Assembly: GCF_029892285.1 (NCBI RefSeq)
Contig: NZ_JARXVM010000009.1
Span: 1 to 64,000 of the forward strand
DNA: 64,000 nt
Source of the DNA: Rhizobium sp. SG_E_25_P2
GTDB lineage: Bacteria > Pseudomonadota > Alphaproteobacteria > Rhizobiales > Rhizobiaceae
Direction: 5' to 3'
How positions within the stretch are numbered: position 1 is the first letter of the stretch; each line of letters starts with the position of its first letter. Made by a program: the position numbers and the translations under genes. Positions 1 to 64,000 of the stretch are shown here, one piece after another. The notes below the pieces were generated by a model, which saw nothing but the letters and a program-made list of their open reading frames with translations, had not been told where the DNA came from and did not search any database.

Positions 1-168
1 GTCCTTGCCGATCAGGTAGTCGGCCAGCTCATGCACGGCGGCCTCCACCGTCAGCGCGCGGCCCTCGACCACGGGTTCGCCCCAGCCGGTGACGCACTCA
101 TCGGTCTCGATCTTCAGGAAGCACCAGCGCGGCGGCACGATATAGGTGGTCAGCTTGGTGATTTTCAT
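1..168 (-). CDS. dgoD: D-galactonate dehydratase, N-terminal fragment
   Basis: This is the first 56 codons of a gene that runs off the left edge of the window. The protein starts [20 protein letters not shown] and continues with a [11 protein letters not shown] stretch, the characteristic N-terminal capping domain of galactonate dehydratases in the mandelate racemase/enolase superfamily. Those enzymes dehydrate D-galactonate to 2-keto-3-deoxygalactonate in the cytoplasm. The metal-binding and catalytic residues lie outside the window. The gene follows the GntR-type regulator on the same strand (about 50 bp gap), so the two are probably co-transcribed. Placement opposite an arabinose/galactose importer and a sugar dehydrogenase supports a sugar-acid role. 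A related aldonate dehydratase is the main alternative. Confidence 0.85.
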
Positions 169-219
169 CGTTGCAGTCTCTGTTGATGTGGCCCGGCCAC
201 GATTTTCATTTGTTTGGGA

Positions 220-960
220 TCAGCTCTTGCGGCGCTTGACGGCGGCAGTTAGGTCGCGCTCCGCGATGTCCAGCATCCGCCTGGAACAGTCGGCGGCGGC
301 GGCGCGATCCCTCAGCCTCAACGCCTCCACGAGTTCGAAATGGATGTCGATCGCCTCGTCATGCCGCTCGACCGCTTCGTTGGAGGCATGCAGCGAAAAG
401 CGGAGCGCGGCTTCGATGATCCCGGCCATCTGCAGGAAGACGCGGTTGCCGCTGGCCTTGAGCAGGCAGACATGGAAGCGGGCGTCGGCTTCGGTGAAGG
501 CTTCGAGATCGCCTTCGCTGTCGCGCATGTCGCGCCAGGCGCGTTCGAGTTCGGCAATGTCCTGCATGCTGGCGCGGGCGGCGGCCATGTCGGCGGCGGC
601 CGGCTCAATGGCGCGGCGCGCCTCGAGAATGCAGGAGAGCAGGTCCGATTCGAAGATTTCCGGCCCGATCCAGTCGAGCACGCGCGGATCAAGGATGTTC
701 CACTCGGTCTTGGGGCAGACGACGGTGCCGACCTTCGAGCGGCTGCGCACCAGCCTGAGCGATTCGAGCGCTTTGATCGCCTCGCGGATCACAGTGCGGC
801 TGACGCCGTAACGCTCGCAGAGATCGTTTTCGCGCGGCAGGAATGTTCCCTCGGGGTAAATTTCGGAACAAATGTCCCGCGCAATCGCCCCGACGACGCT
901 TTCTCTCACCCTGGGTCGGCGCGGGCCAGCCTCTGACACTGGCGGCATTTCCTCGATCAT
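220..960 (-). CDS. FadR-type GntR transcriptional regulator
   Basis: A 246-residue regulator. The winged helix-turn-helix occupies roughly residues 15-80 (VSRTVIREAIKALESLRLV recognition region), followed by an all-helical FCD effector domain. I chose the ATG at 960. A TTG at 1017 would add 19 residues without family resemblance, and an ATG at 948 is also possible. It lies upstream of the galactonate dehydratase on the same strand and divergent from the araF-like operon, so it probably represses both and responds to a sugar acid or its breakdown product, as DgoR-type regulators do. An inverted repeat at 1053-1072 in the shared promoter region is a plausible binding site. The ligand assignment is inference. 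Confidence 0.85.
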   Translation of the reverse strand: MIEEMPPVSEAGPRRPRVRESVVGAIARDICSEIYPEGTFLPRENDLCERYGVSRTVIREAIKALESLRLVRSRSKVGTVVCPKTEWNILDPRVLDWIGPEIFESDLLSCILEARRAIEPAAADMAAARASMQDIAELERAWRDMRDSEGDLEAFTEADARFHVCLLKASGNRVFLQMAGIIEAALRFSLHASNEAVERHDEAIDIHFELVEALRLRDRAAAADCSRRMLDIAERDLTAAVKRRKS

Positions 961-1052
961 TTCCACATTCGTCTCCCCCAGATCACGAGAAATGCGCGGC
1001 GTGCGCCATCTCGTCAACCCGTCTCCATCAGGGTCGCATTATAAACGTCTGC

Positions 1053-1100
1053 ATTCATCATACAACATGAATTGACGGATATGATGATTCATTCTACAAA
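1053..1100 (+). promoter_or_regulatory. promoter and candidate operator of the araF-like operon
   Basis: A sigma-70-like promoter can be read: TTGACG at 1072-1077, a 17-bp spacer and TACAAA at 1095-1100. An inverted repeat with 6-bp arms (attcat at 1053-1058, atgaat at 1067-1072, 8-bp spacer) abuts the -35 box. Its core on the minus strand contains TTGTATGAT, similar to half-sites of FadR-family regulators. Binding by the neighbouring regulator is inferred. Confidence 0.5.
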
Positions 1101-1144
1101 AGGATGACTGCGGGAGAGGCAGTGACATCACAAGGGAGGACTTC

Positions 1145-2128
1145 ATGCGTATTCTGACCACGATACTGCTCGCCGGCGCCATGGCCGTAACCGGCGCCGT
1201 CTCGGCATTTGCCGAGGACGTGAAGATCGGCTTCATCGTCAAGCAGCCGGAAGAGCCCTGGTTCCAGGACGAATGGAAATTCGCTGACCAGGCCGGCAAG
1301 GAAAAAGGCTTCACCGTCGTCAAGATCGGCGCTGAAGACGGCGAAAAGGTCCAGTCGGCGATCGACAATCTCGGCGCCCAGGGCGCTCAGGGCTTCATCA
1401 TCTGCACGCCTGACGTCAAGCTTGGCCCGGGCATCGTCGCCAAGGCTGCTGCCAACAATCTCAAGGTCATGACGGTTGACGACCGTCTGGTCGACGCCTC
1501 CGGCGCGCCGCTCGAAGACGTGCCGCATATGGGCATTTCCGCCACCAAGATCGGCGAAGCCGTCGGTCAGGCGATCGTCGACGAAATGAAGAAGCGTGGC
1601 TGGGACCTGAAGGATGTCGGCGCAATCCGCGTGTCCTACGACCAACTGCCGACTGCGGTGGATCGCGTCGAGGGCGCGCTTTCGGTGCTGAAGGCCAATG
1701 GTTTCCCGGAAGCCAATATCTTCAACGCGCCGCAGGCCAAGACTGACACCGAAGCCGCGCTGAACGCCGCAACCGTGGTGCTCAACAAGAACGCCAATAT
1801 CAAGAAGTGGATCGCGGTCGGCCTCAATGACGAGGCGGTGCTGGGCGCGGTGCGCGCTGCGGAATCGGTCGGCGTGACCGCCGACAACTTCATCGGCATC
1901 GGCATTGGCGGCGCGGATTCCGCCATCAACGAGTTCAAGAAGCCTGAGGCCACCGGCTTCTTTGGCACCGTGATCATCTCGCCGAAGCGCCATGGTTACG
2001 AGACGGCGATGAACATGTATGAGTGGATCGCCAATGGCAAAGAGCCGGAAAAGCTGACGCTGACCGCCGGCCAGCTCGCGCTGCGCGACAATTACCAGGT
2101 CGTCCGCAAGGACCTCGGCATCGAGTAA
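1145..2128 (+). CDS. araF: periplasmic L-arabinose-type sugar-binding protein
   Basis: A 327-residue exported protein with a Sec signal peptide (cleavage after about residue 23, SAFA-ED). The mature start (GFIVKQPEEPWFQDEWKFAD) closely matches the E. coli arabinose-binding protein AraF, as do GFIICTPDVKLG and GIGIGGADS. It captures the sugar in the periplasm and delivers it to the AraGH-type complex encoded next. A good ribosome-binding site (gggagga) precedes the ATG. A strong hairpin follows at 2165-2189, which would let this gene be expressed at a higher level than the ATPase and permease. AraF-type proteins can bind both L-arabinose and D-galactose, which fits the galactonate dehydratase nearby. 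Confidence 0.85.
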   Translation: MRILTTILLAGAMAVTGAVSAFAEDVKIGFIVKQPEEPWFQDEWKFADQAGKEKGFTVVKIGAEDGEKVQSAIDNLGAQGAQGFIICTPDVKLGPGIVAKAAANNLKVMTVDDRLVDASGAPLEDVPHMGISATKIGEAVGQAIVDEMKKRGWDLKDVGAIRVSYDQLPTAVDRVEGALSVLKANGFPEANIFNAPQAKTDTEAALNAATVVLNKNANIKKWIAVGLNDEAVLGAVRAAESVGVTADNFIGIGIGGADSAINEFKKPEATGFFGTVIISPKRHGYETAMNMYEWIANGKEPEKLTLTAGQLALRDNYQVVRKDLGIE

Positions 2129-2164
2129 TCAGCCTCGGGTCAAACCCGAAACGCGATCTTACGG

Positions 2165-2189
2165 CCCCGGCGACCTTCGCCGGGGTTTT
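2165..2189 (+). terminator. hairpin/attenuator between araF and araG
   Basis: A perfect 9-bp stem (ccccggcga / tcgccgggg) with a 3-nt loop is followed by four T. It sits 36 bp after the araF stop and 17 bp before the araG start. It probably acts as a partial terminator and stabilises the binding-protein mRNA. Confidence 0.75.
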
Positions 2190-2205
2190 CTGGGGGACGA
2201 GGCGC

Positions 2206-3720
2206 ATGGCCGATTATCTGGAATTTTCCGGACTGACTAAAACCTATCCGGGCGTGCGGGCCCTGTCGGACGTATCGTTCGGCGTTCGCCGGGGCGTGGT
2301 GCATGGGCTTATGGGTGAGAACGGCGCCGGTAAATCGACGCTGATCCGCCTTCTCTCGGGTGATCAGTCCGCTGACGCGGGCGTGATCAACATTGACGGC
2401 CGCGAGCAGGTCTACCGCTCTGTCAGCGACGCCTTTGCGGCCGGCGTGGTGGTCATCCATCAGGAGCTCCAGCTCGCGCCTGACATGACGGTGGCGGAAA
2501 ATCTCTGGCTCGGCCGCTTTCCCGGCCGCTTCGGCGTCATCGACCGCAAGACGATGCGCGAGACGGTGAAGGCGCGGCTCGGCGAGATGGGCGTCGACAT
2601 CGATCCCGACCGCAAGGTGGGTTCGCTGTCGATCGGCGAACGCCAGATGGTGGAAATCGCCAAGGCCGTCATGGTGAAAGCGCGCGTAATCGCGTTGGAT
2701 GAGCCGACCTCGTCGCTCTCCTCGCGTGAAAGCGAAATCCTGTTTGCGCTGATCGACCGCCTCCGGGCGGCTGGCGCGGTCATTCTCTATGTCTCCCACC
2801 GGCTCGACGAGATCTTCCGGCTCTGCGACGGCATGACCGTGCTGCGCGACGGCAAGCTCGCCGCCCATCATCCCACCCTCGACGGCGTGAGCCGCGACCA
2901 GATCATCAGCGAGATGGTCGGCCGCGAGATCAGCAATATCTGGGGCTGGCGAGGCCGTCCGCTTGGTAATGACAGGCTGAAGGTCGAGGCCCTCTCGGGC
3001 GCGCGCCTGCGCCATCCCATCAGTTTTTCGGTGCGGCGAGGTGAGATTCTCGGCTTTTTCGGCCTTATCGGGGCTGGTCGGTCTGAAATGGCGCGTCTGG
3101 TCTATGGCGCGGATCAACGCTCGTCCGGCCGCGTCAGTCTTGACGGCGTGACGATCACGCCCGACAGTCCCGGCGCCTCCATCCGGGCGGGTATGGTGTT
3201 CTGCCCGGAAGACCGCAAACATGACGGCATCATTCACGGGCGGTCGGTGGAGGAGAATATTTCCATCTCGTCCCGCCGGCATTTCTCGCCGCTCGGAGTC
3301 ATCAAGCCGAAGCAGGAGGCGGACCTCGCCGACCGCTTCATCCAGACGCTGCGCATCCGCACGCCCTCGCGCCGACAGGACATCGTCAATCTCTCGGGCG
3401 GCAACCAGCAGAAGGTCATTCTCGGCCGCTGGCTGTCCGAACAGGGCGTCAAGGCGCTGATCATCGACGAGCCGACGCGCGGCATCGATGTCGGCGCCAA
3501 GGCGGAGATCTACGACATCCTCTATGGCCTCGCGTCGGACGGCATGGCGATCATCGCCATTTCCAGCGAATTGCCGGAGATCATGGGCATTGCCGATCGC
3601 ATCATCGTGATGTGCGGCGGCGAAAAGTCCGCTGAATTCACCCGCGACCAGTTCGACGAAAAAACCATTCTCGCCGCTGCGCTGCCCGATGAGGCAGTCG
3701 TAAAGGCCGCTCATTCTTGA
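2206..3720 (+). CDS. araG: sugar ABC transporter ATPase, duplicated domains (AraG type)
   Basis: A 504-residue protein with two fused ABC domains, typical of the monosaccharide (CUT2) family. The first domain has Walker A GENGAGKST and the degenerate signature LSIGERQ. The second has a degenerate Walker A (GLIGAGRSE) and the canonical signature LSGGNQQK, followed by IIDEPTRGID. It hydrolyses ATP on the cytoplasmic face to power import through the AraH-like permease. I set the start at the ATG at 2206, preceded by gggggacgagg, because the open frame extending upstream to 2023 has no family resemblance. Its stop overlaps the araH start by one base. Confidence 0.9.
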   Translation: MADYLEFSGLTKTYPGVRALSDVSFGVRRGVVHGLMGENGAGKSTLIRLLSGDQSADAGVINIDGREQVYRSVSDAFAAGVVVIHQELQLAPDMTVAENLWLGRFPGRFGVIDRKTMRETVKARLGEMGVDIDPDRKVGSLSIGERQMVEIAKAVMVKARVIALDEPTSSLSSRESEILFALIDRLRAAGAVILYVSHRLDEIFRLCDGMTVLRDGKLAAHHPTLDGVSRDQIISEMVGREISNIWGWRGRPLGNDRLKVEALSGARLRHPISFSVRRGEILGFFGLIGAGRSEMARLVYGADQRSSGRVSLDGVTITPDSPGASIRAGMVFCPEDRKHDGIIHGRSVEENISISSRRHFSPLGVIKPKQEADLADRFIQTLRIRTPSRRQDIVNLSGGNQQKVILGRWLSEQGVKALIIDEPTRGIDVGAKAEIYDILYGLASDGMAIIAISSELPEIMGIADRIIVMCGGEKSAEFTRDQFDEKTILAAALPDEAVVKAAHS

Positions 3721-4682
3721 TGGAAAGACCAATGTCCGCTTTGAAGAAAATCCTGCTCGGCGAACAGGGCCTGCTCGTGATCTTCGCGCTCGCCTTCGTC
3801 ATCGTCTCGCTCACGGTGCCGAACTTCCTGACCGAGCGCAATGTGCTGGGCCTGCTGCAATCCGTCGTCACCATCGGCATCGTCGCCTGCACCATGATGT
3901 TCTGCCTGGCGTCGCGTGATTTCGACCTGTCGGTTGGCTCGATCGTGGCCTTTTCGGGCATGGTGGCGGTCATGGCCTCGAACGCCTCCGGCTCGATCCT
4001 GATCGGCGTCGCCGCCGCCATCCTCTGCGGTTTCGCCGTGGGAGCGGTCAATGGCGTGGTCATCGCCCGCTTCCGTATCAATGCGCTGATCACCACGCTC
4101 GCCACCATGCAGATCGTGCGCGGTCTCGCTCTGATCGCCTCGGATGGCCGCGCCGTCGGCATCAATGACCCCGCCTTCTACCAGCTGGCGCTGTCGCGCT
4201 TCCTCACTATCCCCACGCCGATCTGGGTCATGGCGCTGTTCTTCATCGTCTTCGGCTTCCTGCTCAACCGCACCGTCTTCGGCAAGAACACGCTGGCGAT
4301 CGGCGGCAATCCCGAGGCGTCGCGACTGGCGGGCGTCAATGTCGTGCGCATGCGCATCTGGATCTTTGCGCTGCAGGGCCTGGTTTGCAGCGTGGCGGGC
4401 GTGCTGCTCGCCTCGCGCATCACCTCGGGCCAGCCGAATGCTGCGACCGGGTTGGAGCTGTCGGTCATCTCCGCCTGCGTGCTCGGCGGCGTCTCGCTGG
4501 CCGGCGGACGGGCGACGATGACGGGCGTCTTCATCGGCGTGATGATTATGGGCATTGCCGAAAACGTCATGAACCTGCTGAATATCCAGGCCTTCTACCA
4601 GTATCTCGTACGTGGCCTGATCCTGCTCATCGCGGTGCTGCTCGACAATCTTCGCATGTCGGCGGCAGGCCGGCAGAAGTGA
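3720..4682 (+). CDS. araH: sugar ABC transporter permease (AraH type)
   Basis: A 320-residue, strongly hydrophobic protein of the CUT2 (RbsC/AraH) permease family with about eight to ten membrane segments. Recognisable features are the DFDLSVGSIVAFSGM stretch near residue 75, the cytoplasmic loop GGNPEASRLAGVNV and the C-terminal GGVSLAGGRATMTG region. I used the ATG at 3720, whose A is the last base of the araG stop codon. An in-frame TTG at 3717 and an ATG at 3732 are alternatives. It forms the membrane channel for the sugar captured by the araF product. Confidence 0.88.
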   Translation: MERPMSALKKILLGEQGLLVIFALAFVIVSLTVPNFLTERNVLGLLQSVVTIGIVACTMMFCLASRDFDLSVGSIVAFSGMVAVMASNASGSILIGVAAAILCGFAVGAVNGVVIARFRINALITTLATMQIVRGLALIASDGRAVGINDPAFYQLALSRFLTIPTPIWVMALFFIVFGFLLNRTVFGKNTLAIGGNPEASRLAGVNVVRMRIWIFALQGLVCSVAGVLLASRITSGQPNAATGLELSVISACVLGGVSLAGGRATMTGVFIGVMIMGIAENVMNLLNIQAFYQYLVRGLILLIAVLLDNLRMSAAGRQK

Positions 4683-5542
4683 CGACGGCGCTGCTCAGGC
4701 TCGCTTCCGACAGGATCGAGACCTCGGTCTCGTTGCAGGGAGGCGGGCTAGGCGCAGTGCGGTTTGACGGTTTGGAGATCATGCCGCCGGTCGGCGGGGT
4801 GAAGGCGGATCTGAGCTGCTTTCCGCTTGTTCCCTTCGGCAATCGCGTCGAATTCAACCAGTTCGAGCGCCTTGGCAAGACCTACCGTTTCACCCCGAAC
4901 AGCAGCGATCCGCTTTATCTTCACGGTGATGGCTGGATGGGGACCTGGGCTGTTCGAGAGATGGAAGGCGACCGGATCACGCTGTCACTGCGGCAACTTC
5001 CCAGCGATGGGACGCCCTACGTCTATTCCGCCGAACAGACCCTATCTGTCACCGGCGCCCGCCTGTCGCTGTCCCTGTCCGTGCGAAACCAAGGCGAGGA
5101 GGCTTTGCCGTTCGGTCTCGGACAACATCCGTTTTTTCTCCGCACGCCGGACCTGCGCATCAAGGCGCAGGTTTCGGGCTATTGGACGGAGCGGGCGGGA
5201 CATTTGCCGGATGCGCGAACCGCGCCGCCTGCCGATCTCGATCCCCGAGTGGGCGCATATCTTCCCGACCGCTTCCTCAACAACGCCTTCGATGGCTGGG
5301 ATGGCGTGGCCCGGATCCACTGGCCTGAGCGTGGCGTCTCCGCCATGATGACGGCTAGAGATCATAGCGTCGCCATGCTCTATGCTCCCAGCCCGGAGGC
5401 GGGCTTCTTCTGTTGGGAGACGATGACGCATTTGCCGAACGGGCATCATCAGCCTGAATTCGGCGGCCTGCGGCTGTTGGAGCCGGGAGAGGCGATGCAA
5501 TCGAACGTGACGATAGATTTCAGGAGAGACGATCTTGGCTGA
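4679..5542 (+). CDS. aldose 1-epimerase (mutarotase)-like
   Basis: A 287-residue galactose-mutarotase-fold protein. It interconverts alpha and beta anomers of an aldose, which speeds delivery of the anomer used by the downstream dehydrogenase. Family signatures are the FPLVPFGNRV motif (arginine of the sugar site), LHGDGWMGTWAV with the histidine, and GLGQHPFFL. I chose the GTG at 4679, which overlaps the araH stop by four bases. The longer open frame from 4385 lies inside araH and is not credible. It is translationally coupled on both sides, so it belongs to the sugar operon. Confidence 0.85.
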   Translation: MTTALLRLASDRIETSVSLQGGGLGAVRFDGLEIMPPVGGVKADLSCFPLVPFGNRVEFNQFERLGKTYRFTPNSSDPLYLHGDGWMGTWAVREMEGDRITLSLRQLPSDGTPYVYSAEQTLSVTGARLSLSLSVRNQGEEALPFGLGQHPFFLRTPDLRIKAQVSGYWTERAGHLPDARTAPPADLDPRVGAYLPDRFLNNAFDGWDGVARIHWPERGVSAMMTARDHSVAMLYAPSPEAGFFCWETMTHLPNGHHQPEFGGLRLLEPGEAMQSNVTIDFRRDDLG

Positions 5543-6314
5543 CAGGTTGACCGGCAAGCGGATCATGATCACCGGCGCCGCCCAGGGTATTGGCCTCGCC
5601 ATCGCCGAGGCGGCTATGCGGGAAGGCGCGGCGCTGCTGCTGATCGACCGTGACGGCGATCTGCTGGCTGCTTCGGTGGAGACGCTGCGGGCGCGAGGCG
5701 CGCGGGTGACGAGCGATGTCGCCGACATTACCGACACGGCTGCGATCGCCCATGCCGTGGAGCAGGCGAAAGAGGAGATCGGGCCGATCAACGCGCTGGT
5801 CAACAATGCCGGGGTCAATGTCTTTTCTGAGCCGCTGGCCTCCACAGACGAAGACTGGTCGCGCTGCTTCGACGTCAATCTCAAGGGCGCCTGGAACTGT
5901 TGCCGGGCGGTGCTGCCGGATATGCTTGTGGCAGGAGGGGGCGCTATCCTCAACATCGCCTCCACGCACGCCTTCACCATCATCCCGCACACATTTCCCT
6001 ATCCGCTCGCAAAGCATGCGCTGATAGGGCTCACCAAGTCGCTCGCCATCGAATATGCGCCACGCCAGGTGCGGGTGAATGCGCTGGCGCCGGGCTATGT
6101 GGCGACCCAGAAGGTGATCGATTACTGGAACAGTTTTCCGGATCCCGAAGCCGCCAAGGCCGAGACGATGAAACTGCATCCCGGCGGACGCATCGCGGAG
6201 ACCGAGGAAATCGCCATGGCCGCGGTGTTCATGATATCGGACGAATGCCGTTTCATGACCGGCGCCTGCCTGACCGTTGATGGCGGACTGAGCATCCTGC
6301 ACCATCCGGCATAA
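5535..6314 (+). CDS. SDR-family sugar 1-dehydrogenase (probable arabinose/galactose dehydrogenase)
   Basis: A 259-residue short-chain dehydrogenase/reductase. Seen: the nucleotide-binding TGAAQGIG near residue 13, NNAG near residue 90, an active-site serine in NIASTHAF, and the YPLAK pair of catalytic Tyr and Lys. The start is TTG at 5535, supported by aggaga seven bases upstream, and it overlaps the mutarotase by eight bases. Position after an AraFGH transporter and a mutarotase suggests oxidation of an aldose to its lactone, which the galactonate dehydratase branch would take on. Sugar specificity cannot be read from the sequence. Confidence 0.75.
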   Translation: MADRLTGKRIMITGAAQGIGLAIAEAAMREGAALLLIDRDGDLLAASVETLRARGARVTSDVADITDTAAIAHAVEQAKEEIGPINALVNNAGVNVFSEPLASTDEDWSRCFDVNLKGAWNCCRAVLPDMLVAGGGAILNIASTHAFTIIPHTFPYPLAKHALIGLTKSLAIEYAPRQVRVNALAPGYVATQKVIDYWNSFPDPEAAKAETMKLHPGGRIAETEEIAMAAVFMISDECRFMTGACLTVDGGLSILHHPA

Positions 6315-6370
6315 TCACTTGGCGCTGAGATCGCGTTCACTGGCCCGAGGGCTTCAGCTCAAAATTGCAA

Positions 6371-6406
6371 AGGAGCCGGGCGTCGAGGCGTCCGGCTCCT
6401 GTTTTT
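6371..6406 (+). terminator. rho-independent terminator of the sugar operon
   Basis: A 12-bp stem containing one G-U pair, with a six-base loop (TCGAGG), is followed by GTTTTT at 6401-6406. It lies between the convergent sugar operon and RND pump gene and may serve both. The T-tract favours the plus strand. Confidence 0.85.
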
Positions 6407-6441
6407 CTACTCAGTTTGAGGCGCTTGAAACGTAGGCCGCC

Positions 6442-9400
6442 TCACGCAGCGGGCAAGAGCGACTGGGGCTTGCCATGCGAGGAATGCGCCGATCCAGACA
6501 TCTCCGCGTCGACCGCCTCGACATTCTGCGCCAGCTTCTGGTCCGTGTGCTGTGTCAGCGCCTTGTTGCCTGTGATGCGACGCGCCAGCACGTAGAATAC
6601 CGGCGTCATGAAGATGCCGAAGAAGGTGACGCCGATCATGCCCGAAAACACCGCAACGCCCATGGCGGCGCGCATCTCGGCGCCGGCGCCGGTGGAGATC
6701 ACCAGCGGGACCACTCCCATGATGAAGGCCATCGACGTCATCAGGATCGGGCGCAGGCGAAGACGGCTGGATTCAATGGCCGCTTGCACAGGGGTGCGGC
6801 CTTCGAATTCCAGTTCGCGGGCGAATTCGACGATCAGGATGGCGTTCTTTGCCGATAGCCCCACCAGCACGATCAGACCGATCTGGGTGAAGATATTGTT
6901 GTCTCCGCCCGTGAGCCAAACGCCTGCCAAGGCGGCCAACACGCCCATCGGTACGATCATAATGATCGCCAGCGGCAGCGTCAGGCTTTCATATTGCGCC
7001 GCCAGAACGAGATAGACCAGAAGCAGCGCGAGCGGAAACACTAGCACCCCAGAACTTCCGGCGAGGATCTGCTGATAGGTCAGATCCGTCCATTCGAAGC
7101 TGACGCCCTTGGGCAGGACCTCGGCGGCGATTTTTTCGACGGCCGCTTGGGCCTGCCCGGAGGAATAGCCGGGCGCCGCGCCGCCATTGATGTCTGCGGC
7201 GAGAAAGCCGTTATAGCGGTTGGTCCGCTCCGGGCCGGTGGTGGCGTCGACCCTGAGCAGCGCCGAGAGCGGGATCATTTCGCCCGACGCCGAGCGCACC
7301 TTGAGCTGGCCGATATCCTCAGCCGTGGCGCGGAATTTGGCGTCCGCCTGGGCGCGGACGCTGTAGGTGCGACCGAATGCGTTGAAGTCGTTGACATAGA
7401 GCGAGCCGAGATAAATCTGCAGCGTCTCAAACACATCCGTCACCGACACGCCCAATTGCTGGGCCTTGGTGCGGTCGATATCGGCAAACAACTGCGGCAC
7501 ATTGATCTGATAGCTTGAGAACAGGCCAGCCAGCTCAGGCGTCTGATAGGCCTTGCCGAGGAAGGCCTTGGTGGCCTCGTCGAGCGCCTGATAGCCGAGA
7601 CCGGCGCGATCTTCGAGCTGCAGCTTGAAGCCGCCCGTCGTGCCAAGCCCCTGCACCGGCGGCGGCGGGAACATGGCGATGAAGGCGTCCTGGATCGCGC
7701 CGAACTTTTGGTTCAGTTTCATGGCGATCGCGCCGCCCGAAAGATCCGGCGTCCGGCGTTCGTCGAAATCCTTGAGCGTCACGAAGACAATGCCGGCATT
7801 GGAGGAATTGGTGAAGCCGTTGATCGACAGACCGGGAAAGGCGATGGCGTGTTCGACGCCCGGCTCGGCCAGCGCGATGTCGCTCATGCGCTTGATCACG
7901 TCTTCAGTGCGGTTGAGCGTTGCGGCGTCGGGCAATTGCGCAAAGCCGATCAGATACTGCTTGTCCTGCGCCGGCACGAAGCCGCCCGGTACGGAATTGA
8001 ACAGACCGTAAGTCGCGCCGACCAACGCCAGATAGACGAGCATGACCAGGCTCTTGCGGGAAAGAAGGCCGCCCACGCTTCGCCCATAGCCGCTGGAACT
8101 TGCGCCGAAGGCGCGGTTGAAGCCCCGGAAGAACCAGCCGAATAGAAAGTCCATGCCGCGCGTCAGCCAGTCCTTCGGCGCATCGTGACCCTTCAGCAAG
8201 AGCGCTGCGAGCGCGGGCGACAAGGTCAGCGAATTAATGGCCGATATCACCGTCGAGATGGCGATGGTGAGCGCGAACTGGCGGTAGAACTGGCCCGACA
8301 GGCCGGTGATGAAGGCGAGCGGCACAAACACCGCGACCAGAACCAGGGCAATGGCGATGATCGGGCCCGACACTTCCTTCATGGCGCGATAGGTCGCCTG
8401 GCGCGGGGACAGACCATTCTCAATGTTGCGTTCGACATTTTCAACCACGACGATCGCGTCATCGACAACGATGCCGATGGCAAGCACCAGGCCGAACAGG
8501 CTGAGCGCATTGATGGAGAAGCCGAAGGCGTACATGACCCCGAATGTGCCGATGATCGACACCGGCACCGCGATCAGCGGAATGATCGAGGCGCGCCAAG
8601 TCTGCAGGAACAGGATGACGACGAGCACCACAAGCGCAATGGCTTCGAGAAGCGTATCGACGACTTTCTCGATCGAACTGCGCACGAATTTGGTCGTGTC
8701 ATAGACGATTTCGTATTTCACGCCTTCCGGCATCGCCACCTGCAACTCGTTCATGGTCTTGACGACCTCGTCGGAGATGGTGATGGCGTTGGAGCCGGGA
8801 GCCTGGAAGACGGGAATAGCGACGGCGGCCTTGCCGTCCAGCAGAGAACGCAGGGAATAGTCGGCTGCGCCCAGCTCTACTCTTGCGACATCGCGCAGGC
8901 GGGTGATCTGACCTGCTTCGCCGCTCTTGACGATGATGTCGCCGAATTCCTCCGGCGTCTGCAGGCGGCCCTGCGCATTGACGTTCAGCTGCACGTCAAT
9001 GCCCGGAAGATTGGGTGAAGCGCCGATGACGCCTGCGGCGGCCTGCACATTCTGTTGACGGATGGCGCTGGTAATGTCGCTGGCCGCGAGACCGTGCTCG
9101 GCGGCTTTCTGCGGGTCGATCCAGACGCGCATGGAATAATCGCCCGAACCAAAGATCTGCACCTGGCCCACGCCCTGGATGCGGGCGAGGCGGTCCTTGA
9201 TGTTCAGCACGCCATAATTGCGCAGATAGGTGATGTCATAGCGATTGTCGGGCGAAATGAGATTGACGACCATCATAAGGTCGGGAGAACTCTTTGCCGT
9301 CGTGACGCCAATATTCTTGACTTCTTCCGGCAGGCGCGGCTCGGCCTGCGACACCCGGTTCTGCACCAGTTGCTGAGCCTTGTCCGGGTCGGTTCCGAGC

Positions 9401-9690
9401 TTGAAGGTGACGGTCAGCGTCATGACGCCGTCCGAAGTCGCCTGGCTGGACATATACAGCATGCCGTCGACGCCGTTGATCTGTTCTTCCAGCGGCGTCG
9501 CCACCGTTTCCGCGATGACCTTGGGATTGGCCCCCGGATAGGTGGCGCGAACGACGATGGACGGCGGAACCACGTCGGGATATTCGGAGATCGGCAGCGC
9601 CCTCATGCCCAAAAGGCCGGCGACCACGATCAGGACCGACAGCACACCGGCAAATACCGGGCGGTCGACGAAAAATCGGGAGATGTTCAT
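6442..9690 (-). CDS. RND multidrug efflux pump, inner-membrane subunit (HAE1 family)
   Basis: A 1082-residue AcrB/MexF-type proton-driven drug exporter. The N-terminus MNISRFFVDRPVFAGVLS and PISEYPDVVPPSIVV are diagnostic. The TM4 proton-relay aspartates are present in GIVVDDAIVVVENVERN, and the TM10 lysine in GLSAKNAILIVEFARE. Two large periplasmic loops separate the membrane blocks, and the length is normal for the family. It works as a trimer with the adaptor encoded upstream and an outer-membrane channel. No channel gene is present, so a TolC-like protein encoded elsewhere is probably used. Substrates cannot be inferred. Confidence 0.93.
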   Translation of the reverse strand: MNISRFFVDRPVFAGVLSVLIVVAGLLGMRALPISEYPDVVPPSIVVRATYPGANPKVIAETVATPLEEQINGVDGMLYMSSQATSDGVMTLTVTFKLGTDPDKAQQLVQNRVSQAEPRLPEEVKNIGVTTAKSSPDLMMVVNLISPDNRYDITYLRNYGVLNIKDRLARIQGVGQVQIFGSGDYSMRVWIDPQKAAEHGLAASDITSAIRQQNVQAAAGVIGASPNLPGIDVQLNVNAQGRLQTPEEFGDIIVKSGEAGQITRLRDVARVELGAADYSLRSLLDGKAAVAIPVFQAPGSNAITISDEVVKTMNELQVAMPEGVKYEIVYDTTKFVRSSIEKVVDTLLEAIALVVLVVILFLQTWRASIIPLIAVPVSIIGTFGVMYAFGFSINALSLFGLVLAIGIVVDDAIVVVENVERNIENGLSPRQATYRAMKEVSGPIIAIALVLVAVFVPLAFITGLSGQFYRQFALTIAISTVISAINSLTLSPALAALLLKGHDAPKDWLTRGMDFLFGWFFRGFNRAFGASSSGYGRSVGGLLSRKSLVMLVYLALVGATYGLFNSVPGGFVPAQDKQYLIGFAQLPDAATLNRTEDVIKRMSDIALAEPGVEHAIAFPGLSINGFTNSSNAGIVFVTLKDFDERRTPDLSGGAIAMKLNQKFGAIQDAFIAMFPPPPVQGLGTTGGFKLQLEDRAGLGYQALDEATKAFLGKAYQTPELAGLFSSYQINVPQLFADIDRTKAQQLGVSVTDVFETLQIYLGSLYVNDFNAFGRTYSVRAQADAKFRATAEDIGQLKVRSASGEMIPLSALLRVDATTGPERTNRYNGFLAADINGGAAPGYSSGQAQAAVEKIAAEVLPKGVSFEWTDLTYQQILAGSSGVLVFPLALLLVYLVLAAQYESLTLPLAIIMIVPMGVLAALAGVWLTGGDNNIFTQIGLIVLVGLSAKNAILIVEFARELEFEGRTPVQAAIESSRLRLRPILMTSMAFIMGVVPLVISTGAGAEMRAAMGVAVFSGMIGVTFFGIFMTPVFYVLARRITGNKALTQHTDQKLAQNVEAVDAEMSGSAHSSHGKPQSLLPAA

Positions 9691-9779
9691 GGAGGAACCC
9701 TCTTCAACGAAAATATAGGGCGCAGCAGTCCGCCTCGGTCGCGCGACGCGCCGAACAGGGAGTCTACGACGATGGAAGC

Positions 9780-9808
9780 GCCTCCCGACCCTGGGTCAGG
9801 CGGGAGGC
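9780..9808. other. intercistronic hairpin between adaptor and pump genes
   Basis: An 8-bp perfect inverted repeat (gcctcccg / cgggaggc) with a 13-base loop lies in the 126-bp gap between the adaptor and pump genes. There is no T-tract, so it looks more like an mRNA-processing or stability element than a terminator. Confidence 0.4.
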
Positions 9809-9816
9809 TGATGCGG

Positions 9817-11034
9817 CTATTGCTGCGGCGTGGAGACAGTCTCATTGGTCGCGAGCGCTGCGGTCTTTTCGACCTCAGGAGCGACCACGACACCAGGTCT
9901 TATGCGCTGCAGACCGTTGACGACGATCCGGTCTCCGATGCGCAAGCCATTTTCGACGATACGCATGCCTTCGGACGCCGAGCCGAGCGTGACCTGGCGG
10001 TAGCCCACCGTGTTGTCGGCTTCGACGACGAAGACGAATTTTTTGTCCTGATCCGTGCCGATGGCGCGTTCACTGACCAGGATCTTCTTTTCGGCCTTCG
10101 GCTGGCCCATGCGCACTTTCACGAACTGGCCCGGGATCAAGCGGCCGCCCGGATTGTCGAACACAGCGCGCACTGCGATCGTGCCGCTCGAACTGTCGAC
10201 CTGATTGTCGATCAATTGCAGGCGTCCCTTGATCGGGGTGCCCTTGTCGGCGATCGTGCCAATTTCTACCGGGATCTGGTCGAGGGCTGGCGATGCTGCG
10301 GCCGGAGCGGGAAGCTCGGCCAACGCCCGGGTCACCGTTTCCTCGCTGACATTGAAGCTCGCATAAATCGGATCGATGGAGACCAGCGTCGTCAGCGCCG
10401 AAGATGTGGCGCCGGCTTCCACAAGGTTGCCGACGGTGATTTCCACCTTGCCGACACGGCCCGATACGGGGGCGCGAACTTTGGTGTAGCCGAGATTGAG
10501 CGAGACTGTCCGTAGCGCTGCCTCGGCTGTGCGGAGGCCTGCCTCGGTCTCGGTGAGCGCATTTTGTCGCTCGTCGAGATCGCTTTGCGAAATAGCCTTA
10601 TTTTCGGTGAGCTTGCGGCCGCGATCCAGTTGTAGCTGGGCGAGGCTTACGCGCGCCTGGGCGGAGGCGACTTGCCCCTCGGCCTGGGCGACAGCGGCTT
10701 CATAGGGCGCCGGATCGAGGGTGAAAAGCAGGTCGCCGGCTTTCACGAGCGCGCCTTCACGGAAGGCGACGGACTGAATGACCCCGGAGACGCGTGGACG
10801 GATTTGCACGCGTTCGACGGCTTCCAGCCGCCCGGAAAACTCTTCCCACGCCGTGATGCTCTTGCCTTCGACGACCGCGACGGTCACCGGAACGGCCGGC
10901 GGCGCCGCAGGCGTCGAGGAAGCGGCGGCGGCGGTCCCGCTGGGCAGCTCGAAGAAAAATGTCGCGGCCGCCAAAGACGCAGCCAGTCCCAGGCCGGCGC
11001 CCGCGAGGGCCCAGCGCTTGCTGTTCGTTGTCAT
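9817..11034 (-). CDS. RND efflux periplasmic adaptor (membrane fusion protein)
   Basis: A 405-residue adaptor of the AcrA/MexE type. An N-terminal signal/anchor precedes a proline/alanine-rich linker. Next come the barrel-sandwich half-motif VSGVIQSVAFREGALVKAGDLLFTLD, a helical hairpin around residues 115-170 (AQARVSLAQLQLDRGRKL), and the second half-motif TKVRAPVSGRVGKVEITVGNLV. The beta-barrel and membrane-proximal domains follow. It bridges the pump and the outer-membrane channel. It lies 58 bp after the hydrolase-like gene and 126 bp before the pump on the same strand, so the three form an operon. Confidence 0.92.
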   Translation of the reverse strand: MTTNSKRWALAGAGLGLAASLAAATFFFELPSGTAAAASSTPAAPPAVPVTVAVVEGKSITAWEEFSGRLEAVERVQIRPRVSGVIQSVAFREGALVKAGDLLFTLDPAPYEAAVAQAEGQVASAQARVSLAQLQLDRGRKLTENKAISQSDLDERQNALTETEAGLRTAEAALRTVSLNLGYTKVRAPVSGRVGKVEITVGNLVEAGATSSALTTLVSIDPIYASFNVSEETVTRALAELPAPAAASPALDQIPVEIGTIADKGTPIKGRLQLIDNQVDSSSGTIAVRAVFDNPGGRLIPGQFVKVRMGQPKAEKKILVSERAIGTDQDKKFVFVVEADNTVGYRQVTLGSASEGMRIVENGLRIGDRIVVNGLQRIRPGVVVAPEVEKTAALATNETVSTPQQ

Positions 11035-11092
11035 GGATTTCTCCTTGCGATCCCGGGAGGAGGCCCCGGGCTCAGTAGAGTTTCATCGTCAA

Positions 11093-11905
11093 TCAGCCGG
11101 CGCCAAGTTCGTGAACGAAGTCCGCGAAATGCTGGCGAAGGCTCTCCGCCCACGATGGCGCGTGGCCGGATAGTCCGCCGTAGAGTTCAGGCCAACCTGC
11201 TCCGGCGGGATGCAGATGTTGGCGAACGTGATTGCCCGCTTGCTTCAGGCGCTCCGCATAACCCATAGCCTCCTCGCGCAACGGGTCATCATCCGATGTC
11301 GCCAGAAGCGTCGGCGCGACGCCGGTCATGCGCGAGCAGAGACAGGGGGCTGCGTATGGATGGCAGACTCCTGCGCTCAGATAGTGGCTCCAGCCCTCCG
11401 CCCACCGATCCCGCATACCCACCGAGTCGGCCTCACGCATCGATGCGGAGCCCATGAAGGGGTCCAGCATGGGCGACAGCAGAACCTGTCCATCCAGTTC
11501 CCGCGCCAGATGATCCCGCGCCTTGAACGCCACGGCCGCGGCGATATTACCTCCGGCCTCCTCGCCGCCGATCAGCAACAGAGACTTCCGGTCGCCCAAT
11601 CCCGCCCGTTTCTTGGCGAGATAGGAAAATATCGAAAAGCCAACCTCCAGCGGCTTGGGAAACACCCCGCCAAGAGGGGCGAGATAATCCGGCACGACAA
11701 CGATCGCGCCGACGCTAGCCAGACATTCCGCCGCCGCATTGTTCTGGATCTGCGATCCGAGAAAGGAGCCGGCTCCGAAATACAGAAGAACCGGCGGCCC
11801 CTTGCTGAACTCTGCGCCCTGATAGATCCGCGCCGACACGGGGCCGATGGCCACCTTGTCGAGCACCATGTCTTTCACGTCCACTGGCATCGTCTTCGCT
11901 TTCAT
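11093..11905 (-). CDS. alpha/beta-hydrolase-fold protein lacking the nucleophile serine
   Basis: A 270-residue protein that aligns with the hormone-sensitive-lipase/acetyl-esterase branch of alpha/beta hydrolases. The oxyanion motif HGGG appears as YFGAG (residues 42-46). The nucleophile elbow, normally GDSAGG, reads GEEAGG (114-119), with Glu116 in place of serine. The Asp (DDDP, 205-208) and a histidine (LHPAG, His232) remain recognisable. As written it should not be a normal serine esterase. It may be a pseudoenzyme or binding protein, or may use unusual chemistry. It is the first gene of the efflux operon and divergent from a LysR gene. Calls that depend on an active site are uncertain. 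Confidence 0.7.
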   Translation of the reverse strand: MKAKTMPVDVKDMVLDKVAIGPVSARIYQGAEFSKGPPVLLYFGAGSFLGSQIQNNAAAECLASVGAIVVVPDYLAPLGGVFPKPLEVGFSIFSYLAKKRAGLGDRKSLLLIGGEEAGGNIAAAVAFKARDHLARELDGQVLLSPMLDPFMGSASMREADSVGMRDRWAEGWSHYLSAGVCHPYAAPCLCSRMTGVAPTLLATSDDDPLREEAMGYAERLKQAGNHVRQHLHPAGAGWPELYGGLSGHAPSWAESLRQHFADFVHELGAG

Positions 11906-12008
11906 GCTGCTGCATTATCACGCCCCGGACCCAATGTGCTCGTCTTTTGTGGCTTTAATGTAGATTGGTTTGAATGGTTGAACAAGTTCCGGAATTCTGC
12001 CATCACTG

Positions 12009-12022
12009 TTCGAAAATTCGAA
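12009..12022. promoter_or_regulatory. candidate LysR operator (paired TTCGAA boxes)
   Basis: Two TTCGAA hexamers at 12009-12014 and 12017-12022 lie between the divergent hydrolase-efflux operon and the LysR gene. Each is self-complementary and the spacing fits a LysR-type site. Regulator binding is inferred from position only. Confidence 0.4.
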
Positions 12023-12067
12023 TAATATCGCGTTGCACAAACGACCGAGACCGGAAAGACAGACGCC

Positions 12068-12988
12068 ATGGATCAGCTCTCGGCGATGCGCGCATTCATC
12101 CGTGTGGTGGAAACCGGGAATTTCACCCGCGCTTCCGACGCGCTCCGCATGCCCAAGGCGACCGTCACCAATCTCATCCAGGGACTGGAAGCGCATTTGC
12201 GCACCCAATTGCTCAATCGCACAACACGGCGCGTCGTCGTCACCACTGATGGAGCGCTCTATTACGAACGCGCCGTCCGAATCATCTCGGAAGTCGATGA
12301 ATTGGATAGAAGCCTTTCCAACTCCACGACCAGCCCGAGCGGGAGGCTGAGGGTCGAGATGGCGGGCGCTTTTGCCGACTGGATCGTCATTCCGGCGCTT
12401 TGCGACTTCGCCAAAGCCTATCCCGATATCCGCCTCGATCTTGGCGTGGGTGACAGAACTGTCGACTATCTTGCGGAAAACGTTGATTGCGCGCTCAGGG
12501 CCGGCGCCCCGAGTGATCAATCGCTAATTGCCCGTCGCGTGTCGGAGATTTCCATCTTGACCTGCGCGGCGCCTGCTTACCTCGACAAGTACGGTGTTCC
12601 ACAGTCACCCGCCGAGCTTGAAACGCTTCATTATTGCGTCAATTATTTCCGCGCCCAGACCAACCGTACGCTTCCGTTCGAATTTACACGCAATGGTGAG
12701 ACGATCGAGGTGACGGGACGGTATCTTCTTTCGCTGAATGACGCGCGCAGCTATGTCGCCGCAGCGCTCGCCGGTCTCGGCGTGGCGCAACTGCCGCATT
12801 TTATGATCCGGGAAGAACTCAGCGATGGACGGCTGATCCCTGTTCTCACGGATTGGTCATGCGAGCTTCTGCCGCTCTATATCGTTTATCCGTCCAACCG
12901 GCATTTGAGCAACAAGGTCCGCGTCTTCGTCGACTGGCTCGTCAAACTACTCGGCAACCAAGCGATGAAGAACGACAACTTTTCCTGA
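12068..12988 (+). CDS. LysR-family transcriptional regulator (efflux-associated)
   Basis: A 306-residue LysR-type regulator. The N-terminal winged helix-turn-helix spans about residues 1-60 (FIRVVETGNFTRASDALRMP, then ATVTNLIQGLE), followed by a linker helix and a periplasmic-binding-protein-like effector domain from about residue 90 (SGRLRVEMAGAFADWIVIP). The DNA-binding part belongs to the large group that includes DsdC/CrgA-like regulators. It is divergent from the hydrolase-adaptor-pump operon, the classical arrangement for a LysR regulator controlling its neighbour. The inducer is unknown. The start at 12068 gives the standard LysR N-terminus MDQLSAMRAF. Confidence 0.88.
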   Translation: MDQLSAMRAFIRVVETGNFTRASDALRMPKATVTNLIQGLEAHLRTQLLNRTTRRVVVTTDGALYYERAVRIISEVDELDRSLSNSTTSPSGRLRVEMAGAFADWIVIPALCDFAKAYPDIRLDLGVGDRTVDYLAENVDCALRAGAPSDQSLIARRVSEISILTCAAPAYLDKYGVPQSPAELETLHYCVNYFRAQTNRTLPFEFTRNGETIEVTGRYLLSLNDARSYVAAALAGLGVAQLPHFMIREELSDGRLIPVLTDWSCELLPLYIVYPSNRHLSNKVRVFVDWLVKLLGNQAMKNDNFS

Positions 12989-13018
12989 TTGAGAATTTTT
13001 CCGGACGTCCCTATGTCG

Positions 13019-13504
13019 CTAACCCCAGACGCCCTGATGCAACGATGCCGCCTCTTCAATCAACATCGGGCCAATCACCTCGACGCGCCGTTGGCCGGCC
13101 TCAAACACCACATGGCAGGGCAGATCAAGCGTGGGATTTTCCGGGTGATTGCCGGTGATCTCCTTGAGTTGGTTTTCGCTCAAGCCATAGACGACGCGGC
13201 CGATGCCGGCCCAATAGGCAGCGCCGGCGCACATGGCGCAGGGTTCGGCTGACGTGTACATGGTGCAATCGCGCAGAAATTCGACCGGATAGGTCTGTGA
13301 AGCCCGCGTCATCAGCACGCGCTCGGCATGCCCCGTCATGTCGCGGGTCGGCTGGTAGGCGTTCTCCTGCTCCATCAGCACGGCGCCATCCGGCCCGACG
13401 AGGATCGCGCCGAACGGATGATTGCCGCATTCCTGCGCCCGCCGCGCCACCTGAAAGCTCAGCCGGAGAAAATGCTCGTGATCGAGTCCCGGCAATGCCG
13501 TCAT
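13019..13504 (-). CDS. nucleoside/nucleobase deaminase of the cytidine deaminase-like fold (guanine deaminase-like)
   Basis: A 161-residue zinc-dependent deaminase. The zinc site is visible as His59-Ala-Glu61 (TGHAE) and PCxxC with Cys89 and Cys92 (SAEPCAMCAGA); Glu61 is the proton shuttle. The family includes tRNA adenosine deaminase TadA, guanine deaminase and small nucleoside deaminases. The length and the context beside adenosine and adenine deaminase genes favour a purine base or nucleoside as substrate rather than tRNA. It is divergent from a LysR regulator whose promoter region holds a 25-bp inverted repeat. Exact substrate is open. Confidence 0.8.
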   Translation of the reverse strand: MTALPGLDHEHFLRLSFQVARRAQECGNHPFGAILVGPDGAVLMEQENAYQPTRDMTGHAERVLMTRASQTYPVEFLRDCTMYTSAEPCAMCAGAAYWAGIGRVVYGLSENQLKEITGNHPENPTLDLPCHVVFEAGQRRVEVIGPMLIEEAASLHQGVWG

Positions 13505-13566
13505 GATGCTGTCCCCTGTGATTGCGCCGAAAGGTTGCGCGATGAGAAAACGAATGACAAGCGTCG

Positions 13567-13591
13567 TTTTTCGATTCTATCGTTCGAAAAA
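13567..13591. promoter_or_regulatory. 25-bp inverted repeat, candidate LysR operator
   Basis: Perfect 8-bp arms tttttcga (13567-13574) and tcgaaaaa (13584-13591) are separated by 9 bp, between the divergent deaminase and LysR genes. AT-rich arms of this length are unlikely by chance in this GC-rich window. Binding by the adjacent LysR protein is inferred. Confidence 0.5.
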
Positions 13592-13613
13592 ACGCAACAC
13601 TGGCGATCTTCCC

Positions 13614-14546
13614 ATGCAACTGATCTCGTCTTCCGCCGTCCTTCTCGATGCCGTCGCCCGCGCCGGCTCCTTCCGTCGCGCCGCCGAAAACCTTAATATG
13701 TCAGCTTCCGCCATCAACCGGCAGATCCTCAATCTGGAGGAGGATGTCGGTCTGCCCTTGCTAGAACGGTTGCCGCGCGGGGTAAGACCAACCGCCGCCG
13801 GCGAGCGGCTGCTGGCCGATATCAGGCGCTGGCGCCGGGAGCAGGACATCGCGGCGGGCCAGTTGCGCGATCTCAAGGGGCAACGTCGCGGCTCGATCTC
13901 GATCGGGGCGATGGAATGCTTCGCCGCCGCCTTCCTGCCAGATGCGATCAAGGCGCTACAGGCGGAGATGCCCTTGGTTGAGACGGAGGTGGTCATCGGC
14001 GGCGGCGACGATCTCCTGCGCCGTCTCACTGCCAAGGAGATTGACATGGCGCTGATTTTCAACCCGCCGACCCGACTTCAGGCCGATATCGTCTATAGCC
14101 TGCGGGCGCGGCCGGGGCTGGTTATGGCGGCCAATCATCCGTTGGCCACCAGCCGCGCGACGCGGTTGGCCGATTGCCTGCGCCACGGCTTCATCCTGCC
14201 AGACCGCTCCATCGGTATTCGCAAATTTATCGAAGCCGCGTTCCAGGAAGCGCATGTCGATCTTTCCGCGGCAGTGACCACCAATTCCATCACGCTGATG
14301 AAGTCGATGCTGCGGATCGGCCAGAGCGTGGCGATCCTGTCCATCTTCGACGTCCATTCGGAAGTGGCGCGGGGTGAACTTGCATTCCTGCCGATCGAGG
14401 ATCGGAAGTTGGAGGAGGAGACGCTGGTGATCGCCACACCGTCCAATCGACGTCCGCCGCCGGCGGCGCAGGCGATGATCGACATCGTCCGAACCTCGCT
14501 CGATTCGATTCAGCTTGCGCGTCAACCTTTGGCGATGCCGCGTTAG
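13614..14546 (+). CDS. LysR-family transcriptional regulator (purine cluster)
   Basis: A 310-residue LysR-type protein. The helix-turn-helix lies around residues 5-60 (AVARAGSFRRAAENLNMSASAINRQI, written here only in part), and the ligand domain runs from about 90 to 290. I chose the ATG at 13614 (MQLISSSAVLLD). Starts further upstream, from 13503, would run through the operator-like inverted repeat and overlap the divergent deaminase. It lies 94 bp before adenosine deaminase on the same strand and next to the deaminase on the other, so it probably controls purine uptake and deamination. Confidence 0.86.
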   Translation: MQLISSSAVLLDAVARAGSFRRAAENLNMSASAINRQILNLEEDVGLPLLERLPRGVRPTAAGERLLADIRRWRREQDIAAGQLRDLKGQRRGSISIGAMECFAAAFLPDAIKALQAEMPLVETEVVIGGGDDLLRRLTAKEIDMALIFNPPTRLQADIVYSLRARPGLVMAANHPLATSRATRLADCLRHGFILPDRSIGIRKFIEAAFQEAHVDLSAAVTTNSITLMKSMLRIGQSVAILSIFDVHSEVARGELAFLPIEDRKLEEETLVIATPSNRRPPPAAQAMIDIVRTSLDSIQLARQPLAMPR

Positions 14547-14640
14547 TGTTGCAAAAATTCGAACGCTTCATGCGGAAAACAGTTCTTGTGCGGTTGCGAA
14601 AGGGGTGGAAGTCTGACGCCTGTCAATAAGGCGGAACGGC

Positions 14641-15633
14641 ATGAACTCCATCGACTTTCTCTCGCTGCCTAAGGCTGAGATCCACATTCATCTCGAGGGT
14701 TGCTTCGGGACGGAGACGATCGTGGAACTGGCGCGGGAGAACGGCGTGGCTCTGCCGCGCTCCGAGGAGCGCCTGCTCGATTTCAATGGCCTTGCCGATT
14801 TTCTGGAATTTCTCGATTTCATTTGCGGCTTGTCTAGAAGCCGCGACCAGCTCGCCAAATCCGCCTATGCCTTCGCCGAACGCATGGCCGCCTCAGGCGT
14901 CGGCTATGCCGATCTGATCGTCAATCCCACGCATTGGTCGGGCTGGAAAGGCAATCTCGCCGGATTGATTGATGGCCTGGACGCCGGCTTATCCGCCGCC
15001 GAACAGGACGGCCTGCCGAATGTCGGGCTTTGTATTTCCCTCCTCCGCCAGCAAACGGCCTCTGAAGCCGTCGATATCGTGGAAGAGCTGCTGCGGATCA
15101 AGCATCCGCGCGTCGTGGCGCTCTCGGTGGATGGCAATGAAGCGGCGGCGGGGCGCACCGGACCGAAATTCGCCGAGGCCTTCCAGCTTGCCGGTCGTGG
15201 CGGGTTGAAGCGTACGGCCCATGCCGGGGAATCGAGCGGGGCCGAAGGCGTGCGGGATGCGATTTTTCTGCTCGGCGCCGATCGCATCGACCATGGCGTT
15301 CGCGCGATCGAGGATGACGAACTCGTCGGCATTCTCGCCGACCGCCAGATCGCGCTCGGTGTCTGCCCGACCTCGAACCTGACGCTCGGACTGTATAAGG
15401 ACATGGGCGAGCATCCGATCGACCGCTTGCGGCGCGCTGGCGTGCCCGTCTCGATCAACACCGACGATCCCGCACTGTTGCGGCTCGATCTTCCGACCGA
15501 ATATGCCCGCACCGCAGAGCCCTTTGGCTGGGACCGGGAAACGGTGCGAGGCGTCGCCGCGACCTCGATCAAGGCCTCCTTCGCGCCCGAAGAGTTGAAG
15601 ACGAAACTGCTGGGGGATCTCGCCGCATGGTGA
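14641..15633 (+). CDS. add: adenosine deaminase family enzyme
   Basis: A 330-residue metal-dependent deaminase of the amidohydrolase superfamily. The zinc ligands are visible as HIHLEG (His15, His17), His194 in HAGES with catalytic Glu197, His218 in DHGV, and Asp275-Asp276 in SINTDDP. It converts adenosine (or in close relatives adenine) to the hydroxy-purine with release of ammonia. It is the first gene of a tightly packed operon with a nucleoside-type BMP transporter and an adenine deaminase, so imported purines are the likely substrate. The stop overlaps the next gene by seven bases. Adenosine versus adenine preference is not certain. Confidence 0.85.
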   Translation: MNSIDFLSLPKAEIHIHLEGCFGTETIVELARENGVALPRSEERLLDFNGLADFLEFLDFICGLSRSRDQLAKSAYAFAERMAASGVGYADLIVNPTHWSGWKGNLAGLIDGLDAGLSAAEQDGLPNVGLCISLLRQQTASEAVDIVEELLRIKHPRVVALSVDGNEAAAGRTGPKFAEAFQLAGRGGLKRTAHAGESSGAEGVRDAIFLLGADRIDHGVRAIEDDELVGILADRQIALGVCPTSNLTLGLYKDMGEHPIDRLRRAGVPVSINTDDPALLRLDLPTEYARTAEPFGWDRETVRGVAATSIKASFAPEELKTKLLGDLAAW

Positions 15634-16205
15634 CCGGTCTGGCGTTCGCCCTGACAATCGCGCTCGCGTCTTCGGCCCATGCCGAAGAGGTCGACGTCGC
15701 CGCCTGGGTGAACAACCTGCCGACACAATTCCTGGTTCAGGGCTCGAAAGTCGAGCCGACCTATGTGGCGGCGGTGGAAATCCGCCGGGATGGCGACGTC
15801 GTGTCGATCCTGGGCGGCGCGCCAGCTTGGATGGAGCGGTCGCGGGAGACGATCGCGGTCGATAGCCAAGGCGACATGCGGCATCTCGTATGCCCGCCGG
15901 GCATGTCCTGCGACGGCGCTGCTCGGCCCGCCGGCTTTCTGTCCACCGCAGCCTTGCTGTCGGCCGCGCGACGCGGGACGCTGTCCGGCGTCGCCCGCGC
16001 CGAAGCCTATGGCGCCCGTCGCGTTCTCTGCCTGCCTGCCGAAACGCTCGGCGTCGACAAGCCCATTCTTGATCCCTGCTTCGATCTCGCAAGCGGCGCT
16101 GCCATCGCCCAGAAGAACCGCTTTAGCGGCAAGTTCGATGGTCCGAGCCTCGATCCCGTGACACTCCGCGTCCTCCCAGACACCAACAAGGAAAACGCCC
16201 CATGA
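15627..16205 (+). CDS. small exported protein of unknown function in the purine operon
   Basis: A 192-residue protein I do not recognise. A short signal peptide is evident (MVTGLAFALTIALASSAHA, cleavage near residue 19). The mature part is small and soluble, with exactly four cysteines at about 89, 95, 135 and 151; the first two form CPPGMSC. They could make two disulfides in the periplasm. It overlaps adenosine deaminase upstream and the BMP binding protein downstream (ATGA overlap), so it is translationally coupled to a transporter operon. An accessory role in substrate capture or periplasmic processing is plausible, but nothing in the sequence proves it. Confidence 0.7.
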   Translation: MVTGLAFALTIALASSAHAEEVDVAAWVNNLPTQFLVQGSKVEPTYVAAVEIRRDGDVVSILGGAPAWMERSRETIAVDSQGDMRHLVCPPGMSCDGAARPAGFLSTAALLSAARRGTLSGVARAEAYGARRVLCLPAETLGVDKPILDPCFDLASGAAIAQKNRFSGKFDGPSLDPVTLRVLPDTNKENAP

Positions 16206-17185
16206 ACATGCTTCGCCGCCTCGGCCTCGCGGCCGTCCTTCTCGCCTCCACTGTCACCGGCGCCTATGCCGCTCCTCTCAAGGTCGCTCTGCTTGTGCCG
16301 GGCCATGCCAATGACGGTTCGTTCAACCAGGTGGCCCGCGAAGCGGCGGAAAAGCTCGCCACGGATGGCGAAATCACCTTCGAGTTGCGCGAGGAAATGG
16401 CCGATCCCTCCAAATCCGAGCCGGTGATCCGTCAATATGCGGCCATGGGCTACGACCTGATCATCGGCCATGGCATCGAATTGTCGGAGCCGATCCTGAA
16501 GATCGCTCCTGATTTCCCGAAAGTGCATTTTGCGGCCTCAGGCGGTCCGGATCTCGCGGGGCGACTTCTCGGCAATGTCGATGGCTGGACCTATGATTTC
16601 GGTCAGCAAGGCTATCTCGGCGGCTTCATCGCCGGCAAGCTTGGCGGCGTCTCCACTTTCGGCATGGTCGGCGGGCCGGAACTCGGCTTCGTGAAAGCCT
16701 CCCACAACGGCTTCAAGGCCGGCCTCAAGGAAGGCAAGCCCGACGCCAAAGTGATCGAAGCCTATACTGGCTCCTTCGACGACGCGCAGAAGGCGGCCGA
16801 AGTCACGCGCGGCATGGTCGCCCAGGGCGCAAAACTCGTCTGGACCTCGGGCGACGGCATCGGCAATGGCGTGGCGGCAGCCGCCTCCCAGGAAGGGGCT
16901 CTCACCATCGGCGTCACCGGCGAGGCGGGCGGCTTTGCCGCAAAGGTCAATATCGTCTCGGTCGTGCTCGATATGCATCCGACCTACAAGGCCTATGTCG
17001 ACGACATCAAGGCCGGCAGCTTCGGCAAGAAGTTCTTCGTCTCCGGCATCGGCAACAAGGGCCTGATCATGACCAAGGTCAATGCGCTCGGCGAAAGCCT
17101 GCCCGCCGATCTCGACAGCCAAGTCGAGGCGCTGATCGCCGATCTCGCCTCCGGCAAGAAGACCTTGCCGAACTTCTTCGAGTAA
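16202..17185 (+). CDS. BMP-family ABC transporter substrate-binding protein (purine nucleoside type)
   Basis: A 327-residue protein of the basic membrane protein (PnrA/BmpA) family with a Sec signal ending near residue 23 (GAYA-AP). Family features are GHANDGSFNQVA near the start of the mature domain, YDLIIGHGIE, the central stretch YDFGQQGYLGGFIAG, and GFKAGLKEG. Characterised members bind purine nucleosides, which agrees with three purine deaminase genes nearby. Unlike Gram-positive homologues it shows no lipobox cysteine, as expected for a periplasmic protein. It is encoded 14 bp before the cognate ATPase, without an intervening hairpin. Confidence 0.88.
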   Translation: MNMLRRLGLAAVLLASTVTGAYAAPLKVALLVPGHANDGSFNQVAREAAEKLATDGEITFELREEMADPSKSEPVIRQYAAMGYDLIIGHGIELSEPILKIAPDFPKVHFAASGGPDLAGRLLGNVDGWTYDFGQQGYLGGFIAGKLGGVSTFGMVGGPELGFVKASHNGFKAGLKEGKPDAKVIEAYTGSFDDAQKAAEVTRGMVAQGAKLVWTSGDGIGNGVAAAASQEGALTIGVTGEAGGFAAKVNIVSVVLDMHPTYKAYVDDIKAGSFGKKFFVSGIGNKGLIMTKVNALGESLPADLDSQVEALIADLASGKKTLPNFFE

Positions 17186-17199
17186 AAGGTATCTCAAGC

Positions 17200-18708
17200 G
17201 TGACGCAGGCCCTCATTTCCCTTTCGGGCGTCAATAAGAGCTTCGGATCGCTCCGGGCGCTTGAGGATGCGTCGATCGCCCTCAGGCAGGGGGAAGTGAC
17301 GGCCATTGTCGGCGAGAACGGTGCGGGAAAATCCACCCTCGCCAAGATCATCGCTGGGATACTGCCGATGGATACAGGCGCTTTCAATCTCGATGGCGGG
17401 GCCGTGACCAACTGGTCTCGCCGGCGCGCCATCGAGGCCGGTATCGGCTTTGTGCCGCAGTCGCTGTCGTTTCTCAAAAGCCTGTCCATCACTGAAAACC
17501 ATCTGCTGGCGAAAACCGGCCTGCGGCTTGACCGCAAGGCGGCGAGTGCGGAGCTGGCGGAAGCAGCCAGCCTGATGGACATGTCTCTGGATCTCGACGC
17601 GCCGGTCGGACGCCTTAGTCTCGCCGAGCGGCAAATGGGCGAGATCATCGCCGCACTTGCCGATGGCGCGCGGGTGCTGCTGCTCGATGAGCCGACGTCA
17701 GCGCTTGGCCCCATCGAGATTGATCGGCTTGTCGCTGCAATTCGTAAGCTTGCCGCCTCCGGAACCTCGATCGGCCTGGTCACCCACCGGATCACCGAAG
17801 TCATGCGCGGCGCGGACCGGATCACGGTTCTCCGGGCGGGCAGGGTGGTGCTCGATGGCCAAGTTGGCGGCCTCGCCGGCGAGGATATCGCTCGCCTGAT
17901 GGTCGGCGACCGGGACCGATCCGCAAAGGAAAAAACGACCAGTCAGAGCACATGGGCGAGGCTGAAGGTGACCGATCTCTCCGTCAAGGAGGGGGAAACG
18001 GTCGTGTTGGAAGGGTTATCCTTTTCGATCAGGCAGGGCGAGATCCTCGCCATCGCCGGCGTGGCGGGAGCGAGCCAGCCGGCTCTTGCGGAGGCGCTGG
18101 CCGGTCTGCGCGCTATACGGGGTTCGGTCGAAGTCGATGGCGTCGAGGTCAGCGGCGACGCCGTGCGCACCGCAAATGCCGATCTCGCCTTCATCCCGGA
18201 AAATCGCGCCGATGGCGTCGCCGCCGATCTGACGATTGCTGAAAACGCCAGCCTGTTCGCTATGGCCGGCAAGACCTTTCGTCGCTTTGGAACGCGGCGG
18301 CGCGCCGCTGAGCGGGCGCGGGGTCTAGAAATCATCGAAGCCTTCGACGTGCGTCCGCCCAATCCCGAAGCCCAGGCGGGCGGCCTGTCGGGAGGCAACC
18401 AGCAGAAGCTGCTCGTCGGCCGCGAACTGGCGGAAAAGCCCGGCGTCATCGTCGTGCATGGACCGACGCAAGGGCTCGATCTCGCCGCCAGCGCGGGCAT
18501 TCGCGGCGCGCTTGTTAGATCTGCGGGAGAGGGTGCGGCTGTGGTTGTGTTGTCTGCTGATCTCGATGAACTGCTTGAGATAGGACACCGCCTCGTCGTC
18601 TTGACGCATGGGCGGTTGGTTGCTGAATTCGATCTTTCCGGCCCGGTGGATATGACCGCCATCGGCCGGGCCATGGCGGGATTGCCCGCTCAGGAGACGC
18701 CTGCATGA
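17200..18708 (+). CDS. BMP-type ABC transporter ATPase with two ABC domains
   Basis: A 502-residue protein with tandem ABC domains. The first has Walker A GENGAGKST (about residue 36), signature LSLAERQMGE and Walker B LLLDEPTSALG. The second has a degenerate Walker A (GVAGASQPA), signature LSGGNQQKLLVGREL and VVHGPTQGLD in place of the usual Walker B DEPT, as often seen in this family. It energises nucleoside import together with the two permeases encoded at the end of the operon. Translation starts at a GTG. The last four bases overlap the adenine deaminase start. Confidence 0.9.
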   Translation: MTQALISLSGVNKSFGSLRALEDASIALRQGEVTAIVGENGAGKSTLAKIIAGILPMDTGAFNLDGGAVTNWSRRRAIEAGIGFVPQSLSFLKSLSITENHLLAKTGLRLDRKAASAELAEAASLMDMSLDLDAPVGRLSLAERQMGEIIAALADGARVLLLDEPTSALGPIEIDRLVAAIRKLAASGTSIGLVTHRITEVMRGADRITVLRAGRVVLDGQVGGLAGEDIARLMVGDRDRSAKEKTTSQSTWARLKVTDLSVKEGETVVLEGLSFSIRQGEILAIAGVAGASQPALAEALAGLRAIRGSVEVDGVEVSGDAVRTANADLAFIPENRADGVAADLTIAENASLFAMAGKTFRRFGTRRRAAERARGLEIIEAFDVRPPNPEAQAGGLSGGNQQKLLVGRELAEKPGVIVVHGPTQGLDLAASAGIRGALVRSAGEGAAVVVLSADLDELLEIGHRLVVLTHGRLVAEFDLSGPVDMTAIGRAMAGLPAQETPA

Positions 18709-20585
18709 CCGACAAGATCGCCTTTCCCGCCACCGGCGCCGCCTGGGCGCCCAGCGTTGAAGAATTGATGCGCATGCGCTTCGTCGCCGCCGGGCGCGAG
18801 AAGCCGGACCGCATCATTCGCGGCGGCAAGGTGCTGGCCCTGCATATCGGCGAGATCCTGGAGCGCGACGTGGTGATCTCGGGGCGCCATATCGCGGCGG
18901 TGACGCCGGTCGGTTATTTCGATTGTGATGACATCATCGACGCGACCGGCTATTTCGTCGCCCCGACCTTCATCGATGTGCATCTGCATATCGAATACAC
19001 CAAGCTAGTTCCTGGCGAACTCGCCCGTCTCTCGGTGCCGCGCGGCACGACGACGGTGCTCGCCGACGCCAACTGCATCGCCAATGTGCTGGGCGAGGAC
19101 GGGCTCGATTTCATGGGGACGACCACCACGCCGCTCCGTATCCTGCGCCAGGTGTCGCACAAGGTGCCGCAGGCGCCGGAACTGGAGCTCGGCGGCGCGC
19201 ATCTGACCACCGAGCAGATCGCCTATCGCGTCCAGCGGCCGGACGCCGCCACACTCGGCGAATCCAACCCCTTCAATCTCGACGAATCCTCGGCGCGCAA
19301 GCAGGTCGCGGCGATCGCTGCCGGCAAGCGCATCACCGGTCACACCGCGCTTCTGGAAAACGAGCCGCTCTGGGCCTATCTCGCCGGCGGCATCTCCGAC
19401 GATCACAACGCCCACAAGACCAAGGACGTGGTCGAGAGGCTGCGGCTCGGCGCGATGCTGACCGTGATGGCCGGCAGCATGAACGACAATACACCTGAGG
19501 TCTTCGCCGACATTCCCGCGCTCAAGGATGGCCTGCATCACATTTCCTTCTGCGCCGACGACAAGCTGGTGGAGGATCTGGATCGGCAGGGCCATATCGA
19601 TCATCATGTGCGCAAGGCGATCGAATGCGGCGTCGAGCCGCTGAAGGCCTGGCGGATGGCGACGCTGAACGCCGCCTCCTATTACCGCATCGACCATCTC
19701 ATCGGCTCCATCACCCCCAACAAGATCGCCGATCTGCAGCTCGTGCCTGATCTCGCCGAGGCGCGGCCAACATTGGTGATGGTGGACGGCAATGTGGTGG
19801 CGCGGGACGGCAAACCGCTGTTCGAGAACACCGATCCGGTGCCCCCTTTCACTCGCGACACCATCCATCTGCATCCGGATATCAACGCCGGTTTCTTCAC
19901 GACAGAAGCTGCAGGCCCCAAAGCCTGGGTGCAGGCGATGGAAATGTATGACGGCTATTTCAAGCGCGCCTTCCACGCCGAACTCGACGTGGTCGACGGC
20001 AGGCTGGTCTGCGACACCGAGCGCGATGTCCTGAAAGTCGCCATCGTCGACCGCCACCACGCCACCGACAATGTCGGCGTCGGTTTCGTCAAGGGTTTCG
20101 GCCTGAAACGCGGCGCCATCGCTGCCACGACCAATTGCGAGAACCAGAACCTGGTGATGGTGGGCGTCAGCGATGAAGAGCTCGCCTTCGCCGCCCATGC
20201 CATCAAGGCGATCGGCGGCGGATATGTCGTCGTCGCCGATGGCAAGATCCTGAGCGCTGTGCCCCTACCGGTGGCCGGCTGCATGAGCGATCAGCCCTGG
20301 GAGACCGTGCGCGACCTCTCGCTGCTCTGCGATGAGGCGGCGAAGACGATCGGCTGCACCATGCACGCGCCGTTCCTGATCATGTCCTTCATCGGTCTCG
20401 TCGGCGTGCCGGATCTCGGCCTCACCGAACGCGGATTGGTGGAAACGAAGACGCAGAGCTTCACCGACCTCGTGCTAGGTCTTCAGGGCGGCCTTGTCTG
20501 CTGCCGCTGCCCGAGCCACGCCCATGACGTTCACAAGATGATGGATCCCGGCCGGTTCGAGGCTGTGGCGATCCCCGGAGAATGA
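18705..20585 (+). CDS. ade: adenine deaminase family protein, divergent
   Basis: A 626-residue amidohydrolase with the C-terminal extension of adenine deaminases. All six expected metal ligands can be placed: His93 and His95 (DVHLHIE), Glu186 (LGES), His213 (TGHT), His234 (DDHN) and Asp285 (CADD). This spacing agrees with the characterised Agrobacterium enzyme as I recall it. The motif normally reading DPHEI is altered to DANCI (121-125), so an accessory metal or substrate contact may be lost and specificity may differ from adenine. It sits inside the purine transporter operon and overlaps both neighbours by four bases. A related 6-aminopurine or modified base is an alternative substrate. Confidence 0.8.
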   Translation: MTDKIAFPATGAAWAPSVEELMRMRFVAAGREKPDRIIRGGKVLALHIGEILERDVVISGRHIAAVTPVGYFDCDDIIDATGYFVAPTFIDVHLHIEYTKLVPGELARLSVPRGTTTVLADANCIANVLGEDGLDFMGTTTTPLRILRQVSHKVPQAPELELGGAHLTTEQIAYRVQRPDAATLGESNPFNLDESSARKQVAAIAAGKRITGHTALLENEPLWAYLAGGISDDHNAHKTKDVVERLRLGAMLTVMAGSMNDNTPEVFADIPALKDGLHHISFCADDKLVEDLDRQGHIDHHVRKAIECGVEPLKAWRMATLNAASYYRIDHLIGSITPNKIADLQLVPDLAEARPTLVMVDGNVVARDGKPLFENTDPVPPFTRDTIHLHPDINAGFFTTEAAGPKAWVQAMEMYDGYFKRAFHAELDVVDGRLVCDTERDVLKVAIVDRHHATDNVGVGFVKGFGLKRGAIAATTNCENQNLVMVGVSDEELAFAAHAIKAIGGGYVVVADGKILSAVPLPVAGCMSDQPWETVRDLSLLCDEAAKTIGCTMHAPFLIMSFIGLVGVPDLGLTERGLVETKTQSFTDLVLGLQGGLVCCRCPSHAHDVHKMMDPGRFEAVAIPGE

Positions 20586-21835
20586 CCATGACCGCCAAAC
20601 TTCCGCCGCTACTCGGCGCAGCTTTTCCTCCCGCCGGGTTGTCATCCGAAGAGACCGAGGCGCTGTCGACGCTGAGCAACATAGCCGAAACAGAGATTGC
20701 TCCGCTCGCAGCTGAAAATGATCGTATCGGTCGCTATCCGACCCAATCCATGGCAGTGCTGAAGCGCAGCGGCTTTCTCAAGAGCGTGCTGCCGAAAGAA
20801 CTCGGAGGACTGGGATTCTCCCATCGGGCCTCAATGGAGGCGCAGTTGCGGCTGGCGTTGGCAGATTCCTCGGTCGCCCAGCTCTACAAGGTGCATGACG
20901 AGATCATCAGGGAAATCCTGACCTATTGCCCGCCGGCGCTGAAGCCGAGACTGGCCCGCGCCATCATCGACGACAGCGCGATCATCGGTCTGGCCGTGGC
21001 GGAGTCGGGCCGCAAGGTGGATGATCCCATGACCACGACCGCCATGCCGCGCCCCGACGGCGGCTTTACCGTCACCGGCAAGAAGATCTACACCACCGCT
21101 GCCGCCGAAGCCGATTACATCGCCACCTGGGCCTATAATCCTGAGGCGCCAGGCATTGCGGAAAACCCGCTCGCGGGCATGCAGCTCAACCTGATCCCGC
21201 CCACGACTCCGGGCGTCGCCATCCATCGCGACTGGGACCCGATCGGCCAGCGGGCCACCGATTCCGGCACGATCACCTTCGACAATGTGAAGACGGATCC
21301 CGACTGGAACGCCACGATCCCCGGCCAGTTTTCACCGCCGCATGCCTCGCTGCGTTATCAGGTCGGCTTCTGCGCCATCATGATCGGCTCGGCAGTCGCG
21401 GCGCTGCGCGAGGCGGCCGGCTTCGTGGCCACAAAAAGCCGCCCCTGGCCTTCCGCCGGTGTCGATAACGCCGCCGATGATCTTCTAACCCGCAGTAAGA
21501 CGGGCGATCTCGTCGCCGATCTCGTGGCCGCCTATACGCTGATGCAGAATGCAGCGGATCTTCTGGACGCCTATGAGCGCGGCGAGATCGACCGCACGGA
21601 GCTCGCCATTCCCGTCTATGCCGCCAAGGTGACGGCGCATAAGGCGTCGCTCGCCGCAGCCTCGGAAATCTATACGCTGATGGGCACGCGGTCGGTGGCG
21701 CGCAGCAATGGCTTCGACCGGCATTGGCGCAACATCCGGGTGTTGTCGCTGCATGATCCCGTCGCCTGGAAGCAGGCCGAGATCGGTCGGCATGTGCTCA
21801 CCGGCTGGCAACCCGAGCCGGGGCTTTATCAGTGA
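20582..21835 (+). CDS. DszC-like flavin-dependent monooxygenase (acyl-CoA dehydrogenase fold)
   Basis: A 417-residue protein of the acyl-CoA dehydrogenase superfamily. It lacks the usual catalytic glutamate context and instead ends with RHWRNIRVLSLHDPVAWK, the signature of the DszC/SfnC (group D) flavin monooxygenases. Those enzymes use reduced FMN supplied by a separate reductase to oxygenate sulfur, nitrogen or carbon. Seen domains: N-terminal helical (1-130), central beta domain (AVAESGRK and GKKIYTTAA), and C-terminal helical. Its place in the middle of a purine import and deamination operon, with ATGA overlaps on both sides, is unexpected and implies an oxygenation step on the imported compound. 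No reductase is encoded next to it. Confidence 0.75.
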   Translation: MTMTAKLPPLLGAAFPPAGLSSEETEALSTLSNIAETEIAPLAAENDRIGRYPTQSMAVLKRSGFLKSVLPKELGGLGFSHRASMEAQLRLALADSSVAQLYKVHDEIIREILTYCPPALKPRLARAIIDDSAIIGLAVAESGRKVDDPMTTTAMPRPDGGFTVTGKKIYTTAAAEADYIATWAYNPEAPGIAENPLAGMQLNLIPPTTPGVAIHRDWDPIGQRATDSGTITFDNVKTDPDWNATIPGQFSPPHASLRYQVGFCAIMIGSAVAALREAAGFVATKSRPWPSAGVDNAADDLLTRSKTGDLVADLVAAYTLMQNAADLLDAYERGEIDRTELAIPVYAAKVTAHKASLAAASEIYTLMGTRSVARSNGFDRHWRNIRVLSLHDPVAWKQAEIGRHVLTGWQPEPGLYQ

Positions 21836-22863
21836 AGGCGGCCATGGGCGCATTCGGCTCGGCGCAGGTCTTGCGGATTTTCGGAGTGGTCGGCGCGCTG
21901 ATTGCTTTGACCGCCGCTCTGGTGTTTGCGGCAGGCGCAGATCCCGTCGCCGCGCTCAAGGCCCTGATTTATGGCGCTTTCGGCGAAACCTATCTCTTTG
22001 CCGAAACTTTGGTGACGGCTATTCCTTTGGCGCTGGTCGGCCTGAGCGTCGCGCCCGCTCTGCGCGCCGGGATCTTCACCATCGGCAGCCAGGGGCAGTT
22101 GGTCATGGGCGCGGCGCTGTCGACGGCGCTTCTACAGGCCTCCGCCGGCGGATCGCCGCTGGCGCTTCTGGTCATCGGCTGCTTTGGCGGCATGCTGGGT
22201 GGCGTTCTCTTCGCCCTGATCCCGGCGCTCTTGCGGCTCCGTTTCGGCGTCAACGAGATCCTGTCGACGTTGCTTCTGAATTACATCGCCGGCTTCGGGC
22301 TGCTCTGGCTGTTGAAGGGGCCGCTTGCCGCCACAGCCCAGACGGCGACGCCGCGTAGCGATCCGCTGCCAGATGCCTCGCTCATTCCGACGCTCATTGA
22401 AGGAACGCGGCTGCATTGGGGGCTCATTCTGGTCCCGATCCTCGCTACAGCGCTCTGGTGGTGGGGCCGGTCGCGCTCCGGTCTGGTCTACAGCCTGTTT
22501 TCCACTCATCCCAAGCTTGCCGCTCGGCTCGGCCTCTCTTCATCACGGGCGACGCTGTCGGTGTTCATCATCGCCGGCGCCGGGGCTGGCCTGGCAGGCT
22601 GGGCGCAGGTCGCAGGCGTCACGCATACGCTCTATCCGAGCGTGGACGGCGGCCTGGGATTTTCCGGCATTCTCGTGGCCATTCTCGGCGGGCTCAATCC
22701 ACTCGGTATTCTCGCGGCTGCCTTCGGCTTCGCCGCCTTGTCGACAGGCGCGCAGGGTATGCAGATGGGAACCTCGGTTCCGGCCACCATCGCCGTCGTG
22801 GTCGAGGGGCTGACGCTGTTGATCGTCGCGCTCGCTTTCCGGCGTAAAACGGGAGGGGCGTGA
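21832..22863 (+). CDS. BMP-type ABC transporter permease 1
   Basis: A 343-residue hydrophobic protein of the nucleoside (YufP/NupP-like) permease family. It has about ten membrane segments and the motif GIFTIGSQGQLVMGA near residue 80. The conserved FGVNEILSTLLLNYIA stretch is at about 138-153, and GFSGILVAILGGLNP lies near the C-terminus. It begins with GTG at 21832, overlapping the monooxygenase stop. Together with the next permease it forms the heterodimeric channel for the BMP transporter. Split placement of transporter genes around two enzymes argues that import and catabolism are expressed as one unit. Confidence 0.88.
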   Translation: MKAAMGAFGSAQVLRIFGVVGALIALTAALVFAAGADPVAALKALIYGAFGETYLFAETLVTAIPLALVGLSVAPALRAGIFTIGSQGQLVMGAALSTALLQASAGGSPLALLVIGCFGGMLGGVLFALIPALLRLRFGVNEILSTLLLNYIAGFGLLWLLKGPLAATAQTATPRSDPLPDASLIPTLIEGTRLHWGLILVPILATALWWWGRSRSGLVYSLFSTHPKLAARLGLSSSRATLSVFIIAGAGAGLAGWAQVAGVTHTLYPSVDGGLGFSGILVAILGGLNPLGILAAAFGFAALSTGAQGMQMGTSVPATIAVVVEGLTLLIVALAFRRKTGGA

Positions 22864-22864
22864 G

Positions 22865-23767
22865 ATGGATTGGTCCGATCCGGTCTTCTGGGAAATCGTG
22901 CTTGGCGGTATGCTCAGGCTGGCGACGCCGTTGTTTATTGCGGCGCTCGGCGAAATGATCACCGAAAAGGCCGGCGCCATCAATCTCGGCATCGACGGCG
23001 TCATGACCGCCGGCGCTTTCGCCGCTCTGGTCTTCGCCTATTTCGCAGGCTGGGGCGCGGGCCTTGCCGGAGCCTGCCTCGTCGGCGCCTTGTATGGCCT
23101 GTTGCTCGCCGTTTCGGTGATCCGCTTCAATGCGGACCAGATCGTCATCGGCATCGCGATCTCGCTGATCGGGGCGGGGCTCACATCCTATGTGTTCCAG
23201 CTCTGGCAACCCTCGGGGCAAACGGCGATCTTCGTGCCGCTGGTGCCGATGATCACCATTCCCGGACTTGCGGATATTCCCTTTATCGGCTCGATCCTGT
23301 TTCGGCAGAACGCGCTGACTTACGCGATGATCCTGGTGCTGATCGTCGCCATCTATCTCCTCAACCGAACCCGCCTAGGCCTGATCCTGACGGCGGTCGG
23401 AGAAGACCGCGCGGCGGCGGAAATGCGCGGCGTCAATGTCGATCGCGTCCGCTACATCGCCATCACGCTTGGCGGCGCGTTCATGGGGCTGGCGGGTGCG
23501 GCGATCACGCTTGCCGTTCTCGGCTCTTATAATGACGGGCTCACCAATGGCCGCGGCTATATCGCGCTGGCGATCGTGATCGTCGGCCGCTGGACGCCGC
23601 TTGGGGCGCTGATCGGCGCGCTTATCTTCGCCTTTTTCGACAGTCTCGGGCTCAGGGCGCAAAGCGGGCTTGCGGGACTGCCGACCGAAGCTTTTTCGGC
23701 GCTGCCTTATGTCATGACGATCATTGTGCTGATGCTGGCGAACCGCTCGGTGCTCAAGCGGGCCTGA
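22865..23767 (+). CDS. BMP-type ABC transporter permease 2
   Basis: A 300-residue membrane protein (YufQ-like) with multiple hydrophobic segments. Family marks are the EKAGAINLGIDGVMTAGAF stretch near residue 40 and NADQIVIGIAISLIG around residue 90. GEDRAAAEMRGVNVDRVRY is the cytoplasmic loop near residue 190. It starts one base after the preceding gene and is the last gene of the operon. It converges on the ATPase gene at 23800, with a symmetrical inverted repeat spanning both stop codons. Confidence 0.88.
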   Translation: MDWSDPVFWEIVLGGMLRLATPLFIAALGEMITEKAGAINLGIDGVMTAGAFAALVFAYFAGWGAGLAGACLVGALYGLLLAVSVIRFNADQIVIGIAISLIGAGLTSYVFQLWQPSGQTAIFVPLVPMITIPGLADIPFIGSILFRQNALTYAMILVLIVAIYLLNRTRLGLILTAVGEDRAAAEMRGVNVDRVRYIAITLGGAFMGLAGAAITLAVLGSYNDGLTNGRGYIALAIVIVGRWTPLGALIGALIFAFFDSLGLRAQSGLAGLPTEAFSALPYVMTIIVLMLANRSVLKRA

Positions 23768-23806
23768 GCCCTTTACCAAAGGCAGACAATCCGGCTGTCT
23801 CAGGCC
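23761..23806. terminator. symmetrical inverted repeat between convergent operons
   Basis: ggcctgag (23761-23768) and ctcaggcc (23799-23806) are perfect 8-bp arms that contain the two opposing stop codons. A second small repeat (agaca/tgtct) lies inside. There is no T-tract, so terminator activity in either direction is only probable. Confidence 0.4.
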
Positions 23807-24864
23807 GCCAGTCCAATCGTATGCTCCTTGGCCCAGGACAGCATCACCTCATCGCCTTCCGCGATCTCCATCCGCGCCGAACTCGGAAGGCCGACGCGGA
23901 TCTCCTGCTCGCCACGCTGGATAAACAAGGTCGTCCAGTGACCGGAGAAGAGACGACGCGTGAGCCGTCCCGTCAGTCGGTTCATTTCCCCTGATGTCGG
24001 ATTGGTCGGGGCGCTGATGGCGATCCGTTCGGGGCGGACCAGACAATGCGCGGCGGCGCCGTTCGGTCCGGTCTTGGCGTCGGCAGCGGCCAGGATTTTG
24101 ACGCCATCCTGAAGCTCGACCGCGCCTTCGGACCATCGTCCCTCGAAAATGTTGGCCTCTCCCAGGAAGGTGGCGGCAAACAGCGTGTTGGGCCGGTGAT
24201 AGATGTCGGCGGGCGCGCCTTCCTCGATGACCCGGCCGCCGCTCAGAATGCCGATGCGGTCGCTCATCGTCAGCGCCTCTTCCTGGTCATGGGTCACGAA
24301 GATGGTGGTGATGCCGATTTCGCGCTGGATACGTTTCAGCTCCACCTGCATGTCCAGCCGCAGTGATTTGTCGAGCGCGCCGAGCGGCTCGTCAAGCAGC
24401 AGCACGCGCGGCTTTATGACGATGGCGCGGGCGAGCGCCACGCGCTGACGCTGGCCGCCCGAGAGCTGATTGGGCTTGCGATGACCGAGCGCCGACAGTT
24501 GCACCAGGTCCAGTGCTTCGCCGACGCGCTTCTTGATCTCCTGCCGCGACACGCCGCGGATTTCCAGCCCGAAAGCGACATTGTCGAATACGGTCATGTT
24601 GGGAAACAGCGCATAGCTTTGAAACACCATGCCGATATTGCGCTTTTCCAGAGGCACGCGCTCGACGCTTTCGCCGTTCATGGCGATGCGGCCCTGATCG
24701 GGATAATCGAAGCCGCCGATCATGCGCAAGAGCGTGGTCTTGCCGCTACCGGAAGGGCCGAGCAGCGCATAGAAACCGCCATCCTCGAAACGGATCGAGA
24801 CATCGTCGAGCGCCTTGTAAATGCCGAAGCTGCGCGACAGATTGCTGACTTCCACGCTGGCCAT
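23800..24864 (-). CDS. polyamine/opine-type ABC transporter ATPase
   Basis: A 354-residue PotA-like ATPase: Walker A GPSGSGKTT (about residue 38), Q-loop, signature LSGGQRQRVALARA, Walker B VLLLDEPLGALD and the switch histidine in FVTHDQEEA. A C-terminal TOBE-like regulatory domain runs from about residue 235. It powers import by the two adjacent PotB/PotC-type permeases. It is the last gene of a seven-gene minus-strand operon that also encodes an ADP-ribosylglycohydrolase and a sugar kinase, so a glycosylated amine or ribosylated compound is more likely as substrate than a plain polyamine (inference). Confidence 0.88.
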   Translation of the reverse strand: MASVEVSNLSRSFGIYKALDDVSIRFEDGGFYALLGPSGSGKTTLLRMIGGFDYPDQGRIAMNGESVERVPLEKRNIGMVFQSYALFPNMTVFDNVAFGLEIRGVSRQEIKKRVGEALDLVQLSALGHRKPNQLSGGQRQRVALARAIVIKPRVLLLDEPLGALDKSLRLDMQVELKRIQREIGITTIFVTHDQEEALTMSDRIGILSGGRVIEEGAPADIYHRPNTLFAATFLGEANIFEGRWSEGAVELQDGVKILAAADAKTGPNGAAAHCLVRPERIAISAPTNPTSGEMNRLTGRLTRRLFSGHWTTLFIQRGEQEIRVGLPSSARMEIAEGDEVMLSWAKEHTIGLAA

Positions 24865-25655
24865 CAGTCATTTCCTCCGAATTTGTAGAACCGGGCGGTG
24901 AACAGCATCACGCCCATGGACATGACGATGATCAGCGTCGACACGGCGTTGATTTCGGGCGTGAAGCCCTTGCGGATGGCGGCGTAGATTTCGACGGGCA
25001 GGGTCGTCTCGCCCGGCGTCGCCAGGAAATAGGAAACGACGAACTGGTCGAAAGACACAGCGAAAGCGAAGAGGCCGCCCGCGATGACCCCAGGCGCGAT
25101 CCAGGGGAGGGTGACGCGGCGCGTCACCTGCCATTGATTTGCGCCGAGCGAGCGGGCGGCTTCCTCAAGCTCCCGGGGAAACGTCTTGAGACGCGCATTC
25201 ACCACGATGATCACATAAGGCAGCGCAAGCGCGACATGGCCGAGAATGATAGCATGCAACCCGCGGCCGATGCCGACGCCGAAGAAGAAGATCAGCATGG
25301 CGGTGCCGGTGATCAGCCAGGGAATGGCGATCGGCGGCAGCAACAGCGCCTGCAGGATTTTCTTGCCGGCGAACTCGTAGCGGAACAGCGCCAGAGACGC
25401 CGCCGTGCCGAGTGCGGTCGAGATCACTGTGGTCAGGGCCGCGATTTTCAAACTGTTGAGCGCAGCCGAGATCAACTGATCGTCCTGCCACAGCGCCTCA
25501 TACCATGTCGTCGACCACTCGATCGGCAGCATGTAGAAGGGCGAGGCGTTGAAGGACATCAACGCCATGATCACGATTGGCAGATAGAGAAAGGCGAGCA
25601 GCACACCGACATAAAGCCGGCCAAGCGCATTGAGAAACCGTGTGGTTGCGGTCAT
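24864..25655 (-). CDS. PotC-type ABC transporter permease
   Basis: A 263-residue permease with six predicted membrane helices and the binding-protein-dependent transport motif EEAARSLGANQWQVTRRVTLPWIAPGV near residue 160 (the cytoplasmic EAA loop that docks the ATPase). Its stop codon shares one base with the start of the ATPase gene, and its start overlaps the partner permease by four bases. It forms half of the inner-membrane channel of the polyamine-type importer. Confidence 0.88.
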   Translation of the reverse strand: MTATTRFLNALGRLYVGVLLAFLYLPIVIMALMSFNASPFYMLPIEWSTTWYEALWQDDQLISAALNSLKIAALTTVISTALGTAASLALFRYEFAGKKILQALLLPPIAIPWLITGTAMLIFFFGVGIGRGLHAIILGHVALALPYVIIVVNARLKTFPRELEEAARSLGANQWQVTRRVTLPWIAPGVIAGGLFAFAVSFDQFVVSYFLATPGETTLPVEIYAAIRKGFTPEINAVSTLIIVMSMGVMLFTARFYKFGGND

Positions 25656-26557
25656 GACGCCCTCCGCATCACCGGCGACGCCAGCGCCAGGATGATCAGC
25701 ACGAGCCCGAGCAGAATGAAGGACAGCGCCGCGCCCAGCGGCCAGTTGAACACCGCCACGAACTGGTCCTCGATCACCGTTCCATAGAAAGTGCCGGTGC
25801 GGCCGCCGAGAATGCGCGGCTCCATGAAGGAGCCGATCACCGGCACGAACACCAGCACGGCGCCCGCCACCACGCCCGGCATGGACAATGGCAGGATGAG
25901 CCGACGGAGAATTGTGAAGCGCGAAGCGCCGAGCGACCGCGCAGCCTCGATCAGGCTGTCATCGATCGCTTGCAGGCTGAGATAGCAGGTCAGCACGATA
26001 TAGGGCACATAGGAATGCACCAGCCCGATGATGACGGCGGGATAGGAATACATGAGATCGATATTGATCTCGAAGGGCAGGATGGCGTTGAGCCAGGTGT
26101 CGAGAATGCCGCCGCTTCTGAGCACCATTGCCCAGGAGAAGATGCGGACCAACCCGTTGCTCCAGAAGGGCAGGATGACGAGCAGGAAGATCATCTCGCG
26201 GCTGCGCCCCTTAAGCACTTTCGCCAACACGAAAGCAGTGGGGAAGCCGAGGACAAGGCACCAGAAGGTCACTTCCAGCGCCAGCCTCAGCGAGGCGAGC
26301 AGCAGCGTCGCGTAAATGCCGGTCGAGAAGAAGGCGGCGTAGTTGGCGAGCGTCAGCGTCCATGGCTTGCCGGACAGCGGCAGGTCGGTGACGAAGCTGA
26401 AGAAGATCATCGCCGACAGCGGCAGAAAAATTGCCACTGTCAGCCAGAGATAGGCGGGAGCGAGCAGCGGCGCCGCCTTCGCGCCATCGGAGATGCGTCC
26501 ATTGCCGCCCCCGAGGGCTGACGACGCCACAGCTGTTCCCGTCTGTCCCACTGTCAT
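25652..26557 (-). CDS. PotB-type ABC transporter permease
   Basis: A 301-residue permease with six hydrophobic segments, the first near residue 35. The EAA loop reads EAARSLGASRFTILRRLILP around residue 205. An N-terminal hydrophilic extension of about 25 residues precedes the first helix. It overlaps the substrate-binding protein gene by four bases (ATGA) and the second permease by four bases, so expression is coupled. It pairs with the PotC-type protein to form the channel. Confidence 0.88.
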   Translation of the reverse strand: MTVGQTGTAVASSALGGGNGRISDGAKAAPLLAPAYLWLTVAIFLPLSAMIFFSFVTDLPLSGKPWTLTLANYAAFFSTGIYATLLLASLRLALEVTFWCLVLGFPTAFVLAKVLKGRSREMIFLLVILPFWSNGLVRIFSWAMVLRSGGILDTWLNAILPFEINIDLMYSYPAVIIGLVHSYVPYIVLTCYLSLQAIDDSLIEAARSLGASRFTILRRLILPLSMPGVVAGAVLVFVPVIGSFMEPRILGGRTGTFYGTVIEDQFVAVFNWPLGAALSFILLGLVLIILALASPVMRRAS

Positions 26558-27603
26558 TTCACGTTGACCTTCAGTTCCTGCCAGAGCTGGAGGTACTTTT
26601 CACGGTCGGCGTCAGACACCGGCGCCTGGAACTGGATGCGGGCCGCAACAGCCGGATCACCCATGACGGTGCGGTTGAAGGCGTCTGCCGGAAGGCCTGC
26701 GACCGCCTTGGTGTTGGCGGACACCGGCGCGCCGACCTTGTTGTCCCACTCCACATAGAAGGCGGGATCGATCATGTAGTTGATGAAGGCTTCGGCGCCT
26801 TCGACATTTTTCGAACCCTTCGGGATCGAGAAGGCGTCGAGCCAGCCGACTGCGCCTTCTTCCGGCACGACGAAGGTTACCGGCAGCTTGAAGTTCTTCT
26901 TGGCGCGACCGGCCGAGCCGCTCCAATAGGTGCCGACATTGATCTGGTTGGCGGCGACCATCTGGTTCCAGTCGTTTTCGGCGCTCCAGAAGGTGCGGAT
27001 CTGGGGCATCAGCGAGGCGAGCTTGGCCTTGGCGGCGTCGAGATCCTTGATGTCGTTGATGTTCTGGCCGCTGGCGATCGCGCCGAACTGGATGGCTTCG
27101 AGCGCGTCGTCACGCAGCACGACGCGACCCTTATGCGCCGGATCCCACATCACCTGGATGGAGGTCGGCGTCTTGTCGAAGGCCTTGTCGTTGACGGCGA
27201 TCGAGGTCAGTCCCCAGACCCAGGGAACGCCATAAACCTTGGCGTCATGATTGAGCATCGGCGACCTGGCCTTTTCTGCGCCGAGATCGGCGTAATTGCC
27301 GATCTTGGAGATGTCGATGGGCTCGATCAATCCTTCCTTGAAGGCTTGGTCGTTGAAGGCTGCGTTGATCATCACCACGTCGTAGAGACCCGGATTGGTG
27401 CGCAGCTTGGTGAGCATTTCCTGCTCGGAATTGAAGAAGTCGTTGATGACCTTGTGGCCGGTGGCCTTTTCAAAAGCCTCGATGGCCCAGGGCTCGTCGG
27501 CGCCGTAGCCTTTCCAGTTCAGCACGTGGACATCGCCGGCAAACGCGGTCTGCGATAGCACGGCAAGCATGGCGGTCGCCGCCAGTTTGGCGAATAGTTT
27601 CAT
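26554..27603 (-). CDS. PotD-type extracellular solute-binding protein
   Basis: A 349-residue periplasmic protein with a Sec signal (cleavage after about residue 22, TAFA-GD). The mature start VHVLNWKGYGADEPWAIEAFEKATG is typical of spermidine/putrescine-binding proteins and their relatives. Such proteins capture cationic or small organic solutes. The usual acidic polyamine pocket cannot be confirmed by eye. It lies 43 bp after the PfkB kinase and overlaps the permease gene. The linked ADP-ribosylglycohydrolase and ribokinase-like kinase suggest a ribosyl- or glycosyl-amine ligand, which is inference. Confidence 0.86.
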   Translation of the reverse strand: MKLFAKLAATAMLAVLSQTAFAGDVHVLNWKGYGADEPWAIEAFEKATGHKVINDFFNSEQEMLTKLRTNPGLYDVVMINAAFNDQAFKEGLIEPIDISKIGNYADLGAEKARSPMLNHDAKVYGVPWVWGLTSIAVNDKAFDKTPTSIQVMWDPAHKGRVVLRDDALEAIQFGAIASGQNINDIKDLDAAKAKLASLMPQIRTFWSAENDWNQMVAANQINVGTYWSGSAGRAKKNFKLPVTFVVPEEGAVGWLDAFSIPKGSKNVEGAEAFINYMIDPAFYVEWDNKVGAPVSANTKAVAGLPADAFNRTVMGDPAVAARIQFQAPVSDADREKYLQLWQELKVNVK

Positions 27604-27646
27604 GGCATTCTCCTCTCAGTCGCAACGCGCGTCGTTCCCGGTTTTT

Positions 27647-28597
27647 TCATTGATCACGCTTCCCCGCGCGGTTCAGGAAAAGATCAACGTCCTTGTGGTC
27701 AGGCGCAGTCGCGCCGCCGTGTTTGAGTGTGGAAAGGGCGGCGGCGGCATTGGCGTATTCCACCGCCCTTTCCGGAACGTCGCCGCGGGAGAGTGCGGCG
27801 ACGAATGCGCCGAGGTGGCAATCGCCTGCGCCGGTCGTGTCGACGGCGGCCACCTCGAATGCAGGTATTGTCTTGGGCTTGGCGCCACGCATGGCGAGGA
27901 TCGCGCCGGATGCGCCGAGGCGCAGCACCACGCCCACGGCGCGGGGACAGAGCCGTTCCAAAAGAGCGCCCGCGAGATCGCCTGGCTCAAGATCGTCGCC
28001 GATCATCACCGATGCTTCGTCGCGATTGCAGCTCAACCAATCGGCCCGCGACAGCGCCACATCCAGCCGCTCGCGGGGAATATCCGCGACGATGCCGGTG
28101 GGATCGAAGACGAAATTCAGCGCTGGATCGACCTCGGACAGGAACCGTGTCTGCTCCCCGCCGGATTGCGGGTAGAGAAGCGTGTATCCCGAAGTGAACA
28201 GCCAATCTGTCGGCTGAAGTTCAAGCGCAAGCAGGTCGTCGGCAGACAAGCGGCTCTCGGCGCCGGGATAGGAAACGAATGTGCGCTCGGCGTCATCCGT
28301 CACCATCACGATGCAGACGCCGGTGTCTTCGCCTTGATAGAGCGGCGTCAGCACGTCGATGTCTTCGTCGCGGAATGCTTTGTGCAGTATGGCGCCAGCG
28401 GGCCCATCGCCGATCCGGCCGGCGAAAGCGGTGGCAAGACCGCTCCGCTTTGCCGCCGCCATCATGTTGAAACCGCCGCCCGGCATGGAGAAGTAAGACG
28501 AGGCGATCAGGTCTTCGCCCGGCCGAGGCAGCCGATCCAGCCGATAGATGAAATCGATGACGGCGCTGCCGAAATGAACAAGCCGAGGCTCAGCCAT
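27647..28597 (-). CDS. PfkB-family carbohydrate kinase (ribokinase-like)
   Basis: A 316-residue ribokinase-fold kinase. Seen: an N-terminal sugar-binding region (FGSAVIDFIYRLDRLPRPGED), the glycine pair in MPGGGFNMMAAA, and the C-terminal signature DTTGAGDCHLGAFVAAL with the catalytic aspartate and anion hole. It transfers phosphate from ATP to a sugar or nucleoside hydroxyl in the cytoplasm. It overlaps the ADP-ribosylglycohydrolase gene by eight bases, so the two products probably act in sequence: the hydrolase frees a sugar moiety and this kinase phosphorylates it. The precise sugar is unknown; ribose is the natural guess. Confidence 0.85.
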   Translation of the reverse strand: MAEPRLVHFGSAVIDFIYRLDRLPRPGEDLIASSYFSMPGGGFNMMAAAKRSGLATAFAGRIGDGPAGAILHKAFRDEDIDVLTPLYQGEDTGVCIVMVTDDAERTFVSYPGAESRLSADDLLALELQPTDWLFTSGYTLLYPQSGGEQTRFLSEVDPALNFVFDPTGIVADIPRERLDVALSRADWLSCNRDEASVMIGDDLEPGDLAGALLERLCPRAVGVVLRLGASGAILAMRGAKPKTIPAFEVAAVDTTGAGDCHLGAFVAALSRGDVPERAVEYANAAAALSTLKHGGATAPDHKDVDLFLNRAGKRDQ

Positions 28598-29609
28598 CGC
28601 CGCCTCCGGCCATCCGCATGGTCACCAGCGCCTCGACCAGATGATCGACGTCGCCGAGATCGATGCCGCGCAGTTTCGCGATCTTGTCCTGCGGCAGGGG
28701 CTGCATGCCAGAGCATGCGCCGGCCATGGAGCAGGCGATCGCGCCAATCGTGTCGGTATCTCCGCCGAGATTGGCGGCGATAACCGCCGCCTTCCAGCAA
28801 TCGCCATCGGCGAGCGCGAGCGCCGCGAAAGCGGCAGGCACGGATTCCTGCGAGGCGACGCTCGAGCCAAGCAGCGCAAAGAGCCTGGCGACATCGCTTT
28901 GCGTGGCGGCTTTGCCCGCGAGATCCAGCGCCAGTTCGATGCGGGCGGCGAGCTGGCCGCCGGCGATCCAGACGCCCTGATCCGCGCCAGCTCTTGCGGC
29001 GTCCGCCGCATGTGCAACGGCGTCGCGCCAGCCCATGCCCTGGAGACCTGAACTGATCACCATGGCGACGGCGGAAGCGGCAGAAATGGCGATCGAGGTG
29101 TTGTGCGTGGCCCGGCAGGTTTCAGCTACCCGGGCGATGAGGTCGGAGGAGGGCGGCGTCATGATCCCGACCGGAGCGATGCGCATCGCCGCCCCATTGG
29201 TGTCGCCGTAACGGCCGGCCTGTTCAGGCGTCATGCCATTGCGGATCGCCTCGATGGCGCGCTTGGTCGAAGGCCCCAGGAGATCATAACCGCCGCGCCG
29301 GCGGATGTCGTCTTCCCAGGCGACCAGCGCCTCGATCCAGGCGTGGTGATCGAAACCGGCGGGTGAGGCCAGCAGCACTTTGGCGAGCAGCAGCGTCTGC
29401 TCCGTGTCGTCGGTGATCGCGCCGGCCTCAAGCCCCTTCGAGACAGGATGATCGGCATCAGGCGCGACGAAATCCTCGACATGCCCGTATCGGGCCGCGA
29501 TCTGATCCGCCGACAGCAGTTGGGTCGGCATGCCCATCGCATCGCCAAGCGCGCCGCCGATCAGCGCTGCGCGGGCGCGATCCATCATCTCTGTCTTCGA
29601 AAGCGGCAT
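28590..29609 (-). CDS. ADP-ribosylglycohydrolase family protein
   Basis: A 339-residue DraG/ARH-like hydrolase. Its binuclear magnesium site motifs are visible: GGALGDAMGMP near residue 20, TDDTEQTLL near residue 65 (metal-binding Asp-Asp and Thr), and GGDTDTIGAIACSMAG near residue 285. Family members cleave N- or O-glycosidic bonds of ADP-ribosylated or ribosylated molecules. Here it stands between a HutC-type regulator and a ribokinase-like gene in a transporter operon. That points to catabolism of an imported small molecule rather than reversal of protein ADP-ribosylation. No nitrogenase or draT gene is nearby. Confidence 0.85.
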   Translation of the reverse strand: MPLSKTEMMDRARAALIGGALGDAMGMPTQLLSADQIAARYGHVEDFVAPDADHPVSKGLEAGAITDDTEQTLLLAKVLLASPAGFDHHAWIEALVAWEDDIRRRGGYDLLGPSTKRAIEAIRNGMTPEQAGRYGDTNGAAMRIAPVGIMTPPSSDLIARVAETCRATHNTSIAISAASAVAMVISSGLQGMGWRDAVAHAADAARAGADQGVWIAGGQLAARIELALDLAGKAATQSDVARLFALLGSSVASQESVPAAFAALALADGDCWKAAVIAANLGGDTDTIGAIACSMAGACSGMQPLPQDKIAKLRGIDLGDVDHLVEALVTMRMAGGGDG

Positions 29610-29612
29610 GCG

Positions 29613-30329
29613 TTAGAACTCCAGATGCAAGGCGAAATAGGCGGGGTGCAGCAGGCTGACGACATATTCGATCGGCCTGCCGTCTTCGTCGCGGCTGAGC
29701 CGGCGCGTCCTCAGAAAGGCGGAGCCAGGCGCGTTTTTGAGCAGTTCGGAGTCTTCCTCCGACAGCATTTCGATGTCGGCCCATTCCTCGCCCTTGGCGG
29801 GAACCAGTCCCGCCTCATGCATGGTTTCCCGGAGTGAGCCGGCGGTCAGGCCACGGATCGGCAGCGATTCCAGCTCGGGAAGAAGCGGCAGACGGCTGCG
29901 CTCCAGCGAAATGGGGGTGTCGCCCACCACCAGGCAGCGAAGACGGTCGATGGCGATGAAGAGGTCGCGCTCGGCGCCGATCTCGGCCGCCAGCGCCTTG
30001 TCCTCAAGCACCTCGATGCGCAGCACGCGGGTGGTGGTTTCCGCGCCGACATCGGCGAGCGCGCGCGACCAGCCAGCGGCGTCGTTGATCGTCTTGCCTT
30101 CGAAGGTCACGAAAGAGCCGATACCCACTTTTGTGGTGATCAGTCCGCGGTTGTTCAGCTCTTCCAGGCCTTTTCGCAAGGTGTTGCGGCTCACCGAAAA
30201 ACGTTGCACCAGTTGGTTTTCGCTTTGCAAACGCTCGCCGAAGCCCAGTTTTCCGGACAGAATCTCCTGTTCCAGCACATTGGCGATCTGCGTCGGCTTG
30301 GGCGCGCCCGGTGATAAAGCTCTCTTCAT
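29613..30329 (-). CDS. HutC-type GntR transcriptional regulator
   Basis: A 238-residue regulator. The GntR winged helix lies in residues 10-75 (LQSENQLVQRFSVSRNTLRKGLEEL written in part) and a UTRA ligand-binding domain from about residue 90 to the end, closing with the typical SLLHPAYF stretch. It is the first gene of the operon with ADP-ribosylglycohydrolase, PfkB kinase and a polyamine-type importer, four bases before the next gene. Autoregulation is likely because its own promoter carries three ACCTGT repeats at 30345-30373. The effector is probably the transported compound or its sugar phosphate. Confidence 0.88.
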   Translation of the reverse strand: MKRALSPGAPKPTQIANVLEQEILSGKLGFGERLQSENQLVQRFSVSRNTLRKGLEELNNRGLITTKVGIGSFVTFEGKTINDAAGWSRALADVGAETTTRVLRIEVLEDKALAAEIGAERDLFIAIDRLRCLVVGDTPISLERSRLPLLPELESLPIRGLTAGSLRETMHEAGLVPAKGEEWADIEMLSEEDSELLKNAPGSAFLRTRRLSRDEDGRPIEYVVSLLHPAYFALHLEF

Positions 30330-30344
30330 ACGAATCTGCTATCT

Positions 30345-30402
30345 ACCTGTTCTATGAACCTGTTCACACCTGTATAAAATAAAGTCGCGAGATGTTTGTC
30401 AA
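30345..30402 (-). promoter_or_regulatory. promoter and repeated operator of the ADP-ribosylglycohydrolase operon
   Basis: On the minus strand TTGACA (30402-30397), an 18-bp spacer and TTTATA (30378-30373) form a strong promoter. Three ACCTGT repeats (plus strand, at 30345, 30358 and 30368) cover the -10 box and the start region. The middle one is part of GAAC-CT-GTTC. This is a likely site for the HutC-type regulator. Confidence 0.6.
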
Positions 30403-30486
30403 TCGCGATTCCACGCGACACGCAAAAAGCACTGCCGAGGCACGATGTCTGGATTGGGGAGGGGAGAGTCTACAGGCAGCCGCCGG

Positions 30487-30511
30487 CCGGATTGCCGTTT
30501 CGGCAATCCGG
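30487..30511. terminator. perfect 11-bp hairpin downstream of the racemase gene
   Basis: ccggattgccg and cggcaatccgg with a TTT loop lie 23 bp beyond the racemase stop codon. A third copy of cggcaatccgg is at 30542-30552, inside the end of the racemase gene, allowing alternative pairing. There is no T-tract on the minus strand, so it may end transcription weakly or stabilise the 3' end. Confidence 0.45.
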
Positions 30512-30533
30512 TTTCATCGAGCGGTGAGCGGGT

Positions 30534-31283
30534 TTAAAGCGCGGCAATCCGGGATGGCGAGAAATCTTCCAGCAGGCCGGCATAGGGTTTGTTGACCGGC
30601 GTCGCGTAGGCGCCGCGCTTGGCTGTCTTGAGGCCCAGGGCGACCAGAGCTTCCGCCTGCTTCACGGCAGCGGCGACGCCATCGATAATGGGGACGCCGA
30701 ATTCATGTCTGAGTTGCTCCACGAGATCCGCCATGCCCGCGCAGCCGAGCACGATAGCCTCGGCCTTGTCGTCGCGGAGCGCGGTGGCGATTTCATTGCG
30801 CAACCGGTCGCGGGCGTTGGACTGGGGGTCTTCAAGTGAAAGGACGGGGATATCGGCAGCTCGGACTTTGCAGCGTCCGGCCATGCCGTAGCGATGAACC
30901 AGCCCCTCCAGCGGCAGCCGCGATCGCTCCATGGTGGTGACGATGGTGAAACGCTGGGCTATGAAGGCGGTTGAGGCAAGCGCCGCCTCGCAGATGCCGA
31001 TGATGGGGATGCTGGCAAGCGCCCGGGCGGCGTCGAGGCCGGTATCGTCGAAACAGGCGATAATGGCGGCGTCGGCCCCGGCTTTTTCGCCTTTGGCAAG
31101 CTCCAACAGCAATCCGGGCACCGCGAAAGCTTCGTCATAATAGCCTTCGATCGACACAGGCCCCATGGACGAGGTGATCGCAACAATCTCGGTGCTATCA
31201 TTCTTCACCCGGCTTGCTGCGTCCGCCGCCGTGGCCGTCATCGTCTTCGTCGTATTGGGATTGATCAGAAGTATCCGGGTCAC
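30534..31283 (-). CDS. aspartate/glutamate/hydantoin racemase family protein
   Basis: A 249-residue cofactor-independent racemase-fold protein (Asp/Glu/hydantoin racemase family). It starts with MTRILLINPNTT, typical of hydantoin racemases. The two catalytic cysteines can be placed at IIACFDDTGLDA (about residue 76) and VLGCAGMADL (about residue 182). It would invert the configuration of a hydantoin or acidic amino acid. It is the last gene of an operon with a polyamine-type ABC importer and overlaps the permease by four bases, so its substrate is probably the imported solute. No hydantoinase or carbamoylase gene is nearby, which weakens the strict hydantoin assignment. Confidence 0.78.
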   Translation of the reverse strand: MTRILLINPNTTKTMTATAADAASRVKNDSTEIVAITSSMGPVSIEGYYDEAFAVPGLLLELAKGEKAGADAAIIACFDDTGLDAARALASIPIIGICEAALASTAFIAQRFTIVTTMERSRLPLEGLVHRYGMAGRCKVRAADIPVLSLEDPQSNARDRLRNEIATALRDDKAEAIVLGCAGMADLVEQLRHEFGVPIIDGVAAAVKQAEALVALGLKTAKRGAYATPVNKPYAGLLEDFSPSRIAAL

Positions 31284-32098
31284 GCGCGCATCCGTCTGCG
31301 ATTGATCAGCATGATCGCCCCGATCGTCACGGATATGACCAGGAAGGAGAAAAAGGTGGTGACCGCTCCGAGCGCATAGAGCACGGGGGTCGTGACATTG
31401 GTGGTCATGCCATAGATTTCGAGCGGCAGCGTGTTGTAGGTGCCCGATGTCATCAGCGTACGGGCGAATTCGTCATAGGAGAGCGAGAAGCCGAACAGGC
31501 CGACGCCAACAAGGCTTGGCGCAATCATCGGCAATACCACGTGATAGAAGGTCTGCCAGGAATTGGCGCCCAGATCGCGGGCGGCTTCTTCATAGGCCGG
31601 CGAGAAGCGGTTGAACACCGCAAACATGATCAGCACGCCGAAGGGCAGCGTCCAGGTGAGATGCGCGCCGAAGCCCGAGGAATACCAGGCCGGCTGCAGG
31701 CCGAGCTGTGAGAACAGCACGCCGATGCCGAGCGAGATGATGATCGAGGGGACGACGAGGCTCGCCACCGAGAGATAGAACAGCGGCGTGGCGCCAATGA
31801 ACTTGCGGCGGAAGGCGAGGCCGGCCAGCAGCGACACCAGCACCGTCACGACCATCACCATCAGGCCGAGGAAGAGCGAGCGCCGGAACGAGCCGCCGAA
31901 ATCGCCCACCGCCTGCTTCTCGAACAAATTGACGAACCAGTGCACCGACACGCCATTGAGCGGGAATGTCAGGCCGCCATTCGGTCCCTGAAAAGCGAGG
32001 ATGAGGATGGCGGACATCGGCCCATAGAGAAACAGCACGAAGAGCGCGAAAAAGATCGCGAGCATGTAGAATTCGCGGGAGCGTTTTTCTCGATGCAT
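31280..32098 (-). CDS. PotC-type ABC transporter permease (racemase operon)
   Basis: A 272-residue permease with six hydrophobic segments and the EAA loop YEEAARDLGANSWQTFYHVVLP (in part) near residue 165. It is encoded three bases after the partner permease and overlaps the racemase gene. It forms half of the inner-membrane channel of the second polyamine-type importer in the window. Sequence alone gives no substrate. Confidence 0.88.
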   Translation of the reverse strand: MHREKRSREFYMLAIFFALFVLFLYGPMSAILILAFQGPNGGLTFPLNGVSVHWFVNLFEKQAVGDFGGSFRRSLFLGLMVMVVTVLVSLLAGLAFRRKFIGATPLFYLSVASLVVPSIIISLGIGVLFSQLGLQPAWYSSGFGAHLTWTLPFGVLIMFAVFNRFSPAYEEAARDLGANSWQTFYHVVLPMIAPSLVGVGLFGFSLSYDEFARTLMTSGTYNTLPLEIYGMTTNVTTPVLYALGAVTTFFSFLVISVTIGAIMLINRRRMRA

Positions 32099-32101
32099 GG
32101 C

Positions 32102-33007
32102 TCAGAGCTCCTTGCGGATATCGACGACGCGGAGAATGGCGGCCACCATCAGCAGCACCAGGATCAGCAGCACGACGGCGTTGGCGGCGGCGGCCGGATA
32201 TTGCAGCAGCGACATCTGGTTCTTCATCATCAGCGCCACCGAGGCGCTCTGTCCGCCCGACATAACCTGCACCGTCGAGAAATCCGCCATCACCAGCGTG
32301 ACCACGAAAATCGTGCCGATCGCCATGCCGGGTTTCGCCAAGGGTATGATGACATTGGTGAGGATCTGCCAGCTTGAGGCGCCGGCGTCGCGGGCGGCTT
32401 CCACCAGCGATTTGTCGATCCGGGTCAGCGTGTTGAAGATGGGCGTGACCATGAACAGCGTATAGAGATGCACCATGGCCAGCACCACGGCGAAATCGGA
32501 ATAAAGCAGCCATTCGATCGGTTGCGGCACGATGCCCGCCCCGACCAGAGCCTGGTTGATCAGTCCGTTGCGGCCCAGCACCGGAATCCAGGAGATCATG
32601 CGGATGATGTTCGATGTCAGGAACGGCACCGTGCAGACGAGAAACAACACCGTCTGCATGGCGCTCGACCGGATATGGAAGGCGAGGAAATAGGCGACCC
32701 AGAAGCCGATGACGAGGGTGATGACCCAGACGATCGCGGCAAATTTCAGCGTGTTGAGATAGGTCTTCCACGTCACCCAGGAGCCGAGCGTTTCGGTGTA
32801 GTTGAACGTGACGAAATCGGGATACATCTGGGCGAAGTCGTAATCCCAGAAGCTGACCACCGCGATCAGCAGGATCGGCGCGAGCAGGAACGCGGCTAGG
32901 ATCAAGGTCAGGGGAGCCGCTTGCAGATAGGGCGGCAGCCATGCGGGCAGCCGGAAGGCGCGCTCTGAAGGCTTGTCGCTCACGCCAATCAATCTGACTG
33001 TGGTCAT
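32102..33007 (-). CDS. PotB-type ABC transporter permease (racemase operon)
   Basis: A 301-residue permease whose N-terminal 30 residues are hydrophilic, followed by a first helix at about 30-55 (PLTLILAAFLLAPILLIAVV). The EAA loop is EAARDAGASSWQILTNVIIP near residue 200. It pairs with the PotC-type protein. A 200-bp gap with a palindromic repeat element separates it from the binding-protein gene upstream, which may lower its expression relative to that protein. Confidence 0.88.
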   Translation of the reverse strand: MTTVRLIGVSDKPSERAFRLPAWLPPYLQAAPLTLILAAFLLAPILLIAVVSFWDYDFAQMYPDFVTFNYTETLGSWVTWKTYLNTLKFAAIVWVITLVIGFWVAYFLAFHIRSSAMQTVLFLVCTVPFLTSNIIRMISWIPVLGRNGLINQALVGAGIVPQPIEWLLYSDFAVVLAMVHLYTLFMVTPIFNTLTRIDKSLVEAARDAGASSWQILTNVIIPLAKPGMAIGTIFVVTLVMADFSTVQVMSGGQSASVALMMKNQMSLLQYPAAAANAVVLLILVLLMVAAILRVVDIRKEL

Positions 33008-33060
33008 GGCTGTCTCCCCGAATAAATTGCATCTTCAGGGAGTCTTGGAGGAAGCGTTTG

Positions 33061-33184
33061 CCCCTCATCCCCCTGCCGGGACCTTCTCCCCGCGCGCGGG
33101 GAGAAGGAGGATGTGGCGATGACGGCGCACCGATCGCCCTTCTCCCCGCAAGCGGGGAGAAAGTGGCGGCAGCCGGATGAGGGG
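33061..33184. repeat. RIME-like palindromic intergenic mosaic element
   Basis: A 124-bp element bounded by perfect 10-bp inverted repeats (cccctcatcc at 33061-33070, ggatgagggg at 33175-33184). Inside are a perfect 26-bp palindrome (33082-33107, arms ccttctccccgcg) and a second hairpin with 10-bp arms ttctccccgc/gcggggagaa (33140-33161, AA loop). Such mosaics are scattered between genes in rhizobial genomes. Here it sits between a binding-protein gene and its permeases, so the transcript would carry two stable hairpins. Confidence 0.8.
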
Positions 33185-33207
33185 CGGTGCTCCGCCCCTC
33201 GCGTTGA

Positions 33208-34503
33208 TTACGCCGCGATGAACTCGTTCCAGCGGCGAACCATGTAGCGGTCCTCGTCCATGACGGAGTTCCAGCAGGCGACCTTGCCCATGCGCTCTTC
33301 GAAGGAGCCGCCATCGCGTACTGCGCCGGCCTTCTCCATGACCTTGCCTTCCGGCGACATGATCTCGCCCTTGGCCGGCTTGCCTTCGATCCAGTAGCCC
33401 CACTCGTCTTCGGACATGAAGCCCTTGGCGGTGTCCATGCAGGCCGAATAGTAGCCCTGACGGTTGAGATAGCCGCCGACCCAGCCGGAGGTGTACCAGT
33501 TGATATATTCATAGGCGGCGTCGAGCTGCGCGCCTTCGAGATGCGCGGCGAGGCCGAGGCCGCCGCCCCACGAGCGGTAGCCTTCCTTGAGCGGCTGGTA
33601 TTTGCAGGCGATGCCCTTGGAGCGGACGGCGGCGACGGCCGGCGACCACATGGACTGGATGACGACTTCGCCCGAGGCCATCAGGTTGACCGACTCGTCG
33701 AAGCTCTTCCAGAAGGCGCGGAACTGGCCGGCCTGCTTGGCCTTGATCAGGAAATCGATGGTGGTGTCGATCTCCGCCTTGGTCATGTTGCCCTTGTCGG
33801 CATATTTGATCACGCCCATGGCTTCGCAGATCATGGCGGCGTCCATGATGCCGATCGAGGGAATGTTGAGGATCGAGGTCTTGCCCTTGAAGGCGGGATC
33901 CATGATGTCGGCCCATGTGGTGATCTCGCGACCGACGAGGTCAGGGCGGATGCCCAGCGTGTCGGCGTTGTAGATGGTGGGCATCATGGTGAAGAATTCG
34001 GTTTCGCCCTTGGCGAAAGTCTTGGCGTCCTTGGCTTCGACATAACCGACAGTGTGCGGCGCGGTGCCCTGGGCGATCACGCTGTCGGGCAGAAGCTTGC
34101 CGGTTTTGAACAGTGGCACGACCTTGTCGTAATATTTCAGCTTCTTGGTTTCCATCGGCTGGATCACGCCGGTCGGATAGACCTTCTTGAGGATCCAGTA
34201 TTCGATATCGGCGATGTCGTAGGAGTTCGGCTGGGTGACCGCGCGCTGGGCGGCGGCGTCGGAATCGGTCGCCGTCATCTCAAGCGTGATGCCAAGGTCC
34301 TTCTTGCACTGCTCGGCGATGGCGTTGATGTTGGAGACGCCGGTGCCGAACTGGCGGAGCGTGATCGGGTTCTGCGCCCAGATCATCGGAAAACCGGTGA
34401 TGACGCCCGCGCCAGCGGCAGCGCCAACGGCGGCGGCGCCGGTCTTGAGCAAGGAGCGTCTGGTGACGCCGGTCTTGGCAGGAATGGTCGATTCAGTGGT
34501 CAT
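33208..34503 (-). CDS. extracellular solute-binding protein with Tat signal (racemase operon)
   Basis: A 431-residue PotD-like periplasmic protein. The N-terminus carries a twin-arginine signal (Arg15-Arg16 in TRRSLLKTGAAAVG) ending near residue 44 (IWAQ-NP), so it is folded before export. The mature protein has the two-lobed layout of polyamine- and iron-binding relatives but is longer than the 350-residue norm. It collects the substrate for the PotB/PotC permeases encoded beyond the repeat element. The ligand is unknown; an amino-acid or hydantoin-like compound fits the racemase in the same operon. Confidence 0.85.
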   Translation of the reverse strand: MTTESTIPAKTGVTRRSLLKTGAAAVGAAAGAGVITGFPMIWAQNPITLRQFGTGVSNINAIAEQCKKDLGITLEMTATDSDAAAQRAVTQPNSYDIADIEYWILKKVYPTGVIQPMETKKLKYYDKVVPLFKTGKLLPDSVIAQGTAPHTVGYVEAKDAKTFAKGETEFFTMMPTIYNADTLGIRPDLVGREITTWADIMDPAFKGKTSILNIPSIGIMDAAMICEAMGVIKYADKGNMTKAEIDTTIDFLIKAKQAGQFRAFWKSFDESVNLMASGEVVIQSMWSPAVAAVRSKGIACKYQPLKEGYRSWGGGLGLAAHLEGAQLDAAYEYINWYTSGWVGGYLNRQGYYSACMDTAKGFMSEDEWGYWIEGKPAKGEIMSPEGKVMEKAGAVRDGGSFEERMGKVACWNSVMDEDRYMVRRWNEFIAA

Positions 34504-34531
34504 GCGCAGTCTCCTCTGAGGTTTGTTGTCG

Positions 34532-35620
34532 TTACTTTTCCACTTTGCCGAGGACGATGACGTCCCCAGGATTCCACATCAGCGGCAGGGCGTCCCCGAC
34601 GGAGATCGTCCGGCTGAAGAAGTCGGCATCGCTCAGGATGGCGGTGAAGTCGTCCACGCCGGCGCCGGCCAGCGACAGCTTCACGGTCGAGCCGCGATAT
34701 TCGATGTTGGTCACCACGCCGTTGAAACCGAAGCCGGGCAGCGATGTCTCGCCGATCATCACGCGGTCGGTGCGGATGGCGATATCGATTGCTTCGCCCG
34801 CCACCGGGTTTCCGCCCGAGGCCGCGAATTGGCCGCCACCTGCCACGTCGAGCGTCAGCCCACTGTCGGAAACCGAGGCGACACGGCCCGTGACGACATT
34901 GTGGTCGCCCATGAAGCGGGCCACGAAGGCGGTGGCCGGCTGCTCGAACACCACGCGCGGCGCGGCCGCCTGCTCGATACGGCCGTCATTCATCACCACG
35001 ACGATGTCGGCGAGCGCCATGGCCTCTTCCTGGCTATGCGTCACATGTACGAAAGTGATGCCCAGCGAGGTCTGCAGTTTCTTCAGTTCCGCCCGCATAC
35101 GGATCTTGAGGAAGGGGTCGAGCGCGGACAGTGGCTCATCAAGCAGCAGCACTTCCGGATCTGTAATGAGCGCGCGCGCCAGCGCCACGCGCTGTTGCTG
35201 GCCGCCGGACAGTTGCGCCGGTCGTCGGTTGGCATAGGCTTCGAGTTGCATCAGCTTCAGCATTTCGAGCGCCTTCGACCGCCGGACATCCTTGTCGAGG
35301 CCCTTCATCTTCAGGCTGAAGGCGACGTTGTCGACGAGATCGAGATGTGGGAACAGCGCATAGGACTGGAACATCATCGCTGTGCCGCGCTTGGCCGGCG
35401 GCAGTTCGGTGATTAATGTGTTGCCGAGCAGAATATCGCCGCTTGAAATGGTCTCATGGCCGGCAATCATGCGCAGCGTGGATGTCTTGCCGCAGCCGGA
35501 AGGGCCGAGAAGGCAGCAATAGGAACCAGCGGGGATCTTGAGGCTGATCGCATGCACGGCGGTCGTTTGGTCGTAAATCTTGGAGACGGCGGCGATGTCG
35601 ATGTCTGCGGCTTTGCTCAT
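34532..35620 (-). CDS. polyamine-type ABC transporter ATPase (racemase operon)
   Basis: A 362-residue PotA-like ATPase: Walker A GPSGCGKTS, signature LSGGQQQRVALARA, Walker B VLLLDEPLSALD, switch histidine in VTHSQEEAM, and a TOBE-type C-terminal domain. I set the start at the ATG at 35620, preceded by aaaggagc. The upstream in-frame ATG at 35656 lacks such a site. It is the promoter-proximal gene of the operon ATPase, binding protein, permease, permease, racemase, and is divergent from an FCD-type regulator. Confidence 0.88.
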   Translation of the reverse strand: MSKAADIDIAAVSKIYDQTTAVHAISLKIPAGSYCCLLGPSGCGKTSTLRMIAGHETISSGDILLGNTLITELPPAKRGTAMMFQSYALFPHLDLVDNVAFSLKMKGLDKDVRRSKALEMLKLMQLEAYANRRPAQLSGGQQQRVALARALITDPEVLLLDEPLSALDPFLKIRMRAELKKLQTSLGITFVHVTHSQEEAMALADIVVVMNDGRIEQAAAPRVVFEQPATAFVARFMGDHNVVTGRVASVSDSGLTLDVAGGGQFAASGGNPVAGEAIDIAIRTDRVMIGETSLPGFGFNGVVTNIEYRGSTVKLSLAGAGVDDFTAILSDADFFSRTISVGDALPLMWNPGDVIVLGKVEK

Positions 35621-35760
35621 GCGGCGCTCCTTTTCGCGTCGCAACATATGATGCATGCCGCGTGCCAGTTCGAAAACGCCTAGGAGTCAGGCTCTATTCT
35701 CCGGATTGCGGCGGTCTTCGCCGTTGTTTTCATCATTGCGACAAATGTGCTGCGCATTAT

Positions 35761-35802
35761 TTGTGCGATTGTTCTCAATGTTTGTATATTATTGTATGCA
35801 AT
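35761..35802 (+). promoter_or_regulatory. promoter and operator of the FCD regulator / transporter divergon
   Basis: TTGTGC (35761-35766), an 18-bp spacer and TATATT (35785-35790) form a plausible promoter for the plus-strand regulator. It is directly followed by ATTG-TATG-CAAT (35791-35802), which matches the TTGT-N-CAA style of FadR/FCD-family operators. Autoregulation and control of the divergent transporter are inferred. Confidence 0.5.
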
Positions 35803-35881
35803 ATCTTCTGCGTCTGGATGCGATTGCCGGTTCCACAAAGCCTCATTCCGCGATACAACGAATCTGCACGGAAGAAGCGCT

Positions 35882-36592
35882 ATGAATCTCATCGACAAGA
35901 ACCTTTTGCTCGACCAGAACCAGGAGGATCGCGCCCAGTCGATCCGCGACAGCCTGCGCGATGCGATCATCGATCGCCGTCTGGGACCAGGCTCCAAGCT
36001 TGCGGAAGCCGAGGTCGGCGGGTTGTTCGATGTCAGCCGGACGGTGGTGCGCTCGGCGCTGCAGATGCTGGCTTATGAGGGATTGGTGCGAATAGAGCGC
36101 AATCGTGGCGCTTTCGTCTCCAACCCGACGCCAGAGGAAGCCCGCCAGGTGTTCGACACCCGCCGTCTCATCGAGCCGGGCATCGTGCGCGCGGCAACAG
36201 TTCGGATCTCGAAAGCGGATATCGATGATCTCCGCGATCATCTGACGCTCGAAGACCGGTTCATGAATGAACGCGGGCCAGCGGCGCGGCGCGCCGAAAT
36301 CAAGGCGTCAGGCGATTTTCATCTCAAGATTGCCCGGCATTCCGGCAACGCCATTCTCGAAAAATTCATGGATGAACTGGTGGCCCGTTCGTCGCTGGTG
36401 ATCGCGCTTTACGGCCGCACCGGCGTGTCCCGCTGCGGCCATAGCGAACATCGCGATCTCCTGGACGCCATGGAGCGTGGCGATGCGGACCGCGCCTGCG
36501 ATCTGATGCTGCATCACATCGATCATATCGAGGCGGATCTCGATCTACGCGAGGTGGCGGCGATGACGCTGAAGGACGCCTTGGCGACCTGA
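35882..36592 (+). CDS. FCD-type GntR transcriptional regulator
   Basis: A 236-residue regulator with a winged helix at about residues 15-75 (LAEAEVGGLFDVSRTVVRSAL in part) and a helical FCD domain. The metal-binding pattern is visible as Asp/His in SGDFHLKIARHSGN, with histidines in GHSEHRDLLDAM and LMLHHIDHIE. I took the ATG at 35882, preceded by ggaag. The open frame from 35747 would begin inside the promoter. It is divergent from the racemase/ABC operon, which it probably represses until a substrate binds. It converges on the long CoA-enzyme operon with only 23 bp between stop codons. Confidence 0.88.
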   Translation: MNLIDKNLLLDQNQEDRAQSIRDSLRDAIIDRRLGPGSKLAEAEVGGLFDVSRTVVRSALQMLAYEGLVRIERNRGAFVSNPTPEEARQVFDTRRLIEPGIVRAATVRISKADIDDLRDHLTLEDRFMNERGPAARRAEIKASGDFHLKIARHSGNAILEKFMDELVARSSLVIALYGRTGVSRCGHSEHRDLLDAMERGDADRACDLMLHHIDHIEADLDLREVAAMTLKDALAT

Positions 36593-36615
36593 GAGCGTCT
36601 TCGGCGCGGCTGCAA

Positions 36616-38595
36616 TCAGCGGCGTGCGATATACATCGGACCGCCTGTATGGGCCGGAAATCCATAGCCGTTGACGAGCACCAGATCGATATCGCTCGCT
36701 CTGAGCGCCACGCCGGAGTCCAGAAGACGCTGGCCCTCTTCCGCCATAGCTCTCAACAGTCGATCCAGGATGTCCTGTTGTGAAAAGGGCTGCGGAACGA
36801 TGTTTTTGGATGCGCGCAGCTCGGCGATGAGCGTGGTCACATCGGCATCCACCATGCGTTTGCCGTCGACATATTTATACCAGCCCAGGCCGTTCTTCTG
36901 GCCGAAACGGCCGGCCTCGCAGAGTCTGTCTGCGATTTCGACATAGCGTTCGCCGGGATCGCGCGTCGCCGCCTGTCGCTTGCGCCGCGCCCAGGCTATT
37001 TCAAGCCCGGCGAGATCGGAAATGGCGAAAGGTCCCATAGCCATGCCGAAGGCTTCGATCGCGCTGTCGATCTCATGCGGCTCTGCGCCGTCTTCCACCA
37101 GATATTCGGCCTCGCGGCGATAGGCGGAGAAGATGCGGTTGCCGATAAAGCCCTCGGTGACGCCCGAATAGATCGGCAGCTTGCGCATCGCCTTGGCGAC
37201 GGCGAAGCCGGTGGCGACGATCTCGGGGGCTGATTTTGCGCAGTGCACCACTTCAATCAGCCGCATGATATGCGCTGGCGAAAAGAAGTGCATTCCGAGC
37301 ACGCGCTCCGGGCGGGCAGTTGCGGCGGCGATGACATCGGGATCGAGATAAGAGGTGTTGGTGGCCAGAATGGCGTCGTCGCGCACCACTCCGTCGAGCC
37401 TCTTGAAGAGATCGATCTTGACGTCGAGATCGTCGAAGACAGCTTCGATCACCAGATCAGCGTCGGCGAGAGCGGCGAGGTTGCTGGCGACGGTGAGACG
37501 AGCGAGCCGCCCAGCATGCGCTGCCGCATCGATGCGCCCGCTAGAAAGCGCCTTGTCAAGAATGCCCGTGATGCGAAGCCTGCCCTTGTTGGCGGCGTCC
37601 TCGGTCTGTTCGACAACGGTGACGCGAAAGCCGGCATCGAGGGCGGCAACCGCAATGCCTGATCCCATCAGTCCCGCGCCGACCACGCCGATCGTCTCAA
37701 TTTTGCGTGGCGCCACGCCATCAAGCCCGGGAATTTTACCGGCTTCGCGTTCGGCGAAAAACACATGCCGGAGCGCCTGTGATTGCGGCGATTGTTTGAG
37801 CTTCAGGAAGGCGGCGCGTTCCTGGGCAAGACCATCCGCGAGCGGCGTCCGGCCTGCGGTTTCGATCAGCGTCACCGCTTCGCCCGGGGCGATCTGGCCT
37901 TTGGCTTTCGACAAGACTTTGCGCTTTGCAAATGCGATGTCTTCCTCGGAAGAGGGGGGAATAGTGATCTCCCCGGTCTTACGAAAACGATCGCCAGCGG
38001 CCTCCGACGCAACTTCGATAGCATGGGCGACGGGGTTTGCGGCGATGTCATCAATGACGCCCAGCGACAGCGCTTCTTCCGCTTTGACGCTTCGGCCCGA
38101 ACCGATCAGGTCGATGGCGACGGCTGCACCCGTCAGCCGCGGCAGGCGCTGTGTGCCGCCCGCGCCGGGGATGAGGCCCAACTTGACTTCGGGAAAGGCG
38201 ACAGAGGCGCTCAGTGCGGCGATGCGATACTGGCAGGCCAGCGCAATCTCCAGCCCGCCGCCGAGCGCTGCGCCATTCAATGCAGCAATGACCGGCTTCG
38301 ATGAACTTTCGAGCAACTGGCAGACATCGGGCAGAATGGGCGCGACCGGCGGTTTGTCGAATTCGGTAATGTCGGCGCCGCCCACGAAGATCCGTCCGGC
38401 GCCTGTCAAAACGACAGCTTTGATAGCAGCGTCATTCCCGGCGTCGGCGATCCCCGCCGCCAAACCCTGCCGCATCGCAAGCGAGGCGGCGTTGACGGGA
38501 GGGTTATCGAGGGTGATCAACAGCACGCCGTCCTGCGCCACGCCGCTGACACAGTTCGAATAGGTCCTCACCGGGTTTGTTGCCGCGCTTACCAT
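36616..38595 (-). CDS. bifunctional enoyl-CoA hydratase / 3-hydroxyacyl-CoA dehydrogenase
   Basis: A 659-residue fusion protein of the FadB/FadJ or peroxisomal type. The crotonase half spans about residues 1-190, with oxyanion glycines in ALNGAALGGGLEIALAC and a proximal glutamate in PEVKLGLIPGAGGTQ. The NAD-binding dehydrogenase half begins at about 300 (GVVGAGLMGSGIAVAALDAG) and has the catalytic His in GMHFFSPAHIM. Two C-terminal helical domains end the protein. It would hydrate and oxidise ring-opened CoA thioesters from the aminobenzoyl-CoA pathway. It is the last gene of the operon. I used the ATG at 38595; a GTG at 38601 overlaps the RidA-like stop. Confidence 0.88.
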   Translation of the reverse strand: MVSAATNPVRTYSNCVSGVAQDGVLLITLDNPPVNAASLAMRQGLAAGIADAGNDAAIKAVVLTGAGRIFVGGADITEFDKPPVAPILPDVCQLLESSSKPVIAALNGAALGGGLEIALACQYRIAALSASVAFPEVKLGLIPGAGGTQRLPRLTGAAVAIDLIGSGRSVKAEEALSLGVIDDIAANPVAHAIEVASEAAGDRFRKTGEITIPPSSEEDIAFAKRKVLSKAKGQIAPGEAVTLIETAGRTPLADGLAQERAAFLKLKQSPQSQALRHVFFAEREAGKIPGLDGVAPRKIETIGVVGAGLMGSGIAVAALDAGFRVTVVEQTEDAANKGRLRITGILDKALSSGRIDAAAHAGRLARLTVASNLAALADADLVIEAVFDDLDVKIDLFKRLDGVVRDDAILATNTSYLDPDVIAAATARPERVLGMHFFSPAHIMRLIEVVHCAKSAPEIVATGFAVAKAMRKLPIYSGVTEGFIGNRIFSAYRREAEYLVEDGAEPHEIDSAIEAFGMAMGPFAISDLAGLEIAWARRKRQAATRDPGERYVEIADRLCEAGRFGQKNGLGWYKYVDGKRMVDADVTTLIAELRASKNIVPQPFSQQDILDRLLRAMAEEGQRLLDSGVALRASDIDLVLVNGYGFPAHTGGPMYIARR

Positions 38596-38597
38596 GA

Positions 38598-38996
38598 TCA
38601 CGCGTCCGGAATGACGGCGGTGGCCTGAATTTCGATCTTGGCGCGATCCTCGACAAGCGCCACGACCTGCATGGCGGCCATGGCGGGGTAGTGCCGACCG
38701 ATCGTGTCGCGATAGGCCTGACCGATGCCTTTGAGATTGCTGAGATATTCCTGCTTGTCGGTGAAGTACCAGGTCATCGAAGTGATATGTTTGGGCTCGG
38801 CGCCGGCTTCGGCCAGCACGGCCACGACATTCTCCAGCGTCTGGCGCACCTGACCGACGAAATCATCGGTTTCGAACTGGTTCTGGCCGTTCCAGCCGAT
38901 CTGGCCGCCGACGAAGATCATGCGTCCGCGCGCCTCGACGCCGTTGGCGTAGCCGATGGGCTTGGCCCAGCCTTCAGGTTGCAGGATCGTGTGCAT
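38598..38996 (-). CDS. RidA-family protein with altered active site
   Basis: A 132-residue YjgF/YER057c/RidA-fold protein. Classical RidA enzymes hydrolyse reactive enamines and imines to ketones and ammonia, using an arginine (in PARSCVEV) to hold the substrate carboxylate. In this protein the equivalent stretch is PAMAAMQV, with Met106 where that arginine should be. The partner glutamate (Glu122, IEIQA) is kept. Its operon encodes 2-aminobenzoyl-CoA monooxygenase/reductase, whose product is a cyclic enamine CoA ester without a free carboxylate. I therefore infer enamine hydrolysis of that ester. Loss of deaminase activity is the alternative. The gene overlaps the thioesterase by 23 bases. 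Confidence 0.8.
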   Translation of the reverse strand: MHTILQPEGWAKPIGYANGVEARGRMIFVGGQIGWNGQNQFETDDFVGQVRQTLENVVAVLAEAGAEPKHITSMTWYFTDKQEYLSNLKGIGQAYRDTIGRHYPAMAAMQVVALVEDRAKIEIQATAVIPDA

Positions 38997-39402
38997 GGTC
39001 GGTCTCCAGATGATGGGTCAGCGCGGCGCGGAGGTTGTCCGGCCACGGGCAGGAAGAATGGGTGTCGAGGGATGTAGCGACCAGCCGATGGCTGGCGGTG
39101 AACAGAACGTCGCCGCGCGCCGACACAGTGTGGTCGAGATCGAGCGAGGTGCGGCCGATGCCGCTAACCTTGATGGCAAATTGCAGCAGGTCGCCGTGAA
39201 AGCCCGGTCGCTTGAAGGTCAGATTAAGGCTCACCGTTGGCGTGCCCATCCTCAGATCTTCGATCATCGGCCGACGAGGCGCGCCGATCGACGCGAAGAA
39301 CTCCTCGATCGCGCCGTCGAGCAGACGGAGGTAAGACGGATAATAGGCGATGCCGCTCGGATCGCAGTCGCCGAAACGTAGCGGCGTTGTGCAATGGAAC
39401 AT
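38974..39402 (-). CDS. 4-hydroxybenzoyl-CoA-thioesterase-type hotdog thioesterase
   Basis: A 142-residue hotdog-fold protein. The N-terminal LRFGDCDPSGIAYYPSYL motif holds the conserved aspartate (Asp14) that acts as base or nucleophile in 4-hydroxybenzoyl-CoA thioesterases. It would release CoA from a dead-end or pathway thioester, protecting the CoA pool during aromatic degradation. The gene lies three bases after the acyl-CoA dehydrogenase and overlaps the RidA-like gene by 23 bases, so translation is coupled. The precise acyl group is unknown. Confidence 0.82.
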   Translation of the reverse strand: MFHCTTPLRFGDCDPSGIAYYPSYLRLLDGAIEEFFASIGAPRRPMIEDLRMGTPTVSLNLTFKRPGFHGDLLQFAIKVSGIGRTSLDLDHTVSARGDVLFTASHRLVATSLDTHSSCPWPDNLRAALTHHLETDHAHDPAT

Positions 39403-39405
39403 CGC

Positions 39406-40575
39406 TCAGCCCGCCTTTATCAGTTCGCGCGCCACGATCAGTTTCTGCACTTCGGTCGCGCCCTCATAGATCCTGAGCGCGCGGATTTCCCGGTAGAGGC
39501 TCTCGACGATCTCGCCTGTCCGGACGCCGCGCCCCCCGAACAATTGCACGGCGCGGTCGATCACACTTTGCGCGGTCTCGGTCGCAGTCATCTTGGCCAT
39601 GGCCGCCTCCTTGGTGGTCGGCAGCTTCTGCACATCACGGCGCCAGGCGGCGCGATAGGTGAGGAGGGAAGCGGCATCGATGCCGGTCGCCATGTCACCT
39701 AGCGAAGCCTGGGTCAGTTGCAGATCGCCGAGGGTCGCGCCGAACATTTTTCTCGTCCTGGCATGCGCGAGCGCTTCATCCAGCGCCCGCCGGGCAAAGC
39801 CGATGGCAGCGGCGGCAACTGAGGCGCGGAAAATGTCGAGCGTGCGCATGGCGATCTTGAAGCCTTCGCCCGGAGCGCCGAGCCTTCGCGACGCCGGTAT
39901 GCGGCAACCGTCGAAGCGGATGGTGGCGAGCGGATGCGGCGCGATCACATCGATACGCTCCGTGATTGAGAAGCCGGGATCATCGGCAAAGACCACAAAA
40001 GCCGAGATGCCGCGCGTGCCCGGGGCTTCGCCGGTGCGGGCGAAGACGGTGTAGACATTGGCGATGCCGCCATTGGAAATCCAGGTCTTTTCACCATCGA
40101 GCACATAGCTGTCGCCATCCTCGCGAGCTGCGCAGGCCATGGCGGCGACATCGGAACCAGCTTCCTTTTCCGACAGCGCGAAGGCGGAGATCCATTCGCC
40201 GGAGGTCACCTTGGGAAGAACGGCGGCTTTCAGCTCGTCCGATCCCGAGAGACCGATCGCGCCGGTGCCCAGGCCCTGCATGGCGAAGGCGAAATCGGCG
40301 AGCCCGTCATGCCAGGCCAGCGTTTCGCGCGCGAGGCAGACGGCGCGGGAGTCGATCGCGGTTTTGCCCGCGTCGCCAGTGGCGAGGCCAAGAAGTCCCG
40401 CGTCCCCCAGCCGCCTGACGAGGTCGCGGCAGGCGCGGTCGGTGTCGTGGTGATCGACAGACGCGAGCGCGCCGCTCGCGGCGAACGCATCTAGTCGTTC
40501 AGCGACGGCGCGATGTTCCGGACCGAAAAACGGCCAGTCGAGATGGTCGCGGGTGGGGCCTGTAAGCGTCGACAT
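39406..40575 (-). CDS. acyl-CoA dehydrogenase
   Basis: A 389-residue FAD-dependent acyl-CoA dehydrogenase. The family motifs [14 protein letters not shown] and [13 protein letters not shown] bind flavin and substrate. The C-terminal helical domain contains [11 protein letters not shown] and ends with the catalytic glutamate in [10 protein letters not shown]. It would introduce a double bond into an alicyclic or ring-opened CoA thioester from 2-aminobenzoyl-CoA metabolism. It shares one base with the preceding enoyl-CoA hydratase gene, and three bases separate it from the thioesterase gene. Confidence 0.88.
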
Positions 40576-41426
40576 CAGTTGCCCTCGAAGACAGGCTTGC
40601 GTTTGGCGGCGAAGGCTTCGAAGGCGCGGCGGAAATCGCCTGTGGCCATGCAGATCGCCTGCGCCTGGGCTTCAGATTCGATCATTTCATCGATGCCCAT
40701 CGCCCATTCCTGGTTTAGCATGGTCTTGGTGACGCCATGGGCGAACCAGGGGCCATCGGCGATCGAACGCGCGAGATCCGCCGCTGCTTTATCCAGATCT
40801 TCGGCGGCATGCAGGCGATTGAAGAAGCCCCAGCGTTCGCCTTCCTCGGCGCTCATGAAGCGGCCGGTATAGAGCAGTTCGGCGGCGCGTCCCTGGCCGA
40901 TGATGCGCGGAAGGATGCCGCAGGCGCCCATATCGGCGCCGGCGAGACCAACTCGTGTGAACAGAAATGCGGTCTTGGCCTCCGGCGTCGCAAGCCGGAG
41001 GTCCGACGCCATGGCGAGGATCGCGCCTGCGCCGGCGCAGATGCCGTCGATGGCCGCCACGATCTGCTGTGGGCACTTCTTCATCGCTTTGACGAGATCG
41101 CCGGTCATGCGGGTGAAGGCCAGGAGATCCGGCATTTTCATGCGCGTCAGCGGTTCGATGATCTCGAACATATCGCCGCCGGAAGAGAAATTGCCGCCTG
41201 CGCCCTTGAGCACGATCGTCCTGACATCCGAGGCGTAAGCGAGATCGCGGAAGAGATCGCGCAGCTCCGCATAGCTTTCGAAAGTCAGCGGGTTCTTCTT
41301 GTCCGGCCGGTTCAGCGTCAGCGTCGCCACCCGTCCGTCGCCTTCGACCGACCACAGGAAATGCTTGGGGGCATAATCCCGGAAGGGGCGGAGATGGCCG
41401 CTCATGCTTGCCTGTTCGTTGCTCAT
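40575..41426 (-). CDS. enoyl-CoA hydratase/isomerase family protein
   Basis: A 283-residue crotonase-fold enzyme. The oxyanion-hole segments are [15 protein letters not shown] and [18 protein letters not shown]; the second catalytic region is [16 protein letters not shown]. The start is the ATG at 41426, which overlaps the SDR stop by four bases; the longer open frame reaching 42044 is out of the family. In this operon it could hydrate a double bond or hydrolytically open the ring after the monooxygenase/reductase step. Which of these it does cannot be decided from the sequence. Confidence 0.86.
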
Positions 41427-42208
41427 CCTGTCATGACCTCCCCGCCGGCGATGGCGATCGCCTGGCCTGTGATTGCATCTGAGCCCGGCGACGCCAGCCA
41501 GAGAACCGCGTCCGCAACTTCTTCCGGCTTCACCAGCCGCCCTTGCGGATTCGACTTCGTGAATTCGGCCAGCGCCTGTTCTTCCGTCCGTCCGGTTTTC
41601 GCGACGATTTCGGCGATCGAGCGGGCGATGATCGGCGTATCGGTAAATCCGGGGCAGACGGCGTTGACCGTCACGCCCTTCTTGGCGAGCTCCAGCGCCA
41701 GTGACCGGGTCAGGCCGACCACGCCATGTTTCGCAGCGCAATAGGCGGAGACATAGGCATAGCCGGTCAGGCCGGCGGTCGATGCGACATTGACGATGCG
41801 CGCGCCCTTGCCGAACGCCTTGAGATCGGCAAGCGCCGCCTGCGTGACGTTGAAGACGCCGGTGAGATCGACCGTGAGAACATGTGTCCACATGTCGAGC
41901 GTCGTCTTCTCGAACGGCGCGCTCGGCGCTTCCCCGGCATTGTTGATGAGGATGCTCACCGGCCCAAAGGCGGCGCGGGCCGTCTCCAGCCCCGCCGCAA
42001 TCGCCGCCGTATCGGTCACATCGAAGCCGGACAGGACGAGGCAACCGCCCTCAGGCAGTTCGCGCGCCAACGCTTCCAGCGGCTCCCGGCGACGGCCTGC
42101 CAGCGTTACCCTCGCGCCGGCCTGCACGAGACTGCGCGCGATGGCGGCGCCGATGCCGCTGCCGGCGCCGGTGACGAGAGCGTGACGTCCTTGAAGCGGA
42201 GACGGCAT
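41423..42208 (-). CDS. SDR-family dehydrogenase (3-hydroxyacyl-CoA type)
   Basis: A 261-residue short-chain dehydrogenase with TGAGSGIG near residue 15, NNAGEAP near residue 90, serine in [10 protein letters not shown] and YCAAK. The C-terminus ends with [11 protein letters not shown]. It resembles 3-hydroxyacyl-CoA or 3-hydroxybutyrate dehydrogenases. Encoded three bases after the aminobenzoyl-CoA monooxygenase/reductase, it probably oxidises or reduces an alicyclic hydroxyl of the first pathway intermediate. The ATGA overlap with the hydratase couples the two. Confidence 0.84.
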
Positions 42209-42211
42209 CGC

Positions 42212-44536
42212 TTACTTTGCTCCGCCGCCGGCCTGCTGGGCGCGGACGAGATTGGTCTCATATTGCGCCTTGCTGGAGTAATACTGCTTGGGCCAGGCCA
42301 CTGATTGCAGCCCGATCTTAGCGGCCTCGTGCAAGGCCCAGGCCGGATCGGCGAGATGCGGACGGGCGACAGCGCAGAGATCGGCGCGACCGGCCGCGAT
42401 GATCGAATTGGCGTGATCGGCTTCCGAAATGGCGCCCACGGCGATGGTGGGGATGCCAACTTCGTTGCGGATCTTGTCGGAGAAGGGCGTCTGGAACAGG
42501 CGGCCGTAAACGGGCTTTTCTTCCTTCCAGACCTGACCCGACGAGCAGTCGATCATGTCGGCGCCGGCTTCCTTGAACATTGCGGCGAAGATCGCGGCGT
42601 CCTCGGGCGTGTTGCCGCCGTCGAACCAGTCATGGCAGGACAGGCGCACCGAAATCGGCTTGTCCTGCGGCCAGACTGCGCGGATGGCGCGGAACACGTC
42701 CAGCGGATAACGGGCGCGGGCCGCGTGATCGCCGCCATATTCGTCGGTGCGGCGGTTGGTGAGCGGCGACAGGAAGCTCGACAAGAGATAGCCATGCGCG
42801 CAATGGAGTTCGAGCCAGTCGGCGCCGGTGGTCGCGGCCAGTTGTGCGGCGCGAACATGGTCCTGCAGCACCCGGTCGAGATCGGCGCGATCCATCGCCT
42901 TCGGCGTCTGGCTATGCTTGAGATAGGGAAGGGCGGAGGCCGACAGCAGCGGCCATGAACCCTCTTCGAGCGGCTGGTCGATGCCGTCCCAGGCGAGCTT
43001 GGTCGCTCCCTTGCGGCCGGCATGGCCGATCTGGATGCCTACTTTGGCAGGCGAGTTGAAATGCACGAACTCCACCAGCCGCTTCCAGCCGTCCGCCTGC
43101 TCCTCGTTCCAGAGACCGAGGCAGCCGGGCGTGATCCTGCCATCCGGCGAGACGCAGGTCATTTCGCCGAAGACGAGGCCGGCGCCGCCCATGGCGCGCG
43201 AGCCGAGATGAACGAGATGGAAATCGTTGATCAGGCCGTCCTTGGCCGAATACATCGCCATCGGCGACATCACCACGCGGTTCGGCAGCGTCACGTTCCG
43301 GACCGTGAAGGGCGTGAACATCGGCGGCAGGCAGCGGTCGTTCGCTGTTGCGTCGAGGCCGGCCTTGCGGGCGAACCAGCGCTCATAGCCTTCCAGCCAG
43401 TTTTTATCGCGAAGGCGCAGATTTTCATGGCTGATGCGCTGCGAACGGGTCAGCATCGAATACATGAACTGTTCCGGCTCCAGCGTGTCGGCATAGCGCC
43501 GCCCCACGACCTCGAACCATTCCATGGCGTTGCGCGCCGCATTCTGGATGCGGGCGACATCGACGCGGCGGATCTCCTCATAGGCGGACAGCACATCCGG
43601 GATCTTCGCCTTGCCGTGACCGGCCTTGTTGAACTGATTGGTCAGCTCGATCGCGTCGTCGATAGCGAGCTTGGTGCCCGAACCGATGGCGAAATGAGCC
43701 GTATGGGCGGCGTCGCCCATCAGCACGACATGCGAATTGCCGTTGAAATGGCTCCACTTGCCGCAGATCAGGCGATTGAAGTTCAGCCAGGCCGAACCGC
43801 GCAGATGCCGGGCATTGGTCATCAGTTCGGCGCCTTCCAGCACCTCGGAGAACAGGTCTTGGCAGAAATCGATCGAGCCCTGCTGGTCGAGCGCGCCCAG
43901 CCCATGTTTCTCATAGGCTTCTTCGGTCGTCTCGACGATGAAGGTCGAGGTCTGGTCGTCGAACTTGTAAATATGCGCCTGGAACCAGCCATGGTCCGTC
44001 TTGCGGAAATCGAAGGTGAAGGCGTCGTAGAGTTTGTTGGTGCCGAGCCAGATATAGCGGTTCGGCCGCGTGACGAGATCCGGCTGGAAAACGTCGGGAT
44101 AATGATTGCGGACTCTGGAATTGAAGCCGTCGGAGGCGATGATCAGGTCGGCGTCTGGGAAGTCGAGATCGCTGTCGACGTCGGTTTCGAACTTCAGTTC
44201 GACGCCGAGCGCTTCGCAGCGGCGCTGCAGGATGTTCAGCAGCTTCTTGCGGCCGATGCCGACAAAGCCGTGGCCGGTGGTGCGTTGGCGCGTGCCCTTG
44301 AACAGAACTTCGATGTCGTCCCAGTGATTGAAGGCGTCCTGGATTTCGGCGGCGCTTTCCGGATCCCAGACCTTCATGGCCTGCATGGTGGCGTCGGAAA
44401 ACACCACGCCCCAGCCGAATGTGTCGTAGGGGCGGTTGCGCTCGACCACGGTTATGGAATGCGACGGGTCGAATTTCTTCATCAGCAGGCTGAAATAGAG
44501 CCCGGCGGGGCCGCCGCCAATACATACGATCCGCAT
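42212..44536 (-). CDS. 2-aminobenzoyl-CoA monooxygenase/reductase-like fusion
   Basis: A 774-residue two-domain flavoprotein. Residues 1-380 form a FAD monooxygenase ([13 protein letters not shown], then [22 protein letters not shown]). Residues about 400-770 form an old-yellow-enzyme-type FMN reductase ([21 protein letters not shown] in part, [22 protein letters not shown] in part). This architecture and length match the 2-aminobenzoyl-CoA monooxygenase/reductase of aerobic anthranilate degradation. That enzyme hydroxylates and then reduces the ring of anthraniloyl-CoA to a non-aromatic enamine ketone. Salicylyl-CoA hydroxylases are close relatives. It is the first gene of a seven-gene operon with its own promoter and operator at 44574-44616. 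Confidence 0.87.
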
Positions 44537-44573
44537 ATCGGTTCCCTCTTCTCCATCGAGAGCAAGTTGCTCT

Positions 44574-44616
44574 GATATTTTAAGATTAAAGTAAATTGAC
44601 GGACTGCGTCTGTCAA
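44574..44616 (-). promoter_or_regulatory. promoter of the aminobenzoyl-CoA operon with overlapping operator
   Basis: On the minus strand TTGACA (44616-44611), a 17-bp spacer and TACTTT (44593-44588) form the promoter. TTTTAA-GA-TTAAAG (plus strand 44578-44591) covers the -10 box and the start point. The same TTTTAA-N2-TTAAA pattern recurs at 44645, 47393 and 54487. Confidence 0.65.
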
Positions 44617-44639
44617 TGCGGCGACATCGCCCTTGCGCA

Positions 44640-44661
44640 GATATTTTAACATTAAAATATC
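44640..44661. promoter_or_regulatory. 22-bp AT-rich palindrome, distal operator
   Basis: Perfect 9-bp arms gatatttta and taaaatatc with an ACAT centre. It is the best copy of the island's TTTTAA-N2-TTAAAA motif. Its centre lies about 66 bp upstream of the promoter-proximal site, so two bound dimers on one DNA face are possible. Confidence 0.6.
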
Positions 44662-44731
44662 GTGGCGTAAAACGGTCGAAAGCCGCTCGGGAACTTACGC
44701 GGGCGGCTGAGGCTCGGATTATGGACCCAGG

Positions 44732-45967
44732 TCAGGCAGCGAGTTTTTGCAGATAGGCGTCTGCCTCTTCCGGAACCGCGAACCAGGGGAAGAAATCGCG
44801 CGGATCGTTGAAGCCGTTGGCGATGCGCTTGGCCAGGGCCGGGAACGCCTGCGCCGAGCCCATGATGTTGAGAACATGCGGCGGAGGCGGCTGCAGCAGC
44901 GCATTGGTCCAGCCGACGACGAACTGCGCATAGGCCCAATAGTTGTCGAAAGCGCCTTGCATGAAGGCGGCGTCGAAGGGCCGGTCTTCCTGCGCGAGAA
45001 TGGCGTCGAGATAGGCTTTCGCCGCCTTCGACGCGTTGTTCGAGCCCTGGCCGGTGATGGGATCGTTGAGGCAGACCGCATCGGCCATCCCCAGCACCAG
45101 CGCGCCTGATGGCAGGCGACCAATCGGCTTGCGCACTGTGGGTGCAAAAGCGCCGGACAATACGCCATTGGCGTCAGTGAGGCTGATGTCCCGGCAGCGC
45201 TCAGCCTCCCAGGGCAGAAATGTCTCGAGCACCCATTCCGATCGCGCCAGATGCGCTTCCGGCGATGTCACATCTTTCCAGCAATCCATGGGGCCGCCGG
45301 GAATGCCCTCGAACACCATGATCTCGCAAGGGCCGCTTGCCGTCAGCGCCGGGAACACGAAATACTCGCCGACGGTCGGTATAAGGTTGAAGTTGACGGC
45401 GGAATGATCCGGCCGGGGTTGCATGCCATGCACATAGGTCAGCGCCAGCGCCCGCTGCGGCTTGTCGAACGGCGATTTTTCCGGGTCGCGTTCAAACAGG
45501 CGGGCAATATCGCCCTTGCCGGCGGCGACGATGACGAGATCCGAGTTTTTGGCATAGGCTTCGAGATCGTCGATGCCAGCGTCATGAATGCTGAGATTGC
45601 CGCCGCGTCGCGAAAACTCCTCCATCCAGCGCGGAATTTTCACCCGCTGGTCGACGCTTTGCGCAGGCTTGTCGAGTTTGCCGTTCCAATCCAGAGCCTT
45701 GCCGGAGCCGTCAGGGGCGGGAACGCAGAAGTTGATGGAGTCGACGGTCGGGCACTCCCCGTCCCAAAAATTCAGCCCGATGTCGCGCTCGTTCTGCAAG
45801 GCGGCGTCGAACATGCATTGGCTCGACAGGATTTTGCCGTTACGGATTTCGTCGGCGCTGCGGTTCTGAATGATATCGACTTCATAGCCGTGGCCCAGCA
45901 GGGCGCAGCCGAGCTGCAAGCCGGATTGGCCGCCGCCGACGATGGTGATCTTGCGTGATGCGCTCAT
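44732..45967 (-). CDS. styrene/indole monooxygenase-like FAD oxygenase (StyA/IifC type)
   Basis: A 411-residue group E flavin monooxygenase. The N-terminal dinucleotide fold VGGGQSGLQLGCALLGHGYE and the later LNDPITGQGSNNASKA stretch are hallmarks of StyA-type styrene and indole epoxidases. These take reduced FAD from a separate reductase; one is encoded two genes upstream in the same direction. With an SDR between them, the trio resembles characterised indole oxygenase clusters in which indole is dihydroxylated and then oxidised. The gene lies downstream of an AT-rich operator set that governs the next operon. Substrate could be indole, an indole derivative or a styrene-like compound. Confidence 0.84.
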   Translation of the reverse strand: MSASRKITIVGGGQSGLQLGCALLGHGYEVDIIQNRSADEIRNGKILSSQCMFDAALQNERDIGLNFWDGECPTVDSINFCVPAPDGSGKALDWNGKLDKPAQSVDQRVKIPRWMEEFSRRGGNLSIHDAGIDDLEAYAKNSDLVIVAAGKGDIARLFERDPEKSPFDKPQRALALTYVHGMQPRPDHSAVNFNLIPTVGEYFVFPALTASGPCEIMVFEGIPGGPMDCWKDVTSPEAHLARSEWVLETFLPWEAERCRDISLTDANGVLSGAFAPTVRKPIGRLPSGALVLGMADAVCLNDPITGQGSNNASKAAKAYLDAILAQEDRPFDAAFMQGAFDNYWAYAQFVVGWTNALLQPPPPHVLNIMGSAQAFPALAKRIANGFNDPRDFFPWFAVPEEADAYLQKLAA

Positions 45968-46006
45968 AGTCTAGTTCCCTCTTTTTTGATTGATGATCAG
46001 GCGCGT

Positions 46007-46792
46007 TCATTCCATGAGTTTGGGGATCGCCGGCACATTCTGCTCAGGACCCATGGCGGTGTAGCCGCCGTCGACGCGAATATCGGTGCCGGTGATGAAG
46101 CTGGCATTGTCGGAGAGCAGGAAGGCCACGGCTTCGCCCACTTCGGCGCCGTCGCCTGTGCGACCGAGAAGATGGAAGGGCGCGGCGACCGCATCGGTCT
46201 TGGCGCGGTCATTGCCGGTCAGTTGCACCATGATGTTGCTCCAGGTCCAGCCGGGAGAGACAGCGTTGACGCGGATGCCGTCGGGCGCCAGATCCATGGC
46301 CTGATTGCGCGTCAATTGCAGGATGGCGGCTTTCGACACCGGATAGACCCAGCGGCCGGTCTGTGCGACACGGGCGGAAATCGAGCCGAAATTGACGATC
46401 GCGCCCTTGTTGGCCTTGAGATGCGGATGCGCCGCCTGCATCAGCATCACCGAGCCGACGATGTTGATATCGAGCGCCTTCAGCCAATCAGCGCGGTTCG
46501 TCTCTGCGCCATTGTCGAGATAGGTGCAGGCGACGTTGACGAGAAAGTCGAGGCGTCCGGTCTGTTCCACCGTCCCGGTGACGAGGGCCGCGATATCGGC
46601 ATCGCTGGTGACGTCCGTTCGAATGAAATATGCCTGCGCGCCAAGCTCCGCGACGGCCGCCTTGCCGCCGTCTTCATCGATATCGGCGATCACGACTTTG
46701 GCGCCGTAGCCGATCAAGGTCGCCGCCACGGCGCGGCCGATCAAGGTCGCCCCGCCCGACAAAATTGCTGTTCGTCCTGCCAATCCACGCAT
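46007..46792 (-). CDS. SDR-family dehydrogenase (oxygenase operon)
   Basis: A 261-residue short-chain dehydrogenase with the cofactor motif SGGATLIG in place of the usual TGxxxGIG. The NNAG position reads NVACTYLDNG, and the catalytic residues lie in SISARVAQTGRWVYPVSKAA. I chose the ATG at 46792 with aggggaa upstream, because the longer open frame overlaps the flavin reductase gene. Located between the oxygenase and its reductase, it probably oxidises the diol or hydroxy intermediate made by the oxygenase, as the SDR does in known indole oxygenase clusters. The altered NNAG motif is worth noting. Confidence 0.82.
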   Translation of the reverse strand: MRGLAGRTAILSGGATLIGRAVAATLIGYGAKVVIADIDEDGGKAAVAELGAQAYFIRTDVTSDADIAALVTGTVEQTGRLDFLVNVACTYLDNGAETNRADWLKALDINIVGSVMLMQAAHPHLKANKGAIVNFGSISARVAQTGRWVYPVSKAAILQLTRNQAMDLAPDGIRVNAVSPGWTWSNIMVQLTGNDRAKTDAVAAPFHLLGRTGDGAEVGEAVAFLLSDNASFITGTDIRVDGGYTAMGPEQNVPAIPKLME

Positions 46793-46844
46793 GATGTTCC
46801 CCTTTTCTTGATGCGGATGCTGGAAATTAATGGTCAGAAAGGCG

Positions 46845-47339
46845 TCACGCAGCCGCCAGTGTCGTGGTGAACTGGCCAGCGACGTAGACGAGCGGCGCGG
46901 CGCTCGTGTCTTCGATGAGCGTGCGACGGACACGGCCGATCAGGATGACATGGGTTGCGAATTCCACCGCCTGCTCAAGCTCGCAATCGAATGCGGCGAT
47001 GGCGCCTTCCAGCGCCGGCGCGCCGGTCTCAACCGCCCGCCAGGCGCCGACCGAGAAACGGTCGCCGGCGGAAAGTTCGGTGCGCCCGGCGAATGTTTCG
47101 GCCACGCTCTGCTGCGCGCGCGAAAGAATGTTGACGCAGAAAGCGCCGCTCAGCGGGGCGACCTGCCCGACCCAGGTTTCCCGGTTGATGCAGGCGACAA
47201 CTGAGGGCGGGTCAGCCGTCAGCGAGCAGACGGCTGTGGCGGTGACGCCGCGCCATTCTCCATCGGGGGTGCAGGCGGTCACCACCGTCACTGCGCCCGC
47301 CACCTGCCGCATCGCTCTTCGAAATTCGTCCTTATCCAT
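46845..47339 (-). CDS. flavin reductase (StyB/HpaC-type)
   Basis: A 164-residue flavin:NAD(P)H reductase of the split-barrel flavin reductase family. Recognisable stretches are FRRAMRQVAGAVTVVTA, GVTATAVCSLTADPPSVVACIN (in part), FCVNILSRAQQ and the C-terminal PLVYVAGQF. It supplies reduced FAD to the oxygenase encoded downstream. I used the ATG at 47339, preceded by ggagga; a start at 47369 would add ten residues without support. It is the first gene of its operon and has the shared AT-rich operator on its promoter at 47393-47430. Confidence 0.87.
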   Translation of the reverse strand: MDKDEFRRAMRQVAGAVTVVTACTPDGEWRGVTATAVCSLTADPPSVVACINRETWVGQVAPLSGAFCVNILSRAQQSVAETFAGRTELSAGDRFSVGAWRAVETGAPALEGAIAAFDCELEQAVEFATHVILIGRVRRTLIEDTSAAPLVYVAGQFTTTLAAA

Positions 47340-47392
47340 GACTTCAAGCCTCCTCCCGGCCGGCGCCATGCGCCTCTCCCGGCGTCGATGAA

Positions 47393-47430
47393 TTTTAAAT
47401 TTAAACTATTGTGATGATGGCTCCCGTCAG
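47393..47430 (-). promoter_or_regulatory. promoter of the oxygenase operon with overlapping operator
   Basis: Minus-strand CTGACG (47430-47425), a 16-bp spacer and TAGTTT (47408-47403). The operator TTTTAA-AT-TTAAAC (47393-47406) overlaps the -10 box in the same geometry as at 44578-44591. Confidence 0.55.
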
Positions 47431-47443
47431 GTCTTGACGACAA

Positions 47444-47471
47444 TCCGGATTGCGCAGACCATTGTCCGGAT
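47444..47471. promoter_or_regulatory. 21-bp-spaced direct repeats, candidate AraC site
   Basis: TCCGGAT occurs at 47444-47450 and 47465-47471, exactly 21 bp (two helical turns) apart, between the oxygenase operon and the AraC-family gene. The first copy lies within the palindrome caatccggattg. Spaced direct repeats are the usual AraC/XylS site form. Confidence 0.45.
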
Positions 47472-47527
47472 CCGGCAAGCGACTTGAATTTTATCGCCCT
47501 GCCGGCTGATCGCGCCGGAGAAAGCCC

Positions 47528-48508
47528 ATGTCGCCTTCAGACACGCCGCTGTCCCGATATGTCGCCGTCGACACGCGCTCGGCCGATGAGGCGCGAGACG
47601 CCGTGGGCCGTATCTTTTGCCCGCATTTCCTGAGCCCGCTCAGCCGCAGCGGTGAGGGTTTCCACGCTCGCCATCATTCGGCTGTTCAAACAGGCTACTC
47701 CGTCAACTTCGTCTCCTATGGCGCCGAGGTGGAGATTGATCCCGGCGAACTGGAGCGCTTCTACCTCGTCCAGCTTCCGCTCAGCGGGCAGGCGCGTGTG
47801 CGCTGCGGCACTTTGGCGGTCGAGGCGGAGGCTGGACGTCGCGCTTCAATCCTCTCGCCAACTCTTTCGACGCGGATGACCTGGAGCGGCGGCTGTGAAA
47901 AGCTGATCGTGCTGATCGATCGCGAGGCTTTGGAAGCGCAATTCGAGTGCCTGACACATGAGGCCCGCCGTTCCGTGCAATTCGACACCGGGATCAATCT
48001 CGAATGTCCTTCCGGACAGGCGCTCGGTCGGCATGCGGAGATGATGCTTGCGGCGGCGGAGGCTGGGGCGGGGATGCCTGATGCTTACAGGGTGTTGATG
48101 CGCGACGGCCTCACCACGTTGCTCCTCTTGAGCCAGCCGAGCAGCGTATCCTGTGTGTTTGCCCGCCCGGCGCTGCAGGCTGATCCGATAGCGGTGCGGC
48201 GCGCCCAGGATTTCATGGCCGCCAATGCAGGACGTGCGATCGCGATGACTGATATCGCGCAGGCAGCGGGGGCGCCCTTGCGGTCTCTCCAGGACGCCTA
48301 TCGAAAGGCGCGGGGCGTGACGCTTTCGGAAGGACTGCTGTCCCTGCGGCTCGATCTGTTTCGCGCCGCGCTGCTTTCGCGCGACAAAACCTGTTCGGTG
48401 GCGGAGGCCGCTTTCGCGGCTGGTTTCGGCCATCTCGGACGCGCCGCTGCCGCCTATCGCCAGCGTTTCGGGGAAGCGCCGTCCGACACGGTCAGACGGC
48501 GCCTTTGA
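47528..48508 (+). CDS. AraC/XylS-family transcriptional regulator
   Basis: A 326-residue regulator. The N-terminal 190 residues resemble the AraC-binding-like domain found in regulators of aromatic degradation, with GRRASILSPTLSTRMTWSGGCEKLIV-type core (shown in part). The C-terminal 100 residues hold two helix-turn-helix motifs (MTDIAQAAGAPLRSLQDAYRKA in part, and SVAEAAFAAGFGHLGRAAAAYRQRFG in part). It is divergent from the flavin reductase-SDR-oxygenase operon and is the natural candidate activator for it. The inducer is probably an aromatic acid or indolic compound. Confidence 0.86.
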   Translation: MSPSDTPLSRYVAVDTRSADEARDAVGRIFCPHFLSPLSRSGEGFHARHHSAVQTGYSVNFVSYGAEVEIDPGELERFYLVQLPLSGQARVRCGTLAVEAEAGRRASILSPTLSTRMTWSGGCEKLIVLIDREALEAQFECLTHEARRSVQFDTGINLECPSGQALGRHAEMMLAAAEAGAGMPDAYRVLMRDGLTTLLLLSQPSSVSCVFARPALQADPIAVRRAQDFMAANAGRAIAMTDIAQAAGAPLRSLQDAYRKARGVTLSEGLLSLRLDLFRAALLSRDKTCSVAEAAFAAGFGHLGRAAAAYRQRFGEAPSDTVRRRL

Positions 48509-48513
48509 TTTTT
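48477..48513 (+). terminator. possible terminator at the end of the AraC gene
   Basis: A 7-bp stem cgccgtc/gacggcg with an 11-base loop is followed by a T-rich tail ending in TTTTT at 48509-48513. It overlaps the last codons and is modest in strength. Confidence 0.4.
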
Positions 48514-48514
48514 C

Positions 48515-49108
48515 TTATTCGGCGGGCTTCTTCGGATCCCAGAGCTTGGTTTCTGCGGTCTTCTCATAAGCCATGCCATTGGGGTAGCTGATCGCCTCGA
48601 ATTGCAGGCCCCAGGGCGCCTGGAAATAGAGGATGGTCTGGCCGGCGGCCGGGCCTTCCGAGATCGGGATCGGGCCGAGTCGCGTCGCAACCCCCTTGGA
48701 GTCGAGATAGGCCTTTGCGGCGGCGACGTCATCGACATAGAAGGCGATGTGGAAGGCGCCGATATCGCTGTTCTTCTGCTTGATTTCCTTTTGGTCGGGC
48801 GCGGCGTATTCGAACAGTTCGATATTCGAGCCGAAACCGCAGCGCATCAGGGTGATCTGCTTGATGACGGTCTTGGGATCAACGCCCAGCGCGTCCTCCA
48901 TGAACTTGCCCTTGTCATCGCCGATCGGTCCGAAGGACATGGCCTTCTTACAGCCGATGACGTCAGAGAAGAAGCCCACGGCCTGTTCGAGATTGGGGAC
49001 TGTCACGCCGGTATGGTCATGGCCGCGCATGCCCGGGATCATGTCGGCCTGAGCCGCCGTCGCTCCGAGCAAGGACAGTAAAGCTGCGCTGATAATGCTG
49101 ATCTTCAT
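48515..49108 (-). CDS. exported VOC (glyoxalase-fold) protein
   Basis: A 197-residue protein with a clear Sec signal (MKISIISAALLSLLGATAAQA) followed by a vicinal-oxygen-chelate domain. HDHTGVTVPNLEQAVGFFSDVIG, written here in part, opens the domain, and GAFHIAFYVDD opens its second half. Candidate metal ligands are the histidines in those two segments and a glutamate in LQFEAISYPNG. VOC enzymes are normally cytoplasmic, so periplasmic location is unusual and suggests action on the substrate before uptake, or binding. I preferred the second ATG at 49108 because gagggga lies at the proper distance. It is downstream of the Opp-type transporter genes in the same direction. Confidence 0.78.
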   Translation of the reverse strand: MKISIISAALLSLLGATAAQADMIPGMRGHDHTGVTVPNLEQAVGFFSDVIGCKKAMSFGPIGDDKGKFMEDALGVDPKTVIKQITLMRCGFGSNIELFEYAAPDQKEIKQKNSDIGAFHIAFYVDDVAAAKAYLDSKGVATRLGPIPISEGPAAGQTILYFQAPWGLQFEAISYPNGMAYEKTAETKLWDPKKPAE

Positions 49109-49197
49109 GTTCATTCCCCTCTGATCGCGGGCATGGCGTCGCCCTTCGCCGGAACCCGCGTTTCCGGCGTGGCGTGAGCTGGAAAGGATGTATGCGA

Positions 49198-49216
49198 CGG
49201 CCGCAAAGCGCGGCCG
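49198..49216. other. hairpin after the transporter ATPase gene
   Basis: cggccgc/gcggccg with a five-base loop lies just beyond the stop of the last Opp-type gene. A second repeat (cgccggaa/ttccggcg) is at 49147-49169. Neither has a T-tract. They may limit read-through into the VOC gene. Confidence 0.3.
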
Positions 49217-49221
49217 GGAGG

Positions 49222-50055
49222 TCAGGCGTCTTCGACCAGGCTTTCGCGCTGGAGCCAGTCGGGATCGATTTCCGGAAGCGGAATGGCGTCGAGAAGGGCG
49301 CGGGTATAGGCCGTGCGCGGTGCAGAGAAGACCTGCTCACAGGGTCCTTCCTCGACCACTTTTCCGAAACGCATCACATAGACCCGGTCGCAGATCGCGC
49401 GGATCACCGACAGGTCATGGCTGATGAAGGCCATGGCGAGCCCGAGATCGCGGGACAGATCCTTGAGCAGATTCAGAACCTGCGCTTGGGTGGAGACGTC
49501 GAGGCCGGAGACGATTTCATCCGCAAGCACGAAATCGGGCCGTAACAGCGCGGCGCGGGCGATGCCGATGCGCTGGCGCTGGCCGCCGGACAGTTCATGC
49601 GGGCTGCGCTCCAACACGATCCTGGGCAATGTGACCCGATCAAGAATCTCCAGAACGAGTTTTTCCGCCTGTTTGCCATCGCTCGCCAGTCCATGCAGCA
49701 ACAACGGTTCAACAAGAATGCGCCGGATAGAATGGCGCGGGTTGAGGGAGGCCATCGGATCCTGGAAGATCATCTGCATGCGTCGGCGCAACGGCCGCAT
49801 CTGCTGGTCGGGCAGATGGGTGATGTCGGCGCCGTCGAAACGGATCTCGCCCGCGGAGACATCGACCAGCCGCAGCAAAGCCCGGCCCAACGTGGTCTTG
49901 CCGGAGCCGGATTCGCCCACAATGCCGATGGTCTCGCCGCGTCCCACGGCGATGTCGACGCCGTGCAGCACGCGATGACCCGGGTTGCGCAACAGGCCGC
50001 GACCGGCGCCATAAGTGACTTCAATGCCTCGGGCGACAAGCAGGTTTTCGGTCAT
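49222..50055 (-). CDS. oligopeptide-type ABC transporter ATPase (OppF/DppF-like)
   Basis: A 277-residue ATPase: Walker A GESGSGKTT near residue 47, signature LSGGQRQRIGIARA, Walker B VLADEIVSGLDVS and switch region FISHDLSVI. The N-terminal GRGLLRNPGHRVLHGV stretch is typical of the F subunit. It is shorter than many OppF proteins at the C-terminus. It overlaps the D subunit gene by four bases and works with it as a heterodimer. The substrate may be a peptide or, given the island, an aromatic conjugate. Confidence 0.88.
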   Translation of the reverse strand: MTENLLVARGIEVTYGAGRGLLRNPGHRVLHGVDIAVGRGETIGIVGESGSGKTTLGRALLRLVDVSAGEIRFDGADITHLPDQQMRPLRRRMQMIFQDPMASLNPRHSIRRILVEPLLLHGLASDGKQAEKLVLEILDRVTLPRIVLERSPHELSGGQRQRIGIARAALLRPDFVLADEIVSGLDVSTQAQVLNLLKDLSRDLGLAMAFISHDLSVIRAICDRVYVMRFGKVVEEGPCEQVFSAPRTAYTRALLDAIPLPEIDPDWLQRESLVEDA

Positions 50056-50915
50056 CGGCTTAATCCGATCTCGGCGCGGAGTTGTTCGAACACGCTTTGT
50101 GGTACCGGCTCCAGCCCCGCATTGGGCCGGTCGTAGCGGGGCCCAGCGGCAATCAGCGCCTGGGTGTAGATGTGGCGGGGCGCCGAGAGCACATCGGCGG
50201 TCGATCCTTGCTCGATGACTTTTCCGGCGTAAAGAAGCGTGACGCTGTCGCAGATCTGGGCGACCACGCCCAGGTCATGGGTGACGAAGATCACGCCGGT
50301 GCCATGAGCCTGCTGCATGGATCGGATCAGCCGCAGGATCTGCTTCTGCACGGTCACATCCAGCGCCGTGGTCGGCTCATCCGCGATCACCAGCTTGGGT
50401 TCGAGCGCAAAGGCGTCGGCGATCAGCACGCGCTGGCGCATGCCGCCGGAGAGTTCATGCGGATAGCTGCGAAGCACCCGCTCGGGGTCGCGGATATGCA
50501 CTTCCTCCAGAAGTGTCGCCGCGCGGTCATGCGCCTCCCGGCTCGACAGCCCGCGCCGCATCCTGAGCCCATCGGTCAATTGGGCTTCGATGCGCCGGCC
50601 CGGATTGAGCGCCGTTTGCGGATCCTGCGGGATCAGCGAGATTTCGCTGCCCATGATCTTGCGGAGTTCGTGCGCCGGCAGCGTCAGGAGATCGCGGCCT
50701 TCGAAGCGGATCGCGCCGCCGGTGATGCGCACCGTGCGGGGCAGAATGCCGAGCAACGCCTTGGCGATGGTGGATTTGCCGGCGCCGCTTTCGCCCACGA
50801 GTCCACGGACTTCGCCGCGCGCGAGAGTGAGCGAGGCGTCGCGGAGAATGGGCGCGCCGTTTTCGCGCTCGGAGATGGCCGAAAGACCGGTAATGGAGAG
50901 AAGCGGATCGGTCAT
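50052..50915 (-). CDS. oligopeptide-type ABC transporter ATPase (OppD/DppD-like)
   Basis: A 287-residue ATPase: Walker [10 protein letters not shown] near residue 40, Q-loop [12 protein letters not shown], signature [14 protein letters not shown], Walker [13 protein letters not shown] and switch [11 protein letters not shown]. It ends with a short oligopeptide-transporter C-terminal region. Four-base overlaps tie it to the permease upstream and the F subunit downstream. Its partner proteins are all encoded in this operon, so the transporter is complete. Confidence 0.88.
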
Positions 50916-51760
50916 CGGCGCATCATCGGGTCAAGGGCGCGGCGCAGGCCGTCGCCGAGTTGATTGAAGGCAAGCACGGTGAGAAACAGCATGACGAGCG
51001 GGGCGAGCAGCACCCACCAGCCCTGATAGATGATGGTGCGTCCCTGCGCGATCATCGCGCCCCAGGTCGGCGTATCTGAAGACACCGACAGGCCGACGAA
51101 GGACAGGATCGCCTCGACGATCACCGCAATGCCCATTTCCAGGCTGATCAGCGCGATGATGACAGGCGCGACATTCGGCAGGATCTCCTTGAGAAGGATA
51201 TGCAGCTTCGAGAAGCCAATCGTGCGGGCCGCCGTGACATAATCCAGTTGCGCCTGCGCCAGCGTCTCGGCGCGGACGACGCGACAGAAGCGCGTCCAGT
51301 CGATGATGACGATGGCTGCGATCACCGAATGCACGCCAGATCCCAGCACGGCGACCAGCAGGATCGACAGGAGCACCGGCGGAAACGCCATCCAGATATC
51401 GACAAGCCGGGAAATCACCAGATCGACCCAACCGCGATACCATCCGGCGAGAAGTCCGAGCAGCGAGCCGAGAAGGGCGGCAAGACCGGCGGCGACAAAG
51501 GCGACAAGCAAAGCGATGCGCGCGCCATGGATGACGCGGGACAACACATCGCGGCCGAGATCGTCGGTGCCGAGCCAATAGCCGGGCTCAGCGCCGTCCA
51601 TGCCGGCAGGCGGCAGGGTCCCGAGCATCAGATCCTGTTCCAGCGGATCCGTCGGCGCGATCCACGGGGCAAACAGCGCCAGCACGATCAGAAGTAGAAT
51701 GAAGCCGCCGCCGAAGATGACCTTCGGCTCCATCAAGAGAGCGCGGAGCGACTTAGCCAT
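50912..51760 (-). CDS. oligopeptide-type ABC transporter permease (OppC/DppC-like)
   Basis: A 282-residue permease with an N-terminal cytoplasmic tail and six hydrophobic segments. The GTDDLGRDVLSRVIHGARIALLV stretch (in part), near residue 65, is the family signature, and the EAA-type loop reads VTAARTIGFSKLHILLKEILPN (in part). It pairs with the OppB-like permease, overlapping its gene by eight bases. Confidence 0.88.
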   Translation of the reverse strand: MAKSLRALLMEPKVIFGGGFILLLIVLALFAPWIAPTDPLEQDLMLGTLPPAGMDGAEPGYWLGTDDLGRDVLSRVIHGARIALLVAFVAAGLAALLGSLLGLLAGWYRGWVDLVISRLVDIWMAFPPVLLSILLVAVLGSGVHSVIAAIVIIDWTRFCRVVRAETLAQAQLDYVTAARTIGFSKLHILLKEILPNVAPVIIALISLEMGIAVIVEAILSFVGLSVSSDTPTWGAMIAQGRTIIYQGWWVLLAPLVMLFLTVLAFNQLGDGLRRALDPMMRR

Positions 51761-52766
51761 GAGCGAGCCTCGGATTGAAGGCCGCCACCAAGAGGTCGAC
51801 GCCGAGATTGATGAGAATGAACAGCGCGCCGAAGGTCAGGACCAGGCCCTGGATCAGCGGCAGGTCGCGATTGATCACCGCATCAATGGCCATATTGCCG
51901 ATGCCGGGATAGGCGAAGATGCGCTCGACGATGACGGTGCCGCCGATGAGAAAAGTAAATTGCACGCCTGTCAGGGCGATCGTCGGGCCGACGGCATTGC
52001 GCAGCGCCTCCTGCAGGATCAGCCGCAGCGTGGATTTTCCCTTGAGGCGGGCGAGCAGGATATAGTCCTGCACCATGGCTTCCAGCAGCGCTTCCTTCAG
52101 CACACGGGCTATGATCGCAGCCAAGGGCAGGCCGAGAGCCAGAACCGGCATGATCATATGGGCGGAGATGTCGATCAAAGCCGAAAAGTTAAGCGTCAGC
52201 AGGCTTTCGAGCAGATAGAAATGCGTGGCGAAATTGGTCTCCACGCTCGGATCCATGCGGCCCGACAGCGGGAAAACCGGATAGAAGACGCCGAAGATCA
52301 GGATCAGCGCCAGCGCCCAGATGAAGTCCGGCACGGCCAGCACTGTGCCGTTGACGGTGTCCACGACTGGCTCCAGAAGCGTGCGGCGGACCAGCGCGCC
52401 TGCTATCGCCACGGCGCCGCCGACGACGACCGCGAAGACGAGGGCGGCGGCGGCCAACTCAAGCGTGGCCGGCAGGCGTTCGCCGAGCAATTCCAACACA
52501 TTGCGGCGGAGCGAGATCGACGTTCCGAAATCGCCTGACAGCGTCGCCTTCAACCAGATGATAAACTGGCTGAAGATGGAGCCGTCGAGGCCGTAATTGA
52601 CGCGCAGTTGCGCGATCTGTTCCGGGGTTGCGCCGGGAGAAATCATCATGGCGATGGGGTCGCCGGGAACGACACGAAGAAGAACGAACACCACCACGGC
52701 GACGCCCAGAAGAGTGACGGCGGCGAGGAGGACGCGGTTGAAAACCGACAGGACAAGCAGCGGCAT
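51753..52766 (-). CDS. oligopeptide-type ABC transporter permease (OppB/DppB-like)
   Basis: A 337-residue permease: the first helix at about residues 8-30 (VFNRVLLAAVTLLGVAVVVF in part) is followed by VVPGDPIAMM and a periplasmic region. Five more helices follow, with the EAA loop at LLARLKGKSTLRLILQEALRN (in part). I used the ATG at 52766; the open frame to 52811 adds 15 residues of no family likeness. The gene is preceded by a strong hairpin that follows the binding-protein gene. Confidence 0.87.
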   Translation of the reverse strand: MPLLVLSVFNRVLLAAVTLLGVAVVVFVLLRVVPGDPIAMMISPGATPEQIAQLRVNYGLDGSIFSQFIIWLKATLSGDFGTSISLRRNVLELLGERLPATLELAAAALVFAVVVGGAVAIAGALVRRTLLEPVVDTVNGTVLAVPDFIWALALILIFGVFYPVFPLSGRMDPSVETNFATHFYLLESLLTLNFSALIDISAHMIMPVLALGLPLAAIIARVLKEALLEAMVQDYILLARLKGKSTLRLILQEALRNAVGPTIALTGVQFTFLIGGTVIVERIFAYPGIGNMAIDAVINRDLPLIQGLVLTFGALFILINLGVDLLVAAFNPRLAHG

Positions 52767-52840
52767 GAAAATTTGAGCCTCAGGCGCGACGGCGCAGCGC
52801 GCGGCCGGCATGCGGCGCGCGCGAGAGCCAAAGAGCGGGT

Positions 52841-52871
52841 AAAAGGTCCGGGCGGATTAACCGCCCGGACC
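52841..52871 (-). terminator. attenuator between binding-protein and permease genes
   Basis: An 11-bp perfect stem (ggtccgggcgg/ccgcccggacc) with a five-base loop is followed on the minus strand by TTTT. It lies 8 bp beyond the binding-protein stop codon and before the permease genes. It probably lowers permease expression relative to the binding protein. Confidence 0.75.
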
Positions 52872-52878
52872 TCTTCAA

Positions 52879-54414
52879 TCAGGCCTTTGACACCAGAACC
52901 GGCTGGAGCGCGCCCGAGACATTCGGCGTGACCTTCAGCGTGGACTTGTAGACGATGGGCTGGGCATATTGCAGCAGTGGGATCACATAGCCCTGTTCGG
53001 CGATATATTTATCGACCGCCTTCCAGCCTGCAATACGCTTGGCTTCGTCTTTTTCGCCCCAGAGTGGCACGATCATGCTGTCGAGATCGTCGGTGTTCCA
53101 GACCGAATGCGGCGAGGGGCCGAACATCGCAAAGCCCGTCGAGGTGGTCGGGTCGCCGATCGCATTGCCCCAATTGTAGAAGGCGGCGGGGGCGAGCTGG
53201 TCAGCGGCGCGTAGCTCGTAATGCTTGGCGATTTCGTAGACTTCGATTTCCGCTTCGATGCCGACCTTGCGCCACATGCCGACGATGGCCTGCACCATCT
53301 CATAATCCTTGGGCTTCAGCCCGCGGGTGCTCTGGATCTTGAACTTGACCGGCTTGTCGGTCGAATAGCCTGAATCCGCCAGCAGTTTCTTGGCGAGTTC
53401 GACGTCATACGGCACTTTGATCGACGGATCATAGGCCGAATATTCCGGCGCTTCCAACGTGTCGATCGGCACGCCATAGCCGCGCAACAACCGCTTGACG
53501 ATCGCCGCCTTGTCGATGGCGTGATGGGCGGCGAGACGAACGTTCTTGTCGTTCATCACCTCGATATTGTTGAGGAAGATCATGCCGATGTCGGAGACCG
53601 GCGTGGCGACGCCGGCCAGCCCTTCCTTGGCCTTGAGACGATCGAACTCCTCATAGGGGATTTCCAGCGTGATGTCGGAAGAGCCGGATTCGATTTCGGC
53701 GACGCGGCTGGTGCTATCGGGCGTGAACTTGAAGATCACCGTCTCGAAAGCCGGCTTGCCGCCCCAATAGGTCGGGTTGGCCTTGAGACGCAGGAAGGCG
53801 TTGCCTTCATAGGCGTCAACCATATAGGGGCCAGTGCCGACAGGCTTCTTCTCGAAACCTTCCGCGCCCACCTTTTCATAATAGGCCTTCGGCAGCACAT
53901 AGCCGGTCAGGAAGGCCATCCACATGAAGAAGGTCGGCTCGAAGCGCAGCACATCTGCGGTGATCTTGTTGCCGTCGATCTTGTAGTTGCCGGCGGTGGA
54001 CCAGATGAACTGGATCGGGTTGCCGGTCTTTTCATTGGCGGCGCGTTCGAGGGACCAGACGATGTCCTCGGCGGTGAACGGCGAGCCGTCATGCCAGGTG
54101 ACGCCTTCGCGGACGTCCATCCAGAGTTTGGTCTTGTCGTCGTTCCAGCCCCAGGCGGTCAGCAGACCCGGCTGGAATTTCAGGTCCGGCGCCTGTCCGA
54201 CATATTGGTCGAACACAGAGCGATAGATCGCCTGGATCGTCGGATTGACGGCGGAAGGGCCGACCGTCGGATCGAAGGACGGCAGGTTGACGTTGAAGGC
54301 GATGGTCAGCGTGCCGGCTTCGGCTGCCTGGACGGGCAATTTGCCGGCCAGAACGCTGGACAGGAATGCGGCTGCGCCCAGACCCAAAGTCTGGCGACGT
54401 GTCAGTTCAGTCAT
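52879..54414 (-). CDS. family 5 extracellular solute-binding protein (DppA/OppA-like)
   Basis: A 511-residue peptide-type binding protein. The N-terminus MTELTRRQTLGLGAAAFLSS carries Arg6-Arg7 of a probable Tat signal. The mature domain shows the family block WMDVREGVTWHDGSPFTAEDIVWSLE (in part) near residue 110 and FKPTPD-like FKFTPDSTSRVAEIESG (in part). I set the start at 54414; the open frame to 54573 runs through the operator. Such proteins bind peptides, nickel or other organic solutes. Its promoter carries the AT-rich operator shared with the aromatic operons, so it probably imports an island substrate. Confidence 0.86.
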   Translation of the reverse strand: MTELTRRQTLGLGAAAFLSSVLAGKLPVQAAEAGTLTIAFNVNLPSFDPTVGPSAVNPTIQAIYRSVFDQYVGQAPDLKFQPGLLTAWGWNDDKTKLWMDVREGVTWHDGSPFTAEDIVWSLERAANEKTGNPIQFIWSTAGNYKIDGNKITADVLRFEPTFFMWMAFLTGYVLPKAYYEKVGAEGFEKKPVGTGPYMVDAYEGNAFLRLKANPTYWGGKPAFETVIFKFTPDSTSRVAEIESGSSDITLEIPYEEFDRLKAKEGLAGVATPVSDIGMIFLNNIEVMNDKNVRLAAHHAIDKAAIVKRLLRGYGVPIDTLEAPEYSAYDPSIKVPYDVELAKKLLADSGYSTDKPVKFKIQSTRGLKPKDYEMVQAIVGMWRKVGIEAEIEVYEIAKHYELRAADQLAPAAFYNWGNAIGDPTTSTGFAMFGPSPHSVWNTDDLDSMIVPLWGEKDEAKRIAGWKAVDKYIAEQGYVIPLLQYAQPIVYKSTLKVTPNVSGALQPVLVSKA

Positions 54415-54486
54415 GATTGGCTCCGTTGTTCCCCAGTGTTCCGCCGGATCCAACCACCCGACGGCAGGCATTATTTGCTCGGAATG

Positions 54487-54521
54487 TTTTAATCTTAAAA
54501 TTAATTTCCGACGCTTGGCAA
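54487..54521 (-). promoter_or_regulatory. promoter of the Opp-type operon with overlapping operator
   Basis: Minus-strand TTGCCA (54521-54516), an 18-bp spacer and TAAGAT (54497-54492). A perfect TTTTAA-TC-TTAAAA palindrome (54487-54500) covers the -10 box, as at 44578 and 47393. The 327-bp gap 54415-54741 contains this site, the IorA-like promoter and two TGCATAT motifs; no small gene is credible in it. Confidence 0.6.
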
Positions 54522-54584
54522 GCGGATTTTTTGAGGTCGACTTTTTTCGCTGCGCTTGGGAAGAAAAAGTCATTTATATTCATT

Positions 54585-54594
54585 TGCATATGAG
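54585..54594. promoter_or_regulatory. TGCATATGAG motif
   Basis: An exact 10-bp match to 62991-63000 in the other large divergent promoter region of the island. A related TTTTGCATATATC lies at 54691-54703. It may be a second operator class, for example for the MarR protein; this is inference. Confidence 0.35.
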
Positions 54595-54661
54595 CAACGA
54601 AGCAGCGTCGGGGTGCTCTGACGCCGCGATATTGGCTCTTGGCATCGATGATTTTTCCCGC

Positions 54662-54703
54662 TTGACAATCACCTGCAATCAGAAACATGATTTTGCATAT
54701 ATC
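54662..54703 (+). promoter_or_regulatory. promoter of the IorAB-like operon
   Basis: TTGACA (54662-54667), an 18-bp spacer and CATGAT (54686-54691). TTTTGCATATATC follows directly at the presumed start point and could be an operator. A good ribosome-binding site (agggga) precedes the ATG at 54742. Confidence 0.5.
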
Positions 54704-54741
54704 TAATCGATGACCTCGAAACGAGGCTAGGGGAACTGACA

Positions 54742-56895
54742 ATGGCTGAACGATCGTTTGCCCGCGAGGTCGAAGACCTCAAGCTGGGCGAAGGCGACAT
54801 CTTTCGCGGCGAGGGCATCCTCGCTATCACCAAGGCGCTGTTACAGTCCGGCGTCTCCTATGTCGGCGGCTATCAGGGCTCGCCGATCTCGCATCTGATG
54901 GATGTGCTCGCGGACGCCAAGGACGTGATGGATGATCTCGGCGTCCATTTCGAAACCTCGGCGTCGGAAGCGGCGGCGGCGGCGATGCTGTCGGCTTCGG
55001 TGATGTATCCGGTGCGCGGCGCCGTCACATGGAAATCCACCGCCGGCACCAATGTCGCCTCCGACGCGCTGTCCAACCTGTCCTCGGGCGGCGTGACCGG
55101 CGGGGCGATGATCATCATCGGCGAAGACTATGGCGAAGGCTCCTCGATCATGCAGGAGCGCAGTCATGCTTTTGCAATGAAGTCGCAGCTCTGGCTGCTG
55201 ACGCCGCGCCCCAATCTGCCCTCTATCGTCGCAATGGTCGAACAGGGTTTTGAACTGTCCGAGGCGTCCAATACGCCCGTGATGCTCCAGGTCGGCATTC
55301 GCAGCTGTCACGTGCATGGCCAGTTTGTCGCCAAGGACAACAAGCGCCCGGATTATACGCTGCGCCAGGCGCTGGAGCAACCGATGCGTGATGTCAGCCG
55401 CATCGTGCTGCCGCCGGCATCCTTCGTGCATGAGAAGGAAAAGCTGGAGCGGCGCTGGCCGGCGGCGGTGAATTTCATCCGCGAGCGGAAGCTCAACGAA
55501 TATTTCGGTCCTGATCACGGCGAGATTGGCATCATCCTGCAGGGCGGGCTCTATAACGGCGTGCTCAGGGCGCTGCAGCAGCTCGGGCTTGCCGATGTCT
55601 ATGGCGAATCCTCGGTGCCGCTTTACGTGATGAACGTCTCTTATCCGATGGTTGACGAAGAGATCGTCGATTTCTGCGTCGGCAAGAAGGCCGTGCTGAT
55701 GGTGGAGGAGGGCGCGCCCGAATATATCGAGCAGTCGCTCAACACGCTGTTGCGCCGCCGCGATATCCAGACCCGTATCGCCGGAAAAGATGTGCTGCCG
55801 ATGGGCGGGGAATATACCGCGCCAGTGCTGGTCAAGGGTCTCAAGACCTTCATCGAAATGTACCAGCGCAATCTGCTCGGCAATCAGCCGCCGATCCCCG
55901 ATCCCGGCCCGGTGTTGGCCGATCCGCGCGTCAAGGCGTTGGCGGAAGTGGTGCCGCCGCGCCCTCCAGGCTTCTGCATCGGCTGTCCCGAGCGACCGAT
56001 TTTCGCAGCGATGAAACTGGTGGAGCAAGATCTCGGCCAGCATCACGTCTCCGGTGATATCGGCTGTCACCTCTTCTCCATTCTGCCGCCGTTCAATATC
56101 GGCGCGACCACGATGGGCTACGGGCTGTCGCCGGCTGCCGCCTCCGCCTTCAACGTCAAGGCGGACAAGCGCGTGATCTCGGTGATGGGCGATGGCGGCT
56201 TCTGGCACAATGGCCTGGCGACTTCGGTCGGCAATGCGGTGTTCAACAAGCAGGATGGCGTCATTCTCGTCGTCGACAATTTCTATTCGGCGGCCACCGG
56301 CGGCCAGGATGTTCTGTCGTCGCGCGCTGACAATCCGCGCCGCAAGACCAAGAATTCCATCGTCGACGCCGTCAAGGGCGTCGGCGCGACCTGGGTGCGC
56401 CAGATCGATCACACCTATGACGTCACGAAGATGCGCGACACGCTGAAGGAGGCGCTGACCACCAAGGAAGAGGGGCCGAAGATCATCGTCGCCTCGTCGG
56501 AATGCATGCTCAACAAGCAGCGCCGCATCAAGCCTCTGTTCGCCAAGGCGGTGAAAGAGGGCAAGCGCATGGTCAAGGAGCGCTTTGGCGTCGACGAAGA
56601 TGTGTGCACCGGCGATCACGCCTGCATTCGTCTGTCCGGCTGTCCGTCGCTGTCGGTCAAGCATACCGACGATCCACTGAAGGACGATCCGGTGGCGGCG
56701 ATCGACAACAATTGCGTCGGTTGCGGAAATTGCGGCGAAGTGTCGGAGGCGGCTGTTCTCTGTCCGTCCTTCTATCGCGCCGACATCATCCACAACCCGA
56801 CCGGCTGGGATCGTTTTGCCGCGTCTGTCCGCGCCAAGGTGATCGGCTTGCTGCAGGCCCGCCGCGCCGCCGGCCGCGTTCGCTTCGCTGATTGA
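54742..56895 (+). CDS. indolepyruvate:ferredoxin oxidoreductase-like subunit A (2-oxoacid oxidoreductase)
   Basis: A 717-residue thiamine-diphosphate enzyme of the IorA family. The N-terminal pyrimidine-binding domain starts near residue 30 (GVSYVGGYQGSPISHLMDVL). The PP-binding domain has FCIGCPERPIF near residue 412, GDIGCHLF, and GDGG at 483. The C-terminal ferredoxin-like part shows Cys622/628/634 and Cys658/661/664/674, enough for [4Fe-4S] clusters. Such enzymes oxidatively decarboxylate aryl 2-oxoacids to acyl-CoA. Indolepyruvate is the textbook substrate. Beside isatin hydrolase-like and aminobenzoyl-CoA genes, isatinate (2-aminophenylglyoxylate) is an attractive alternative that would yield 2-aminobenzoyl-CoA directly (inference). 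Confidence 0.85.
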   Translation: MAERSFAREVEDLKLGEGDIFRGEGILAITKALLQSGVSYVGGYQGSPISHLMDVLADAKDVMDDLGVHFETSASEAAAAAMLSASVMYPVRGAVTWKSTAGTNVASDALSNLSSGGVTGGAMIIIGEDYGEGSSIMQERSHAFAMKSQLWLLTPRPNLPSIVAMVEQGFELSEASNTPVMLQVGIRSCHVHGQFVAKDNKRPDYTLRQALEQPMRDVSRIVLPPASFVHEKEKLERRWPAAVNFIRERKLNEYFGPDHGEIGIILQGGLYNGVLRALQQLGLADVYGESSVPLYVMNVSYPMVDEEIVDFCVGKKAVLMVEEGAPEYIEQSLNTLLRRRDIQTRIAGKDVLPMGGEYTAPVLVKGLKTFIEMYQRNLLGNQPPIPDPGPVLADPRVKALAEVVPPRPPGFCIGCPERPIFAAMKLVEQDLGQHHVSGDIGCHLFSILPPFNIGATTMGYGLSPAAASAFNVKADKRVISVMGDGGFWHNGLATSVGNAVFNKQDGVILVVDNFYSAATGGQDVLSSRADNPRRKTKNSIVDAVKGVGATWVRQIDHTYDVTKMRDTLKEALTTKEEGPKIIVASSECMLNKQRRIKPLFAKAVKEGKRMVKERFGVDEDVCTGDHACIRLSGCPSLSVKHTDDPLKDDPVAAIDNNCVGCGNCGEVSEAAVLCPSFYRADIIHNPTGWDRFAASVRAKVIGLLQARRAAGRVRFAD

Positions 56896-56905
56896 GGAGA
56901 GCATC

Positions 56906-58465
56906 ATGAACGAGCATGTTTCTATCGATGCATCCCGCGCCGGCCGTCTGGCGACAGACAAGCCGCTTGCCATCGCCGTCGTCGCCATGGGCGGACAGGG
57001 CGGCGGCGTCCTGGCCGACTGGATTGTCGGAATGGCCGAAGCGCAGGGCTGGATGGCGCAGAGCACCTCGGTGCCGGGCGTCGCCCAGCGCACCGGCGCG
57101 ACCATCTATTACATCGAAATGCTGCCGGAGCGGGATGGGCTTGCGCCGATCTTCTCGCTGATGCCGACGCCTGGGGATGTCGATGTCGTCATCGCAGCCG
57201 AGTTGATGGAGGCCGGGCGCTCCGTGCTGCGCGGGTTGGTGACGCCGGAAAAGACCACCCTGATCGCTTCCACCCATCGCTCTTTTGCGGTGGCTGAAAA
57301 ACAGACGCCTGGCGATGGCATCGGCAATCCCGAAATCGTGGTCGAGGCGACCGACTTTGCCGCGCGCCGCACCATCGCCTTCGACATGGAGACGCTTGCG
57401 ACCCGCAATGGCAGCGTCATTTCCGCCTCGATGTTCGGCGCGCTCGCCGGCTCGGGCGCTCTGCCATTCGCACGCGAAGCCTTCGAAGCAGTAATCCGCG
57501 CTGGCGGCAAGGGCATCGAGCCCTCGCTGAAAGCCTTCGCCGCTGCCTTCGACCGGGCGCGGGACAAGCCGCGTGATCCCGTATCCGCTAAACCGGTCAA
57601 GCGGCTCGATCCGCTGCCGGCCTCTGCTGGTCATGCGGAACTCGATCGTCTCGTGGCGCGCATCTGCGCGGATTTCCCGGAGACGCTGCACGCCATGCTC
57701 TATGCGGGCGTCAAGAAGCTCACGGATTTCCAGGATCCCGCCTATGCGGCTGAATATCTCGACCGGGTCGCGGCGCTCTTCGGGCTCGACCGGGCGCAGG
57801 GCGGTGCCGCCAAGGACTTTGCCTTTTCCCAGCAAGCGGCGAAATATGTCGCGGTCGCCATGGCCTATGACGATGTCATCCGCGTGGCGGATCTCAAGGT
57901 GCGTCAATCCCGGTTCGAACGCGTGCGGAAGGAAGTCGGGGCCAAGGATGATCAGATCGTCTATATGACGGAATATATGCATCCGCGCATGGAGGAAGTC
58001 TGCGGCACGCTGCCGAAGGGCCTGGGGCTGTGGGTCGAAAATCGGCCGGGCCTGTTCAATTTCCTCGATCGTCGGATCAACAAGGGACGCCGGGTGAAGA
58101 CGGCGACGCTCTTCTGGTTCCTGGGACTCTATCTGGTCTCGGCGCTGCGCTCCCGCCGTCGCGGCACGCTACGGCATTCCCGCGAACTGGAGCATATGAA
58201 CGCCTGGCTGAAAGCGGCGACGGATCTGCTGCCGGTAAATTATGATCTCGCGACGGAGGTTCTCGCCACGCGTCGCTTGGTGAAGGGATATTCCGACACC
58301 CATTCGCGCGGCCTGTCGAAATTTGATCGCGTTCTCTCCGCTCTTCCCATGCTGCGCAACCGCGAAGATGGCGCCGACTGGCTGCGGCGTCTCAAGCAGG
58401 CGGCGCTACTCGATGAAGGCGGCGTCGCGCTGGATGGCGCGCTCAAGACGGTGGCGAGTCTCTGA
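56906..58465 (+). CDS. indolepyruvate oxidoreductase-like subunit B with C-terminal extension
   Basis: A 519-residue partner of the preceding gene. Residues about 15-220 form the gamma/beta-type domain of 2-oxoacid oxidoreductases (AIAVVAMGGQGGGVLADWIVG in part, then QSTSVPGVAQRTGATIYYIEM in part), where CoA-dependent chemistry is coupled to the A subunit. The rest (250-519) is the long extension seen in proteobacterial versions, of unknown role. A clear gaggaga site precedes the ATG, 10 bp after the A-subunit stop, and a strong terminator follows at 58549-58588. The two genes form a self-contained operon. Confidence 0.84.
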   Translation: MNEHVSIDASRAGRLATDKPLAIAVVAMGGQGGGVLADWIVGMAEAQGWMAQSTSVPGVAQRTGATIYYIEMLPERDGLAPIFSLMPTPGDVDVVIAAELMEAGRSVLRGLVTPEKTTLIASTHRSFAVAEKQTPGDGIGNPEIVVEATDFAARRTIAFDMETLATRNGSVISASMFGALAGSGALPFAREAFEAVIRAGGKGIEPSLKAFAAAFDRARDKPRDPVSAKPVKRLDPLPASAGHAELDRLVARICADFPETLHAMLYAGVKKLTDFQDPAYAAEYLDRVAALFGLDRAQGGAAKDFAFSQQAAKYVAVAMAYDDVIRVADLKVRQSRFERVRKEVGAKDDQIVYMTEYMHPRMEEVCGTLPKGLGLWVENRPGLFNFLDRRINKGRRVKTATLFWFLGLYLVSALRSRRRGTLRHSRELEHMNAWLKAATDLLPVNYDLATEVLATRRLVKGYSDTHSRGLSKFDRVLSALPMLRNREDGADWLRRLKQAALLDEGGVALDGALKTVASL

Positions 58466-58548
58466 GGAGACTGCTGCGCCCCGGACCGGGTTCCCGATTC
58501 AAGCCGCCTGAAAACTATCGTTTCCCCGTCGTCGGCTCCGCCGGCGCT

Positions 58549-58588
58549 GCCGGTCTTCCTTGCAAAAGGAGGGCCGGCTTTTTGTTTT
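58549..58588 (+). terminator. strong rho-independent terminator after the IorAB-like genes
   Basis: A 13-bp stem with two G-U pairs, capped by a GCAA tetraloop, is followed by TTTTTGTTTT. It ends the two-gene operon. The surrounding gap 58466-58778 otherwise holds only the promoter and operator of the next gene. Confidence 0.9.
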
Positions 58589-58716
58589 CTGGGCTTTAAA
58601 ATTAGGTGACTTCGGGAATCCTGAAATATCAATTCGATGATCATAATATGGAATAGAAACAGGTCTCAGTGAGGAATCTAGGCCATTCCGCGAAAGGCAT
58701 AGACAGGTTTGGCGTC

Positions 58717-58732
58717 ATCTGATATATCAGAT
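58717..58732. promoter_or_regulatory. 16-bp perfect palindrome upstream of the DapA-family gene
   Basis: ATCTGATA-TATCAGAT lies 46 bp before the start codon, where a repressor would overlap the promoter. It differs from the TTTTAA-type operator of the island and so probably has its own regulator. Confidence 0.5.
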
Positions 58733-58778
58733 TCATCACTTTGATCGCGGCGACGCCGCCAAAACGCAGGAGACCATA

Positions 58779-59711
58779 ATGACGGCGAATGTATTCAGCG
58801 GCTGCATGCCCGCGCTGATGACCCCTTGCAATCCGGACCGGACGCCGAATTTTGATCTGCTCGTCCGCAAGGGCAAGGAGCTGATTGCCGCGGGAATGTC
58901 GGCTGTCGTCTATTGCGGCTCGATGGGCGACTGGCCGCTGCTGACGGATGAACAGCGCCAGGAAGGCGTGAGCCGTCTGGTGGAAGCCGGCGTGCCGGTG
59001 ATCGTCGGCACGGGCGCGATCAACACCAAGTCCGCCGTCAGCCATGCTGCGCATGCCGCCAAGGTCGGAGCCAAGGGCCTGATGGTCATCCCGCGCGTTT
59101 TGTCGCGCGGCGCCTCTGTCTCAGCGCAGCGCGATCATTTCTCGGCTATTCTTTCGGCGGCAAAGGATCTGCCGGCGGTCATCTATAATAGCCCCTATTA
59201 TGGCTTCGCCACCCGCGCAGACCTGTTCTTCGACCTGCGTTCGAAATTCTCCAATCTGGTGGGTTTTAAGGAATTCGGCGGCAAGAAGGACATGACCTAT
59301 GCGGCCGAAAACATCACCTCGGGCGATGACGCGCTGACGCTGATGGTCGGCGTTGACACCGGCGTCTATCACGGCTTCGTTAATTGCGGCGCCGGCGGCG
59401 CCATTACCGGCATCGGCAATGCGCTGCCCAAGGAAGTGCTGCATCTGGTGTCGCTCTGCGAAAAGGCCGCCAAGGGCGATGCCGCCGCCCGCCGCGAAGC
59501 GCTCGAACTCGAAGAAGCGTTGACGGTGCTTTCGACCTACGATGAGGGCCCGGATCTCGTCCTGCACTACAAGCATCTGATGGTGCTGAACGGCGATAGT
59601 GAATACACGCTGCATTTCAACGAGACCGACGCTCTCAGCGCCTCGCAGCAGCGTCATCTCGAAAACCAGTACGCCCTGTTCAAGGCCTGGTACGCGGCCC
59701 GCTACGCCTGA
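58779..59711 (+). CDS. DapA-family lyase, probable 1-pyrroline-4-hydroxy-2-carboxylate deaminase (HypD-like)
   Basis: A 310-residue class I aldolase-fold enzyme of the dihydrodipicolinate synthase family. The Schiff-base lysine is Lys164 (VGFKEFGG) and the assisting tyrosine Tyr136 (IYNSPYYG). From memory, the N-terminus (SGCMPALMTPCNPDRTPNFD) strongly resembles the rhizobial hydroxyproline-pathway deaminase, which converts 1-pyrroline-4-hydroxy-2-carboxylate to 2-oxoglutarate semialdehyde. No other hydroxyproline gene is present here, so it may instead act in the aromatic island or be a bystander. It is a single-gene unit with a good aggaga site, its own palindromic operator and a terminator. 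Confidence 0.75.
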   Translation: MTANVFSGCMPALMTPCNPDRTPNFDLLVRKGKELIAAGMSAVVYCGSMGDWPLLTDEQRQEGVSRLVEAGVPVIVGTGAINTKSAVSHAAHAAKVGAKGLMVIPRVLSRGASVSAQRDHFSAILSAAKDLPAVIYNSPYYGFATRADLFFDLRSKFSNLVGFKEFGGKKDMTYAAENITSGDDALTLMVGVDTGVYHGFVNCGAGGAITGIGNALPKEVLHLVSLCEKAAKGDAAARREALELEEALTVLSTYDEGPDLVLHYKHLMVLNGDSEYTLHFNETDALSASQQRHLENQYALFKAWYAARYA

Positions 59712-59730
59712 TTTATAAAGCTATGCTGAA

Positions 59731-59761
59731 AACGCCCCGCGCCGGTTCTGCGCGGGGCGTT
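59731..59761. terminator. bidirectional-type terminator between convergent genes
   Basis: A perfect 12-bp stem aacgccccgcgc/gcgcggggcgtt with a seven-base loop lies between the DapA-family gene and the MarR gene. T-tracts are short on both sides, but the stem is very stable. Confidence 0.7.
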
Positions 59762-59785
59762 CGCGTATCATAAAGACAGTGCTGA

Positions 59786-60292
59786 TCAGATGTCGTTTTG
59801 CCGGATGTTGCGCAGGATCCGGTGCAACACGCCGATAAAGGCCTTGTATTCCTCTTCCTCGATGCCCTCGAACATCTTGAGGAAATCGTCATACATGGTC
59901 GGCCACAGTTTTTCGAAGGCGGCGCGACCTTCCTCCGTGATCGTCACGTCGCGGATGCGCATGTCGTCGGGGCGCGGCTGGCGGCGGATGAAGCCTTGTT
60001 CTTCCAGTGAATCCAGCGTCCTGCTCATGGTCGACTGTTCGGTGACGGCGAAAACGGACAATTCGTTGATGGTGACCGAGGGCGTGATCGACAATATGGC
60101 CAGCGCCCGCATTTTCGCAGTGGTGATATCGAGCGCCTTGAGATCGTCGGCCAGATTGGCGTTCCAGCGCGCGATCACCCTGTTCATGAGATAGGGCGCG
60201 AAATTGTTGAGCCCGATTTCTCCCATGGTCGGGCGCTTGTTCTCAGGCCCTTCGACCGGCCTGAACACCGCGCCAGAAAATCGATCCGTCAT
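59786..60292 (-). CDS. MarR-family transcriptional regulator
   Basis: A 168-residue MarR protein. An N-terminal dimerisation helix precedes a winged helix at about residues 60-125 (INELSVFAVTEQSTMSRTLDSL in part, wing around RRQPRPDDMRIRDVTITEEG in part). It lies 13 bp after the flavoprotein gene and is probably co-transcribed with it. MarR proteins bind AT-rich palindromes of about 20 bp and often respond to aromatic acids, so it is a good candidate for either the TTTTAA-N2-TTAAAA sites or the TGCATATGAG motif. Regulators of this family also control indole-acetate degradation in other bacteria. Confidence 0.88.
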   Translation of the reverse strand: MTDRFSGAVFRPVEGPENKRPTMGEIGLNNFAPYLMNRVIARWNANLADDLKALDITTAKMRALAILSITPSVTINELSVFAVTEQSTMSRTLDSLEEQGFIRRQPRPDDMRIRDVTITEEGRAAFEKLWPTMYDDFLKMFEGIEEEEYKAFIGVLHRILRNIRQNDI

Positions 60293-60305
60293 GCAATCTT
60301 CCTGT

Positions 60306-61895
60306 TCATGTCAGCGATGAGGCCAGAAGGAAGCCGGAGCCGCCGCCAAGGCCTGGCCCGGGATGCGTTGACGCGCCGATGTGGTAAAGCCCGGGAACAT
60401 GGGTGCGGTGGTTAACCGAGGACTTGAACGGGCGCCAGAGGAAAAACTGATCGACGCCGCAAAAGCCGCCATAGGGATCGCCGCCGACGAGGTTCATGTT
60501 CATGACTTCGAGATCGCTCGGCGCATAGGCGCGGCGGGCCAGCACATTCTCGGACCAGCCGTCGATATGGCTTTCGAGAATGCGTTCGACGCGATCGGCG
60601 AAGCGTTCGCGCAACTCTTCAGTCCAGCGGCCATCGGCGGGGATCGGCAGTTCAGCGGCGGCGTCGCCCTTGATGTAGCGCGGCGTCTCAGGGAGCTGCA
60701 GCCACAGGATCGACATGCCTTCGGGCGCGCGGCTCGGATCGAGCGCAGCGGGTTGGCCGACGCAGATGGTCGGCACGGCGGGCAGGAGACCGCGCTCGCA
60801 TTCATTGGCGGCGCGCGACACGCCGTCGAGACCCGGGGTCAGATGCAGCAGCGCCACCTGGCCGAGTTCGCCGCCGGCCTTCCAGCGCGGCGGGGATTTC
60901 AGCGCATAATGGATCTGCATATTGCCCTTGCCGTAGCGATAGGACTTCAGCCCTTCGCCCACTTCTGCGGGACGCGGCTTCGCTGACGTCTTCAACAGCC
61001 GGTCGTAAAGCTGGGTCGGCGTCACCGAGGCGATCACGCCGCTCTTGGCCTGAAGCATCTCGCCGCTGGCGAGACGAACGCCGTTCGCGCGGCCGCTTGC
61101 GTCTTCGGTCACGACATCGACATCGGCATGTGTGTGGATCTCGCCGCCTTGGTCCGTGATCAACCTTTCGAACGCCTTCAGCAGATTGTCGGCGCCGCCC
61201 TTGACGATCGGGCAGCCGGCCAGTTCGATGGCGAAGCCGATCACCTTCAGCATTTCGCCGGAATAGGCGCTTTCGGGGTTCAGGCCGCAATGCAGAACCC
61301 AAGGCGCGAACAGCGCCTGCAGTTCCTCGGAGCGGTAGGTGGTTTCAAGATGCGATCTGCCGCTGACCAAGGCTTCGCCGAACCAGGCCGCCAGACCGCG
61401 CGGTCCGCGCCGCCAGGCTTCCTTCAGTACGGTTTTCAACACGCTGCCCGACCAGAGCGAGCCGCCCAGCAGCGAAAACAGGAAGGGCGCGTCGGCGCCA
61501 AGCCTGTCCATCTCGCGCGAAAAGGCCTGTCCGTCGCCAGTGGCGAAGGCGTCGAAGGCTGAGACGTTGCGCTTGCGGTTCATCGACAGGATGGCATGGC
61601 GGCCATCCGGCATCAGAACGCCGGTGGGCAGCGGCGCATGGGCGAATTCGAGCCCGCGCGCTTCGAGATCCTTGCCGAGCGCGCCATAGGCGGGCGAGGT
61701 CAGGAACAGCACCATGGTCGTCGCCATGACATCATGGCGGAAGCCGGGTTCCGTGATTTCTTCGGTGCGCAGGCAACCGCCGATGCGGTCATTGCGCTCC
61801 AATACGAGCACCTTCTTGCCCTTCTTGCCGAGAAGCGCAGCTGCGATCAGCGCATTGATGCCGCTGCCGACGACGATATAGTCATGGATGCTCAT
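60306..61895 (-). CDS. phytoene-dehydrogenase-like FAD oxidoreductase
   Basis: A 529-residue flavoprotein of the NAD(P)/FAD-dependent amine oxidase/phytoene desaturase superfamily. The FAD-binding motif is at the N-terminus (YIVVGSGINALIAAALLGKKG in part), with NDRIGGCLRTEE next. The C-terminal GLYHIGASTHPGPGLGGGSG motif closes the FAD site. It oxidises or desaturates a C-C or C-N bond; no carotenoid genes are near. It is encoded between the isatin hydrolase-like gene and the MarR gene on the same strand, and is paralogous to the flavoprotein at 63029. A role in oxidising an indoline-type intermediate is possible but unproven. Confidence 0.82.
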   Translation of the reverse strand: MSIHDYIVVGSGINALIAAALLGKKGKKVLVLERNDRIGGCLRTEEITEPGFRHDVMATTMVLFLTSPAYGALGKDLEARGLEFAHAPLPTGVLMPDGRHAILSMNRKRNVSAFDAFATGDGQAFSREMDRLGADAPFLFSLLGGSLWSGSVLKTVLKEAWRRGPRGLAAWFGEALVSGRSHLETTYRSEELQALFAPWVLHCGLNPESAYSGEMLKVIGFAIELAGCPIVKGGADNLLKAFERLITDQGGEIHTHADVDVVTEDASGRANGVRLASGEMLQAKSGVIASVTPTQLYDRLLKTSAKPRPAEVGEGLKSYRYGKGNMQIHYALKSPPRWKAGGELGQVALLHLTPGLDGVSRAANECERGLLPAVPTICVGQPAALDPSRAPEGMSILWLQLPETPRYIKGDAAAELPIPADGRWTEELRERFADRVERILESHIDGWSENVLARRAYAPSDLEVMNMNLVGGDPYGGFCGVDQFFLWRPFKSSVNHRTHVPGLYHIGASTHPGPGLGGGSGFLLASSLT

Positions 61896-61917
61896 GGCGC
61901 CCGTCCTGCTATGTGCC

Positions 61918-61949
61918 GAAGAAAAAGCCGGCGGGATTTCCGCCGGCTT
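61918..61949 (-). terminator. terminator after the isatin hydrolase-like gene
   Basis: Minus-strand stem aagccggcgg/ccgccggctt with a five-base loop, followed by a T-rich tail (complement of gaagaaaaa at 61918-61926). It starts 6 bp beyond the stop codon. Read-through would be needed for any co-transcription with the flavoprotein gene. Confidence 0.75.
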
Positions 61950-61955
61950 GATGCC

Positions 61956-62741
61956 TTATTTGCTGACCAGGGCCAGGGCGCGGATCGGAGACCCCGTGCC
62001 CTTGACGAATTTCAGCGGCGCGGCGATCAGGATCGCGCCCTTCGGCGGCAACTGGTCGAGGTGGCAAAGGCTGGCGAGACCGTAACGGCCGGCCTTGTGC
62101 ATGAGGTTATGGGCGGGGAAGGGCGGGTTCATACCGCCTGCGGAGCCGGCGTCGGTGCCGATGGTTTCCTGCCCCCAGCCCATGATGTTTTTGGAGACGA
62201 GATATTCGATCGCTTCGGCTGTCGGTCCCGGCGAATGCGGGCCGTTCTCGTCGGCGTTCAGGAAGGTTTCGGTGGAGCCGTTGCGCTTGTACCAGTCGGT
62301 GCGCATCACCACCCAGCTATTGGCTTCGATCTCGCCATGCTCGGCTTCCCAGGCCTTGATGCTGTCGATCGTCAGCAGATAATCAGGGTTCTCAGCGGAT
62401 TCCTTCGAGCGGTCGATGACATTGACCGGGCCGACGAAAGCCTGCGGCGGAATGGTGTCGGTGGTGTTGCCCGGCAGATCCTTGCCGGTGATCCAATGCG
62501 AGGGGGCGTCGAAATGGGTGCCGGTATGCTCGCCGAGCTCCAGCCAGTTCCAGGCCCAGAAGGGACCGTTCTCGTCATACTGCGAAATTTCATGCACTTT
62601 GACGCTCGGCGTGTTCTTGCCGAACTGCGGCGGCAGATAGAGCACCGGCGTGTTGGGACCGAGCGGCGCGGTCAGGTCGACGACCTGAACGGAACCGGAA
62701 AGAAGCGCTTTCGCGACATCGGCGAGAATGGTGGCTGACAT
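61956..62741 (-). CDS. cyclase-family hydrolase, isatin hydrolase-like
   Basis: A 261-residue metal-dependent hydrolase of the cyclase/kynurenine formamidase family. The metal and catalytic signature is HTGTHFDAPSHW: His72, His76, Asp78 and His82. The N-terminal LGPNTPVLYLPPQFGKNTP, FWAWNWLELGEH, LNADENGPHSPGPT and the C-terminal GTGSPIRALAL closely recall characterised isatin hydrolase, which opens isatin to isatinate. Kynurenine formamidases have a different N-terminal region. A good agaggga site precedes the ATG. It is divergent from a flavoprotein gene and followed by a terminator. The assignment fits an indole-degrading island. Confidence 0.82.
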   Translation of the reverse strand: MSATILADVAKALLSGSVQVVDLTAPLGPNTPVLYLPPQFGKNTPSVKVHEISQYDENGPFWAWNWLELGEHTGTHFDAPSHWITGKDLPGNTTDTIPPQAFVGPVNVIDRSKESAENPDYLLTIDSIKAWEAEHGEIEANSWVVMRTDWYKRNGSTETFLNADENGPHSPGPTAEAIEYLVSKNIMGWGQETIGTDAGSAGGMNPPFPAHNLMHKAGRYGLASLCHLDQLPPKGAILIAAPLKFVKGTGSPIRALALVSK

Positions 62742-62990
62742 GATCTGTTCCCTCTTTGCCAGGGTCTCGCTGCGGCCTGTTTCAAGCGCCGCAGCTGCCC
62801 GATAACCTCGACGCTAAGTCAGCAAATATGAAATTGCAAGTATCGGCCACGCTCTTCGTCAAGCCTGCATTCATGCGAACTCGGTCGTTCATCTCTCTGA
62901 AAACGCTCGTAAAACGGAAGATTGCATGGTTTGAACTAAAACCTTTAGGCTTCAAATATTTTTTGCTTGCCGCGTCGTCTTCAAGATGTA

Positions 62991-63000
62991 TGCATATGAG
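62991..63000 (+). promoter_or_regulatory. TGCATATGAG motif in the divergent 62742-63028 promoter region
   Basis: An exact match to 54585-54594, here 29 bp before the flavoprotein start codon, with TATGCATA symmetry. The 287-bp gap holds no credible gene. It must carry promoters for both the isatin hydrolase-like gene and the flavoprotein. Confidence 0.35.
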
Positions 63001-63028
63001 GCTATCGACAAAAACGGGGAACGAGACA

Positions 63029-64000
63029 ATGAACTACGACGCCGTCGTCATCGGCGCTGGCCATAATGGTCTGGCGGCCGCCGTGGAACTGGCTTCGCGC
63101 GGCTGGAAAGTCGCTGTCGTCGAGGCGAAGGATGAGGCCGGCGGCGCGGTGAAAACGCGCGAAGTCACGCTTCCTGGCTTCCGGCACGATCTCTGCGCCA
63201 TGAACCTGTCGATGTTCGCGGGCTCCGCTTTCTTCAACAAGAATAAGGACGCGCTTTTCGCCCATGGTCTCGGCTTTGCTCCTGCTAGCGATTGTTTCGC
63301 CAGCGTGTTTCGCGACGGAACCTGGTTGGGCGTCAGTACCGATCTCGACGCGACGGCTGGGCGGATCGCCGGCTTTTCGGAACGCGACGCCGCCGCCTGG
63401 CGTGCGATGTTTGCGGAATTCGGGGCGGACGCGCCGCATATTTTTGGCCTGCTCGGGTCGCCGATGCCGTCCTTCGCCGCAGCGAAAGTGGCCTGGAAGG
63501 CCTGGCGCGCGCGGGGAACCGCCTGGCTCTACGAGACGGTCAAGCTGCTCCTGTCGTCGCCGCGCGATTTCCTTGACGCCCGCTTTGAAAATCCCAAGGT
63601 CAAGGCGATGATGGCGGCTTGGGGGCTGCATCTCGACTTTTCGCCGGATGTCGCGGGTGGGGCGCTCTTTCCTTATCTTGAAAGCATGGCCAACCAGGCC
63701 TTCGGCATGGTGATCGGCCAGGGCGGCGCCGATACGATCATCAAGGCGATGTCAGGTCTTCTGAAGGCCAAGGGCGGTGAGATTATTTTGGGGGCGCCGG
63801 TGGCGTCGGTGGAGACCGCTGCGGGTGCAGCGACCGGCGTACGGCTGGCTGACGGGCGCGTTCTCAACGCTAAAAGGGCAGTGATCGCCAATGCGCATCC
63901 GCAATTGGTGTTCGGCAAGCTTCTGAAACCGGAACCATCCCGCGCCGAGTTCGATGGCAAGATCGCCAAGTTTCGCGCCGGTCCGGGAACAATGATGATC
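63029..64000 (+). CDS. phytoene-dehydrogenase-like FAD oxidoreductase, C-terminus missing
   Basis: The first 324 codons of a gene cut by the window end. It starts MNYDAVVIGAGHNGLAAAVE, the FAD-binding fold of the phytoene desaturase/amine oxidase superfamily, followed by AKDEAGGAVKTREVTLPGF. An FAD-related VIGQGGADTIIKAMSGLL stretch (in part) lies around residue 230. An acgggga site precedes the ATG at 63029. It is paralogous to the flavoprotein at 60306 and divergent from the isatin hydrolase-like gene between them. It may catalyse an oxidation linked to that hydrolase; the substrate is unknown. Confidence 0.8.
   Translation, partial: MNYDAVVIGAGHNGLAAAVELASRGWKVAVVEAKDEAGGAVKTREVTLPGFRHDLCAMNLSMFAGSAFFNKNKDALFAHGLGFAPASDCFASVFRDGTWLGVSTDLDATAGRIAGFSERDAAAWRAMFAEFGADAPHIFGLLGSPMPSFAAAKVAWKAWRARGTAWLYETVKLLLSSPRDFLDARFENPKVKAMMAAWGLHLDFSPDVAGGALFPYLESMANQAFGMVIGQGGADTIIKAMSGLLKAKGGEIILGAPVASVETAAGAATGVRLADGRVLNAKRAVIANAHPQLVFGKLLKPEPSRAEFDGKIAKFRAGPGTMMI

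Follow-up and report, generated by a model that had tools for sequence, protein, structure and literature searches.

The iif/ind clusters of Acinetobacter sp. O153 and Cupriavidus sp. SHE encode an IndA/IifC-type oxygenase, a flavin reductase and an SDR, and a SnoaL domain has been reported for the two-domain IifA oxygenase (PMC7225977). For indole in Cupriavidus, an iif/ind cluster followed by a cluster of 2-aminobenzoyl-CoA genes has been reported, and the review concerned lists the participation of isatin and the later anthranilate genes as open (PMC6221969). Auxin-degrading iad loci (Variovorax, Bradyrhizobium, Achromobacter) carry IorAB homologues (IadAB) and a MarR gene and are reported to have isatin and isatinic acid as intermediates; the end product given in the published account is anthranilate rather than the CoA ester, and the accessible part of that report states no role for IadAB (PMC9613470). 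In the abm clusters for aerobic 2-aminobenzoate use in Azoarcus evansii, a 2-aminobenzoyl-CoA monooxygenase/reductase (ACMR) is followed by beta-oxidation enzymes (PMC4539516).

The island described here lies in a 64,000-nucleotide stretch (the window) of the soil-type bacterium Rhizobium sp. SG_E_25_P2 and shares parts with each of these systems (Table 1). It has the oxygenase, flavin reductase and SDR of iif/ind clusters, but no SnoaL-domain protein, the mark of IifA, was matched among the frames scanned in the window, and an isatin hydrolase, IorAB and flavoproteins are present instead. It shares IorAB homologues and a MarR gene with iad loci, whereas none of the island frames that were scanned matched an iadDE-type Rieske dioxygenase, an acyl ligase or a thiolase. 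The ACMR and beta-oxidation genes are arranged as in abm clusters, but the operon has no 2-aminobenzoate-CoA ligase. We propose that IorAB provides a ligase-free joint between these parts.

Table 1 Features of the island, with strand and main evidence
Feature	Position	Strand	Evidence
FadB/PaaH-like enoyl-CoA hydratase and 3-hydroxyacyl-CoA dehydrogenase	36616..38601	-	Pfam ECH_1, 3HCDH_N, 3HCDH
RidA/L-PSP family (enamine/imine deaminase)	38598..38996	-	Ribonuc_L-PSP 2e-20
4HBT-type acyl-CoA thioesterase	38974..39402	-	4HBT_2 2.7e-15
Acyl-CoA dehydrogenase	39406..40575	-	domain match; homologue in abm operons of relatives
Enoyl-CoA hydratase PRK08258	40575..41426	-	486 bits, cut-off 330 (scanned frame 40575-41411); ATG at 41426
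SDR of abm operon	41423..42208	-	adh_short
Two-domain ACMR	42212..44536	-	FAD_binding_3 + Oxidored_FMN
IndA/IifC-type indole monooxygenase	44732..45967	-	Smoa_sbd; 7z4x E 2.8e-184
IifB-like SDR	46007..46792	-	PRK08265 397 bits, cut-off 294; ATG at 46792
Flavin reductase (IifD-like)	46845..47369	-	Flavin_Reduct 1.4e-34
AraC-family regulator	47528..48508	+	AraC_binding_2 + HTH_18
VOC/glyoxalase-superfamily protein	48515..49114	-	Glyoxalase_4
Dpp/Opp-type (peptide-type) ABC transporter	49222..54573	-	domain matches
Transporter ATPases	49222-50055 and 50052-50915	-	
Transporter permeases	50912-51760 and 51753-52811	-	
Transporter binding protein	52879-54573	-	
IorA/IadA-like TPP-dependent 2-oxoacid oxidoreductase	54742..56895	+	TPP_enzyme_C
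IorB/IadB-like subunit with DUF6537	56906..58465	+	POR + DUF6537
DHDPS-family aldolase	58779..59711	+	DHDPS 2.6e-28
MarR-family regulator	59786..60292	-	MarR 1.3e-12
FOX1, CrtO/amine-oxidase-like flavoprotein	60306..61895	-	Amino_oxidase
Isatin hydrolase, LaIHB type	61956..62741	-	4j0n E 1.4e-122
FOX2, second CrtO-like flavoprotein	63029..64000	+	ATG at 63029; L001:2756-4600

Gene content of the island

Profile and structure-relative matches confirmed every module that the first-pass annotation had named between 36,616 and 64,000. The closest solved relative of the IndA-type protein was 7z4x (616 bits), which we take to be an indole monooxygenase entry, while StyA (3ihm) scored 130 bits and the StyA equivalog model 224 of 550 bits; the protein thus appears nearer to indole monooxygenases than to StyA. 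Its gene and those of the SDR and reductase are codirectional with the ACMR gene across a gap of 195 bp, and the AraC-family gene is divergent from the indole oxygenase operon.

ACMR has the two domains expected of the abm enzyme and reached 1344 bits against NF006101/PRK08255 (cut-off 1078). The NCBIfam title of this model is 'bifunctional salicylyl-CoA 5-hydroxylase/oxidoreductase', so the 'aminobenzoyl' in the name used here is our reading; a salicylyl-CoA hydroxylase seems less likely, given the OYE domain and the adjoining RidA gene. The SDR, hydratase, dehydrogenase and RidA genes form a set as in the abm operons of relatives, and RidA would suit release of the 2-amino group. NCBIfam FadJ/FadB models matched the FadB/PaaH-like protein below cut-off.

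The predicted isatin hydrolase (IH; P0001) has 177 of 257 aligned residues identical to crystallised LaIHB (69%), which supports its enzyme class, and holds HTGTHFDAPSH, fitting the metal motif HxG[T/A]HxDxPxH (PMC6117287). The neighbouring FOX1 scored 144 bits against NF045689 (cut-off 1000), and solved-structure matches of FOX1 and FOX2 were distant phytoene/carotene desaturases and one oxidoreductase only. FOX2, the last gene, extends past the window end to about 64600.

Homologues of both iad-locus markers, IorB/IadB and IotA/IadA, are present in the island. IorB scored 716 bits against PRK08312 (cut-off 348), and its NCBIfam label is 'indolepyruvate oxidoreductase subunit beta family protein'. 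IorA has a TPP motif at residue 483 and a Cys cluster at the C-terminus, and is 67-68% identical to IorA of Achromobacter loci, in five of which iadD is visible. A solved-structure search with IorA found no relative, and a POR_N search of the strain's own genome gave no match, which shows only that IorA is too distant from the POR_N model.

Search for a CoA ligase

The absence of a CoA ligase for anthranilate, noted at first pass, held beyond the island: no AMP-ligase was found among the frames scanned in the window, and no 2-aminobenzoate-CoA ligase orthologue in the whole genome (99.5% complete), where the best match had 34% identity. In relatives, ligases were sought by tblastn and by genome search with a ligase sequence, because the AMP-ligase signature scan alone had overlooked one (in G071). 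As for an iadDE-type dioxygenase elsewhere, the strain's genome has three PF00848 genes, whose best models were glycine betaine monooxygenase or benzoate dioxygenase, all below cut-off. A benzoate/anthranilate-dioxygenase-like gene is present, so another fate of anthranilate is possible.

Co-occurrence and locus arrangement in relatives

We compared 199 genomes of the order and a partly overlapping sample of 378 genomes of the phylum. In the order, IH occurred in 22 genomes, IorA in 36 and ACMR in 61; IorA and ACMR were both present in all 22 IH genomes and ACMR in 35 of the 36 IorA genomes (Fisher 3.8e-20, 2.2e-13 and 3.2e-21 for co-occurrence of the three; these and the Fisher values below are too small because the linked loci are partly related, three being from one genus). 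Among the 61 ACMR genomes, IorA was found in 22/22 with IH versus 13/39 without (6.7e-8). In 16 of the 22 IH genomes, IH and IorA were no more than 30 kb apart. The phylum sample had 23 IH genomes, with IorA in 21 and ACMR in 22; IH adjoins ACMR and a ligase without IorA in one genome (G502) and occurs without IorA or ACMR in another (G414). In seven of the order's 36 IorA genomes, no IorA exceeds 60% identity, and these more distant copies may serve another function.

The ligase (AbmG) was seldom close to ACMR when IorA was near: it lay within 15 kb of ACMR in 1/9 cases with IorA within 40 kb versus 41/46 others (8.6e-6; six contig-edge loci were left out beforehand). An AbmG orthologue was nevertheless present somewhere in 57 of the 61 ACMR genomes (one as a fragment). 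A ligase gene accompanies both ACMR and IorAB in L172 and in six loci of Rhizobium type (L093-L097, L099); in G071 it lies within the abm operon, and in G068 about 31 kb from ACMR. Because most ACMR genomes keep AbmG and loci with both exist, IorAB is not a strict substitute for the ligase, and we withdrew the idea that the two are mutually exclusive.

In a Zoogloeaceae locus (L133), SDR, IndA, porin, reductase, FOX1, IH, IorA and IorB genes are all codirectional, with ACMR adjoining, and two genomes of other families (L181, L182) have a codirectional IorA-IorB-thioesterase-ACMR arrangement. The IorA tree repeatedly pairs the same family with either of two upstream sets, iadCDE or FOX/Dpp. IH is visible in 12/20 named iad loci and 28/30 named FOX loci (each covering at most 10 kb either side of IorA), which makes isatin/isatinate a likely shared intermediate.

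Proposed pathway and alternatives

On balance, we favour the reading that the island serves the catabolism of indole, or of a closely related compound, leading via isatin into the aerobic 2-aminobenzoyl-CoA pathway without a ligase. Indole would be oxygenated by IndA with the flavin reductase, and the IifB-like SDR would yield dioxindole (3-hydroxyindolin-2-one). By its position, FOX1, perhaps with FOX2, might take the place of the IifA oxygenase and oxidise dioxindole to isatin, a step we put forward tentatively. Isatin hydrolase would open the ring to give isatinate, a 2-aminoarylglyoxylate. Family chemistry and linkage suggest that IorAB, which would depend on TPP and Fe-S, probably forms 2-aminobenzoyl-CoA from isatinate and CoA by oxidative decarboxylation. 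ACMR would then hydroxylate and reduce the ring, and the SDR, hydratase, dehydrogenase, RidA and FadB-like enzymes would complete the breakdown. This order, from indole through isatin, isatinate and 2-aminobenzoyl-CoA to ring reduction, had been set out at first pass and is supported by the genome-wide and locus-level comparisons.

Phenylglyoxylate:acceptor oxidoreductase, a five-subunit enzyme of anaerobic metabolism, converts an arylglyoxylate and CoA to aroyl-CoA and CO2. The step proposed for IorAB would have the same chemistry, but would be carried out by a two-gene enzyme of the IorAB type, beside oxygenases and on an ortho-amino substrate.

The main components could also belong to an ordinary iif-plus-abm route, in which indole yields anthranilate, activation falls to some other ligase, and the role of IorAB and isatin hydrolase is a different one or is to remove isatin formed as a by-product. 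The Cupriavidus clusters, the naming of isatin as a possible dead-end product (PMC6221969) and the six Rhizobium-type loci with a ligase beside ACMR and IorAB all speak for this. It is made unlikely by the lack of a detected ligase orthologue in a nearly complete genome and of a SnoaL-domain match among the frames scanned in the window, and by a co-occurrence of IH, IorAB and ACMR far above chance. Less probable still is that IorAB acts on indolepyruvate as a genuine indolepyruvate oxidoreductase, with the island degrading tryptophan or indolepyruvate via indoleacetyl-CoA, as the family name and the IorB label would have it: IorA reached 285 bits against the IOR_alpha equivalog TIGR03336 (cut-off 651), no aminotransferase was matched among the frames scanned in the window, and IorAB is tied to isatin hydrolase and ACMR. 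Moreover, IorA sequences with IH, iad or FOX neighbours fall within one 114-row branch, separate from 13 rows of 52-59% identity.

The original substrate of the isatin module may be another indolic compound, because most relatives show no nearby IndA: within the 10 kb at most covered on either side of IorA, IndA or its SDR appears in 3/80 named loci and in 2/30 of those showing FOX1 or FOX2. The core (transporter, IorAB, MarR, FOX1, isatin hydrolase, FOX2) might then degrade, for example, oxindole or oxidised auxin, with the IndA unit as an add-on and the step from isatinate to 2-aminobenzoyl-CoA kept. The close codirectional placement of the IndA unit and ACMR here, and the single row of IndA, SDR, reductase, FOX1, IH and IorAB in the Zoogloeaceae locus, make this improbable as an account of the island.

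Beyond this strain, we lean slightly towards the view that the IorAB/IadAB subfamily is an isatinate:acceptor oxidoreductase (2-aminobenzoyl-CoA-forming), a common joint of indole and auxin (iad) breakdown, both of which would reach 2-aminobenzoyl-CoA without ATP, free anthranilate being a side product of thioester hydrolysis. The anthranilate found in cultures of an iad strain counts against a ligase-free reading (PMC9613470). No paper assigning the isatinate step was found in the open-licence literature searched, a weak negative. The first-pass statement that no described pathway joins these modules was too strong, since iif plus a ligase-dependent CoA pathway (PMC6221969) and iad loci with IorAB and isatin (PMC9613470) are published; the novel element is the ligase-free connection that we propose for IorAB, common to indole and auxin breakdown. 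If true, the step would spare the ligase's ATP, account for the association of isatin hydrolase genes with IorAB and ACMR, and alter the end product to be expected when root bacteria degrade auxin. The island offers one testable answer, direct oxidation of isatinate to 2-aminobenzoyl-CoA, to the part played by isatin, the anthranilate genes in indole breakdown and the role of IadAB in auxin loci.

We assign the transporter and MarR to the isatin module. In relatives, IorAB and isatin hydrolase are again accompanied by CrtO-like flavoproteins, a Dpp-type transporter and MarR, the last adjoining IorAB; none of these figured in the first-pass list of modules. The VOC/glyoxalase-superfamily gene adjoins the transporter in several relatives.

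Island layout and enzyme assignments

Gene models and domain matches across the island confirmed the gene content named in the first-pass annotation (table). The window covers the opening 64 kb of contig 9 (223,940 bases), in a genome of 5.56 Mb and 99.53% completeness. Small gaps separate the ten minus-strand genes. Among named loci, the window's IorA was nearest to that of Metarhizobium album (91%) and next to Rhizobium.

Features of the island and of compared loci
Coordinates	Strand or orientation	Features
window:25652-35656		ABC transporter genes, ADP-ribosylglycohydrolase, PfkB kinase, Asp/Glu racemase, GntR/UTRA regulator
window:47369 down to 36616	minus	Flavin reductase, SDR, IndA-type (indole monooxygenase) oxygenase, 195 bp, ACMR (two-domain 2-aminobenzoyl-CoA monooxygenase/reductase), SDR, enoyl-CoA hydratase, acyl-CoA dehydrogenase, thioesterase, RidA, FadB-like
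	divergent from ten-gene run	AraC regulator
		Beyond AraC: VOC protein, Dpp-type (peptide-type ABC) transporter
	divergent	IorA-IorB (2-oxoacid oxidoreductase pair)
window:58779-59711		DHDPS-family aldolase, 3' of IorB
	minus	After DHDPS-family gene: MarR, FOX1 (CrtO-like flavoprotein), isatin hydrolase
continues beyond window end	divergent start	FOX2 (CrtO-like flavoprotein)
L001:8647-13363 (contig 68647-73363)		Just beyond window: XylR-type sigma-54 activator, vanillate-demethylase-like oxygenase, GntR regulator, reductase
L133:13796-20664; L135:13684-20666		iad loci: AMP-ligase, thiolase-like protein, SDR joined to ChsH2/DUF35 part

The isatin hydrolase carries the family metal motif and is 69% identical (177/257) to LaIHB, for which PMC6117287 cites kinetic measurements. 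The IndA-type oxygenase scored 616 bits to 7z4x, an indole monooxygenase structure, and just 224 of the 550 bits of the StyA equivalog model. In IorA we located a TPP motif and, near the C-terminus, a cluster of cysteines; enzymes of its superfamily form acyl-CoA from 2-oxoacids. The ACMR is a flavoprotein of 774 residues that unites monooxygenase and OYE domains. Its NCBIfam family is named salicylyl-CoA 5-hydroxylase/oxidoreductase, so we infer 2-aminobenzoyl-CoA as its substrate from the domain architecture and the neighbouring genes of the operon, RidA in particular. The DHDPS-family aldolase fell below the cut-off of every NCBIfam model it matched. As far as seen, the genes at 25652-35656 bear no relation to the degradation island.

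Isatin hydrolase, IorA and ACMR occur together

We searched 199 genomes of the order (IorA E <= 1e-80, ACMR E <= 1e-150, isatin hydrolase E <= 1e-40) and found IorA in 36, ACMR in 61 and the hydrolase in 22. All 22 hydrolase genomes held both IorA and ACMR, and ACMR was present in 35 of the 36 IorA genomes (exception G024); in seven of the 36 the only IorA had at most 60% identity (G079, G020, G133, G185, G102, G161 and G038). Fisher values, which ignore kinship and are too sharp, were 3.8e-20 for hydrolase–IorA, 2.2e-13 for hydrolase–ACMR and 3.2e-21 for IorA–ACMR; within the 61 ACMR genomes the hydrolase–IorA table was 22/0/13/26 (6.7e-8, with the same bias).

A partly overlapping phylum sample of 378 genomes had the hydrolase in 23, IorA in 27 and ACMR in 63. 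Hydrolase genomes here contained IorA in 21/23 cases (exceptions G414 and G502) and ACMR in 22/23 (exception G414), and ACMR accompanied IorA in 25/27 (exceptions G321 and G383). Outside the order, IorA was found in seven and ACMR in eight of nine hydrolase genomes. At L176, in G502, the hydrolase adjoins ACMR, abm (aerobic 2-aminobenzoate operon) genes and the 2-aminobenzoate-CoA ligase, without IorAB.

A proposed joint without the ligase

Using the ligase (AbmG) of abm operon L058 as query (TIGR02262 above its cut-off), we counted matches of at least 50% identity as orthologues, scoring at most seven candidates per genome and all eleven for the window's own. Of the 61 ACMR genomes, 57 held an orthologue (a fragment in one case); none reached 50% in the window's genome, G105, G085 or G176 (75% complete). 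The best of the eleven own-genome candidates was 34% identical, and acetate-CoA-ligase-like models fitted it best, below cut-off.

The ligase lay within 15 kb of ACMR at 1/9 loci with IorA within 40 kb, versus 41/46 others, after six contig-edge loci were left out (G144, G114, G176, G171, G183 and G047; two show the ligase nearby). Against exclusion of ligase and IorA, the ligase is divergent from ACMR in six Rhizobium-type named loci. At 28 loci with IorA (at least 60%) and ACMR (at least 43%) both visible, the ligase was visible in eight and absent from view in 20. Since L028 and L068 are one locus of G071, the distinct loci number 27, of which 8 show the ligase and 19 do not; many are truncated by the extent of sequence compared. 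Eight loci also show the dehydrogenase and RidA: three with the ligase (L068, L097 and L172), and L100, L105, L165, L177 and L183.

Comparison across genomes and loci supports the proposed ligase-free joint well. Isatin/isatinate is likely the metabolite common to the two upstream modules described below; ACMR would take the CoA ester, and IorAB would be the pair able to join isatin/isatinate to it.

For V. paradoxus CL14, Conway et al. (PMC9613470) report the compounds dioxindole, isatin, isatinic acid and anthranilate, and they use IadA/IadB (the IorAB homologues of iad auxin loci) as marker genes; no role for IadAB was found in the sections covered. In a Pseudomonas, PMC8383072 reports both anthranilate and isatinic acid. 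For the degradation of indole, PMC6221969 reports iif clusters together with a gene cluster for 2-aminobenzoyl-CoA. PMC10374108 deals with iadCDE, PMC12538310 and PMC7225977 describe homologues of the iif oxygenase IifA and its SnoaL domain, and PMC4539516 describes the steps that the ligase and ACMR carry out in Azoarcus evansii. We found no assignment of isatinate to 2-aminobenzoyl-CoA in the accessible portions of the open-licence literature searched.

Two upstream modules

The hydrolase and IorAB keep company with two upstream sets. One, seen in Achromobacter, Bordetella, Zoogloeaceae and some Bradyrhizobium, consists of iadCDE plus genes for an AMP-ligase, a thiolase-like protein and SDR/DUF35; the other is FOX1/FOX2/Dpp/MarR. 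Among 80 named loci, iadD was visible in 20 (hydrolase visible in 12) and FOX1 or FOX2 in 30 (hydrolase visible in 28). Only L133 showed both, reading in a single direction SDR, IndA, porin, reductase, FOX1, hydrolase, IorAB, iad set and second hydrolase. At L181 and L182, IorA, IorB, thioesterase and ACMR are co-directional, and the hydrolase genes are on separate contigs. If it works like steroid side-chain aldolases, the iad AMP-ligase, thiolase-like and SDR-DUF35 set could cleave dioxindole-3-acetyl-CoA to isatin and acetyl-CoA.

Compared with the window's hydrolase, those of 27 of 28 named FOX loci had 66-87% identity (the exception, L133, had 53%) and those of 12 named iad loci 50-55%; judged by sequence, two kinds seem to track the two modules (L031; compare L135 and L026). 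G131 has both kinds near a single IorAB.

Module labels switched often (iad 7 changes, FOX 16) on a 127-row IorA tree made by a quick method, with SH-aLRT only, a midpoint root and several long branches. Thirteen rows (52-59% identity) fell outside a 114-row branch; no hydrolase, iad or FOX gene was visible at any of them, and three stood beside a 35% ACMR-like gene. L192, L193 and L194 combine a more divergent IorAB (54%) with a nearby 35% ACMR-like gene and an acyl-CoA ligase that resembles AbmG at 35-36%; they may represent a parallel pathway acting on a different aryl compound.
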